This document shows, piece after piece, positions 1 to 64,000 of a stretch of 64,000 bases of DNA. Position 1 is the stretch's first letter; each line of letters opens with the position of its first letter. The DNA is taken from assembly GCA_947172415.1 (NCBI GenBank), contig OX359189.1, forward strand, positions 8,756,501-8,820,500. The letters run 5' to 3'. The notes under the pieces were generated by a model. That model made no database searches, was not told where the DNA came from, and saw only the letters and a program-made list of their open reading frames with translations. Both the position numbers and the translations under genes were made by a program. Source of the DNA: Chondrosia reniformis (taxonomy: Eukaryota > Porifera > Demospongiae > Chondrillida > Chondrillidae).

Positions 1-150
1 GTCTTGATTAGCCTTGAGAGGGAGCTAGGAATACCGACGGTTGGTTGCATGCATTCACATAAATAACTGGGTGAGAGACCATTTGGTAACTTGCACACAA
101 GGGACATTGTACATGACATATATTAAAGGCCTCAGCGGTGGTGAAATTTT
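1..150. repeat. Dispersed repeat fragment at the left edge
   Basis: This stretch matches, in reverse orientation, about 25,790-25,900 of the same window; the shared text includes the region around TTGCATGCATTCACATAAA and TTTGGTAACTTGCACACA. It is therefore a copy of a dispersed element cut by the window edge. No coding potential is visible and the family is not recognised. Confidence 0.55.
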
Positions 151-1178
151 TGCAACATGTCACATGATTCACAAAATGTGTATATATATGAAGCAACATA
201 CACGGGTGTTGGTGACATGCACAATGCTAATATGCATACATATCCTAAATAGGTAGCTGTAAGCTGTATATATATATATATAATTTGGTGACAAACTCCA
301 GTATTAGATCACATATATATATAGTCAATAATTGAACAATACACTATACATTACCACACCACTGCATGCTACTAATATACTAACTTTTGTTGCTTGAATT
401 ATATATATGGGACCAGACTGACTGAAGAAATGCTACATTATCCTTAATTCCTCCTAGCAGAAGCTGGACAGTCCTTCCAGTCTGTTACATGTTGTGATGT
501 GTACAGTTTCCCTGAGACATTAGAATGCTTAGCCTAGCATATGTACATTCTTGCAAACCGGCAGCCATTTTGAATGGAGAGTAACACTCAAGGGAATTAC
601 CATCTTATTCAAAAATGGCTAACTATCAGAAATAGATAATTTCGAAAACCAATAGCCTAAGGAATTAATTTATAATAATTGCAGTTGTAATTATGCAAAT
701 AATATATAACAGAATATGTTTCCTGATTGATGCATACATGTTGCATAAGTGTGTGGCTAGCTGAAAACTCAGAGCTAAGGCAGCTATGACCTATGATTTT
801 CAGACACTTTCTCAGTGGAATTTACTGCCTGTAATATTTCTACAACTCCCATAAAAATAGGTACTAAAGTCACAAGTTTTTCTCCCAGATATATACTGAT
901 TTGCTAGAAATAATTGACACCTCATATATTCATTGCTAGATTGCACTTAGGGGTTGGACCTTGAGGTTGGTCACATCCTGATTGGGCTGTATATATTCAG
1001 TGACATGCACACTTTGCTTGTATAGCAGTAGAACTATGTATGTAACAGTTACTGTTAATAGCAACAGCAAACTATATTTAGATTTGCAATATACATGGAT
1101 TCACTTCCTTAGGCATAATTCTGAATACCAACACATCACCAAGAAAGCAAATTAATAAAATATACATTGATTAGTTAG
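151..1178. other. Non-coding AT-rich flank
   Basis: No credible gene is seen. The stretch is AT-rich with TA runs (for example 268-282). It lies downstream of the GNAT gene, so its right end is expected to hold that gene's 3' UTR. Confidence 0.5.
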
Positions 1179-2108
1179 CTACAGAACATCTGTTGAAGCT
1201 ACACAAAAAATCTTATTTGGTGCAACATTAGGAGGTAGCCCTTTCGAGAACATGCGGTTAAACACACGTTTCAAGGAACCTTTTAGTTCATTTTTCATTA
1301 GCTTAACAGCTTGGTCATTTGCTGTTGGAACGTCAACTGAGAAAGTAAGAACCTTTGAATTTCCATCCAGTGCTGTAGTAGCCGCTTTAGAGAGGAGGCA
1401 ATTTGCAATGTCTGGATTATTTGCGTAAAGAGGAGCTATTGCATGGCTGCTTGGTTCAATTGGACGGCAAACCACATAACCCACTATCGACTGATCGTGA
1501 CTGACTGCCACCCAGCCATACCGACCTGGTAGATTGATCCACTTTTCCATAAATGATTTACGATGAACGCCAATAACCTTCTCTTCGTATTCACATAATT
1601 CCTCGCAATCGAAACCTCTTATCGGCTGTAGATTGATGTTCGATGGGACCTCAGTATTCGGTATATTTACAACTTGGACAAGATAACGATTAATTAGCCA
1701 ACCGCAGTCCTTATAGCCCCAGTACTTCTCGTATGTTTGACTCATATACAAGACCGCATCTCCACCACGATTGTAATCATCAGGAAACGTTTTCGAAGAA
1801 AAGTGCATCATTTCTCGTCCGTATCCTTTTCCACGATAGGCAGGATCGACAACAAATTGACCGTCAAAACAAATTTTCTTTTCAGGGTATTTCAGTGTGC
1901 TAAGAAAAGCAATTTTCTTCCCATCCAGTTCACCCACAAAGCACCCACTCGGGTCAATGGCATAAAACGCCTCAACGTCTCCAACAGCGGTTGGCCAGCC
2001 TTCCTTGACCATGTAGTCAAAGACCGGACTGAAGTCTTCAAGAGAATTGGCACATCGAACGCTAAATTTGGATAAAGAAGAATCACATTCTAAAGCAGAG
2101 TTTTCCAT
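1179..2108 (-). CDS. GNAT-family N-acetyltransferase, two-domain (YitH/HolE-like C-terminus)
   Basis: An intronless reading frame of 309 residues from an ATG at 2106-2108 (MENSALECD...). The frame extends upstream to 2168 but without another ATG, so the inner ATG is chosen. The N-terminal half has the GNAT fold signature: a strand FDGQFVVDP followed by the acetyl-CoA pyrophosphate loop YRGKGYGREM (R/Q-x-x-G-x-G), then a GGDAVLYMSQTYEKYWGYKDCGW stretch interrupted by the usual aromatic residues. The second half (from about residue 165, LQPIRGFDCEELCEYEEKV...) resembles the second acetyltransferase-like domain of the YitH/HolE type found after a GNAT domain in many marine invertebrate proteins. 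The substrate is unknown. It is the only gene here outside the Ig/FN3 family, and its coding GC content is higher than that of its surroundings. Confidence 0.8.
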   Translation of the reverse strand: MENSALECDSSLSKFSVRCANSLEDFSPVFDYMVKEGWPTAVGDVEAFYAIDPSGCFVGELDGKKIAFLSTLKYPEKKICFDGQFVVDPAYRGKGYGREMMHFSSKTFPDDYNRGGDAVLYMSQTYEKYWGYKDCGWLINRYLVQVVNIPNTEVPSNINLQPIRGFDCEELCEYEEKVIGVHRKSFMEKWINLPGRYGWVAVSHDQSIVGYVVCRPIEPSSHAIAPLYANNPDIANCLLSKAATTALDGNSKVLTFSVDVPTANDQAVKLMKNELKGSLKRVFNRMFSKGLPPNVAPNKIFCVASTDVL

Positions 2109-2238
2109 TGGTGGAAGGAAGCGGCTATAGAACGGAACGTTAACCGGAAATTGGCTTATAAAGCCCACGCATACCGCGGCCGACTACCAGCATTAATAAG
2201 GTCTCTTACTAAATAAGTTTGCAAAGCAGCTAAGCGAA

Positions 2239-2400
2239 ATGGCAGAAATGGTATCCTTCGAACTGGAATCCAGAAACAACTGGCATTTTACTTGGTAAAG
2301 GAGCGTGCAGTGAAGTGACTGAAGTAGAACGTTATGCGCCGCTAATTAAACAAATTCGCAGAGTCGATGATCACATCCTTTACCAGGGTATCAATCAATC
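2239..2400 (+). other. Possible divergent exon upstream of the GNAT gene
   Basis: A GC-richer patch read on the plus strand gives an open, protein-like frame (TTGILLGKGACSEVTEVE... then RYAPLIKQIRR). Another frame starts with ATG at 2239 (MAEMVSFELES) and reaches a GTAAAG donor-like site near 2294. The piece GILLGKGACSEV resembles a glycine-rich loop, but no other kinase features follow. It could be a first exon of a divergently transcribed gene or a remnant. I do not recognise it. Confidence 0.2.
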
Positions 2401-2548
2401 AATTCATCATGCAGCTCATCTCCTCAGTAGGAGGTCACTGTTGTATACAATAAAAATATTAAAAAAAATTATCAGCTACTATACCATTATGAACACAATA
2501 AATAATCCAAATCACTTCAGGGAGCTTATATATGTTAATATAACCTGC

Positions 2549-2892
2549 CAGATCCACTGTAATGTTATCACTGTAAACTCTTTCATTAGTTATTTGATCA
2601 TCAGTATAACACCTGTAAGCTTACACTTTATTCTCAAACTCTTATCTGGTCACAGTGATAGTCAGAGTATAGTAGTATAGTAATAATTGGAGTAGTCTCT
2701 CCTTCATCATGAGTGGTTTTAGCTGCAGTATATACTAAGGAACACTCCATAGTAGAGACAGTCTTCCCCAAATTAACCATGCCATCTCCACATGTGTGGG
2801 ATTTCTTGTACAATGAAGAACACTCCATCCCTCTCCCACAGAAGAATATATATATACTTGTCACAAGTACAGGATGTGTACATGTTAACTGG
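2549..2892 (-). pseudogene. Relic of a receptor Ig1 exon
   Basis: The sequence follows the Ig1 exon of copies B, D and E (for example 24,209-24,520): the same order of blocks, including TTCTCAAACTCTTATCTGGT and the final GTACAGGATGTGTACATGTT. It has many indels and no continuous frame. It is a dead exon, probably the N-terminal end of a receptor copy otherwise lost to the left of copy A. Confidence 0.7.
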
Positions 2893-3666
2893 TAACAGTA
2901 CGTTATCGTTGGTGCTATTAAAAGGGATTTCCCTAGCTATCTGGTCAACCAGCCAAACTGGTTGCAGGAATAGGAAATAACTCAAGTCCCTCTTTCTGGT
3001 ACTTACACCTTCAGTGAGTACACATGAGATCTGGTTTATACGTGTCCAGGTAGAGCCCTGTGCCCCTTAACCAGAACTGGTTGGCATTTATCTACACCTT
3101 AATGTATGTACATGCATGGGCACTTTAATAATAATACTACTAATAATAATAATATAATATGTAGGCAATTAAATGTATACGTATTTGACCAGATAACAAG
3201 CTTTAATTAAGACAGTATCATGCATGACACGTTGATATAGAATCTGCCTGCCTGGTGCATGGTGAGGTTCTCATATTTCCACAAAGTTATACTATGCATT
3301 GTATAATTAATTGATAATAGAGTAATAGTTCCACCCATTGAACACTACATACGTACGTTGTGCATGTGTATATTACGTGTATAAAAATCTGATGGACATT
3401 ATTGCCGCAATTAATGACATTAAAAGTGAAGAGTAAATGCTCAGTCTATGATTTTGAAATGACCTATATAAAAGTAAACCAAAAGATTATCAAGTGCTGA
3501 CACTATATAATAATATAATATAGAGTAGAATCATGGTCAATCTTATTTAGGGACTTGAGTATATATGTACGTATATATACTATACACACAAGGGAAGTTG
3601 TCCGTACATACGTATATATACTGTTGTACAACACTTTCAGTTATTGAGGTAAAACAACGTACTTGC
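2893..3666. repeat. Segmental duplication: 3' flank block, copy 1
   Basis: No gene. About 3,100-3,666 recurs at about 9,200-10,055 and 26,800-27,625, each time immediately downstream of the last tail exon of a receptor copy (A, B, E). It holds the 3' UTR region and spacer of the duplicated unit. Confidence 0.7.
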
Positions 3667-5856
3667 TTATACAGTGATTATTTTCTTGTCAGTATATACT
3701 TCATTGTACACTCCATCTCCCAAGCTAGGATTAGCTACTGCTCTAGGTCTATCTCCTTTTAAGTGGTCCAAGTCAGCATAATAGGAAGTGGGTTGTTGTT
3801 GTGGCTGTAGTAGAGGAAATGATATGAGCAACAGGATATGTATTTAGAGTAGCAAAACAAATGTGTAAGATTTGCTTTACTTCCTGTTTTAACTTGTTCA
3901 TGCTGTATACCGTAGAATACCAGCTCGTTTCCATGGCAATGGGGTATATATACAAACTGTATATAGAAGGCCATACTTAAAAGAATATGCATGTCTAAAT
4001 GAAGTTAAGGAAGCATAATAGAGGATAGACTTACATTTTCTTAGAAGTACAAATTATAATATATACATAAAAAGAGGTGGCATACCTCATTATTCTTACT
4101 GACTGTTTTAGAAACTTCATCCGACATTTTGGTTTCCTTATTTGTCTAGAAAGAGTAATTTAATTTAGATGAAATAATGTCTTTGCTTCAATTCAATATA
4201 TTGTCCGAGGAAAGTGACCAGCAACTATGTTATCCTGTATTAGTATATGTACACAATACGTATATATCCCTATGGAGAACTACAGCTACATATTATCTCG
4301 ATGTTAAACCATAAATGAGGAAAAAAATGCAATAACTCTGTAATAACATATAATTAAATGCTTAACATATGAACAAACTGACATAATGTTTGCAAAACAG
4401 GACAAGGTGGACCGGTTGGCACTAAATAATAAATGAGAAACAATTATCAGGAAAAAAAACAACATATTTTTAGCACATTCAGTGAAGCTATTAAAAGGAA
4501 TTATGAATAAGTTGAGCATGAGGCACTGTGATGTATCCATTTTAGTATGTACATTTTATATGTATATACAAAGAGACTGAAACTTTCACTATAATTTTAC
4601 AACAAATGATCACTGTAGCTATAGTGTCATAAAATTTGATGGAATACGTACTATAAAAGGTCATAATGTGCATGTGCATACTGTTAATTTGATTATGTAC
4701 ATGTATTCACTTAGATTTTGAACACTACATTAATCGCATTACTGAATATAGTTCTTGCTCTTGCTGTTGTTACATTTCTTTTAAACTTAATACTTGCAGT
4801 CTCTCTACAATAAGCTCCAACTCCAATCTCATAAGATGTACCAGGACTAAGACCTTCAATAGTGTAGGATGTTCCAGTAGTGGTTGTGTTCCTCAAACTA
4901 GATCCATCTCCACTCTGTTGCCATGTTACCTCATACATGAAGGTACATTTCTCAAAACACTCATCACTGTGGGACCACATCAGGGAGATACTTGTATCAG
5001 AAGTGTTGGATGTGAGTGAGGTTGGAGGAAGGGGAGACTCTGAAGATATATTAGCTATAACAGAAAATTAGTGCATGTTATGTCAGATGATATGTACATG
5101 TATAGTGACATACTAACCTCTAACTCTCATAGTCACAGGTTCACTCTCCTCCATACTACCATCAGCATACACAACAGCACAAGAGTAGTTAACCTCTCCA
5201 TTGAGGAAGACACTCTTTCTTGTTGTCACATTCACAACTGTCTCAGTATTACTCTGGGATACAACCATATGGTATGTATCAGGTAGATCAATCCTCTCTC
5301 CATCCTTCATCCACACTACAGGACTGGTCTGACTGAAGATGGGTCCACTTGATGTAGTATCAGTTACATCATGATGATGACAGGTGAGTTTGACTTGTCT
5401 GTCATAACAGACTGGATTGGACGGGAAGGTTAAATTCTGAACCACTGAAATAAAACATTAAAATCACATGCATGCAGTAAGACATTAACATTATAGAGAA
5501 TCATTTTAGCACAAATGCATTTATGAACTCACTCAAAGTAAAGATATCCATTTCACTGAAAGTCTCAGGATACTGTACACTCGCAGCTTGTATAGTCAAA
5601 TGATAGTGACTATTTGGTATAAGAGGTTGGATGGTGAAGTTCTCTCTGTTATATACCACATTAGATACACATGAAGACATGTCTGGTACTCCATTAGACT
5701 TCATACAGTGGGTGATTTAGTAAGAGATGTTTGTAAAACAATCTGGATCTCTAACTTTCCAAAAGAGACAATTTGATTGGCTCCTGCTCTGATAGCTTAC
5801 ATTGGTAATAGCAACAGTTTCTGTACATGCAAACAGATTTCTCATAACCTGTTTAA
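3667..5856 (-). pseudogene. Receptor copy A: Ig/FN3 receptor pseudogene
   Basis: Exons read by homology to B, D and E: FN3-1 5533-5856, Ig2 5118-5444, FN3-2 4743-5039, tail cassettes 4086-4145 and 3667-3804. FN3-1 has an in-frame TAA at 5717-5719, where D reads Asn-Ile. The signal peptide and Ig1 exons are missing upstream, and no transmembrane exon is found between 4145 and 4743. Ig2 is intact (VCYDRQVKLTC ... VVWMKDGERI ... NYSCAVVYADG, i.e. Cys-Trp-Cys), as is FN3-2 (WSHSDECFEKCTF). The last tail exon still encodes SYYADL and VYNEV; a 4-nt insertion relative to B/E changes the end to YTDKKIITV. The best reading is a pseudogene. A secreted or alternatively spliced product is possible but unsupported. 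Confidence 0.75.
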
Positions 5857-8765
5857 CTCTAAGTATAGTGTATCTCAATATTTGAATGTACATTATCCAA
5901 CCAATTATGCAACTAAGAAAACATTTCAGAGATACGTAAAAGGGTAATCTCATTTTCATATCATTTTGATCCACTGCCATTTTCTGGTACCAATAGGTTC
6001 TTCACTCATAAATCAAAATATACACTTTTGTACTAATTTTACAAATTACTTACAAAAATACTAATTTTGGAAGATTCAGTCATATGTGTTGTCAATTACT
6101 TTAATCTAAATTCATTCCCCATTGACTAGTACAATGTATATAAAGTATGTTTATTGCATTTTGAAGCTGGTACCAGTTAACATGGTATTAACAGCTCTCT
6201 TCACTTAACAAGAATTCATTTTACTTTAAGAGAGTACGTAGCTATAGCAATAGAATGTGAGCAAACTCCATTCTATTATTCAACCAGTCTCCAATAAACC
6301 TCTACTACACAGTCACTAACAGAGTACATGGAAGAACTTAGAGTTTATTATTGACCAATCAAAATTCTTTGAATTGTAGTAGCTAATTGGAATGTACAAG
6401 GTCTAAAGGTTCTATTATATTATTTGTTGTGAATATTTGATATACGGGGTGCACGTGGCCTCCCTTATCCTTTAAACTAGAACATTGCATATAAATGTAT
6501 GTATAAAAACAAAATTAATGTTTGAAGTACATGCAACTTACAACGATGAAATGAATGCATCAAGATGACTGATATTAGTATGTATTTTGTACAGAGAGAC
6601 ATGTTTCTCTTGTGTTTGACGTGTTATATGTTGACCTACATATATAGATAAGTATAGAAAATAATTATTAGTCTTATATCACATATACGTAGTTATAAGG
6701 TGGAATTCCCATAACGACCATACACTAGCTGCTTGGTGGTTAAGAACTTCTGTGAAGAAATTCTAGTTTAGTTTTACTTTCAAGTATATCTATTTTTAGC
6801 TATATAGAGCTATATAGAGTATAGCAAAGTTTAGTATTATGTACGTATATACAGCAGTCACACATTGCTCAACTGTGAGATGTCTCTGCTGAGAATTAGC
6901 TGTTAAGAAGCTGCAAATACTGTTCATTGACCTCTTTCAACTTTATAATGCATCCATTATATATAAACATTGTATAATTAAAGGTCAGCCATTTAACATG
7001 TACTGGTTCAGCCTCCTTTAAAATACAGCTCCTTCATTAGTGCAAGTTACATAAAAAGGGCTAATGCAAATAAACAAATAGTCTTTTATAGCTAAGGTGA
7101 ATGATACACAAGTTGTAATAGTCTTTATACAACCTGTCACTTCCACCTGTCCCCCTCACAGCCAGCTCCTCCCACTATGTCCCTTTTGTAATGTATACTT
7201 ACGTACAAGAGCTATGCATTGTTACATTTTCTATATATATATACATAACCTAGGCTTTCTGTTTCACTTTCAGAAACATTTGTGCAGCAAATTACTAACA
7301 TAAGAACATAATTGACATAATGTATATATAACAGCAATGACCAAATGAATAAATGACATACTTACTTAAATACGTATTAATGTATGCAACATATTAGGTA
7401 AACATTAGTCTCACACATTATGTATATACATATAATATATAAACATGAATGTATGAACCAGAACTGGACTACAAATTAATCTAATTATTCTACAAATCTG
7501 TTATATTAATATTGGATCAACAATTTGATTATATCATTTTATATATCTACACCACTTATGTATTCATTATTTGACCGACCAGTATATACATATTAGTTAG
7601 TAATCATGTTTCCATAGTATATCTAATCATGTCAGTAACATTTGGGAAATTTACATTGACTGATGATTAGTTCCTTGATACAGTATGTACATACGTTGTA
7701 TTCATTTCAATTTATGTTTCCTCTAGTTTCTAATTGATAATACATGAATGGGCTGGCATGTGACCATACTCAGCAGGAAATAATCAGCAGTGTAACGTAT
7801 AACATATCCATAAAGAGATCGAAGAAACAATTAATGAAATTAATCAAAGCCTGTTCCTCATGTTTATCAATGTGAGGTATACTGGTCTACTGGTCAATGT
7901 AATTAAATATTGGAAAGGAAGACTCTATACATGTTTCATGACTTCTTTTAGGGATATTACTGAATGAGTTCTACACATAGCTAGGGACACCATTTTACTC
8001 AAAAAGGAGATGTACAAGAATAATACATGAATATATCCATTGACACATGCTACATGCATTATGTGAGGCATAGCTACGTACAGGTAAGCCCAAAATACAG
8101 AATATATTAAAGGTAACACTATAGGATATACGTAGGTTACATAAGCCTTTTGTATAGTACATACTCCATGGCTTTGAAGGACGAAATTATGAACTACAAC
8201 CGACTCCGTATTCGAGGTTATAATCGATACGATAGGCTCAGGTATTAGTGTTATTTATTTATATAATAAGGATAGAGCTGCTGTTTCAAATTTGTGTCAA
8301 TATAGCCTATATAGGTTTAAGTAAATTTATAATAATTATATACGTATAGTAGATAGTCTATAAACTCCTAGCAATATGTCATACTACGTATATATACAAG
8401 ATAGGCTTCTAAGGGCTACTGTACTATAACAGATAACTCTCCACAAATTAACCACAAAAAGTTTAGTTTATACAAAACTGGTCAGATTAAGGTGTTGAAT
8501 GTAAATTTAGTGGTTCTAAGGTTACAAGATTAGCAGGTGTTACTATATTGTGTATTTTGTAGTTATATAAACTCTTAATTATATACCTTGGGATAGTCTT
8601 TCTAACACTTTTTGACAAAGCCAAGCATTTCCACCAATACACAGAAGTCATTAGATGCAATCTCAATTAGTCAAAATAAATGGATGACAGACTATATATC
8701 CACTTTCCATATTTCCCTACACTGGTACATACATATACAGTATATACACACTGAACTGACTGATA
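5857..8765. repeat. Segmental duplication: long downstream spacer, copy 1
   Basis: No gene is seen. The left part matches the region upstream of FN3-1 in D and E (GGTACCAATAGGTTCTTCAC block). From about 6,500 it follows the spacer also found at about 16,500-22,600 and 34,600-40,800. At 8,587 it carries a conserved block with a minus-strand splice-donor-like end (CCCAAG then GTAT). Around 7,139-7,190 is a single unit of the C-rich repeat that is expanded at 17,438. Confidence 0.65.
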
Positions 8766-8878
8766 ATCTTACAAGTTCAAGTGCCAACTCCAATCTAATA
8801 AGATGTACCAGGAGCAAGACCTTCAACAGTGTAGGATGTTTCAGTAGTGGTTGTATTCCACAAACTAGATACATCCAA
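8766..8878 (-). pseudogene. Relic of an FN3-2 exon
   Basis: Minus-strand remains of the FN3-2 exon: text equivalent to ETSYTVEGLAPGTSY is recognisable, but the frame is broken and the N-terminal half (WSHSDE...) is gone. It sits at the end of spacer copy 1, in the place of gene D after spacer copy 2 and K after spacer copy 3. Confidence 0.65.
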
Positions 8879-10055
8879 CATGAATACCATTGACATAAGT
8901 ATGCTTGCATCTTGTGCACGTGGTACAGAAGAAGTTCTTAGTCGCTATCTTCTGATCAACCTCAAGGACACTTACATACTTCATTCCAGCACAAGTTGTC
9001 GGTACACAGAAAAGAACCTATCAATAGTTGAACTCAAAAACCAAATGTAATAAAATGCGTAGGTACATGCATGCAAATGCAATATATTTATTTATTGTAC
9101 ATGTTCAATTGCAAGTTAATATATAATGATTTATCTTTATCATATTATATATATGATATTATTTCCACAGATTGATGTTAAATATATATTATATTGATGT
9201 ATATACAAGCTAATTTCTTTCAAGTTCATGCATGTTAAGGGGTTAAGCATACTTGTGCAATTCCTAATCTAGTTGCTGGAATATGCATATTAGCTATAGG
9301 AAATAACTTCAGTCCATCTTTAATTTCTCATCCAGTTTGTATACAGGATAACTGTTATATAACATGTAATTACCTTATATGTATATACTTACATCTTAAA
9401 GTGAGTACACATAAATGAGATCTATATAGAATTTCTGTAACAAATCACTTTCTTGAGGTATAATATACGTATGTATGAAGCTAGGAAATTAAATGCATCC
9501 GACTCCACCTCCTCTCCTGATGAGAGGAATATTCTCTAAAATGGAGACACATGTACTTATGTCATGATCACTTTCTTGAGGTATAATATATATGTGAGTA
9601 TGTTGGAAAGTAAAGATAGAGAATCAGATGTATTTGACCAGATAACAAGCATAGGTCCACCCATTGCACACTACATACGTACGTTGTGCATGTGTATATT
9701 ACGTATATAAAAATCTGATATATTGCTGCAATTAATGACATTAAAAGTGAAGAGCAAATGCTCAGTCTATGATTTTGAAATGACCTATATATAAAGGTAA
9801 AACAAAAGATTATCAAGTGCTGACACTATATAATAATAATAATAGAGCAGTATCATGGTCAATCTTGTTTAGGGATATAGGTACGTATATATAGTAAACA
9901 CACAAGGGAAGTTGTCCGTACAATTACTTTATATATTATCTACAATATTACATACGTATACGTATATACTGAACAAGTTTTTTGTACAACACTTTCAGTT
10001 ATTGAGGGAAAACAGCAGAAGTGCCCAACTATGTATTTACTTTCTCATACAGTGA
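8879..10055. repeat. Segmental duplication: 3' flank block, copy 2
   Basis: No gene. It parallels 2,893-3,666 and 26,700-27,625 and lies just downstream of the last exon of copy B. Confidence 0.65.
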
Positions 10056-10175
10056 TTATTTTCTTGTCAGTACTTCATCGTACACTCCATCTCCCAAGTT
10101 AGGATTAGCTAAAGCTCTAGGTCTATCTACTTTTGAGTGGTCCAAGTCAGCATAATAGGAAGTGGCTTGTTGTGG
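10056..10175 (-). other. Last tail exon of B with SYYADL and VYDEV
   Basis: A 40-codon phase-0 exon beginning PQQATSYYADLDHSK and ending GDGVYDEVLTRK then TAA at 10056-10058. The same exon occurs in E (27626-27745) and A (3667-3804). The upstream 28-residue cassette (10678-10761) begins with the same PQQPT pattern and looks like a duplicated version in which YADL has become LAEI or FAEI. Confidence 0.7.
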
Positions 10176-13100
10176 CTATAGCAGAGGAAATGATATGAGC
10201 AACAGGATATGTATATAGAGTAGCAAAACAAATGTGTAAGATTTGCTTTACTTCCTATTTTAACTTGTTCATGTTGTATACCATAGAATACCAGCTTGTT
10301 GCCATGGCAATGGGGTATAAATAGATATATATACAAACTATATACGTAGAACACCATATTTCAAAGAATATGCATGTCTAAATGAAGTCAAGGAAGCATA
10401 AAAGAGGATAGACTTACATTTTCTTACATTAGATTTAGAAGTACAAGTTACATAAAAAGAGGTGGCATACCTCATTATTCTTACTGACTGTTTTAGAAGC
10501 TTCATCTGACATTTTGGTTTCCTTGCTTGTCTAATGAAGTTAGAGAGTAATGTAATTAATACCTTTACTTCAATTTTTAATATATTGTCTGAGGAATTAA
10601 AGAGACCAGTAACCATGTTATAAATCTGTATTATTATACTGTATATAGACATATATACATAAGTACAATGTATTAACCTCTATAACATCTGGAACAGTCA
10701 AATGTGCTGCAGGTGTCTCCTCTTCATTGATTTCAGCAAGATAGCAAGTGGGTTGTTGTGGCTATAAAGATGAATACAAATATATAACAGAACATAGGGC
10801 TGTAGAGGTATAAGTTTGAACTAGAATACGGTATTAATTTATAAGGTATAATTAAGACTTGGGTTGAAATTTCTAGCATTTGTTAAAATATTTTAAAGGA
10901 TAGACTTGGGTTGAAATTCCAAAGACTTGAAAATATTGCTGTTGTTGCTGTATATTTAGTAAGAAGAACAATATGAGTATTAATACTGTTAATGACAATA
11001 AAATGTGAAATCTGCAAAACAAAAAGTTAAATATTGCATTCCATGGTCATTACATGGTCAAACATAAAGATATTGGTATACTATGTACGTGTGCACATCA
11101 AAGTGAAAGGGCTGCTAAACATATTATACTGTATACATACATATGTATGGTAGGCACGGAAATTATCTTTACGTGGGTAGTTGTAACTACCTGAACATTG
11201 ATTAAAAGTACCGTTATTTGAAAATGAAGTACTGCATGGTAGCCAAAAATAAGTACTAATATGTACGTAGGTGCAAGTTCAATACATGTACAGAAACCAT
11301 ATGTATATGATATAATATTCCAAATACTAAAAAGCCAATTAAAGCAACTGTGGCAACTATCTTCCAAAAGATATCTCACGGGAAAACCTTATAAATAAAC
11401 ATGTACATATGTAGGTACTTCTATATCTTGAGGCTTGCTCTGTACAGGTATTGAGGACTTTGGAGACACAGCATGTTCATCATAACATTGACCGTCTGAT
11501 ACTAAAACTGGAGATTCGATTGCCTCCTAAAATTTAATAAATAATCATGAATTATAAATATATTTGAAGGATAATTTATTTGAATTGAGAGAGCATGGTA
11601 GTAAGAACATATATATTTTCTATTAAGTGAATGGCCTAAATAATAAATTTATATACCTTTTCAGTATACTATCACCATTACTAACATACTATATATGGGT
11701 TATACATTCAACTACATGTGTATTTGAAGACCTTTTTATGTACACATTAAAACTATCAAAACATGCTCTACAAAGTTAAGTCATATTTTCCTGTACCTCA
11801 CAGTCACTCTCCTCCTCAACCATCACAGGTGAAGGATAGTTTGAAGATGGCTGCTCCTTAATATCTTCTTTATGTCTTATATCCCTAACTAACAAACAAT
11901 CTTTCAACTGTCTCCTCTTCTTGTAACAAATGATACCAATGATGACTAATATTATTATACAGATTACCACTAGTACTGGAAACCAAATGCACCAACAAAC
12001 AGAGCATGATTGACTAGCTGAATCTGTAGAGTCAAATTGTGTGTACAGAAAAACATGAAACATACTGGCTATTTGAAAGATATTAATTAAGATGTGCTTT
12101 ACTAACTACAGTGAAGCCCTCTCCACTGATACCCCTAAAAACGACCATCAACTGTATACACCGACTGCTACGTCAGATCCCAAATGAAATTACATTAGCT
12201 AGCGTACAAACTAACCCCCGAAATGCAGAAACCCCTAGGCCTGTATTCCATAAAGCAGATGGCTTGTTGTCCCTAAAATATATTTAACATATACATACGT
12301 ATAATGTAACAATGGTAGTTTATTAATTAATTAATTGACTATATGGGTTACTCTTTCAGATATTTATCAGTTTAATCTTAGATAATTAACATCTAGTTAC
12401 CTGTATGTAAGATCTGTGTGACATTGCCACTTGTAATACTTGGGTCTTCTCTACAATAAACTCTAACTCCAATCTCATAAGATGTACCAGGATATGTATA
12501 TGTACAAGAATTATATAACTATACTGATATCAACAGTCAACATATATTATTGTACCCTTTGCATATTAATTCATATGATTAGACTATTATAAAAGTGCTA
12601 TTTTGGTAGTAACTCATTTACCTCTTGTTTTCACAATAAGTGTAAATACACTACTGACAGTTTGATTTTCTCCACAATCAGCTACAACTCCAATCTCATA
12701 AGATGTACCAGAAGTAAGACCTTCAATAGTGTAGGATGTTTCATTAGTGGTTGTATTCCTCAAACTAGATCCATCTCCACTCTGTTGCCATGTTACCTCA
12801 TACATGAAGGTACAGTTCTCAAAACACTCATCACTGTGGGACCACATCAGGGAGATACTTGTATCAGAAGGGACAGATGTGAGTGAGGTTGGAGGAAGGG
12901 GAGACTCTGAAGGTACATATACAAGATATTACACAAGCTAGACAAAATAGGATGATACGTTATTACTATGTACTCACCTCTAACTCTCACAGTCACAGGT
13001 TCACTCTCCTCCATACTACCATCAGCATACACAACAGCACAAGAGTAGTTAACCTCTCCATTGAGGAAGACACTCTTTCTTGTTGTCACACTCACAACTG

Positions 13101-15459
13101 TCTCAGTATTATTCTGGGATACAACCAGGTGGTATGTATCAGGTAGATCAATCCTCTCTCCATCCTTCATCCACACTACAGGACTGGTCTGATTGAAGAT
13201 GGGTCCACTTGATGTAGTATCATTTATATCATGATGATGACAGGTGAGTTGGACTTGTCTGTCAAAACAGACTGGATCAGCAGAAGAAATGTAAGCGATA
13301 GGTATTCCTATAGCAGAAAAACGTGATGTATACGTACGTATATCTATACAACATACTATCATAATTATTCTAGAGAGCATATATATCTGATTATTAATGA
13401 CAGGAGCGGCTAAACATGAACAATGAAGGGCCAAATATATTAAACAAAACTCACTGACAGTAGTGAATCCCAATGATAACGGATCGCTAACAACATCTTC
13501 ATTTCCAGCATATTCAGCCGTTATGTTAACTTTATATTCTGTATCACTCATCAACCCATCTATTACTACTGGATCACTGGAGGGGAAGGTACCATTCTGT
13601 AGTTGTGTCACATCAGGTACTCCATTGATCACAGGATACCAAACAACATGATATTGGAAAGTGTGACGAGAATAACATTCCATATTTGGAGTGTGTTCCA
13701 ATGAGCACTCTATACTATTTGCTTTTGGCTGTATTCTTATTACATTAGGAGGTGTGATCTCTATATATGGTGAGAATAAAGATGGCATGGTCAATGTATA
13801 TGTACACGTCTTTAATAATTTGTTGCATAAGTTGCAGTATATTAATGCTAAATCTAAGTAAGTCCATATTCTAATCATATGTACAAAGAAATAAAATGGT
13901 AAAAATATTAAAAAGAATTAAAAGCATAGATTCTTGCATCTGTCTCTTTATATTCATTCTTTAATCTTCATTTACTCTTCCTCTTTATAATCCAGTATAT
14001 TCATTCTTTCATTTACTCTTCCTCTTTATAATCCAGTATATTCATTCTTTCATTTACTCTTCCTCTTTATAATCCAGTATATTCATTCTTTCATTTACTC
14101 TTCCTCTTTATAATCCAGTATATTCATTCTTTCATTTACTCTTCCTCTTTATAATCCAGTATATTCATTCTTTCATTTACTCTTCCTCTTTATAATCCAG
14201 TATATTCATTCTTTCATTTACTCTTCCTCTTTATAATCCAATTATTGGTGTCTTTTGCCCCAGGTTGAAATATTGTAATATTTGAATTACGTAGGTACGT
14301 ACTACTAAAGCTCAGATACGTATGTCTATTTTAACAGGGCTGGAGCCAGCTCTTTTTAAGTGGGGAGGCGCCAGTGAGGTTTCTGTTACCATAATTATCC
14401 AGTTATATTATCCAGTGAATGGAGTGCAGTAACACCGTGATCTTCAAACTGCTTACACGACTTATAACCGTGCACAATTGCAAATCCGTGAATAAAGTGC
14501 CCAAAAAAAATCAAAGTCTGGGAACGTTTCCAGAATACTATAATTATTATAATAGATACACCTTCTTTCGTATATAAATTGTACCACAGCACTAGACGAT
14601 GATAAAGTCATGACAAAATGGGGTGTCTTTCTTCTCACACTGTTTATCCTGCCATCCCCCTACATGCATAGGCAAACCTTTACTTCTGAAGGTCAACCCT
14701 TTTACATATAAATAACTTGCATGGTACTTCTTAAGCTAATTGCATGAAATAATGAAATATTATGAAATTAGCCATTGCACTATTCTCAATCCATATAGGG
14801 AACCTTTTGTGTAAGAATATTAAATACATTTTATACAAGTAGCTATACTGTATATGGAATTCATATAGTATCACTCAAACTCAAAGTATTGTTATACTGT
14901 GAAACCTAATGTGCCCAGCTTGGGAGCAGCTGAACCTGGTAATATATATTAGAGAGGTAGCTGTATTATATACCCACTATACACATAATTTTGCTGGACT
15001 CTAAGAGCCCACCATATAAAGTAATTCACCACTCTATTTAGGTAACTGTTTACCAGTTGCAGGGCTTTACTTAATAATTCAAGTAATATAAAATCTTGTT
15101 GAGAAATATATATCAATTACATGTGTACAAACAAACAAACTCACCAGGTGGATCTACAGTAACTTCATTACTGATGACTCTATTTGGATCAGATGTACCA
15201 CGAGTGACATCAAATGTGAAACATCTGTAAGTGTACACTTTATCCTCAAACTCTTCTCTGGTCACATTGATAGTCAGAGTAGTAGTAGTTGTACTAGTCT
15301 CAACTGACTGATGAGTGGTACTAGCTGATGTACCAAATCTAGTTCCATTTCTCTCCCACTCAAGACGAATATCTCCATCAAGTACAGGATGTGTACATGT
15401 TAACTTGTAGGGTTGACCAAAACAAAGAGGACTTGATGGAGTAGTGAGTGTAACCGTAG
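10056..15459 (-). CDS. Receptor copy B: Ig-FN3-Ig-FN3 membrane receptor with tyrosine-motif tail
   Basis: Spliced gene; exons in transcript order: Ig1 15145-15459, FN3-1 13455-13760, Ig2 12978-13307, FN3-2 12622-12906, TM plus proximal tail 11797-12023, then tail cassettes 11419-11526, 10678-10761, 10471-10530, 10056-10175. Ectodomain exons all start and end in phase 1; tail exons are phase 0. The membrane span is CIWFPVLVVICIIILVIIGI followed by CYKKRRQ. Tail tyrosines include CYDEH, CYLAEI and, in the last exon, SYYADL (fits the ITIM pattern S-x-Y-x-x-L) and VYDEV. It probably acts as a surface receptor signalling through SH2 proteins (inference). Caution: the expected signal-peptide exon (about 15,690-15,742, by comparison with D) reads hydrophobic but has ATT instead of ATG and no donor, so expression needs another start or the copy is decaying. 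Confidence 0.65.
12401..12491 (-). pseudogene. 3' fragment of an FN3 exon inside copy B
   Basis: Between the TM exon and FN3-2 of B lies the C-terminal third of an FN3 exon (PGTSYEIGVRVYCREDPSI...), ending in the same CAG|GTAACTAG donor used by FN3-2 of copy E. Its 5' part and acceptor are missing. It is probably the end of B's original FN3-2 exon, left behind when another FN3 exon took its place. Confidence 0.65.
13949..14240. repeat. 41-bp minisatellite, about 7 units
   Basis: One 47-bp variant unit followed by six 41-bp units containing TTCATTTACTCTTCCTCTTT, almost identical to each other. It lies in the B intron between Ig1 and FN3-1. Confidence 0.9.
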
Positions 15460-16043
15460 CTTCAGCTATGTATATTAGATCATTCTGATCAATATACAAA
15501 CATTGGTTTAATATGCATACATATCACAGATCACATATATAATACATAGGACAAACAGTGAGAATGTGATTACGTATGTACGCATATATATTGTAAATTT
15601 TAATGATATTACAATGCACTATGATTAAAACTAATATCATCATGCTATCAAATTAAAAAGTAAATAATAAGTAAATAATTTGTGTCAACAATAAAACAAA
15701 CAGCATAGCAAGAATAGGACAAGGGAAAGTAATAAAATTGGCCAATATTACACTTTATTATTGACCAATGAACATTCTTTGAACTGTCAATTAAGACGCA
15801 CAAGGTCTAAAAGCTCTATTAGTATTATTTATTGTGAATATTTGAAATTGTTATGACTGCTCAAAATTCCAAATATTAATATAAATATTACACTGTTTAT
15901 GGTAACATTTGGTTTCTAATGTTAAATTAAACTAAGACTATGGGTAAGCATCTTTCAAACATGGCAGATATCACTTATACTATGATGGATATACGAAGGT
16001 GACCTCCCTTCTCCTTTAAACTTTGGATATAACATCGCATATA
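15460..16043. other. Region upstream of copy B, with a dead signal-peptide exon
   Basis: On the minus strand about 15,690-15,742 reads ILLLSLVLFLLCCLFY and aligns with the signal-peptide exon of D (24,722-24,761), but the initiator is ATT and there is no GT donor. The remainder shows no gene; 15,750-15,850 matches 6,350-6,420. Confidence 0.45.
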
Positions 16044-16511
16044 CAGTCGACTCCACTTATAACGAACTCGCTCATAACGAATTTTGGGTTATAACAAACG
16101 ATTGTCAAAAAACAATTTCCTGTCCATTCAATTCCTTTCTGTTTATATCAAACAACCCTAAACAAACTTCTATTATAATGAACGTGTTAACTTATGATTA
16201 TGTATGTGTTTAGCCAAAAATGGCTTTATTTATCATTCTTAAACCAAAGTTACTGGACGAAGTGGATAAAGGGAGGAAGGAGAAGGGTATTTGTGACGAA
16301 TTTTCAGTTGAAAAGTCCACCCTGAGTACCATTAATATACTATTTTACGTAATTTTAATTTTGTAAGCATTCTACTGTATTCATACTGCACTGATAAGTA
16401 GTTTATTTGTATAGTTATATAACAAATAAAGTACATTTGGTTATAAAGAACTTCTTTTATAAAGAACAATTATGCTGGGATTTTGGTGTTCGTTATATCA
16501 GGAGTCGACTG
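16044..16511 (+). mobile_element. Tigger/pogo-like DNA transposon remnant
   Basis: Terminal inverted repeats start CAGTCGACTCC and end GGAGTCGACTG, with similarity running on to the ATAACGAAC text on both sides. Inside (about 16,240-16,335, plus strand) a short frame reads KPKLLDEVDKGRKEKGICDE then FSVEKSTLST. This matches the N-terminal helix-turn-helix (CENP-B/psq type) of Tigger/pogo transposases. The rest of the transposase is missing, so this is an internally deleted copy. Confidence 0.75.
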
Positions 16512-16681
16512 TTTAACAAAATGTATTTTATAAACACAATACATGCAACTTACAAAGAGAAAATGAATGCGTCAAGAAGATTGAAAGTAGTATACATTGT
16601 GTACAGAGAGACATCTATCTTGTGTTTGATGTGTTAGTACTGTATATGTTGACCTACATGAATAAGTGTAGAAAATAATTA

Positions 16682-16878
16682 CAGTGCAACCTTGATTATC
16701 CGAACCTCGCGAATGAGCCCAGTGCATCTGCCATTTTAGTGTATACGGATACGGATAAACCGAGGTCGGATATACGAGGGCCTAAAGTATCATGGGGAAT
16801 ACGATTTAGATCAATTTCGTTCGGTTAATTAAATAAGGTTGTCAGTTAACTCAAGGTTGGTTAAACCAGGGCCCACTG
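16682..16878. mobile_element. Short Tigger-like MITE with TA flanks
   Basis: It begins CAGTGCAACCTTGATTATCC and ends GGGCCCACTG. A TA dinucleotide lies on each side (16680-16681 and 16879-16880), as expected for pogo/mariner-type insertion. The TIR match is only moderate; no coding capacity. Confidence 0.6.
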
Positions 16879-17437
16879 TATTAAGATGTTGGAAAAGTAT
16901 TCGTTGACGGTAATTGCGGATAAAGAGCACAATATTAATCCTTATTTGTGCTTTACATGTAATGCATAAACATGTTTATGTTATTATAATCAATGGTGGA
17001 ACAAGTGTTCAGTTATCCGAACTTTTCAGAACTTCTGTGAAGAAAATTCTAGTCCAGTTTCACTTTCAAGTATATCTGTTTTGAGCTATATAGAGTATAG
17101 CAAAGTTTAGTATTATGTACATATATACAGCAGTCAAACATTGCTCAACTGTGAGATGTCTCTGCTGAGAATTACTGTAGCTGTTAAGAAGCTGCTAATA
17201 CTGTTCATTGACCTCTTTCAACTTTATAAGGCATCCATTATAAGAATAGTATAATTAAAGGTCAGCCATTTAACATGTACTGTTCAGCCTCCTTTAAAAT
17301 ACAGCTCCTTCATTAGTGCAAGTTACATAAAAAGGGCTAATGCAAACAAAACAAATAGTCTTTTATAACTAAGGTGAATGATACACAAGTTGTAATAAAT
17401 TTAACTATTTATAGTCTTTATATAACCTGAGATAAAA

Positions 17438-17812
17438 CCTGCCACTTCCACCTGTCCCTCCCAACCTGCCCCTTCCACCTGTCCCTCCCAACCTGCCACT
17501 TCCACCTGTCCCTCCCAACCTGCCACTTCCACCTGTCCCTCCCAACCTGCCACTTCCATCTGTCCCTCCCAACCTGCCCCTCCCACTATGTCCCTCCCAA
17601 CCTGCCCCTCCCACTATGTCCCTCACAACATGCCCCTCCCACTATGTCCCTCCCAACCTGCCCCTCCCACTATGTCCCTCCCAACCTGCCCCTCCCACTA
17701 TGTCCCTCCCAACCTGCCCCTCCCACTATGTCCCTCACAACCTGCCCCTCCCACTATGTCCCTCACAACGTGCCCCTCCCACTATGTCCCTCACAACGTG
17801 CACTATGTCCCT
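17438..17812. repeat. 27/28-bp C-rich minisatellite
   Basis: About 13 units of two related types, one with CCTGCCACTTCCACCTGTCC and one with CCTGCCCCTCCCACTATGTC, arranged in two blocks. The long open frames over it on both strands are repeat artefacts. Single or partial units lie at the equivalent positions 7,139-7,190 and about 35,110-35,155. Confidence 0.9.
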
Positions 17813-18019
17813 TTTGTAATGTATAGTTACAAGAGCTATGCATTGTTACATATATAACATTTGTGCAGCAAATTACATAACATAAGAACATAATTGACAT
17901 AATGTATATAAAACAGTTAATTGACTAAATGAATAAATGACATACTTACTTAAATACGTATTAATGTATGCAACATATTAGGTAAACATTAGTCTCACAC
18001 ATTATGTATATACATATAA

Positions 18020-18430
18020 CATGCATGCCAAGGATTCACAGAAGATCAAGATAAAGAAACGAGGCAATGCTGCAGCAGTTCTGGGGACCTCATCCCTGAT
18101 GGACAATGTATTTATCTGATTTATTATTTAGAGCAGTGTTTTGAGGCACTGCAGTTTTAATTGTATTATTGCTTCATATTTCTTTAACAATGAACAAATT
18201 ATTATTTTTTGTATGTAATATAAAAATTTGTCAAAGTACTAACTTAAATATATACACAAATATATACATAATATGAAAAAAAAAAAAAAAGACTCCCAGG
18301 ATCACTGATAAAAGGTGGAATTCCCAGAAACGGCTGTCCGACCCAGTGGAGAAGAAGAAAAAAGAAGGAAGAAAAGACTCCTGTATCTTCATCCAAAGCT
18401 CTCTTCAGGTTTAGTTCCCCTATAGGCTCT
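18020..18430 (-). mobile_element. Non-autonomous element, longer copy
   Basis: On the minus strand the end reads GGGGAACTAAACCTGAAGAG and continues through TTTATCAGTGATCCTGGGAG and an A/T run to near 18,020. The same sequence, with its middle deleted, lies on the plus strand at about 55,440-55,615. Two copies in opposite orientation with different internal lengths indicate a mobile element; family unknown, boundaries approximate. Confidence 0.55.
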
Positions 18431-19359
18431 TTTTACAGAATAGGCATATAGCATGTAGGAAAATGGTATCTTAGATTTTTCATGCATACATGTAAACATG
18501 AATGTATGAACCAAACCAGACTATAAATTAATCTACATACTAGTGTGGATACATAAAATGATAGAATCAAATTGTTGATCCAATATTAACTGATTTTTAG
18601 AATAATTATTCATCATTCGACCAACCAGTATCTACGTATACTAGCTAGTAATCACGTTTTCATAGTATATCTAATCAATGGCAGTAACATTTGGGAAATT
18701 TACATTGACTGATTATTAGTTCACTGATACAGTATGTACATACTGTATTTTTATTTCAATTTTGTTTCCTATATTTTCTAATTGATAATGCATGAATGGG
18801 CTGGCATGTGACCATGCTCAGCAGGAAATGCTGATGTCAGCACATATGTACATTCCATTCGTAGTATATGATATATGTACAAAATTTCAAATTGCCTATC
18901 ACAAGACTTAGATAAATGGTCACCTTTCATCATGAGACCTATAGAGCTACACACCCATCTAGGGATTCCTCAGTTTTTATATATCAGCATTCATAAGAAC
19001 AATATTATTAGCAGGGTTTAGGAACTGATTTGAATAGGAGCAAGCCCTATTTAAATATATATACTGTAAATGGTCTTACATGAGTATGGGTTTGTCAACA
19101 TGTTTCAGTCAATCAACATTCTAAATATTTTCAGTACATGTACATACGTACGTATGTTCATATCATACAGTCAAAATATGAAAATTGTTCTCTTAGTCAG
19201 TCAATTATAGTGTCAATTATGCATAAATTAAACAAGCCTAATGCATTACATTATGTACAGTTACGTATGTTGATTTTGATTAGTTCAATCTTTCATGATT
19301 CAACTGATAATCAAACCACAAGTAATGACAGTCAAGAATTGTGAAAAGGGAAATATGAA

Positions 19360-19470
19360 AGAAGCAATTGCTGGGAATTGATCCCAGGACAGCATCACAA
19401 TCGCGTATCATTAATGCCTCACTCTCTAATTTGAATGTGTAAACAGGAATGAGGACCACCATATTATAGG
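19360..19470 (-). repeat. Possible tRNA-derived SINE remnant
   Basis: Minus strand shows TTAGAGAGTGAGGCATTAAT and, downstream, GGGATCAATTCCCAG, which resembles the A-side and the B box plus T-arm stem of a tRNA. The cloverleaf is not complete. A deleted version lies at 36,262-36,330. Confidence 0.35.
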
Positions 19471-20003
19471 GTCACCCCAAATAGACTATTACAAACAGGG
19501 AGAGACTGTGAGATTGACAAGGGAAGTATGTATTATAACAATTATGTTGGCCTGACACATGTTCATGTGTATTCAACAAAATATGAAATTGAGTATTTAA
19601 TAGTTCTGAAACAGAAATATATATATGAAATCAGTTTCAAAGTTGTGTATGCATACGTACATATGTACGTATATACAGTACGTAGGCAAATCATAAATAC
19701 ATAACTTGAATTTAAAACAAAACTTCAATTGTATGTAAGTACATATGTCGAAATAAAACAGTTTCAATTGGTTTATTATACATAATGTACATAAAACCAG
19801 ATTATTGTACTCGTATTCAATACTTGAAGAATAGAATAATTATGTAGCATATATCTTCATATATTTACTACAATAATGCTACACTTGAGTCCCATGCAAT
19901 AGTTAACAATTGGAAGCCATACAACAGCAAATATTAAATCAATCAGTACTTTGTTATTTCTCACATATGATTGTGTGCAAACATCAATGGCACATGTACG
20001 TAA

Positions 20004-20395
20004 ACAAGTAGTTCGAGTTTAAAAACTCGTGGGGCTGCCGCCCCCGAATTAACTCGAACTACTTGGCCGCATCGTTGGGATTTAATATATATATTCGTAA
20101 TGCTAACGATTGAGGACGCTTAAGTGTCCTGAACTTTATAAATAACGATGGAAAAGCTTCGTTAACTAAAGCTTCCTGAACGCCGCCATTTGCAAAAACG
20201 ATATATTGACGTATAAATTAAGTGTAACAATAGTTACGTATGAACTCGTATTATACATATATAGACGTATAAAATAAGTGTTATAATAGTTGCGTATGAA
20301 CCCGTATTATATATATATCTTTCCGTAACATGAAGCCGTACAACGTAATCGGCAAATGAAAACAATATAAGGGCTGCCATAGGCAGCCCCTAAAA
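20004..20395. mobile_element. Palindrome-containing element
   Basis: It starts with a 15-bp perfect inverted repeat (CAAGTAGTTCGAGTT at 20005-20019 and its complement at 20051-20065) around a GC-rich core GGGGCTGCCGCCCC, and ends with another hairpin, GGGCTGCCATAGGCAGCCC, near 20,370. A truncated copy lies at about 38,388-38,560. It is far more GC-rich than its surroundings. Probably a MITE; class unknown. Confidence 0.5.
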
Positions 20396-22339
20396 AATAA
20401 TGTTTAAATAGAATATATACGGTACAGACAAGCCATCTACTGAAACTTGAATACCTGTACTGAAGTTTTCATACACAAAACCAAATTCAATAAGATAATC
20501 TCATCAAATATATATAATTATAAATTGAACTGTTTATTAATACATTTAGCATGTTTTTTGAGAACATTAATACAATTAGTGTATTTATACTACTGTATAT
20601 AAACTTCACATATATAAAATACATACAAGTGTTTAAAACATACAGTATAATGCTGGCTAATATGTACAATTTTAATGTATATATTAATTATATACTCCAT
20701 GAATTGGATCAGTGCTGCCAATTGAATGAAAGGCTGACATTGTCAAGGAGCACATTAACAACTGCTATTGTCAGCCAATACTGTTCTCTATGCTTTCAAT
20801 GTACATACATACATGTTAAAACCTTTGTATAAGTAATGAAAATAAAATGGAAAATTCAGTTTTATAATCAGTAAGGTAGTGTTGAGCATATGACCTTCTC
20901 CCTTATCAATAGTACAAGCTTCCTATGGACACACACAGTCATTCAATGCATAGCAACAGAGAATGGATGAGCATAATGTATTACATTATATGACCATTAG
21001 CAAAATTGATTAGCAGTGTAAATATGTAACATATCCAACATATCCATAGAGAGAAAAGGAGCAATGAAATTAATTCATAATCATAAGAGACAAAGCCTGT
21101 TCCTCATGTATATGTATGTGAGGTATATGATCAAGTAGGAAAAGGAACTACCTGGTACTAACTTGCATGCATTAATACACTATACAGTCTATATGGACTA
21201 GGAGGAATGCTTATATAGGTATGTATTACGGGTCTACTGGTCAATGTAAAGAAGACACATAAGGAATGGGAATACCACAATTTGAAAGGAAGACCTATAT
21301 ATACATGTTTCGTGACCTCTTTCTTCATTTAGGGATATTACTGAATGAGTTTCTACACATAGCTAGGGACACCATTTTAGTTAGAAAGGAGATACAAAAA
21401 TAATACATGAATAATTCAATCGACACATACTACATGCATAGCTACAGGTAAACCCAAAAATACAGAATATGTTAAAGATAACACTATAGGGTATACAGGC
21501 TTAACCGTTACACCTTATGTTTTTGTACACATACTCCATGGGTTTGAAGGACTAAATTATGAACTACAACCGACTCCTGTATTCGAGGTTATAATCGATA
21601 CGATATGCTTTAGCTGAACAGATATAGATTGATATAGTAGTAAAGCTGCTGATTCAAAGATATCATTAGTCTGGCCCGCTAGACCCAACTTCTCGCCTCC
21701 TACTGTTGTCGCGGCAGAAGAATTTTGAGACGTAATTCGCGCACTTACGTATTCTACTCACACGACTGACTCACCTCAGGCACCCCCACGATGAATAGAT
21801 TGTACAATTAATATAAATTGTTATTACAATTTTAGGGCAAGAACGTTTGAGCCTTCGTGTATTTTGTAGTTATATAAACTATTACATACCTTGGGATCGT
21901 CTTTTTAACACTTCTTGGCAAAGGAGAGTATTTCCGCTTACAAGGCAAAATGGATGACACTGAACTGAACACACAAAAGTCATTAGATCAGTTCCTGTAA
22001 ATGTACAAACACAAGTGTTTTGAGAAAAAAAGTAAAATGGATGACAGACTATCCACTTTCCATATTTCCTTACAGTAACACTAGTACTGGTACATATATA
22101 TATAGTATACACAAACTGAACTGACCGTTTATCATTGTATATAGCTGATAATATGACTTCACCCTTTATAAATCCAACTCCAATACTTGTATCAGAAGAG
22201 ATGGATGTAAGTAATTATATAAGTGAAGTTGGTGGATATGGTTCATGAAACTGGTTCATGTACTCCTTTAGTGTGATATTGATATGTAGTCCAGTGACAG
22301 TTGATAGAAAAACTCTCTTACATCATCATCAGGTGTTAT

Positions 22340-22467
22340 AATATGATCCCATTCTCCTCTATAACATATCAGATAAGTATATCTCCACTGCTCCCTCCCA
22401 GTGGAGGAACAGTATATCAAATAATTCTGTGTCCAAACATACTCCATCAGGTAGATCAGTCAGTTGA
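22340..22467 (-). pseudogene. Relic of a K/H/I/J-type Ig1 exon
   Basis: Blocks corresponding to CTGCTCCCTCCCAGTGGAGG and CCATCAGGTAGATCAGTCAG match the Ig1 exons at 42,107 and 51,162, but the frame is broken. Its position downstream of D shows that the two receptor subfamilies were once interleaved here. Confidence 0.6.
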
Positions 22468-22525
22468 AGATGTATATAAAACTTAAAATTTGATTAGCAT
22501 CATGTTAATAAATTACTAAAACTGA

Positions 22526-24761
22526 CTATTTAGACAAGCATACAGCAATTATAGTACATACATATACAGTATGCACAAACTGAACTGACCATTTATCATC
22601 GTATATAGCTGATAATCTTACAAGTTCACTCCTGATACTTGAATTCTCTCTACAATAAGCTCTAATTCCAATTTCATAAGATGTACCAGGAGTAAGACCT
22701 TCAATAGTGTAGGATGTTTCAGTAGTGGTTGTATTCCTCAAACTAGATCCATCTCCACTCTGTTGCCATGTTACCTCATACATGAAGGTACAGTTCTCAA
22801 AACACTCATCACTGTGGGACCACATCAGGGAGATACTTGTATCAGAAGGGACGGATGTGAGTGAGGTTGGAGGAAGGGGAGACTCTGAAGGAATACCAGC
22901 TATAGCTATATTAACACTAATTATAAATAACAGAAGTATTCAATGGCTTATTTACCACTAACTCTCACAGACACAAGTTCACTCTCCTCCATACTACCAT
23001 CAGCATACACAACAGCACAAGAGTAGTTAGCCTCTCCATTGAGGAAGACACTTTTTCTTGTTGTCACACTCACAACTGTCTCAGTATTACTCTGGGATAC
23101 AACCATATGGTATGTATCAGGTAGATCAATCCTCTCTCCATCCTTCATCCACACTACAGGACTGGTCTGATTGAAGATGGGTCCACTTGATGTAGTATCA
23201 GTTATATCATGATGGTGACAGGTGAGTTGGACCTGTCTGTCATAACAGACTGGATTGGGCTGGAAGGTTACATTATGAGCCACTGCATGCAGTAACACAT
23301 TAACATTATATATATATCAATGTTTCTAATTTTAACGAGAATCATTTGAGCACTAATGCATATTTATGAACTCACTCAATGTTAAGATATCCATTTCATG
23401 TACTACACTGAAAGTCTCAGGATACTGTACACTCGCAGCTTGTATAATTACATGATACTGACTATTTGGTATTAGAGGTTGGATGGTGAAGTTCTCTCTG
23501 TTATATACCACATTATTTATACATGATGACATGCCTGGTACTCCATTAGACTTCATACAGTGAGTGATGTTGTAAGAGATGCTTGGAAAACATTCTGAAT
23601 CTTTAACTTTCCAAAAGAGACAATTTGATTGGCTTCTGTTCTGATAGCTCACATTGGTAATAGCAACATTTTCTGTACAAACAAACAGATTTCTCTGAAC
23701 CTGTTTAACATTACATACTAAATATACGTAGTACACATCAAACATTGGAATGTATATAAATTATCTAAGCAACTGATTACAACTTATTACATGTGCAAGG
23801 GTCATTTTGATCCACTGTCATTTTCTAGTACCAAAGGGTTCTTCATACGTACGTACGTATATCGATCTATGAATCAAATTTGCTTCACTTACATAATATA
23901 CGTACGTATATACAAACACCTTTGTACTAATTTAGGTATATACGTACATTCATTCAAAAGTTTGTGTTACGCTGTAGTAATATATAGTTGATGGGAACGA
24001 ACAGTATAATAAATATTGGTATAGATATATATATACCTTCACAGTATATAACTGAAGAACTGTGTATGATCAATCTAATGCCATACAATAGTTAAAAATA
24101 TTATAAAATTATAATATTTTCAACTCTGTATATACTGTAATTAAAACTTGGTTTCTATAATAATTTGACAAAAAATGATCGAATCAAGAATTTACATGTA
24201 ATACTCACCAGGTGGATCTACAGTAACTTCATTACTGATGACTCTATTTGGATCAGATGTACCACGGGTGATATTAAATGTAAAACATCTGTAAGTATAG
24301 ACTTTATTCTCAAACTCTTCTCTGGTCACAGTGATAGTCAGAGTAGTAGTAGTTGTACTAATATCTCCATCATGATTAGGAGTAGAGCGAGGATTGAATC
24401 CAGTTCCATTTCTCTCCCATCCAGCACTAGTAAGTCCTTCAAGTACAGGATGTGTACATGTTAACTTGTAGGTTTGACCAAAACAAGGAGGACTTGATGG
24501 AGCAGTGAGTGTAACAGTAGCTTCAGCAAAGATCATTCAACAATAATTATTGATTTATAAAATATCAACATAATGTTATTAAATTAACGTACATACAATG
24601 TGTTAAACGTAAACATACAAACACAATTAAATTGCTTTAAGACAACATACGTATATGCAGAATATATATATTATCACACAATCCTATATATGTATATAAC
24701 CCTAAACATAAAACTACTCACCAACTTGAAGTAAAAAGAATAGGATCCACGTTATTAACAT
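22526..24761 (-). CDS. Receptor copy D: signal peptide-Ig-FN3-Ig-FN3, no membrane segment found
   Basis: Exons: signal peptide 24722-24761 (MLITWILFFLLQV, then a phase-1 donor GTGAGT), Ig1 24209-24520, FN3-1 23376-23717, Ig2 22956-23282, FN3-2 from 22884 downward. The frames join cleanly through FN3-2. FN3-2 has a possible donor at 22622 (CTT|GTAAGA), but that would be phase 0, unlike every other ectodomain exon, and no TM exon lies downstream. Read through, the frame stops at 22526-22528 after a tail of about 30 residues. As written it would encode a secreted four-domain protein; it may equally be a truncated gene. Ig2 keeps its Cys-Trp-Cys core and many N-x-S/T sites. Its neighbours B and E have the same ectodomain with a membrane anchor. 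Confidence 0.6.
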
Positions 24762-27625
24762 GGCAGTGATCGAAGGTTGGGGAATTTTCAAAGTACGTAT
24801 AATAAACTGTCACAATATAGACCTCAGGATCTTTATCCATTAATTATTTCATTCTTATATACATGTAATATAGGAAAATATATGTAACTTGTTTCAATTT
24901 CTTTATAGTGTGTATTCAAAAAAGAAATTCAGAAACAATAGAAACTATATAATTAGTTTATTTTAATGCCATTCGTCACCTAAAACAATTACATAATTTA
25001 TATAGCACTTATGATCTGATTTATGTTCAACCTTAAAATGAACCTCTTTTGATTTTGGTTGTTGTGAAATAACACTTGGTAGTAGTACTTCTATATACGT
25101 TTCAAGAATTCAGACAAATACGTTGACAATAATTGCTTGATTCCTTCTTTAAGTTTCCTCAAGAGTTGTTCGATTAAACCGTTGTGGTTTGATTATCACA
25201 TGGATGCATTATTAGTGTTCACATGACACGATCCGACAAGATTAAAATGCAAGCATACAGTGCATACTATACAATACAAATGACTTTATTAAATTCTTTG
25301 TCTATAAGACGTAAAAATATATATAGTTAACCTACTAGTTGAGGAAAGGAATTTACCTCATGTATTCTGAAATACTCCAGATCCTTGAGATAATCCACAG
25401 TAAATGCTCCATAACAGTTATCTTGAGGTCCCCTGCTTGTAGTTTTGTCATACGTATATAATAAGTCACCAGTGTGCATTCACTCTATTGTTAATGATCT
25501 TCTATATGATTCTTAGAAGTTGTTACGTATATACATCAATTAGTGCAGATTTGTTATAATATATTGGCGCCACCAGTCTAGCCCTGCCTAAATGTGGGCG
25601 TATAGTATATGTATATACAGTGCAAGTTACAATATACTAAGGTAATCTAATATAAATAATATAATATAATATAATTAAATAATTCATATGGCTCCAAGAA
25701 AGGACCTAGAAACAAAAAGGGCAAATCATCATAAAGTATAGGGTATAAAACTCGTTCACACAAGGGTCATTATGAAATAAAAGACCCCAGCCTTTATGTC
25801 CCTGTGTGCAAGTTACCAAATTGTCTCTAACCCTGTTGTTTATGTGAATGCATGCAAGCAACCAACGGTACTCCTAGCTCACACTGAAGGCAAGTCAAAT
25901 CCGCGGTGATTATTGGCTGAGATCCCCTACATGAGACTGGAATTTTTGCTGATAATGGCATGCAGTTGCATCATCTTTAGTCTATACTAAGGTGTGAAAA
26001 GGTAATTGGAAGGCCATGTGTTTAACCTTATATGATCTGTAGAGACTACTACTCTGTATGCAGAAGTTGAGAATTTCAGTGTGGCTAAAGTCTTGTAGCG
26101 TTTAATTATATACCTGATTGTGATTATTTTGGGAGTCATTTGCATCTGTATTATATTATCTACCTCAGTGTGATTATCTTGGGAGTCACTTGCATCTGTG
26201 TATAAATTTGTAACTTGCACTGTGTAGTACTTGATTGTATTTAAACATGCATAATATATAACACTCCTTATTCCTAAACATGGACAATTATATATATATA
26301 TATATGCCTACAGGAAACATATGAATACCGTTGACATAAGTATGCATCTTGCCTTGGCTGTACAGTGGAACCTCCCTTAGTGGCCACCTTCCAAAAGCAG
26401 CCACCTCCATAACGCCTCCTTAATGAGTACACATTTCTGTAGTCCTGTTTGAAATCCCATTTAGCCTAGTTCTGCACCCTCCTAATTACGTACACTTATA
26501 TAGAATCCCAAACACTAGACTATTGCAACACGTATAGATTGCATGAGTGCCAGATGCAGATATGCAAATTAAATGCCAGCACAAAAATACTCAGCTAATT
26601 GACAGACATGATAATTTCAACTGAGAAGAAAATAAACTAAACCATGACACAGTTAATTACCTAATTAAATACTAATATACCAATATCACAATGTTAGGAG
26701 GTAAGTAACTTCATGACCATTAATTAATCATGCTCAAGTAGACATTTTTTCATAATATATATATACATTACATACGTACGTACATCTAATACTAATAATT
26801 ATGAATTATAAATGAGATCTAGAATTTCCGTAACAAATCTGTCATGGTCACTTTCCTAAGGTATAATATTATACAGTATGTGTACAGTACATACGCATGT
26901 AGCTAGGAAATTAAATGCATCTGACTCCACCTCCTCTCCTGATGACAGGAATATTCTCTAAAATGGAGACACATGTACTTACGTCATGATCACTTTCTTG
27001 AGGTATAATATACGTACAGTATATGTGGAAAGTAAAGATAGAGAATCAGATGTATTTGACCAGGGTTAAGATAGTGTCATGCACAACACATTGACATAGA
27101 ATCTTCCTGCCTGGTGCATGATGAGATTCTCATATCTCCACAAAGTTGTACTATGCATTGTATAATTAATTGATAATAGAGTAATAGTTCTACCCATTGC
27201 ATACTACATACGTACGTACATTGTGCATGTGTATATTACGTATATAAAAATCTGATGGTTATTATATTGCTGACATTAATGACATTAAAAGTGAAGAGCA
27301 AATGCTCAGTCTATGATTTTGAAATGACCTATATATAAAAGTAAAACAAAAGATTATCAAGTGCTGACACTATATAATAACATAGAGCAGTATCATGGTC
27401 AATCTTGTTTAGGGACTTGAGTATATACGTATATATGAGTATATATAGGTAGGTACGTATATACTAAACACACAAGGGAAGTTGTCCGTACAATTATTTT
27501 ATATATTATCTACAATTTTACATATGTATATATACTGAACAAGTTTTTTGTACAACACTTTCAGTTATTGAGGTAAAACAACAGAAGTGCCCATCTATAT
27601 ATGTATATACTTTTTCATACAGTAA
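24762..27625. other. Spacer between D and E
   Basis: No gene. 25,690-25,900 holds a reverse-orientation copy of the repeat at the window's left edge. 26,115-26,205 has a local tandem duplication (TGTGATTATTTTGGGAGTCA type, two copies). Near 26,365 is a TIR-like CAGTGGAACCTCCCTTAGTG. From about 26,800 it is the third copy of the receptor 3' flank block. Confidence 0.55.
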
Positions 27626-30600
27626 TTATTTTCTTGTCTGCACTTCATCGTACACTCCATCTCCCAGGCTAGGATTAGCTATTGCTCTAGGTCTATCTTT
27701 TGAGTGATCCAAGTCAGCATAATAGGAAGTGGCTTGTTGTTGTGGCTATAGTAGAGGAAATGATATGAACAACAGGATATGTATATAGAGTAGCAAAACA
27801 AATGTGTAAGATTTGCTTTACTTCCTGTTTTAACTTGTTCGTGCTGTATACCATAGAATACCCATATTATCAGCTCATTGCCAAGGCAATGGGGTATAAA
27901 TAGATATATATACAAACTATATATGTAGAACACCATATTTCAAAGAATATGCATGTCTAAATGAAGTCAAGGAAGTATAAAAGAGGATCAACTTACTTTT
28001 CTTAGATTAGACTTAGAAGTACAAGTTACATAAAAAGAGGTGGCATACCTCATTATTCTTACTGACTGTTTTAGAAACTTCGTCTGACATTTTGGTTTCC
28101 TTGTTTGTCTAATGATGTTAGAAAGAGTAATTTAATTAATGCCTTTACTTCAATTTAATATATTGTCTGAGGAATTAAAGTGACATGTTATATATCTGTA
28201 TTATTCTATGTAGATGTACGTATATATACATATGTACAATGTATTAACCTCTATAACATCTGGAACAGTCAAATGTGATGCAGGTGTCTCCTCCTCATTT
28301 ATTTCAGCAAAATAGGAAGTGGGTTGTTGTGGCTATAAAGATGAATGCAAATATATAACAGAACATAGGTCTGTAGAGGTATAAGTTTGAACTTAAATAT
28401 GGTATAATTAATACTTGGGTTGAAATTTCTAGCATTTGTTAAAATATTTTAAAGGATAGACTTGGGTTGAAATTCCAAACACTTGAAAATATTGCTGTTG
28501 TTGCTGTATATTTAGTAAAGAAGAACAATATGAGTATTAATACTGTTAATGACAATAAAATGTGAAATCTGCAAAAAAAAAAATATTGTGCATTCCATGG
28601 TCATTACATGGTCAAACATAAAGATATTTGTATACTATGAACATATGCACATCTAAGTGAAAGGGCTACTAAACATATACTGTATACATATGTACGGTAG
28701 GCACGGAAATTATATTTATATACATGGGTAGTTGTAACTACCTGAACATTGATTAAAAGTACCGTTATTTGAAAATGAAGTACTGCATGGTAGCCGAAAA
28801 TAAGTACTAATATGCACGTAGGTGCAAGTTCAATACATGTACAGAAACCATATGTATATGACTATAATATTCCAAATACTAAAAAGCCAATTAAAGCAAC
28901 CGTGGCAACTATCTTCCAAAAGATATCTTCAAGGGAAAACCTTATAAATAAACATGCACATATGTATGTACTTCTATATCTTGAGGCCTGCTCTGTACAG
29001 GTATTAAAGACTTTGGAGACACAGCATGTTCATCACAACATTGACTGTCTGATACTAAAACTGGAGATTTGATTGCCTCCTAAAATTAAATAAATAATCA
29101 TGAATTATAAATATATTTGAAGGATAATTTAGTTGAATTAAGAGAGCATGGTAGTAAGAACGTATATATTTTCTCTTAAGTGAATGGCCTAAATAATAAA
29201 TTTATATACCTTTTCAGTATACTATCACCATTACTAACATATTATAACTTATCCTGGTTCCTCCTAAAAGCCACATTAACTACCTTCTATAAGGTCTATA
29301 TTCTACCCATCTTTGATTATGGTAACGTAGTCTGGAATGGCTGCTCATCTACAGAATCTCTGAAGCTTGAGAGACTACAAAACTACTGTGCCCGCATCAT
29401 TCTTAAGAGAAGGCGATTCTCTTCTGCTAGCCAAAATAAATCTACTTTAGGATGGCTGACCCTAGAGGCGAGGAGGAGACTGCACCTAGCCAAAACCATT
29501 CTTCGCTGTAAAGCTGATATAGCTCCCAGTTACCTGACTCAAACCTGTAAACCACTCACCCATGGCCATCAAACAAGGACCAGGCTGATCAATCTATCAT
29601 CGATCAGTTCCAGTTTGCCACCGCCAGCGTACCAATGCGTCCTTCTCCTACCAAGCTGCTAAGCTGTGGAATGGTCTACCACCTCACCTTAAAGCACATT
29701 CACCCAAATACTATATATGATTCTCCTCACAAATTAGTTGATCATATGTATAGATAAATAACTCAATCTCAAATGAATATCTCAATTTATCATGAACCAA
29801 ACCTCTACTTGAACTATATTAACTCATGATTAAATTTTGTATCTTAATTGAGGCATACACATTTTATATTCACTGTATATACTAATTTATCTATTTATAT
29901 AATTTTATCATTATTTTCCCCCTTAACCTGTACTCCCCCCCTCACACCCCCTTCTCATTTGTTTCAGTAATCTAATCTGGGACCACTGTAAGGTAGCCAA
30001 TGGCTAAGAGGCTCCCCAGTCTAAATAATGCTTATTGAATTGAATTGAATTGAATTATATATGGGTTATACATTCAACTACATGTGTATTGGAAGACCTT
30101 TTTATGTACACTTTAGAACTATCAAAACATGCTCTACAAAGTTAAGTCATATTTTCCTGTACCTCACAGTCACTCGCCTCCTCAACCACCACAGGTGAAG
30201 GATGGTTTGAAGATGGCTGCTCCTTAATATCTTCTTTATGTCTTATATCCCTAAATAACAAACAATCTTTCAACTGTCTCCTCTTCTTGTACCAAATGAT
30301 AGCAATGATGACTAATATTATACAGATTACCACTAGTACTGGAAACCAAATGCACCACCAAACAGAGCATACTTGATTAGCTGAATCTGTAAAATCAAAT
30401 TGTGTGTACAGAAAAACAAGGGTGAAACATACTGGCTATTTGAAAGATATTAATTAAGATGTGCTTTACTAACTACAGTAGAACCCTTCTCCACGAACAC
30501 CCCTGAAAAACGACCATCAACTGTATACACCGACTGCTATGTCAGGTCCCAAATATTGAAAGAAATTCAGATGCATTTTACTAACTAATCTGATCAATTT

Positions 30601-33600
30601 AAGGAAAAAACTTTTTAAAAATTTATAGTATATAAACATCAATATTTCTGGATAAGTAGAGTAAATTATATATTATATATATACCGCTTTAATTTCAAAA
30701 AGCACTGTAATTGATGTACATATATAGGACAAGTTATCTGAGATTTGGTCATACTACATATGTCTCACTTTATATACACAACATTCACATTCTAACTTTT
30801 GACTATATAGGGGTTCCTCTTTCAGATATTTTATTGTACATGTACGTATTAGTTTAATAGATAATTATAAGTTACACATCTAGTTACCTGTAGGTAATAT
30901 ACAGATCCGTGTGACATTGCCACTTGTATTCCCTTTACAATAAGCTTTAACTCCAATCTCATAAGATGTACCAGGAGTAAGAGCTTCAATAGTGTATGAT
31001 GTTTCAGTAGCGGTTGTATTCCCCAAACTAGATCCATCTCCACTCTGTTGCCATGTTACCTCATACATGAAGGTACAATTCTCAAAACACTCATCACTGT
31101 GGGACCAGTTTGCAATAATGTCTGTCCCATTATGTTTGCATTCATGAAGGTTTGGTGAGAAAGGCACATCTAAAAAAGATGAATTGACTTATTAGAAATA
31201 TAGCAAATTATATTAGATATATACCTTGAACTCTCACAGTCACAGGTTCACTCTCCTCCATACTACCATCAGCATACACAACAGCACAAGAGTAGTTAGC
31301 CTCTCCATTGAGGAAGACACTCTTTCTTGTTGTCACACTCACAACTGTCTCAGTATTACTCTGGGATACAACCATATGGTATGTATCAGGTAGATCAATC
31401 CTCTCTCCACCCTTCATCCACACTACAGGACTGGTCTGATTGAAGATGGGTCCACTGGATGTAGTATCAGTTATATCATGATGGTGACAGGTGAGTTGGA
31501 CCTGTCTGTCGTAACAGACTGTATTGGGCCGGAAGGTTACAATCTGAGCCACTGCAGTAAGATAATAAAATTATATATTCAGTGTTTCTCATTTTAATGA
31601 GAATCATTTTAGCACTAATGCATATTTATAAACTCACTCAAAGTAAAGATATCCATTTCATGTACTACACTGAAAGTCTCTAAAGGATACTGTATACTAG
31701 CAGCTTGTATAGTTACATGATACAGACTGTTTGGTATTAGAGGTCGGATGGTGAAGTTCTCTATGTTGATATATCCCGGAACATTACTTACACATGAAGA
31801 CATGACTGGTACTCCATTAGACTTTATACAGTGAGTGATGTTGTAAGAGATGTTTGTAAAACACATTTGATCTTTAACTTTCCAAAAGAGACAATTTGAT
31901 TGGCTTCTGTTCTGATAGCTCACATTGGTAATAGCTACAGTTTCTGTACAAACAAACAGATTTCTCTGAACCTGCTTAACATTACTAAGTACATGCAATA
32001 TATCTCAATATTTGAATGTACGTAGATTATCCAACCAATTAGGCAACTAAGAAAACATTTCAGAGATAAAAGTCTCATTTTGATCTACCGCCAATTTCTG
32101 GTACCAAAAGGTTCTTCACTGATTCAGTCAGATTGGCTTCACTTTCACATATTATACAAAATCCTTGTACTAATTCAGGAACAATCGATCAAATGTGCTC
32201 ACAATTACCCTAAGGCTACTAATTTTAGCGGGTACTAATTTTAGCGGGTACTAATTTTAGCGGTTTGAATAGGCTGGTATTTGGCAGGTGCTAATTTAAG
32301 CGATTTTCCATTTTTCATGGTTACTGTGTGTATTAAATTTAGCAGTTTTGGAAGACAATGATTCATATAGAACACATACAGATCCAGATAGGTAAGTCTC
32401 AGCAGTAATAAAGAAATCAAAAGTTAGTGATCATACTTAGATTGTTACTTATAGAAGGAAACAAAAGGGTCTGTAGGTGGTAGTTCTGTAGTTCCATCTA
32501 AAAGTCCTAGAATCCAGCTTCTGCCTGCATTAATAATTTGCTGACCCCTTTCAGATAAATGTTTCAAGGGGGATTAGTGGGACACAGGAATACGTGTTAC
32601 TGTACTAACTTTAGCGGTCATTTTTATTTGTGAAGACAATTTATTGCAATTTTGGCATTGCTCGCTAAATTCGCTAAAATTAGTACTTGTTAAAATTAGT
32701 AGCCTTAGGGTATTTAAACACATATACTTATAACTTCATTTCCCACTGTAAACTAGTACAATGTACGTACGTATGTATATAAAGTATCTAAACAAAAGTT
32801 GTATTTTGAAACTGGTATATACCAGTTAACAAGATATTAACAACCACTCTTCACTTTTATAGCTAATATCCTGACTGAGGGCTAAATTTGTAATAAACAC
32901 CTCAACCAGTAAATACGTACATGTATTGTGGGTAAATACGCTCATAAGTATATGTTTCCTGTTTGATACGTGTTGAAATATAAACCAACACAGTTTAGAA
33001 GTTCATTAAAGATTTTGGTTATATATTAAGTGTATGTCTTTAATGTATGATGCATAATAGAAGGTCAACTACTCTGCATATAAATCAATCAGTTGTCAGT
33101 ACACCTCCAACACACAGTTAGAGTACACAAGTGTTTTAATCATGTAGTGTTTGTGAGCATTTAGAAAATTCTTGGGGAGGGGGGCAAAGCTGAGGTTCCA
33201 AGAAATGAGGGGCGGAGCATGGAAGCGAAATCTTCTGAGTGATACTATATATTACATGCATGAAGTGCATTCTTCTTATACAATATTGACATACGTACGT
33301 AAGGCTTGATAAATTTCCAAGGGGGGCCCCCTAAATGCACCCCTGACACATATATCTATAGATCATTACAATAGTTCACATAAATCATCATCATCATTGA
33401 ACTCTGGATATTATCCCTGCCCACTCATGTCCCTGAGGAGTGCCATGAGCTCAGGGACATGAGTGGGCAGGGGTAATATCCAGAGTTCAATGATGATGAT
33501 ATCAATGCTTTAAGAACGCCTTTAGATCTTAGTTCACATATAATTAACTTGGATTTCGTATGTACTGATAAATATTACGTACCTTGAGAATGTAAAAGAA

Positions 33601-34168
33601 TAAAAATGATAACTAGACCACTGTTGGTTATTATTTATATATATCCAAAACATGTAGATCAACATACTCACTAAACTATATAGATGTCTGACCTCATACA
33701 GGTTAGAATAAAGATTTATTGCACACTTATACGTATATAAGGTATAAGCACCCCAAATATATAATCACTTCAACAAGACTCATATTTTAATGTATTATGT
33801 ATACATACAGCAAGTGAGGAATTATATATATGTAGCTAGACCAGTTTGTATATGCTCACCAGGTGGATCTACTGTGACATTATTACTGTAGATTCTTACA
33901 ACAGTGTCAGTACTTGTGTTAACAGTGAGACAACTGTAAGTGTAGACTATATTCTCAAACTCTTCTTTGGTCACAGTGATAGTCAGAGTAGTAGTAGTTG
34001 GAGTCGGATCATCTTTATCATGATTATTAGTAGACTGAGGATTAAATCCAGTTCCATTTCTCTCCCATCTGATATTAGTATCAGCATCAGGTACAGGATG
34101 TGTACATGTTAACTTGTAGGTTTGACCAAAACAAGGAGGACTTGATGGAGCAGTGAGTGTAACAGTAG
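27626..34168 (-). CDS. Receptor copy E: Ig-FN3-Ig-FN3 membrane receptor with tyrosine-motif tail
   Basis: Exons: Ig1 33860-34168, FN3-1 31638-32003 (acceptor uncertain, see below), Ig2 31225-31551, FN3-2 30888-31169, TM plus proximal tail 30163-30386, tail cassettes 28972-29079, 28249-28332, 28049-28108, 27626-27745. Membrane span: CIWFPVLVVICIILVIIAII, then WYKKRRQ. The last exon has SYYADL and VYDEV. At FN3-1 a 4-nt deletion relative to D destroys the frame from the D-type acceptor; an AG 19 nt upstream restores phase 1, so that border is a guess. In cassette 28972-29079 the tyrosine of B's CYDEH is CCDEH. No signal-peptide exon is found upstream of 34,168. Introns carry a LINE fragment, a MITE and an inverted repeat. 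Either a receptor with a distant first exon or a copy losing function. Confidence 0.6.
29247..30053 (+). mobile_element. 5'-truncated non-LTR retrotransposon (LINE) fragment
   Basis: The plus-strand frame ILPIFDYGNVVWNGCS ... LERLQNYCARIIL ... ARRRLHLAKTILRCKADIAP is the C-terminal end of a LINE reverse-transcriptase ORF. A frameshift near 29,600 moves the closing SYQAAKLWNGLPPHLK motif to another frame. The 3' end is a TTGAA-type repeat at 30,033-30,053, and the insertion is flanked by ATTATA (29241-29246 and 30054-30059). Copy B has the uninterrupted site at about 11,690-11,715, which confirms the borders. The insertion is antisense to receptor E, in its TM-to-tail intron. Confidence 0.85.
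32208..32710. mobile_element. MITE with 20-bp TIRs in an intron of E
   Basis: Both ends carry the inverted repeat CCCTAAGGCTACTAATTTTA, with TA on each side, consistent with a TA target duplication (mariner/pogo-like). Internal short repeats of TACTAATTTTAGCGG follow the left end. No coding sequence. It is absent from the equivalent introns of B and D. Confidence 0.75.
33387..33500. repeat. 50-bp inverted repeat (hairpin)
   Basis: Arms 33387-33436 and 33451-33500 are complementary with one visible mismatch, separated by 14 bp. The right arm and following bases also occur as a single half-site at about 59,755-59,830, so the element is dispersed and this copy is a head-to-head pair. Confidence 0.8.
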
Positions 34169-37100
34169 CTTCACCTAAGAATCACATAATAGTAATTAAA
34201 ATAATAGTGTGATATGCTGTACATATATCACACACACATACTGTACATGTATATATAGTTTGCATTGTACTAGGACTACGAATATAGCAGTGAGAATATG
34301 GTTTATTTAATTTATAACAATATCATTTGATATTATAAATGCACTTTGATTAAAATTAATATCACTATCAAATTCAGAAGTAAATAATTAATGCTAGTAT
34401 ATACAACAACATTGAAAGAATTGAGTTATTGTAATTGATGAAAATTTTCAATTGTTTCGCTGCATGTTAATGGTAAGATTAGTTTTATAATGTTACATAC
34501 GTATGTTGATTAACCTATGAGGATTTGGGTAATTAAGTATCTTTCAAAATGGCAGATATCTACTATGATGGATTATACACTATACGTAGGTTGCCTCTGT
34601 TCCCCTTTAACAGCTAAAATTGAGATGTATGTAAACTCAGCACATGCAACTTACATAAGAATAATGAATGCATAGAGATGATTGAAAGTAGTATGCATTG
34701 TGAACAGAGAATCATATCTATCTTGTGTTGGATCTGATAGTATATGTTGACCTATATACGTATATAGAAAAAAATACAATTATTAGCAAGCATACTGTAT
34801 ATACGTATGTACAAAATGGAATTCCCACAACACGACCATGCACTAGCTGCTTGGTGGTTTAGAACTTCTGTGAAGAAATTCTAGTCTAGTTTTACATTCT
34901 AGTACATCTGTTTTTCAGCTAGAGTATATGTGGAAGTTAACCCATGGCTTCTGAGGTGTTACAGAACATACATTAACCACTGAGGTTATATCTAAAGGTT
35001 GTAACCTTTAGCATTTTCAATTATCCATATCCTGAAAAATATATGTATTGACCAGGATATCCTGGAAATACCACCAAGGCAGCCTTGAGTGGTACATGAC
35101 ATTAGTCTAGTAGACCCTCCCCTATGTCCCTTACAACGTGCCCCTCCCACCATAAAATGATAGAATCAAATTGTTGATCCAATATTAACAGATTTTCAGA
35201 ATAATTATTCATCATTTGACCAACCAGTATATATGTATGTAGTTAGTAATCATGTTTCCATAGTATACGTATCTAATCATTTCAGTAACATTACAATTAG
35301 TTCACTGATACAGTATGTACATACATATGTTTCATTTCACTTAATGTTTCCTCTTGTTTTTAATTGATAATAACACTTGAATGGGCTGGCATGTGACCAT
35401 ACTCAGCAGGAAATGGCTGATGTCAGCACATAAGTATACCATTAGTAGCATATGATATGTATAAAAGTTCAAATTGCCCATCACATGACTTAGATATATG
35501 GTCACCTTTCATCATGAGACTTATAGGTCACACACATCCTCTGTAGTTAGATATTGTATCATCATTCATAAGAACAATATAACTAGTTTAAATTTAATAT
35601 CAGTACTATAAAATATTCCATAGATATGTATATTCACATGCAAGGTTTAGGAACTGATTTGAATAGGAGCAAGCCTATTTAAATATACGTACATAAATGG
35701 TCTCTATATGAGTATGGGTCTGTCAACATGTTACAGTTAATCAACATTCTAAATATTTACAGTATAGGGTCATACATATTGTTCATATCATACAGTCAAA
35801 ATATGAAAATTGTTCCCTCAGACAATAATAGTGCCAATTATGCTTGAGTTAAACAAGTTTAATGCATTACAAAATGTACACTATATAATAACTTGATTGT
35901 GATTAGTCTTTAATGATTCAACTGATAATCAAACCACAAGTATTGACAGTCAAGAATTGTGAAAAGGGAAATACAGTCCTACCTCGGATATCCGGTACCT
36001 CGGTTATCCGGGTCATGTGGTCCCAGATTTTATATAACCTAGAGGTGCTATAGTCTAGCGAAATAAGAGGACCTTAGTGTTTCCCAGGCCTTTTTTCTTG
36101 TAGTCTCTTCTCTTACTTTGCTGGGCATGTCTTCCATGAAGCGCAAGGCTTCTCCACTGCCTTCCCACATTAAATAAGATTCCTAATTCCTAATTCCTAA
36201 TTCCTACCGGTTGTGGGAAGCACAAACGTGTTAAGTAATGACAGTCAAAAATTGCAAAAAGGGAAATATGAAAAAGCAATTGCCGGGAATAAATCCCTCT
36301 AATTTGAATGTGGCATGAATACAAACAGGAATGAGGGCCACCATATTTTCAGGTCACCCCAAACAGACTATTACAAACATGGAGAGACTGTGAGATTGAC
36401 AAGGGAAGTCTGTATTATAACAATTATGTTGGCCTGACACATGTTCATTTGTATTCAACAAAAGATGAAAGTGAGCATTCAGTAGGTCTGAAACAGAATT
36501 ATGAAATCAGTTTCAAAGTTGTATATACATACATACATATATACAGTATGTAGGCAAAATCATACATAGATAACTTGAATTTAAAACAGAACTTCAACTG
36601 TATGTACTTATGTACGTATGTCGAAATGAAACAGTTTCAATTGGTCTAATATAATGTACATACGTACATAGAAACAGATTGTTGTACTCGTATTCAATAC
36701 TTAAAGAATAGAATAATTCGCATACGTATATCTTCATATATTTACTACAATAATATAGGGTTCAAGGTCCTATGCAATAGTTAACAATTGGAAGCCAAAC
36801 AACAGCAAATATTAATACATGGTTATTTCTCACATATATGATTGTGTGCAAACATCAATGGCACATGTAAGTATGTAAAACAGTGTAATACTAATGTTTA
36901 AATAGATATGTATATACAGCACAGACAAGCTACTAAAACCTGAATACTTGTACTGAAGTTTTCATACACAAAACCAAATTAAATAAGACAATCTCATCAA
37001 ATATATATAATTATAAATTAAACTATTTATTAATACATTTAGCATGTTGTGTGAGAACATTAATGCAATTAGTGTATATAATGTAAATAAACTAAACTTC

Positions 37101-39490
37101 ACATACAATATTAATATTCGTAGGTGTGCTTAAAGAATTATTATAAAATACATACAAGTGCTTAAAACATACAGTATAATGCTGGCTAATATATGTATAT
37201 GTTTAACAATTTTAATGTATTATATTAATTATATACTCCATGAATCAGATCAGTGCTGCCAATCGAATGAAATTAAAGACTGACACATTAACACTGCTAT
37301 TGTCAGCCAATACTGTTCTCTATACTTTCAACATACGTACATACATACATACATGCTAAAACCTTTGTAAAAGTTATGAAATTAAAATTGGAGGATCAGT
37401 CTATGTACAGGTAGTGTTTGAGCATGGGAATATGACCTTCTGTCTTATCAAATAGTCTATATTAATAGCATGAAGCCACTAAGCTACTAACTACTATATG
37501 CAGCTGTCTAACTAATAGCGCGTAAGGCCGTCAATTTGTGTGAATGTCTATAACAGCGACCGAGAATGAAAAATGGCTGCTGTAGCCATCACATGTCCTC
37601 AGTGAGCTCCTGCCAAGTTGCTTGCAAATGTTGGAGCTAGCAATTTAGCAACGTTAGTAGTTGTGCTGTTTACAGCTTTCTGGTGCAATTATATACGTAT
37701 GTTCTTTGGCCAGCTTTGCCCAAAAACAGACGTAATTGCACACTGAACACCTACAAGCAAGGGTGTTGTATGATTCATGCATATATAGCTAATGCTTCAC
37801 TGTGTAACATCCCTTTCTTGTTTCTGTGCTTTTTGTGCCATCCCTACATCTTCACTATTTTTGTAGAAAATATTTATTGTTCTCTATAATGTATTACATT
37901 TATGGCCATTAGCAAAATAAAAATGTAACACATCCATACTGAGAAAAGGAACAATGAAATTAATAATAGACAAAGACTGTTCCTCCATGTATATAATATT
38001 TTATACATATGCATGATCAAGTAGGAAAAGGAATTACCTTATATTATTATTATTACTATATAACTTGTACCATTAATACATTTTACAGTCTATATGTACA
38101 AGGAGGAATGCTTATATACGTATGTAGGGACACCATTTTACTTAAAAAGGAGATACAAGAATAAAACATATTCAATACTTTAAGAGTAGAATGTAATTAG
38201 TATATATCTTTATATATTTACTACAAAAATGTATTATTAGATCAATTACCGTTCAAGGTCCTATATGCAATAGTTAACAATTTGAAGCCATACAACAGCA
38301 AAAATAAATCAATACTTTGTTATTTCTCACATATGATTATGTGCAAACATCAATGGCACATGTAAGTATGTAAAAACAGTGTAAACAAGTATTTCGAGTT
38401 TAAAAACTCGTGGGGCTGCCGCCCCCGAATTAACTCAAACTACTTGGCCACTTTGTTGAGATTTAATATAAATATTCATAACCTTAACAATTGAGGACGC
38501 TTAAGTGTCCTGAACTTTATAACTAACCATGGAAAAGTTTCAGCATCCTGAATGCCGGAATTAGGAGCACATTAACACTGCTATTGTCAGCCAATACTGT
38601 TCTCTATACTTTCAACATACATGCTAAAACCTTTGCATAAGCAATGAAATTAAAATATGGAAATTGGAGGATCAATCTTACAATCAGTAAAGGTAGTGTT
38701 GAGCATGGGAACATGACCTTCTGTCTTATCATAGAGTACGGTAGTACTCTATAAGTAGGGATGGCCGAAAAAAAACATGGCCGCCCTATTCAATGTATTA
38801 TCAATTAACACCTCATAAATCAACAACGTTCAGATTTTCGGTTGCATTCGTGTGTTTGCAGTCGTTTTTGCATGCTTTTCTAAACGCCAAAACATGTTAC
38901 GATGCTCTACAACCTTCGCAAAGTGGTTAAACCGAAATAGGCCAAATTCTGCAATTCCTCATTTTTTCTTCTTCTTCTTCTTCTTCTTTTTTCAAATGAG
39001 CTAGCGCTAACATGCGAACTTACGCAGGTACATGCAAATACTAAATCGTCATGAATGTTTCCGAACTAGGGAATAGGCTACCCTAGATTTCAACGCGCTC
39101 CAACCGAAGCGTGTTACTTTTGAAAGTGCCAAATTTAGGGCCTCTTTGAACGCCATTTTTTAATTAAATTTCAAATTCTCTGTATATAAAATAAGTAACC
39201 CGAATGAGTAATATTTGTGGTACTGCCGTTACCCGCGATCGAATTTCTTAGTCGCTTTGCAGGGCCTATATACAGTCGTATTCTTAACGATTATGGACCC
39301 TTTAATATCCTAAACTGAATGTTAAAGAACGGTAGAAAACATCTTATCAAATCTGGGATCTTTTCGGACGCCATTTTTAATTTAGAGCTCTCTATTATAT
39401 CGTCTATTCTGCTACTTTATTTCGAGTTTTCGCCAAGAAAACTTTCAAAACAAATATTAACAAGAAAAAAGGAGCAATACAAGTTAAATA
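34169..39490. repeat. Segmental duplication: long downstream spacer, copy 3 (part)
   Basis: No host gene is seen. It parallels spacers 1 and 2. Insertions: about 35,974-36,228, starting CAGTCCTACCTCGGATATCC (Tigger-like TIR), between text contiguous in copy 2; a truncated palindromic element at 38,388-38,560; and about 38,750-39,490, a GC-richer stretch next to the large inverted repeat that may belong to the same insertion. The segment 36,700-37,370 is partly repeated at 38,160-38,720. Confidence 0.55.
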
Positions 39491-39844
39491 AAAACATTCA
39501 AAAATGAAGTTAAAAGTAGGGATGGCACTATAACAGTGATTGGCACATCTAGAAAAAGTAACGAAACAAGAAAGTGATCATATGGTAAGGCTAACATTGC
39601 AGAAGTGGCATACTGAAACTTAACTATACACATCACTTCTATGTTTGGGCGCATCGATCCCTACTTCTAGTATATCCATGATGCGCCCAAACATAGAAGT
39701 GATGTGTATAGTTAAGTTTCAGTATGCCACTTCTGCAATGTTAGCCTTACCATATGATCACTTTCTTGTTTCGTTACTTTTTCTAGATGTGCCAATCACT
39801 GTTATAGTGCCATCCCTACTTTTAACTTCATTTTTGAATGTTTT
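39491..39844. repeat. Perfect 165-bp inverted repeat
   Basis: Arms 39491-39655 and 39680-39844 read as exact reverse complements over 165 bp, around a 24-bp spacer. A related TAGGGATGGC motif occurs at 38,756, suggesting a larger foldback element. No coding sequence; transcribed, it would form one long hairpin. Confidence 0.85.
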
Positions 39845-40791
39845 CATTTAACTTTAAATAGTACAAACCTCCTTGGACACACACAGTCATTCAATGAGTC
39901 AATGAGTATAATATTTATGGCCATTACCAAAATTGATTTGATCAGCACCATAAAAATGTAACACATCCATAACAATGAACAATGAATTAATGATAGACAA
40001 AGCCTGTTCCTCCATGTACATGTGTATATATATAATATTTTATACATATGTATGATCAAGTAGGAAAAGGAATTACCTTTATATAATTATTATTACTACG
40101 TATATAACTTGTACCATTAATACATTATACAGTCAAGGAGGAATGCTTATATACGTATGTAGGGACACCATTTTACTTAAAAAGGAGATACAAGAATAAT
40201 GAATATCTACATTTCAATCAACACATACTACATATAGCTACAGGTAGACCCTAAAATACAGAATATGTTAAAGATAACACTATAAAGTATACAGGCCTAT
40301 ACAGGTTCAAGTAAATTATATAATATTATACATATATGCAGTAGAGAGTCTATAAACTTCAAATGTAATACTACAAGGTAGGCTTCTAAGGCTTTGTACT
40401 ACACAGATAACTCCACAAAGTAACCATGAAGAGTTTAGTTTATATAAAACTGGTCAGATAGAGGGATAAATGTTAATTTAGTTGTTCTAGGTTACAACAT
40501 TAGCAGGTGTTACTATATTGTGTTTTTGTAGTTATATAAACTCTTACATACCTCAGGATAGTCTTCTTACACTTCTTGGCGAACGAGAGTATTTCCGTTT
40601 ACAAAAGTGAACCTGAACACACAAAAGTGCAATCTTAGTTCCTGTAAATGTATAAGCGTTGAGAAAAAAAGTAAAATGAAAGTTCATCTAGTTCAGACTG
40701 TCGATGCACTTTACACTGATACACATGTGCATATACGCATGTATATACAGTGTATACATACTGAACTGATCATTGATCAATTTGACCTTAA
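39845..40791. repeat. End of spacer copy 3 with conserved donor-bearing block
   Basis: It resembles 21,000-22,100 and 7,900-8,760. From 40,552 on the minus strand a conserved block ends in TCCTGAG|GTATGT. No protein-coding frame is conserved between copies of this block. Confidence 0.55.
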
Positions 40792-43209
40792 TTAACCCTT
40801 ACTTGTATCAGAAGGGATGGTTGTGAGTGAGGTTGGAGGCAGGGGAGACTCTGAAGGAATATTAGCTGTGAGGGTATAGTATATCAGATGATTATGTACA
40901 TATACTGTTACAGCATAAGTGATCAATGGCTTACTCACTTCTAACTCTCACAGATTCACTCTCATCCATACTACCATCAGCATACACAACAGCACAAGAG
41001 TAGTTAGCCTCTCCATTGAGGAAGACACTCTTTCTTGTTGTCACACTCACAACTGTCTCAGTATTACTCTGGAATACATTCATATGGTATGCATCAGGTA
41101 GATTAATCCTCTCTCCATCCTTCATCCACAATATGGGACTGGTCTGATTGAAGATGGGTCCACTTGATGTAGTATCAGTTATATCATGATGGTGACAGGT
41201 GAGTTGGACTTGTCTGTCGTAACAAACTGGATTCTTTGATATCATAATAAACAAAGAATCTGAACAAAATTAGTAATCTCAATTATATATGCACAATGGA
41301 CTATGTAGTTGGTTTGACCTCACTTAATGTAGTAACTCCCATCTCCACTGTATCACTTCTGATAGTGCTATCCTCCACACTCTGTGCTGTAATGTTAACT
41401 TGATATGTAGTACTAGGAACCAGGTTAGATAGTGCAATGTTAGTAGTGGATGTAGTAGTTGAGATACATGTTGATACATCAGGTACTCCATTCTCAACAG
41501 TACACCATGAGATGATGAAGGAGAAGGTGTAGTCTTCAAAACACACTGAAGGATTGTGGTCCCAAGTGAGGGAGATGGAGAATATTCGAAGGTGCAGTTC
41601 TATTTGAGATGGACTGGCCAGTTCACCTACATTATACATATGACATAATTGAATCCATACGTAGTTATGTGACTGTCATTATACTTAAAAGGGAGGTGAT
41701 CTAATAATAATATAATATGTCCTAATGTGCACGTGGTATATAATCACACCATTGTATATACATACATACACGTATAATAATACGTACATTTAATATTTAA
41801 CTAGTCAACTCACTGACATTAGCTGAAACACTGTTACTCTTTTCTCTATCAAAAGGGAGGTAATCAGCACAACTTTGAAAAGCTATCTCATTGTTTGCTC
41901 CTTCATAAAATTAAGATTATACAAACAGTGCATCTATGGGATTTCAGGTGTCTACGTATGTATATACGCATTAGAGTAAGTTCAACTTCATATGATATAA
42001 CACATACCATAATTGAATTGTTCAGGATGTAAGATCAAAATGACTGTACAAGTAATCATACGTATGTACATACGTACATATATATAAAGTTAACTAGTCA
42101 ACTCACTGACATTAGCTGAAACATTATTACTGCTTCTCCTATCAAAAGTGTCACTTCTCACAATGAAGCAGTTGTAGTATGTTCCTGGTTCATACACTCC
42201 TCTTATGACATTGATCTGGAGACCTCTCATGGTAGAATTGATGATGACAGTCTGTTCAGTAATTCCATTAGGAGTGTAGTCCACTCCATTCCTCCTCCAG
42301 AGCACACCACCCAGGTATCCACTGCTCCCTCCCAGAGGAGGATGTGAACAGTTTATCTGATAAGTCTCTCCATAACACACTTCATCAGGTAGATCAGTCA
42401 GAGTGAGGACTGGATTACCTAGTTACAAGTAGTGGATTTAACCGACTAGAACCACTACCTAGTAACAAGTAGTAGATTTAACCGACTAGAACCACTACCT
42501 AGTAACAAGTAGTAGATTTAACCGACTAGAACCACTACCTAGTAACAAGTAGTAGATTTAACCGACTAGAACCACTACCTAGTAACAAGTAGTAGATTTA
42601 ACCGACTAGAACCACTACCTAGTGACAAGTAGTAGATTTAACCGACTAGAACCACTACCTAGTGACACCACAAAACTGCTACTTTGCTGTTGGCTAACAC
42701 TAAATAGAACTGTTAACTGCTTATCAATTCAACAGTCTATATTGGTGGATCAGTGAGAATGAGAATTGGGTGGCAAATATACAGAATAATTTATCTAATG
42801 TAAATACTTACGTATGTCCACCTAAGCAATCTTAGACTATATATCTAAGCGAGAATAAGTGCAGAGTGAAAAGGCCAATTTTATTATAGGCGTCGGAGCT
42901 GGGGCGTCTGGGGGGCGGTTTTGGCCGCCCCACTTTTGCTTCACCCCTCTTCTTTTTAACAAAAGCTTATAGCTTGTCAATGCGGCAAAGATATATAGTC
43001 AACAGTAGTACAACTTATTTTTATCAATGATAATAATGAGGCCTCTCCACTTTGTAAGTGCTTCCGACGCCTATGAAGATGCAGTGTAAGATGCAGTCTT
43101 ACATTCGACTTTATATATAATATGTCTGCCTACCGCTCTGCCATAAGCTTAAAACGGAACACAATGGAAGAACGAAGGAGAATTCCAGTGAAAGCTGCTG
43201 TACGGACAT
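40792..43209 (-). CDS. Receptor copy K: predicted soluble signal peptide-Ig-FN3-Ig protein
   Basis: Exons: signal peptide 43134-43209 (MSVQQLSLEFSFVLPLCSVL...), Ig1 42107-42418, FN3-1 41324-41626, Ig2 40939-41259, and a short last exon 40850-40792. The last exon has the acceptor and the first 16 residues of the usual FN3-2 exon (ESPLPPTSLTTIPSDT), then breaks off into spacer sequence and stops at 40792-40794. All joins are phase 1 and in frame. Ig1 has INCSHPP ... VLWRRNG ... YYNCFIV; Ig2 has QLTCHHHD ... ILWMKDGERI ... NYSCAVVYADG. Without TM and tail the product would be secreted, a possible decoy for H, I and J, whose first three domains are nearly the same. The intron-1 acceptor lies in an expanded 40-bp repeat. 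It may instead be a 3'-truncated dead copy. Confidence 0.65.
41812..41867 (-). pseudogene. Duplicated scrap of the Ig1 exon end in copy K
   Basis: The last codons of Ig1 with the donor (ACTCACTGACATTAGCTGAA on plus) occur a second time here, in the K intron between Ig1 and FN3-1, fused to intron text that H and I carry elsewhere. Confidence 0.6.
42418..42657. repeat. 40-bp minisatellite over the K Ig1 acceptor, 6 units
   Basis: Six tandem units containing AGATTTAACCGACTAGAACC. H, I and J have one unit each at the same place (for example 51,473-51,512 and 62,747-62,786). Each unit contains the acceptor-type sequence CTTGT(T/C)ACTAG on the minus strand, so the repeat multiplies candidate acceptors just upstream of Ig1. 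Confidence 0.9.
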
Positions 43210-44564
43210 CTTGATTGGAAGACCCATGGGGGATTCCCTTTCTACATGTGACAAACCCAATGATAACATTCTAAAGGTATATATTTGGCTGCAGCGCCGT
43301 TGTTACATTACAGTTCATTAGTTTATTTGCAACTGCGGGGGTCAAATAAAGACTAAGCTAATGTATGCAAATCAAATTTCAGTTGAAAGTTTAAATCTAT
43401 GGTAACAGTTTATTTGAAGGGAATGCCCCTAACTAAATTATATAAGAAGTAACCAGTAGTTAGATATATTTAGTAATCAAAATGCAAACACACCATTTCA
43501 TCTTCATCTTCATGTTTATAATGTTCATCCTCTTTAGATAAACTTAAATTATATGTGCACCTTATCTTTTTATATCAATGGTGATTATGCACATATAAGC
43601 ATCCTACAACTGACAATGTGCAGTATGTAAGCAATTTATATATAGATTTAGTAATTGGCCTATATATAGTAACTTCACCATCGGTCATGCAGCTACCAAT
43701 ACTTGTTTACAAAATTTACAGTGGGTATGGTCTTCAAGAGGAGTGGCTTCCTGTCCTGTACTAGCCTGGGTGTATCCCATAACTATATAAGTATATAATA
43801 TTGTTACCATGCATATAAATACACATATACATATATATTTCTACACATATAAACCTAGGAAGAATTTTAGTAATAATAGGTATATAATAATATACGTATG
43901 TGTGTATATAGCAAACACTCCCTTCAATTTCCTAATTTGTATGAATAGGAATTTGTGTGGGAGGAAAAAGATGACTATTTAGGATTCATACGGTTGCTAA
44001 GTAGGTAATTCCCCATTATGTGTTTATATGGATTTGAGTACATATAGGTATATATTGGATACAGGGTATGTATACATAATATTAAGAGGAGATAATATAC
44101 ATTATATTGCTGATGAAGACCAATGGGTTAAAATGTTCTATTCCAAAGATCAAATATAATTTGCTAGCACTAGTACTGTTGCTCAATAATCCTTATATCT
44201 CATCATGATTGCAACATAATCCCTATCACTTTAATGTTAACTTGATATGTAGTACTAGGAACCAGGTTAGATAGTGTAATATCAGTAGTGGATGTAGTAG
44301 TTGAGTTACATGTTGATACTCCACTTGGGAGGACAATCCCTCATTGTGTTTTGAAGACTACTCTTCTCCTTCACCATCTCATGGTGTACTGTTGAGTGAA
44401 GAAGGAGAACAATTACAAAGCTGTAGTGTATATGTTTTAGATTATACGTATAATAAAATACAATGCCACCTAATCTGGTCATCTGTGGGAGCTATATACG
44501 TACATATACATACATTTGGCTGTATTAGATAGGTTTAAATGTACGTGTGTAATATTGTATGTTT
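43210..44564. repeat. Intergenic duplicated block, unit 1
   Basis: It matches about 51,909-53,369 almost throughout. No intact gene; an FN3-1 exon relic lies at 44,231-44,395. Confidence 0.65.
44231..44395 (-). pseudogene. Relic of an FN3-1 exon (unit 1)
   Basis: Minus-strand match to the exon at 50,548-50,850 (CTCCATTCTC region lost; VPSTTYQVNI and CFEDYSSPSP text recognisable), with an internal deletion that breaks the frame. Its twin lies at 53,037-53,205. Confidence 0.7.
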
Positions 44565-44575
44565 CAGGACATTGC

Positions 44576-45304
44576 TTTTGAATTTTGTCATGGGAGTTTG
44601 GCCACACTTAAAGGTTTTGTTAGCAAAATGGGCAAAAGATGAAAATATTGTACATGTAAGCTGAAATGATGTTCATCAAAAGGAGTCATGTGATACTCAT
44701 GTTATGGTCATCTGATGTTTTATTTTCCTTGTCTTAGGCCATTTGTGTTTGTTTACAAAGAATTATTAGGACCCTTGGCATGCAGTATGCTGTGTTGCTG
44801 AGAGACACTAGCGAGGTCCTTCCCCAGTACCTAGATGCCATGAGGCATCCACGCATTATAGATGTCACCAGTCAGGTATGATAGACCCTTCCACATGACA
44901 TTGGTATTCAAGATGCCATTTTCCTATTTACAAAATGAACTAGTAAATATATTAGTTAAGCGAAACATTCAATCAGTAGCTGGGTGCTGTTCTCCTTCCG
45001 TTAAGCTGATATCTATGTATCCACAAAGGCCTCCCACAACCTGAATCTCCCTATCAACAAATATGGCTGTCCCAGGAGTACACTACAGTAGGTGACATAT
45101 ATACGTATGTGTAAGGTCCACACAAGGTTGATTGATTGTAGGAGTGGAGGCCTTGCAGGCTAGTGAGCAGCATACCGTGTTATCAGCAGGAACTTTATTA
45201 GTATGTTGGCTCTCAGCTCTTCCTCATGTATAGTATATATTATCTGGTGAATGCTACTGGTTCTTATACTTGATGCAGTGTGCCTACCTCATTCAGGACA
45301 TTGC
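44576..45304 (+). other. Unit-1-only segment with plus-strand exon-like pieces
   Basis: Unit 2 (53,370-53,380) has a single TTCAGGACATTGC where unit 1 has two (44,563-44,575 and 45,292-45,304) with this segment between. On the plus strand, 44738-44875 reads as a clean 46-codon exon between TTAG and GTATGA, with RTLGMQYAVLLRDTSEVLPQ in its middle and PRIIDVTSQ at its end. 45142-45200 reads VEALQASEQHTVLSAGTLL between GTAG and GTATGT. The frames look protein-like, but I do not recognise the protein and no start or stop is seen. It may be a transposed gene fragment, or part of a gene deleted from unit 2. Confidence 0.4.
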
Positions 45305-45478
45305 TGTGTCAGCCATTGATAGAAACTCTCTAAATGTACATGTTTTCTGTAGCTTTTTGCTGGCAATCATTCATTCAATATCATAAATGTAGCTACTTAT
45401 ACGAAGGTACGTATATGTATATATTAGTTGGACAGGTATAATCATGTGCATTTTAATCATGCATTGACACTCTGATCA

Positions 45479-46436
45479 TCAAAACCAGTTCACAAATATA
45501 GCCATTGCAATAGCTATGGCCATCCAAGAGATTCCTTTGGTATTTCCCAAAGCATCTGCATCTGTGAAATAAAGAGACTATAGAATAAGGCATTGTAAGG
45601 GAGTCCTCACTTCTTACCACTTGTCCTGACTGTTATTTCCTGAAGTTCACTACAGTGAGCTCCATAACAAGAGTTTATTTGTACAGTGTAAGTAGTTGAA
45701 GGATTTAGATTTGTAAAAGTGTACTGATTTCCCTCTTCAATGTCTTCTTCATGATTACCATCATTTGAAAAGCAAGACACCTTATATGTTACATTTAAAT
45801 CACACTCTGAAGATACAGGATCCCAAAACACTGTAATGGCTGTTAGTGAAGTTACGGGTTCAAGAAGATTCACTTCACTTGGAACTACTTATATAAGAAT
45901 AATACAACGTACAGCAATGATAACACATGATGAAGTATTATTGCAGTTATAATGATATACCGTACCTTTAGCAATAATAGTGACTACCTCACTAAGCTCC
46001 CTGCCTCTAGTAACTTGATTAGCAATAAAAGCTTGATATGTAGTACCAAAGGGAAAGTCACCTCCACAAGTAATTGTTAGTGTAGTTCTTGTTGCTGCAG
46101 TGGAAACCTCCTCAAAGAGACCATCTGGAACATAGTCACTTCCATTTCTTATCCACATTATACTTGGCAGATAACCAGAGTCTCCACCAAGTTCAGGATG
46201 AGTAAACGTTATAGTGACGCTACCACCAAGACAAACTGCCACTTCTCCTGATTGATCAACATGGATAGTAACATGGATAGTAGCTAAAATACAAGAGGAA
46301 TATTACTGAACTGATAGAGCTGAACAAGGATTGACATCATGTGAAACTGAAGTATTTGATCACAATCAACATTAGTAGCTTACTCACCATAGGTAAGATG
46401 AAGTAGAACAAACAAAACAAGAAGTTTGGCTTTCAT
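45479..46436 (-). CDS. Gene F: small Ig-FN3 protein with C-terminal GPI-type signal
   Basis: Four exons, all in frame: signal peptide 46388-46436 (MKAKLLVLFVLLHLTY), Ig 45966-46283, FN3 45618-45884, last exon 45479-45561; 238 residues. The C-terminus after the FN3 domain reads TSDADALGNTKG then ISWMAIAIAMAIFVNWF and stops. This is a small-residue site, a short spacer and a hydrophobic end with no cytoplasmic tail, which fits a GPI-anchor signal (inference; a bare TM anchor is the alternative). The Ig domain is related to Ig1 of H-K (THPELGGDSGYL ... MWIRNGSDY), but both core cysteines are replaced (ITFTHP, TYQAFIA). FN3 has CDLNVTYKVSCF and ELQEITVRTS. It lies between K and H in the same orientation. 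Confidence 0.75.
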
Positions 46437-46705
46437 TTCGACAATGTGTCTAACTCTCACTCCTGTTTATCTACATATTGTATGTTACAAATAGTAAGAT
46501 AAAATGTAATTGTAAATGAGTACGTATACATACTAGTGGGTAATCTATAAACACACAAGCCTTTGTGTATACGTATATACTCCATGGCTTTGAATGACTA
46601 AATTACAGGTACTACATATAGCCGACTCGAGGTTACAATCGACACAATAATAGGATAGAACAATGCTGTAACAGTTTCAATTTCAGATTGTATAGTTATA
46701 CATAC

Positions 46706-46760
46706 CTTGGGATCGTCTTTCTAATGTACTTCTTGGTAAACGAGAGTATTTCCGGCAAAA
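46706..46760 (-). promoter_or_regulatory. Conserved upstream block of gene F (possible 5' UTR exon)
   Basis: Minus strand: CGGAAATACTCTCG ... AAGACGATCCCAAG|GTATGT. Related blocks end in a donor at 8,587, 21,890, 40,552 and 54,767, while the sequence is not conserved as protein. Located 270 bp upstream of the F start codon, it would serve as a non-coding first exon or promoter-proximal element (inference). Confidence 0.4.
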
Positions 46761-46805
46761 TGGATGACAGACTATCCATTGTATATAGCTGATAATCTGA
46801 CAACT

Positions 46806-46991
46806 TCACTTTTCCTGATAGATCAACAATGATAGTTGCTGAAATACAAGAGGAATATTACTGAACTGATAGAGCCAAGCAAGGATTGACATCATGTGAA
46901 ACTAAAGTATTTAATCACAATCAACAATAGTAGCTTACTCACCATAGGTAAGATGAAGTAGAACAAACAAAACAAGAAGTTTGCCTTTCAT
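46806..46991 (-). pseudogene. Gene L: broken copy of gene F
   Basis: A signal-peptide exon at 46943-46991 (MKGKLLVLFVLLHLTY, GTGAGT donor) is followed by the first codons of the Ig exon (TIIVDLSGK) ending near 46,806, where the sequence passes into the FN3-flank/upstream block of gene F. The rest of the Ig domain, the FN3 and the anchor exon are missing. Confidence 0.75.
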
Positions 46992-47474
46992 TTCTTTTAT
47001 ATTTGTGTTTAACTCTCACTCCTTTTTACCTACGTATTGTATGTTAAAGATAAAATGTAATTGTAAACGAGTACATACTAGCAGGTAGTCTATAAATACA
47101 CAAGTCCTTTGTGTATACGTATATACTCCATGGCTTTGAAGGACTAAATTATGAACTATAAAGAATAGAATGCAAGAAGTATTAGTAAGAAAGACGATCC
47201 CGAGGTATGTAATAGTTTAAATAACTACAAAATACACAAAATAGTAACAGCAACTTGACGAATGAGAGTATTTCCACTTACAAGGCAAAAGTACTTGAAC
47301 ACACAAAGTCTTCAGATGCAATCAGTTCCTGTAAATTTACAAACACAAGTGTTTTGAGAAAAAAGTAAAATGGATGACAGACTATCCATCCACTTTCCAT
47401 ATTTCCTTGCAGTGACACTGGTACATACATATACAGTATACAAACTGAACTGACCGTTTATCATTGTAGCTGAT

Positions 47475-47738
47475 AATCTTACAAGTTCACTCCTGATACT
47501 TGGGTAGTCTTCTTTTCAGTAAGCTCCAACTTCAATCTCATAAGATGTACCAGGAGTAAGACCTTTAATAGTGTAGGATGTTTCAATAGTGGTTGTATTC
47601 CTCAAACTAGATCCATCTCCACTCTGTTGCCATGTTACCTCATACATGAAGGTACACTTCTCAAAACACTCATCACTGTGGGACCACATCAGGGAGATAC
47701 TTGTATCAGAAGGGATGGATGTGAGTGAGGTTGGAGGT
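47475..47738 (-). pseudogene. Relic of an FN3-2 exon (unit 1)
   Basis: Most of the exon is preserved (WSHSDECFEKCTF ... SYTIKGLTPGTSYEIEVGAY), but TGA follows GAY where paralogues have Cys. It is flanked by spacer sequence, not by a TM exon. Its twin is at 55,025-55,283. Confidence 0.7.
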
Positions 47739-48814
47739 GATATCTACATACATATAATTTAATAGTAGAATGAACATATTGATAGTACTGCTATAGGATA
47801 TATACTGCATAATATAGGTATATGGATACACAATGTGAGTAATAATTTGTTGAGTGTTTCACTTGATCTTATCTTTTCTGAAGACCTTGTTCTCATTATA
47901 TTCTAATAAAGTTAGCCAGTGTACCTTCTATAGCTACTTTAGCCTTAATTAAAATTAGTCACTGAATTTTACATACATTTGTATGATAGAATAAAGATTC
48001 ATTGTTACAATGTTACAATGATAAGCAAGATCGTTGAGCTTTCTGTAGCAGAATGAAACAATTAAGAATATTTGAGAACTTTTCAGTCAGTAGAATAAAA
48101 CCAATGTAACCTATTAGTGTTAAATTCAGATGATGAAGTTCTATACACTTTTATATATATTGTAGTTGCACTTCTACTCATTCTTTAGTGTCCCTGCCAC
48201 CATTTTATCATGCATAATCAAAGTTTCAGGGCATTCCCCTTATGACTATGTATGCAATATTATTTATGCTTTATATAATAATATAGGCTATATATATGTA
48301 TAATAGCAATTATTATAGTCTCAAACAAGTTATCTTTAATGATATATTCACTATAAACAAAATCATGGCCAGTGACTTACCAATAAACAGTAACTGGTGG
48401 CTGTCCTTGTATATATATCTCTAAACATGTACTACTTCCTCACTGATGTACGTATTACTGTATATCAACCAACACTTTCTAGGTCAGATACATAAGGCAT
48501 ATATTATTTCAGTTATAAATTTAGAGTGAGTATTAATTTACTTGTAATATATAATTCTACTAAATACGTACGTAGCTGACTGTAGCTGACTGTATATCTT
48601 TTGGGCCAATTGGCACTTTGAACTACATCTGAATGTTCTTGCCATCCATTTTCACATGAATAACCAATACACCATTCTTACATGCTAGACATTGAGATTG
48701 GTTCATGTACTCTAGTGAGGTTGGTGGAGATGGCTTCATTAGATATTGACAGAGAGAGACAGAGTGACAGATGAGCTAATAGGAACACTCTACTCAGTAT
48801 CACCATCATCATAT

Positions 48815-48917
48815 TTTGATCCCATTCATCCTCTATAACATATCCACTACTTCCTCCAAGAGGAGGATGTGTATAAATCTCTCCATAACACACTTCATCA
48901 GGTAAATCAGTCAGTTG
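48815..48917 (-). pseudogene. Relic of an Ig1 exon (unit 1)
   Basis: Reads DEVCYGEIYTHPPLGGSSGY then departs from the Ig1 pattern; the QINCS segment is deleted and the C-terminal half is unrelated. Twin copy at 56,015-56,102. Confidence 0.7.
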
Positions 48918-49263
48918 GAGATGTAAAACCTATATATATAATATTTTAGTATCATGATAATAAATTCACATCAAATGATAAAACTGACTGTATATATTAC
49001 GGTGGCCTATACCTCTACAGGGTATATATCTAATATAAAAGATATATTAACATCTACGTATCTATATAAGGTTTATAGAACACATACGTAGAATATTCTC
49101 ATGACAGTTATTGCATAATAAATGGAGTCATGATATCAGTCACCTTACTCAGAATAAATAGAGCCGCCATTTAATACATACTCACATGATACGATAGTTA
49201 CTGACTTATCTACTGTAATTATACAAGGTATACTGTATTTGTATATTAAGCTAATTAATACAT

Positions 49264-49379
49264 TCACAGGTTAACATAAGTTGGTTTATCTTCAATCTGA
49301 TTCATCTCAATAGGTACATAAGCAGGATTCTTTTCCATTTCATCATCATTAATACCTTCAATATGAGGATGTAATGAAT
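49264..49379 (-). other. ITAM-like tail exon of H
   Basis: The last exon encodes SLHPHIEGINDDEMEKNPA followed by the two tyrosine motifs YVPI and YVNL at the very C-terminus, stop TGA at 49264-49266. The protein sequence is identical in I (56469-56584), where the stop is TAA and synonymous changes are present. Confidence 0.8.
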
Positions 49380-51908
49380 CTGTATCATAATGGTGAAACC
49401 AAAATTTATAAAAATTCATTTTTAAAAGGTTGTTAATCATATTTAGTTATTGAACAATTTGAATAGATACAGTATAGCTAACCTTTTGACCTTTGTGGAG
49501 GAATCTTGTGATTTCTTCTGTACACATAAGCAGCTGCTACACATGTAACTATGAATATACTCAAATTAATTACAAAAAGTGAAATAAACACAATTGAAGT
49601 GATTATCCATGAACTGCAGACTGAATTACCTGTAGATGTACATAGAAGAGAAAATGAGAAAAATGGAAAATGAAGTTTAATGGATGAATATACGTACATG
49701 ACTATATATCTTTCCCTAGAAATATAAATCGGATGCAAATGACTGTCATATTCTACAATGACACTTTATGTACATATTGAATACATACATACTTAGCTGA
49801 TCATTTATTGCTGTTACTGATGATAATTTAATGTCACTTCTAATGTTCAAGTCCTCTTTACAATAAGCTCCAACTCCAATCTCATAAGATGTACCAGGAG
49901 TAAGATCTTCAATAGTGTAGGATGTTTCAGTAGTCGTTATGACAGATTTCACTGAACTAGATCCTTGTTGCCATGTTACCTCATACATGAAGGTACAGTT
50001 CTCAAAACACTCATCACTGTGGGACCACATCAGGGAGATACTTGTATCAGAAGGGACGGATGTGAGTGAGGTTGGAGGAAGGGGAGACTCTGAAGGGATA
50101 CCAGCTATAGTTATATTAACACTTATTATTAGCAGAAGTATTCAATGGCTTATTTACCTCTAACTCTCACAGTCACAGGTTCACTCTCTTCCATACTACC
50201 ATCAGCATACACAACAGCACAAGAGTAGTTAGCCTCTCCATTGAGGAAGACACTCTTTCTTGTTGTCACACTCACAACTGTCTCAGTATTACTCTGGGAT
50301 ACAACCATATGGTATGTATCAGGTAGATCAATCCTCTCTCCATCCTTCATCCACACTACAGGACTGGTCTGATTGAAGATGGGTCCACTTGATGTAGTAT
50401 CAGTTATATCATGATGGTGACAGGTGAGTTGGACTTGTCTGTCATAACACACTGGATTCTTTGATATCATAATAAACAAAGAATCTAACCAAAATTAGTA
50501 ATCTCAATTATATATGCATGTATGAACAATGGATGGTTTAAACTCACTTAATGTAGTCACTTTCATCTCCACTGTATCACTTCTGATAGTGCTATTCTCC
50601 ACACTCTGTGCTGTAATGTTAACTTGATATGTAGTACTAGGAACCAGGTTAGATAGTGTAATGTCAGTAGTGGATGTAGTTGTTGAGTAACATGTTGATA
50701 CATCAGGTACTCCATTCTCAACAGTACACCATGAGATGGTGAAGGAGAAGGTGTAGTCTTCAAAACACACTGAGGGATTGTGGTCCCAAGTGAGGGAGAT
50801 GGAGAATATTCGAAGATGCAGCTCTATTTGAGATGGACTGGCCAGTTCACCTACATTCATAGGACATGATCAAACCTGGAGTTACGCCTTAAAAGGGAGG
50901 CAATCAGCACAACATTGAAAAGCTATCTCATTGTTTGCTCCTTCATAAAATTAAGATTATACAAACAGTGCAGTGTGGAATTTCAGGTGTCTATGTGTAC
51001 ATATACGCATTAGTTAAGTAAGTTCAACTTCATATGATATAATATAACACATACCATAATTGAATTGTTCAGGATGTGAGATCAAAATGACTGTCCAAGT
51101 AATCATATGTACATATTTATAAAGTTAAACTAGTCAACTATTTAACTACAAGTCAACTCACTGACATTAGCTGAAACACTGTTACTGTTTCTCCTATCAA
51201 AAGTGTCACTTCTCACAATGAAGCAGTTGTAGTATGTTCCTGGTTCATACACTCCTCTTATGACATTGATCTGCAGACCTCTCACTGTAGAACTGATGAT
51301 GACAGTCTGTTCAGTAATTCCATTAGGAGTGTAGTCCACTCCATTCCTCATCCACAGCACACCAGCCAGGTATCCACTGCTCCCTCCCAGAGGAGGATGT
51401 GAACAGTTTATCTGATAAGTCTCTCCATAACACACTTCATCAGATAGATCAGTCAGAGTGGGGACTGCATTACCTAGTGACAAGTAGTAGATTTAACCGA
51501 CTAGAACCATTGCCTAGTGACACCACAAAACTGCTACTTTGCTATTGGCTAATGCTAAAATAGAACTGTCAACTGCTTATCAATTCAACAGGCCTGAGAC
51601 TATACTATACTATATGGACCAGTGAGAGTGAGAATTGGATCTGAATAGACTAGTGTCAAATATACAGAATATTTATCTAAAGCAAATTAAGAATAAATGT
51701 CCACATAAGTAAGTAATATCTAGACGAGAATAAGTGCAGCGTGAAAAGACCAATTTAATAAACAACGCTGCCTCTTTTATAAATCTATAAGCGATGTTAC
51801 GTATACATTCGACCTTATATATGTCTACCTACCGCTCTGCCATAAGCTTAAAACCGAACACAATAGAAGAACGAAGGAAAATTCCAGTGAAAGCTGCTGT
51901 ACGGACAT
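49264..51908 (-). CDS. Receptor copy H: Ig-FN3-Ig-FN3 receptor with ITAM-like tail
   Basis: Seven exons, all in frame, 525 residues: signal peptide 51833-51908 (FSFVLLLCSVLSLWQS core), Ig1 51162-51473, FN3-1 50548-50850, Ig2 50158-50484, FN3-2 49793-50089, TM 49483-49629, tail 49264-49379. Every intron is phase 1. Ig1: INCSHPPLGGSSGYLAGVLW and YYNCFIV; Ig2: QLTCHHHD, VVWMKDGERI, NYSCAVVYADG. TM: ITSIVFISLFVINLSIFIVT with no charged residue, then YRRNHK. The tail ends YVPIEMNQIEDKPTYVNL, i.e. Yxx(I)-x10-Yxx(L), within the ITAM spacing range; YVNL also fits a Grb2-type YxN site. Expected role (inference): activating surface receptor coupled to Syk- or Src-type kinases. FN3-2 differs from the copy in I in one patch (GSSSVKSVI for SGDGSSLRNT). 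Confidence 0.8.
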
Positions 51909-53543
51909 CTTGATTTGGAAGACCATGGGGATTCCCTTTTTACATGTGACAAGCCACAGCCACAAGTAACATTCTAAAGGCATATATTTGGCTGAAGCTT
52001 CGTTGTTACATTACAAGTTTATTTACAACTGCAGGGGTCAAATGTAGACTATATGTATGCATATCAAATTTCAGTTGAAAGAAAGTTTCAATCTATGGCA
52101 ACAATTTGTATGAAGGGAATGCCCTTAACTAAATTATATAATTACGTATATATAATTAGTGTAACCAGTAGTTACATATATTCAGTACTCAAGCAAACCA
52201 TTTCATCTTCGTCTTCATGTTTAATGTACTCTTCTATAGATAAAGGCAAATTAAACACATCATATAGTTATATAGAAGATGTTAATTATATGTGCACCTA
52301 ATCTTTTTATATCAATGGTGATTATGCACATATATACGTATATACCTCCAATAACTGACAATGTGTAGTATGTGAGTAACATATTCCTAAATAATTTATA
52401 GATATAGTATGTAATTGGTCTATATATAGTAACTTCACCATCAGTCAGCTATATACCAATATAAAACCTGGCACAATCAGGTGTGCAAATGGTATTTATA
52501 ATTACTTAGGAAAATATTCAGTTTACTTGTTTGCAAAATTTTCAGTGGGTATGGTCTTCAAGAGGAGTGGCTTCCTGTCCTGTACTAGCCTGGGTGTATC
52601 CCATAACTACACAAGTATATAATATTGTTACCATGCATATAAATACACATATACATATATACTTCTACACATATAAACTTAGGAAGAATTTTAGTAATAA
52701 TAGGTATATAATAATATACATACGTATGTGTGTATATAGCAAACACTCCCTTCAATTTCCTAATTTGTATGAATAGGAATGTTTGTGGGAGGAAAAAGAT
52801 GACTATTTAGGATTCATACGGTAAGTAGGTAATTCCCCATTATGTGTTTATATGGATTTGAGTACATATACATATAATATTGGATACAGGGTATGTATAC
52901 ATAATATTAAGAGGAGATATAATATTGCTGATGAAGACCAATGGGTTAAAATGTTCTATTCCAAAGATCTAATGTTGCTAGCACTGTTGTTCAATAATCC
53001 TTATATCTCATCATGATTGCAACATAAACCCTATCACTTTAATGTTAACTTGATATGTAGTACTAGGAACCAGGTTAGATAGTGTAATGTCAGTAGTGGA
53101 TGTAGTAGTTGAGTTACAATGTTGATACTCCACTTGGGAGCACAATCCCTCATTGTGTTTTGAAGACTACACCTTCTCCTTCACCATCTCATGGTGTACT
53201 GTTGAGTGAAGAAGGAGAACAATTACAAAGCTGTAGTGTATATGTGTTAGATTATACGTATATACAATGCCACCTAATCTGGTCATCTGTGGGAGCTATA
53301 TACAGTACATATACATACATTTGGCTGTATTAGATAGGTTTAAATGTACGTATGTAATATTGTATGTTTCAGGACATTGCTGTGTCAGCCATTGATGGAA
53401 ACTCTCTAAATGTACATGTGTTCTGTAGCTTTTTTGCTGGCAATGCATTCAATATCATAAATGTAGCTACTTATATGAAGGTATATGTATATATTAGTTG
53501 GTATAATCATGTGCATTTTGATCATGCATTGACACTCTGATCA
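51909..53543. repeat. Intergenic duplicated block, unit 2
   Basis: Parallel to 43,210-45,478 but lacking the 729-bp segment at 44,576-45,304. It contains an FN3-1 relic at 53,037-53,205. No intact gene. Confidence 0.65.
53037..53205 (-). pseudogene. Relic of an FN3-1 exon (unit 2)
   Basis: Twin of 44,231-44,395 with the same internal deletion, so the exon was already broken before the unit was duplicated. Confidence 0.7.
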
Positions 53544-54493
53544 TCAAAACCAGTCCGCAAATATAGCCATTGCAATAGGTATGGCCATCCAAGAGATTCC
53601 TTTGGTATTTCCCAAAGCATCTGCATCTGTGAAATAAAGAGGCTATATAGAAGTACGTATAGCATTGTAAGGGAGTCCTCACTTCTTACCACTTGTCCTG
53701 ACTGTTATTTCCTGAAGTTCACTACAGTGAGCTCCATAACAAGAGCTTACTTGTACAGTATAAGTAGTTAAAGCAGTTAGATTTGTAAAAGTGTACTGAT
53801 TTCCCTCTTCCATGTCTTCTTCATGATTACCATTATTTGAAAAGCAAGACACCTTATATGTTACATTTAAATCACACTCTGAAGATCTCAAAGGTCCCAA
53901 AACACTGTAATGGCTGTTAGTGAAGTTCTGGCTTCAAGAAGATTTACTTCACTTGGAACTATATAAGAATAATAAAACAGCAATGATTACACATGCATGG
54001 TGAAATATTATTGAACTTATAATGATATACCTTTAGCAATAATAGTGATTATCTCACTAAACTCCCTGCCTCTAGTAGCTTGATTAATAATGAAAGCTTG
54101 ATAGGTAGTACCAAAAGGAAAGTCACCTCCACAGGTAATTATTAGTGTAGTTTTGGTTGCTGTAGTGGTAATGTCCTCAAAGAGACCATCTGGATTATAG
54201 TCACTTCCATTTCTTATCCACATAATACTTGGCAGATAACCAGAGTCTCCACCAAGTTCAGGATGAGTAAACGTTACAGTGATGCTACCACCAGGACAAA
54301 CTGCCACTTCTCCTGATAGATCTACACGGATAGCAGCTAAAATACCTACAAGAGGAATATAACTGAACTGATAGAGCTGAACAAGGATTGACATCATGTG
54401 AAACTGAAGTATTTAATCACAATCAACATTAGTAGCTTACTCACCATAGGTCAGATGAACTAGAACAAACAAAACAAGAAGTTTGGCTTTCAT
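53544..54493 (-). pseudogene. Gene G: frameshifted paralogue of gene F
   Basis: Same four exons as F: signal peptide 54445-54493 (MKAKLLVLFVLVHLTY), Ig 54031-54336, FN3 53690-53958, anchor exon 53544-53626. The FN3 exon is 269 nt against 267 in F: two extra bases in TGGGACCTTTGAGATCTTCA shift the frame and give TGA directly after Trp-Asp-Leu. The Ig exon and the anchor exon (ISWMAIPIAMAIF) remain intact, so the loss looks recent. The Ig core cysteines are absent, as in F. Confidence 0.8.
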
Positions 54494-55024
54494 TTCGACA
54501 ATGTGTCTAACTCTCACTCCTGTTTTACCTACATATTGTATGTTACAGATAGTAAGATAAAATATAATTGTAAACGAGTATGTATACATACTAGTGGGTA
54601 TAAACACCCAAGCCTTTGTGTATACGTATATTATATTCCATGGCTTTGAACGACTAAATTACAGGTACTACGTACCGACTCGAGGTTATATACAATCAAC
54701 ACAACAATGTTGTTACTATTTCAGATTAAGGGTGTATATCTTGTAGTTATATAGACTATTACATACCTCGGGATCATCTTTCTAATACTTCTTGGTGAGC
54801 TCGAGGGAAAGTATACTTCTGTTTACTAGGCAAAGTACCTGAACACAGAGAAGTCATTAGATACAATCACGGTTCCTGAAAACTTACAAACACAAGTGTT
54901 TTGAGAGAAAAGTAAAATGGATGACAAACTATCCACTTTCCATATTTCCTTACAGTAACATTAGTACTGGTACATACATATACAGTATACACAAACTGAC
55001 TGACTGTTTATCATTGTAGCTGAT

Positions 55025-55283
55025 AATCTTACAAGTTCACTCCTGATACTTGGGTACCGGTCAATAAGCTCCAACTCCAATCTCATAAGATGTATATACC
55101 AGGAGTAAGACCTTCAATATTGTAGAATGTTTCATTAGTGGTTATATTCCTCAAACTAGATCCATCTCCACTCTGTTGCCATGTTACCTCATACATGAAG
55201 GTACAGTTCTCAAAATACTCATCACTGTAGGACCACATTAGGGAGATACTTGTATCAGAAGGGACGGATGTGAGTGAGGTTTG
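55025..55283 (-). pseudogene. Relic of an FN3-2 exon (unit 2)
   Basis: Same relic as 47,475-47,738, further decayed: WSYSDEYFENCTF shows two lost positions (His to Tyr, Cys to Tyr) and the C-terminal part has indels. Confidence 0.7.
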
Positions 55284-55439
55284 TGGTGATATCTACATGC
55301 ATATAATTATAATTTAATAGTAGAATGAACATTCACTAGATATACTAAGTCATGGCCAGTGACTTACCAATATACAGTAGCTGGTGGTTGTATGTCTCTA
55401 AACATGAGAAATATCTACAATGCTATTTGGCTATTCTGT

Positions 55440-55615
55440 AAAAAACCAATAGGGGAACTAAACCTAAAGAGAGCTTTGGATGATGAAGATACAAGAGTCT
55501 TTTCTTTTTTTTCCTTTCTTTCATCTTCTGGATCAGACACTGTTTCTGAGAATTCCACCCTTCATCAGTGATCCTCGGAGTCATTGTCTTTTTGATCCTC
55601 TGTCAATCCTTGGCT
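55440..55615 (+). mobile_element. Short copy of the 18,020 element
   Basis: Contains GGGGAACTAAACCTAAAGAG, a T/C-rich middle and TCATCAGTGATCCTCGGAGT, matching 18,020-18,430 on the opposite strand with an internal deletion. It is absent from the equivalent place in unit 1 (about 48,435). Confidence 0.6.
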
Positions 55616-56014
55616 CACAGATGTAGGTACATACGTATATCAACCAACACTTCCTAGGTAAGTACATAAGGCATATATATATATTATATTTCAGTTAAAA
55701 ATTTAGAGTGAGTAATTTATTACTTGTAATATTTAATTCTATTAAATACGTATGTAGCTGACTGTTATAAATCATTTGGGCCAATTGGCACTTTTAATTA
55801 CATCTGAATAGTACTTACCATCCATTTTCACATGAAGAATCAATACATTATTTTTCTTACATGCTAGACTTTGAGATTGCATGGTCCACGCGTATCCTAG
55901 CTGAGGTTGGTGGAGATGGCTTCATTAGATCTTGACAGAGAGAGACAGAGTGACAGATGAGCTAATAGGAACACTCTACTCAGTATCACCATCATCATAT
56001 TTTGATCCCATTCA

Positions 56015-56102
56015 TCCTCTATAACATATCCACTACCCCCTCCAAGAGGAGGATGTGTATAAATCTCTCCATAACACACTTCATCAGGTAGAGCAGTCAG
56101 TT
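56015..56102 (-). pseudogene. Relic of an Ig1 exon (unit 2)
   Basis: Twin of 48,815-48,917 (VCYGEIYTHPPLGGGSGY), same deletion and unrelated continuation. Confidence 0.65.
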
Positions 56103-56468
56103 GGAGATGTAAAACCTATATATATAATATTTTAGTATCGTGATAATAAATTCACATCAAATGATAAAACTGACTGTATATATTACAGTGGCCTATACCT
56201 CTACAGGGTATATATCTAATATAAAAGACATATTAACATCTATCTATATAAGGTTTATAGAACATATACGTAGAATATTCTCATGACAGTTACTGCATAA
56301 TAAATGGAGTCATAATATCAGTCACCTTACTCAGATTAAATAGAGCCGCCATTTAATACATACTCACATGATATGATAGTTACTGACTTATCTACTGCAA
56401 TTATACAAGGTATATTCGTATATAAAGCTAATTAATACATTCACAGGTTAACATAACATAATTCATAT

Positions 56469-59072
56469 TTAGAGATTCACATAAGTTGGTTTATCTTCAA
56501 TTTGATTCATCTCAATAGGTACATAAGCAGGATTCTTTTCCATTTCATCATCATTAATACCTTCAATATGAGGATGCAATGAATCTATATCATAATAGTG
56601 AAACCAAAATTTATCAAAATTCATTTGTAAAAGGTTGTTAATCATAATTAGTTATTGAACAATTTGAATAGATACAGTATAGCTAACCTTTTGACCTTTG
56701 TGGAGGAATCTTGTGACTTCTTCTATACACATAAGCAGCTGTTATACATGTAACTATGAATATACTCAAATTAATTACAAAAAGTGAAATAAACACAATT
56801 GAAGTGATCATCCATGAACTGCAGACTGAATTACCTGTAGATGTACACAGAAGAGAAAATGAGAAAAGAATGGAAAATGAAGTTTAACGGATGAATATAC
56901 GTACATGACTATATATCTTTCCCTAGAAATATAAATTGGATGCAAATGACTGTCATATTCTACAATGACACTTTATGTACATATTGAATATAGACATACC
57001 TAGCTGATCATTTATTGCTGTTACTGATGATAATTTAATGTCACTTCTAATGTTCAAGTCCTCTTTACAATAAGCTCCAACTCCAATCTCATAAGATGTA
57101 CCAGGAGTAAGATCTTCAATAGTGTAGGATGTTTCAGTAGTCGTTGTATTCCTCAAACTAGATCCATCTCCACTCTGTTGCCATGTTACCTCATACATGA
57201 AGGTACAGTTCTCAAAACACTCATCACTGTGGGACCACATCAGGGAGATACTTGTATCAGAAGGGACGGATGTGAGTGCAGTTGGAGGAAGGGGAGACTC
57301 TGAAGGAATACCAGCTACAGCTATATTAACACTTATTATTAGCAGAAGTATTCAATGGCTTATTTACCTCTAACTCTCACAGTCACAGGTTCACTCTCCT
57401 CCATACTACCATCAGCATACACAACAGCACAACAGTAGTTAGCCTCTCCATTGAGGAAGACACTCTTTCTTGTTGTCACACTCACAACTGTCTCAGTATT
57501 ACTCTGGGATACAACCATATGGTATGTATCAGGTAGATCAATCCTCTCTCCATCCTTCATCCACACTACAGGACTGGTCTGATTGAAGATAGGTTCACTT
57601 GATGTAGTATCAGTTATATCATGATGGTGACAGGTGAGTTGGACTTGTCTGTCATAACAGACTGGATTCTTTGATATCATAATAAACAAAGAATCTAAAC
57701 AAAATTAGTAATCTCAATTATATTCATATGAACAATAGACTAGCTGGTTTGAACTCACTTAATGTAGTAACTTTCATCTCCACTGTATAACTTCTGATAG
57801 TGCTATTCTCCACACTCTGTGCTGTAATGTTAACTTGATATGTAGTACTAGGAACCAGGTTAGATAGTGTAATGTCAGTAGTGGATGTAGTAGTTGAGTT
57901 ACATGTTGATACATCAGGTACTCCATTCTCAACAGTACACCATGAGATGGTGAAGGAGTAGGTGTAGTCTTCAAAACAAACTGAGGGATTGTGGTCCCAA
58001 GTGAAGGAGATGGAGAATATTCGAAGATGCAGCTCTATTTGAGATGGACTGGCCAGTTCACCTACATTCATAGGACATGATTGAACCTGGAGTTACACCT
58101 TAAAAGGGAGGTAATCAGCACAACATTGAAAAGCTATCTCATTGTTTGCTCCTTCGTAAAATTAAGATTATACTAACAGTGCATCTATGGGATTTTAGTT
58201 GTCTACGTATGCATATACGCATTAGAGTAAGTTCAACTTCATATGATATAACACATACCATAATTGAATTGTTCAGGTGTAAGATCAAAATGACTGTCCA
58301 AGTAATCATACGTATGTACATACGTACATATAATATTTAACTAGCCAACTCACTGACATTAGCTGAAACACTGTTACTGTTTCTCCTATCAAAAGTGTCA
58401 CTTCTCACAATGAAGCAGTTGTAGTATGTTCCTGGTTCATACACTCCTCTTATGACATTGATCTGCAGACCTCTCACAGTAGAATTGATGGTGACAATCT
58501 GTTCAGTAATTCCATTAGGAGTGTAGTCCACTCCATTCCTCCTCCAGAGCACACCAGCCAGGTATCCAGTACTCACATTCAGTACAGGATGTGTACAGTT
58601 TATCTGATAAGTCTCTCCATAACACACTTCATCAGGTAGATCAGTCAGAGTGGGGACTGCATTACCTAGTAACAAGTAGTAGATTTAACCGACTAGAACC
58701 ACTACCTAATGACACCACAAAACTGCTACTTTACTATTGGCTAATGCTAAAATAGAACTGTCAACTGCTTATCAATTCAACAGTCTATATTGGTGGGTCA
58801 GTGAGAATTGGGTGGCAAATATACAGAATAATTATCTAAAGCACATTAAGAATAAATGTCCACCTAAGCAATCTTAGACTTTATATCTAAGCGAGAATAA
58901 GTGCAGCGTGAAAAGACCAATTTAATAAATAACACTATAAATGTGTATATAATATATACGTACAGTCTTACATACACGTTCGACCTTAATATGTCTGCCT
59001 ACCGCTCTGCAATAAGCTTAAAACCGAACACAAAACGAAGGAAAATTCCAGTGAAAGTTGCTGTACGGACAT
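56469..59072 (-). CDS. Receptor copy I: Ig-FN3-Ig-FN3 receptor with ITAM-like tail
   Basis: Seven exons, in frame, 524 residues: signal peptide 59003-59072 (two codons shorter than H; MSVQQLSLEFSFVLCSVL), Ig1 58354-58665, FN3-1 57759-58061, Ig2 57368-57694, FN3-2 57000-57299, TM 56688-56834, tail 56469-56584. Intron phases, TM and tail match H; the tail again ends YVPI-x10-YVNL. Ig1 differs from H and K in one concentrated patch (CTHPVLNVSTGYLAG for CSHPPLGGSSGYLAG) that it shares with J. Ig2 has NYCCAVV where other copies have NYSCAVV, an extra cysteine next to the core one. Probably an activating surface receptor like H. Confidence 0.8.
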
Positions 59073-60411
59073 CTTGATTGGAAGACCATGGGGGGTTCCC
59101 TTTTTCACAAAGTCATGTGACAAACCAAAGGAATAGATAACATCATACGTAGTATAGATAATCTATGATAACATTTGGCAGAGGCGAAGATCGATTGTGA
59201 TGCTTCGATTAAACTTTAATGCAACAATGGCATAGGAGAAATAATCCTTTAACTTGCAGGGGTCAAATACATGGATGGGAACTTAATAGCTTGTATGCAT
59301 ATAGGCCAGTTGAAAGATAGTTTCAATTCTATGGCAACAGTTTGTATGAAGGGATTACCCCTACCACTCAGTTTGAATTGAAAAACCTGTAATTACATAC
59401 GCGTATGTATTCAGTACTCGAGCAAACCATTTCACCTTCAATTTATATTTGGTTTGTATAATACGTTTCTATATGTAGATAAACTTTAGTTAATTGAACA
59501 CACTTATTTGAACAAATGATACTTGCATAAACCTAATTAATTTTTTATTATGACAATGCGGTTATATAAATATGCAGTCCTACAGTAGGTCAATCCACTA
59601 ACTGACTATGTGCAGTAACATAAATGGTAATATGCATAATTTAGCTTAATGTGCCATATATAACAACCTTATATTTACTCACACAAGCAAAAAGCTTGTG
59701 CTTTCCTTATAGCAGCAGATAAGGGGTTTGCCAATTTGCTCATTGCACTCCTCAGGGGACATGAGTGGGCAGGGGTAATATCCAGAGTTTAATGATGATG
59801 ACATTGATGCTTAAAGATCGGCTTTAATTTGATCTTAAAATCCCCTATTTTATCTTGCACAATCAGTTGTGTAACTGCATCCCATTGCATTTACTTATAG
59901 TTTACTTGTTTACCAAATTTACACAATCAAGGCCATTCCATTCCAAGAATTCAAGATGTGTGGTTTCCTGTTTGTGCAGAACTATATGTATAGCTATGGG
60001 AGACACCCAGGCTATTGCAGGACAAACTAGTAAGATTTTGAATAATAATAGATATGGCCATGAACGCTATTCTTGTATATGCACAAAGTCATTACTGGTA
60101 GTATGGCTTATAGCATAGATGACCATATATATATATATATATATACATATCTATATATATCAGACACTCCTTCAATTTCCTACTCATTATTGTCATAACA
60201 ACTATCTATATATAGGAATGTGTGTGGGAGGAAAAAGGTGACTATTTAGGATTCATACGGTAAAGCAGTAGGTAAAGTCCCCAATTTGTGTTGATGGATT
60301 TAGGTACATACCTATTGGATGTTTCTGTAGGGTATACATATTACAAGTTAAAATTAAAAACATTACTACTGTATACATTACTGTGTCATATGTATACATT
60401 CACTTGACCAG
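59073..60411. other. Spacer between J and I
   Basis: No gene. The left part resembles the region upstream of K and H signal exons. About 59,755-59,830 is a half-copy of the inverted repeat at 33,387. A TA run lies at 60,126-60,145. Confidence 0.55.
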
Positions 60412-60522
60412 TTATTTCACAACAGTCACAGTGGCATATTGGACTTGGAACATTTCATTCTCCATATGATGAGGTCTGTCTTCTTCAGATTTGTGCTGTA
60501 ACTCAGCGTATGTAAGTGTGTC
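60412..60522 (-). other. ITIM tail exon of J
   Basis: A 37-codon phase-0 exon opening DTLTYAELQHKSEEDRP and closing FQVQYATVTVVK, stop TAA at 60412-60414. Both tyrosines have the hydrophobic residue at -2 and Leu/Val at +3 required of an ITIM. Confidence 0.82.
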
Positions 60523-63117
60523 CTATATAAGTCATAATAAAAAGAGAATTGAGGCATTGCAGTACTTCTATATAAGTATGTAGTCTAAGAGCATTTGTTA
60601 CTTAATTATTGATACCAAAGATCCTCTAGCACAAGTCATGAAATATCATGCGATTGCCATTCAATTAAAGCACATTCGTGTATGACAAGTAAATTACCCA
60701 TACTAACTGACCTTGGTAGGTTGGTATATATTTCTGTTCATTTCAATAGTTTCTCCATTATTTCTTTGGGATATATCTGGTGGACCTTTGTGTTTTCTTC
60801 TTACAAAGATCACAATCAGTATAACTGCAACAACTATTATGACTACCACAAGAACTGCCAGAACAACTCCAACTATTACTCCAACAGGTAATGTTCTGGT
60901 AGCTGTATCATCAAAGGAAGTTTAGATATTTAAGATTTAAAATTTAAGCCAGGACTACGTACCTCACATTTGCATTAAACAAGGGTTATTATAGTAATTA
61001 TTATAAGAGTATAAATAATGGAAAATTACGAACGTACGTAGGTATAAGTCAAAGGCTTATATACAGATTAAACTAGTTCTAACTAAACTAGCAGATGTAC
61101 ATGTACATGCATTAGCTAACAGAAGATATACTTTTTAACAAATTTGGATCCCCTCACAATAATATGCTCTTAACTGTTAATTGTACGAACTTTACGTACC
61201 TACAATTGTTTTCACACTTATAGAAGAAATACACTGTTGACAGTTTAATAAAGTTCTTACTTAAAGTTTTTGTTACTGTAACATTTCTTTTACTCCTAAT
61301 ATTGGCATTCTCTTTACAATAAGCTCCAACTTCAATCTCATAAGATGTACCAGGAGTAAGACCTTCAATAGTGTAGGATGTTTCAGTAGTGGTTGTATTC
61401 CTCAAACTAGATCCATCTCCACTCTGTTGCCATGTTACCTCATACATGAAGGTACAGTTCTCAAAACACTCATCACTGTGGGACCACATCAGGGAGATAC
61501 TTGTATCAGAAGGGACGGATGTGAGTGAGGTTGGAGGAAGGGGAGACTCTGAAGGAATTGACATACCTAACAATCTCAGCACTGTGGAAGCAAGAAACAT
61601 ACTCACCTCTAACTCTCACAGTCACAGGTTCACTCTCCTCCATACTACCATCAGCATACACAACAGCACAAGAGTAGTTAGCCTCTCCATTGAGGAAGAC
61701 ACTCTTTCTTGTTGTCACACTCACAACTGTCTCAGTATTACTCTGCCATACAACCATATGGTATGTATCAGGTAGATCAATCCTCTCTCCATCCTTCATC
61801 CACACTACAGGACTGGCCTGATTGAAGATGGGTCCACTTGATGTAGTATCAGTTATATCATGATGGTGACAGGTGAGTTGGACTTGTCTGTCATAACAGA
61901 CTGGATTCTTTGATATCATAATAAACAAAGAATCTAAACAAAATTAGTATTCTCAATTAGAGACTAGCTGGTTTGAATAATAATGGACTGTGTAGTTGGT
62001 TTAAACTCACTTAATGTAGTAACTTTCATCTCCACTGTATCACTTTTGATAGTGCTATTCTCCACACTCTGTGCTGTAATGTTAACTTGATATGTAGTAC
62101 TAGGAACCAGGTTAGATAGTGTAATGTCAGTAGTGGATGTAGTAGTTGAGTTACATGTTAATACATCAGGTACTCCATTCTCAACAGTACACCATGAGAT
62201 GATGAAGGAGAAGGTGTAGTCTTCAAAACACACTGAGGGATTGTGGTCCCAAGTGAAGGAGATGGAGAATATTCGAAAGTGCAGTTCTATTTGAGATGGA
62301 CTAGCTAGTTCACCTATGTACATAGGACATACATGAATCCAGTAATATAATATAAAGTGACTGTCCTAATGTGGTAATCATACCATTGTATGTACATAAT
62401 ATCACGTACATATAATATTTAACTAGTTAACTCACTGACATTAGCCGAAACACTGTTACTGTTTCTCCTATCAAAAGTGTCACTTCTCACAATGAAGCAG
62501 TTGTAGTATGTTCCTGGTTCATACACTCCTCTTATGACATTGATCTGGAGACCTCTCACTGTAGAATTGATGATGACAAGCTGTTCAGTAATTCCATTAG
62601 GAGTGTAGTCCACTCCATTCCTCCTCCAGAGCACACCAGCCAGGTATCCAGTACTCACATTCAGTACAGGATGTGTACAGTTTATCTGATAAGTCTCTCC
62701 ATAACACACTTCATCAGGTAGATCAGTCAGAGTGGGGACTGCATTACCTAGTGACAAGTAGTAGATTTATCCGACTAGAACCACTGCCTAGTGACACCAC
62801 AAAACTGCTACTTTGCTGTTGGCTAATGCTAAAATAGAACTGTCAACTGCTCATCAATTCAACAAAAAAGTTCAATGAATCTGTTACCTGGTACACTCTT
62901 GGAGTTAGACTGATATAATGTGAAAAGCATTTGCCAATGACAAAAATTGGGTGTCCCGAATTGTATATTATCGGTATATTAATATGAATTAAAATATTAC
63001 ATTAATGTAGCCATTAGGGTAAGAATGGTGGATGGATGGATAAAAGCAACTAGTATCTATTACCAAAGGAAATATCTTACCTTGGTGAATTAGAGAGATT
63101 ATAACAAGAAAGTACAT
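60412..63117 (-). CDS. Receptor copy J: Ig-FN3-Ig-FN3 receptor with two ITIMs
   Basis: Seven exons, in frame, 522 residues: signal peptide 63081-63117 (MYFLVIISLIHQ), Ig1 62436-62747, FN3-1 62011-62313, Ig2 61607-61933, FN3-2 61261-61548, TM plus proximal tail 60712-60902, last exon 60412-60522. Ectodomain introns are phase 1; the tail intron is phase 0. The ectodomain is almost the same as in H and I (CTHPVLNVSTGYL patch shared with I). The TM exon is unrelated to theirs: GVIVGVVLAVLVVVIIVVAV then ILIVIFVRRKHK. The tail contains LTYAEL and VQYATV, both matching the ITIM pattern (I/V/L/S)-x-Y-x-x-(I/V/L), 22 residues apart, plus NIYQPT. Expected role (inference): inhibitory receptor recruiting SHP-type phosphatases. 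Different signal, TM and tail exons around a shared ectodomain indicate exon or segment exchange. Confidence 0.82.
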
Positions 63118-63724
63118 AGTTCCGGCAGAAGTCTTTGGTTATTTCTTGGAATACTTAGAAATTGCAGGTAGAATCGAAATCAGTAGAAACCTAACCAAGA
63201 ATTGCAACCTACATAGAGCTTTTTATATACTTCGATTCTCCATGACTCCATTTTAACTGGTTCGTGTCGCGAGGTTGTCAAAGCGCGATCTGTAAATACG
63301 GCCTTATTAATATTTTGTAGTTCATTCTAGAATGAACACTGACAATCTTTCTACAAATGGTGTCTATAGAATAGCAGTTGTAATTTCTACCAACATTTAT
63401 ACATATGGTAAGAAATTGAAACAAAGTTGCATGTGATATATTATAGCCGAATTTATCCAAAAACAGATTAGAGTCCTGAGTGGCTAGCTATAGGAAAGCT
63501 CATGATATTACTGATATAATGTATACACTTCACTCTAAATAAAAACCTACAACTATATAACTGTTGCAATAGTAATGGGCTGAATTACTCCTCCCAAAAA
63601 TACAGAAATCAAAGAACAAAACATGAATGCACTCTTTCATACAGACATAAACATATACTGCAGTTAATTATATAACAATTCTACAGAGTATATAGCACTT
63701 TTTCAGTTTGTATTTTGAATGTCT
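63118..63724. other. Intergenic region upstream of J
   Basis: No gene. It is short and should hold J's promoter and the 3' UTR of gene M; no clear motif is identified. Confidence 0.5.
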
Positions 63725-64000
63725 TTAGACTTTTTCTTCTTCCTTATCACATCCTGAGCCCGTTACTCTCTTTCGGCTCCTTCTTAAAAGCAAGGCAATC
63801 ACAAATAACACTGCCACAACTGCAACAGTTACTACAACTGGAACAGTTACTACAACTGGGATGAGTATTTCAGATTGTATATCTGAATCTGAGAAAATAG
63901 TGCTTTCATTTGTTTTAACACTTAATACATCAGGATCACTGCAAAGCATCTCAGCATCTATACATGATTTCACTTGTACAGTATAATTTCGTGATGGTTC
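63725..64000 (-). CDS. Gene M: 3' end of another single-pass membrane protein (partial)
   Basis: The frame enters from the right edge (EPSRNYTVQVKSC, as at the end of an FN3 domain) and continues through CSDPDVLSVKTNESTIFSDS to a membrane span VVVTVPVVVTVAVVAVLFVI, then LLLRRSRKRVTGSGCDKEEEKV and TAA at 63725-63727. The tail is short, basic then acidic, and has no tyrosine, unlike H, I and J. It is probably a further Ig/FN3 family member in the same orientation. It shows that the cluster continues beyond the window. Confidence 0.65.
   Translation of the reverse strand, partial: EPSRNYTVQVKSCIDAEMLCSDPDVLSVKTNESTIFSDSDIQSEILIPVVVTVPVVVTVAVVAVLFVIALLLRRSRKRVTGSGCDKEEEKV

What the first reader, a model, noticed from the sequence alone, without database searches (positions are those of the whole stretch)
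40792..63117. Paired receptor cluster: one ectodomain, several signalling endings
Seen: K, H, I and J share signal peptide-Ig-FN3-Ig (and FN3 except K), with near-identical Ig2 exons, yet H and I end in an ITAM-like tail, J in two ITIMs and K in a premature stop. F, an Ig-FN3 gene with a GPI-type end, lies between K and H. Known: vertebrate LILR, SIRP, KIR and Siglec clusters combine activating and inhibitory members with similar ectodomains. Inference: this animal, probably a sponge, has an independently evolved paired receptor system, perhaps for self/non-self or microbial recognition. I know of no description of this locus.
Basis: partly seen in the sequence, partly recalled or inferred. 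Interest (0 to 1): 0.92.

Follow-up and report, generated by a model that had tools for sequence, protein, structure and literature searches.

The report
Sponge paired activating/inhibitory receptor cluster
A sponge chromosome carries a large family of cell-surface receptor genes in which almost the same outer part is joined either to a stop-type or to a go-type signalling tail, an arrangement used by immune receptors of vertebrates and not found described for a sponge in the papers searched.

Summary
The genome matches the sponge Chondrosia reniformis, chromosome 1. J, I and H have intact SP-Ig-FN3-Ig-FN3-TM-tail models with GT-AG, phase-1 ectodomain introns. J and I are 92-94% identical in DNA to the end of the second FN3, then share nothing detectable: J ends in tandem ITIMs (LTYAEL, VQYATV, tyrosines 24 apart), I and H in YVPI-x10-YVNL (ITAM-like). 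K is truncated; F is Ig-FN3 with a GPI-type end. About 10 kb outside the window, a head-to-head pair has 1.6-kb ectodomain blocks 97% identical, one with an ITIM tail, one ITAM-like. Genome matches include 76 Ig2 exons, 71 ITAM-like, 8 ITIM-class and 15 third-class tails (exon matches, not intact genes). Across groups, Ig2 and FN2 are alike at silent sites while Ig1 and FN1 are not. Syk-like and SHP-2-like genes exist. Best reading: a germline mix-and-match paired receptor family using the ITAM/ITIM switch. Expression, phosphorylation and ligand are untested; the ITAM spacing (10) exceeds the classic 6-8. New variant of a known kind.

The parts
60412..63117 (-). Gene J, inhibitory-type: SP 63117-63081, Ig1 62747-62436, FN1 62313-62011, Ig2 61933-61607, FN2 61566-61261, TM 60902-60712, tail 60522-60412 with LTYAEL and VQYATV
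   Evidence: model; spacing and shuffle; fn3
56469..59072 (-). Gene I, activating-type: SP 59072-59003, Ig1 58665-58354, FN1 58061-57759, Ig2 57694-57368, FN2 57314-57000, TM 56834-56688, tail 56584-56469 with YVPI-x10-YVNL
49264..51908 (-). Gene H, activating-type: SP 51908-51833, Ig1 51473-51162, FN1 50850-50548, Ig2 50484-50158, FN2 50104-49793, TM 49629-49483, tail 49379-49264
   Evidence: fn3; versus I pN/pS 0.46 whole, 0.22 TM plus tail
40792..43209 (-). Gene K: SP, Ig1, FN1, Ig2, then stop early in FN2; decoy or pseudogene
   Evidence: versus H ectodomain pN/pS 0.65
45479..46436 (-). Gene F: SP, Ig, FN3, hydrophobic C-terminus of GPI type
   Evidence: fn3 over cut-off
53544..54493 (-). 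F2: copy of F with a frameshift in FN3, probable pseudogene
   Evidence: duplicated unit
10059..15460 (-). g2: Ig1 of another type 15460-15209, FN1 13761-13453, Ig2 13284-12976, FN2 12916-12650 (homology matches, not exon ends), TM exon about 12023-11776 with its own stop, candidate tail exon 10175-10059 SYYADL..GVYDEV (join inferred, phase 0)
27629..34175 (-). g4: Ig1 34175-33867, Ig2 31525-31223, FN2 31164-30922, TM exon about 30386-30142, tail exon 27745-27629 SYYADL..GVYDEV (join inferred)
3670..5824 (-). g1: weak FN1 5824-5531, Ig2 5418-5116, FN2 5052-4750, tail SYYADL..GVYNEV in the frame 3843-3670; no clear TM exon seen
22625..24521 (-). g3: Ig1 24521-24282, Ig2 23271-22954, FN2 22894-22625; no TM or tail recognised

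Best explanation
This is part of a large, clustered, germline family of sponge cell-surface receptors that work as paired activating and inhibitory receptors. Nearly the same four-domain ectodomain (Ig-FN3-Ig-FN3), presumably seeing the same or related ligands, is joined either to a tail with tandem ITIMs whose tyrosines lie 22-24 residues apart (J, J2 and relatives; expected to recruit a tandem-SH2 SHP-type phosphatase) or to an ITAM-like tail (H, I, P and 68 more listed tail exons; expected to recruit a Syk-type kinase). The repertoire is remodelled by duplication and gene conversion of exon cassettes, which keeps Ig2 and FN2 alike across groups of genes, lets Ig1 and FN1 differ between groups, and swaps TM-tail cassettes. 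Shown: gene structure, sequence mosaic, motif conservation, and presence of SHP- and Syk-like genes. Inferred: expression, phosphorylation, opposing signalling, shared ligand, and gene conversion as the process.
For: J and I share 92-94% DNA identity through the ectodomain and no blastn match after FN2; P and J2, head to head with candidate start codons 162 bp apart, share one 1,622-bp block at 97.2% that starts 3 bp before the Ig1 exon and ends about 80 bp past FN2, and have different tail classes. Tails: 8 ITIM-class places, 6 with two strict ITIMs and 2 with one; of 6 non-redundant tails scored, 5 have two strict ITIMs 23-24 apart. ITAM-like: 56 tails read, first tyrosine in 56, second in 55, L/I/V at its +3 in 50. 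J/J2 tail changes 6 silent:1 replacement; two other ITIM-class pairs 3:3 (pN/pS 0.25) and 10:15 (0.43). Of 76 Ig2 exons, 29 have an ITAM-like, 9 a third-class and 3 an ITIM tail within 5 kb downstream, 35 none found. dS medians Ig1 1.12, FN1 1.42, Ig2 0.071, FN2 0.10; g2 versus J: 1.42, 1.54, 0.06, 0.08. Syk/ZAP-70-like locus (E 9e-47) and SHP-2-like locus (E 6e-46), both from pieces joined by me; one unjoined Syk-like piece E 6e-25.
Against: No transcript or protein evidence. ITAM-like spacing is 10, not 6-8, and 6 of 56 tails read lack the last L/I/V (4 of them cut short). NPAY and YVNL also fit PTB and Grb2 docking (recalled motifs). No Pfam Ig model passes. The FN2-to-TM donor in J2 and P is weak (A|GTGACC). 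35 of 76 Ig2 exons have no tail found; several copies are pseudogenes. Only 3 Ig2 exons are followed by an ITIM-class tail, so clear inhibitory partners are few. Within the J/I/H/K/J2/P group all four exons are similar (dS below 0.3), so the contrast between exons appears only across groups.
Confidence: 0.68

Rival explanations
1. Only the ITIM side is immune-type. The H/I tail is an NPxY plus pYxN docking tail (PTB adaptors or endocytosis, Grb2), so the pair contrasts adhesion or growth signalling with phosphatase signalling rather than Syk activation with inhibition.
For: N-P-A-Y and the N two residues after the second tyrosine are invariant in the 52 full-length tails tabulated although ITAMs do not require them; spacing is 10.
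Against: Among the 52 tabulated tails position +3 is I/V in 52 after the first tyrosine and L in 50 after the second, as ITAMs need; a Syk-like gene is present; the CD3-epsilon ITAM also starts NPxY (recalled, no call).
Confidence: 0.3
2. An adhesion-molecule family with regulatory tails, for example for cell sorting; near-identity reflects recent tandem duplication and no ligand pairing is involved.
For: Ig-FN3 architecture and matches to NCAM, LAR and Dscam domains; [quoted passage not shown] H-F and I-F2 are a tandem duplication.
Against: Tail classes differ on the same ectodomain and keep tyrosine motifs under constraint.
Confidence: 0.2
3. Mostly decaying repeats: a locus of duplicated pseudogenes in which tails and ectodomains are not co-expressed.
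For: K truncated, F2 frameshifted, C10 tail fragments, 35 of 76 Ig2 exons without a tail, stops inside many matched stretches (some lie in introns).
Against: J, I and H are open over 528-530 codons with GT-AG sites; pN/pS below 1; J/J2 tail 6 silent:1 replacement.
Confidence: 0.1

Closest known systems
Vertebrate paired receptors (SIRP, LILR, KIR, Siglec, PILR; recalled)
   Same: Clustered genes, near-identical ectodomains, inhibitory members with ITIMs
   Different: Activating-type members here carry their own ITAM-like tail instead of a charged TM with an adaptor; ectodomain is Ig-FN3-Ig-FN3; none of these families among the listed rows of Pfam and PDB sequence searches
Botryllus fester co-receptors (FcoR), 53 loci (PMC12065747, passages)
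   Same: IgSF multigene family with ITIM or hemITAM-type tails, in an allorecognition locus
   Different: FcoR is IgV-sushi-Ig-Ig and pairs with fester; here Ig-FN3 repeats, ITAM-like not hemITAM, no sushi domain among the Pfam rows shown for J and H
Hydractinia Alr allorecognition genes (PMC12065747, passages; primary paper not held)
   Same: Invertebrate candidate allorecognition genes with ITIM/ITAM motifs
   Different: Cnidarian; primary sequences not compared here
[quoted passage not shown]
   Same: Sponge Ig-domain surface proteins, upregulated after grafting
   Different: No ITIM/ITAM tails of sponge proteins mentioned in the passages seen
Oyster CgIgIT2 (passage in PMC11999971)
   Same: Invertebrate IgSF receptor with an ITAM in its own tail
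   Different: Five Ig domains; no paired inhibitory twin mentioned in the passage

Membership tests
Paired receptor family (functional kind) | Near-identical ectodomains joined to divergent signalling ends | tested here: met
   J/I, J/H, P/J2 DNA comparison
Paired receptor family (functional kind) | Inhibitory members with ITIM ([ILVS]xYxx[ILV]) | tested here: met
   J LTYAEL and VQYATV; shuffle 0.0005; other loci. Motif level only
Paired receptor family (functional kind) | Activating members (ITAM, or charged TM plus adaptor) | tested here: inconclusive
   Own YVPI-x10-YVNL tail; no charged residue in the TM core of H and I as read; spacing outside 6-8
Paired receptor family (functional kind) | Genomic clustering | tested here: met
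   Window and C1 7.7-9.46 Mb, with further matches elsewhere
Paired receptor family (functional kind) | Opposite signalling outputs | not testable with these tools
   Needs cell experiments
Canonical ITAM | Yxx[LI]-x6-8-Yxx[LI] | tested here: not met
   Spacing 10; the wider 6-12 form is met
Immunoglobulin superfamily | Ig fold | tested here: met
Fibronectin type III | Pfam fn3 over cut-off | tested here: met
   J 9.8e-19, H 1.4e-17, F 7e-7
LILR/KIR/SIRP/Siglec by descent | Sequence homology of ectodomains | tested here: inconclusive
   No such family among listed Pfam or PDB sequence rows (lists capped); absence is weak evidence

The most novel reading that the evidence does not exclude
A sponge has a germline-encoded, combinatorial paired receptor superlocus (relatives over about 1.8 Mb of one chromosome and on other chromosomes) with a variable Ig1-FN1 part, a gene-converted constant Ig2-FN2 part and swappable ITIM or ITAM-like endings, including a head-to-head pair around a 162-bp region between candidate start codons. 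It serves self/non-self (graft or symbiont) discrimination, so the ITAM/ITIM balance decision would reach back to the base of animals.
Probability: 0.3. Interest if true: 0.93.

Novelty: new variant of a known kind. Interest (0 to 1): 0.8.

Why it matters
A 2025 review notes that candidate allorecognition proteins of sponges, cnidarians and ascidians are not conserved, and that systems from cnidarians to mammals converge on the same ITAM/ITIM signalling (PMC12065747, passages). Sponges are the missing point in that statement. A sponge family with both tail types on one ectodomain, in a genome with Syk-like and SHP-2-like genes, makes the age of the activating/inhibitory receptor balance directly testable, and gives candidate receptors for sponge graft rejection and symbiont recognition.

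Tried and rejected
Pfam scan for Ig domains: no Ig model passed, so Ig was tested by structure and profile comparison. AlphaFold of Ig2 failed, probably for lack of diversity in the alignment. Relatives in the 5.8-billion protein set: only the window's own predicted protein in two searches (each scored 7990 candidates). Chance motifs considered and set aside. False duplication in assembly: H-F and I-F2 are a tandem unit of about 7 kb, and the paper says four haplotypic duplications were removed; a false copy of that unit is not excluded, but J versus I/H and P versus J2 do not depend on it. Homogenised introns hold only in part: I versus J ectodomain exons are 89-98% identical, while the Ig2-FN2 intron is unalignable (22 of 40). 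Weak Pfam SIT match on the J TM-tail (E 0.0057, below cut-off) is not counted. LILR, KIR, SIRP or Siglec did not appear in the listed rows; this excludes nothing. Rows dropped before counts: the ITAM-like list keeps 71 of 126 matches (TM-only and some weak rows dropped), the third class 15 of 20 (second matches near another dropped), the ITIM class 8 places (two C10 fragments dropped), and Ig2 76 of the 130 matches (other exons). These tools score only the best candidates, so counts are lower bounds and are of exon matches, not intact genes. The 52 tails tabulated are 49 of 56 loci read plus H, I and P; the 7 left out are 2 ITIM-class, 1 without a tail in the stretch, and 4 ITAM-like ones with an incomplete second motif (two end after YVN or YVT, one after YI, one lost the second tyrosine). 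dS sets were chosen by similarity to J, so medians are biased low; the g2-versus-J comparison within single genes is free of that.
Full report
Source. The window is C1:8756501-8820500 of a 117,379,552-bp, 15-contig genome. The paper on Chondrosia reniformis odChoReni1.1 (PMC12181767; outline and sections 7 and 10 read) gives 117.37 Mb, 14 chromosomes plus mitochondrion, N50 8,459,200 bp and chromosome 1 of 10.41 Mb; contig C7 here is 8,459,200 bp and C1 is 10,409,357 bp. I take the species as established; small differences in total and longest length are unexplained.

Gene models. Hand models from the minus-strand sequence give J, I and H as seven-exon genes of 528-530 aa, with GT-AG sites and phase-1 ectodomain introns. 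The FN3 domains are over the Pfam cut-off in the proteins scanned, J, H and F, and J matches solved FN3 domains. Ig1 is predicted with pLDDT 88.9 and matches Ig folds such as NCAM, RAGE and Ig-beta. Ig2 has no good model but aligns to Ig1 by profile. H plus F and I plus F2 are a tandemly duplicated unit of about 7 kb.

One ectodomain, two endings. J and I are 92-94% identical in two DNA blocks that run from about 115 bp before Ig1 to the end of the FN2 core, with no blastn match after that; I and H match over 2,764 bp including TM and tail. Beyond the window, at C1:8830080-8835923, gene J2 (minus) and gene P (plus) lie head to head. Their candidate start codons are 162 bp apart; one 1,622-bp block at 97.2% identity covers the four-domain ectodomain, from 3 bp before the Ig1 exon to about 80 bp past FN2. 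J2 ends DTLTYAEL..VQYATV, P ends NPAYVPI..YVNL. Their FN2-to-TM donor is weak (A|GTGACC), so this join is uncertain.

Tails. ITIM-class tails were found at 8 places: 6 have two strict ITIMs, 2 have one because the last residue of the second is T. Six non-redundant ones were scored: five have two strict ITIMs with tyrosines 23-24 apart, the sixth has tyrosines 22 apart. Shuffles give two ITIMs at suitable spacing in 0.0001-0.006 of trials. ITAM-like tails: 71 places kept; 56 read, with the first tyrosine in 56, the second in 55 and L/I/V at its +3 in 50. The group was found by similarity, so conservation is partly ascertained; pN/pS is 0.40 over 36 distinct sequences. A third class (SYYADL..GVYDEV) has one strict ITIM plus YDEV and lies downstream of three genes in the window; in g2 and g4 the TM exon before it also has its own stop, so the join is inferred. 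Between J and J2 tails there are 6 silent and 1 replacement changes; two other ITIM-class pairs have 3:3 and 10:15.

Mix and match. Of 76 Ig2 exons, 29 are followed within 5 kb by an ITAM-like tail, 9 by the third class, 3 by an ITIM tail and 35 by none found. The Ig1 type of gene g2 occurs upstream of the third class (g2), of an ITIM tail (L107, 85% alike) and of an ITAM-like tail (L105, 61% alike); exon joins there are inferred from order and strand. Silent-site divergence differs by exon: medians 1.12 (Ig1), 1.42 (FN1), 0.071 (Ig2), 0.10 (FN2). Within the J/I/H/K/J2/P group all four exons are similar, so the contrast is between groups. g2 versus J has dS 1.42, 1.54, 0.06 and 0.08 for the same four exons, which duplication of whole genes does not give. 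In L010 and L011 the Ig2 exon is diverged in its first part and identical to the family in its last 27 (L010) or in a stretch of 22 residues (L011), which looks like a conversion break inside an exon.

Signalling partners. A locus at C6:6839000-6843500 encodes tandem SH2 domains and a kinase start closest to ZAP-70 and Syk (E 9e-47, pieces joined; one unjoined piece E 6e-25). A locus at C3:9108000-9117500 encodes tandem SH2 plus phosphatase pieces closest to SHP-2 (E 6e-46, joined), with further SH2 pieces beside it. A paper passage also notes Syk in sponges (PMC9486129).

Mechanism. Most likely the two receptor types see the same or related ligands and report through opposite phosphotyrosine signals; a cell would weigh them. 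Everything after the protein sequences is inference. The main weakness is the ITAM-like tail: spacing 10, with invariant NPAY and YxNL that also fit PTB and Grb2 docking (recalled motifs).

Known or not. Searches of the open-licence library listed no paper that by title describes ITIM/ITAM-bearing sponge receptors, and passages seen in PMC11999971, PMC12065747, PMC2248247 and PMC9505182 name none; the other listed papers, apart from passages in PMC9486129, were not opened. Passages in a 2025 review describe such motifs for Hydractinia and Botryllus. Most subscription papers are not held, so this is not proof of absence. I rate it a new variant of a known kind.

Noticed in passing
42416-42667: A 40-bp unit repeated 6.3 times (98% match) just before the Ig1 exon of K; the unit contains the splice-acceptor stretch itself, so the acceptor region has been multiplied.
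   Followed up: partly
44233-44396 and 53041-53206: Fragments of the FN1 exon on both strands, back to back, downstream of F and of F2: fold-back remnants that sit in both copies of the duplicated unit.
   Followed up: partly
about 46780-46990: A third, aborted F start (signal-peptide exon followed by a short fragment) upstream of F.
   Followed up: no
63728-64000: End of another minus-strand gene with an FN3-like stretch, TM segment and basic short tail, running off the window edge; an F-like Ig follows at C1:8821045.
   Followed up: no
C1:9290000-9460000 (L105, L010, L011): Array of ITAM-like tail exons (39 of the 71 listed), several in convergent tail-to-tail pairs about 0.5 kb apart.
   Followed up: partly
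C9:1355380-1360658 and C9:6614595-6699240: SH2 domains in long open frames: three per frame in two frames at the first place, several frames of 395-409 aa at the second.
   Followed up: no
L020, L021 (C10:5178425, C10:5193336): Two near-identical copies of a broken J-type tail with VQYATV.
   Followed up: no
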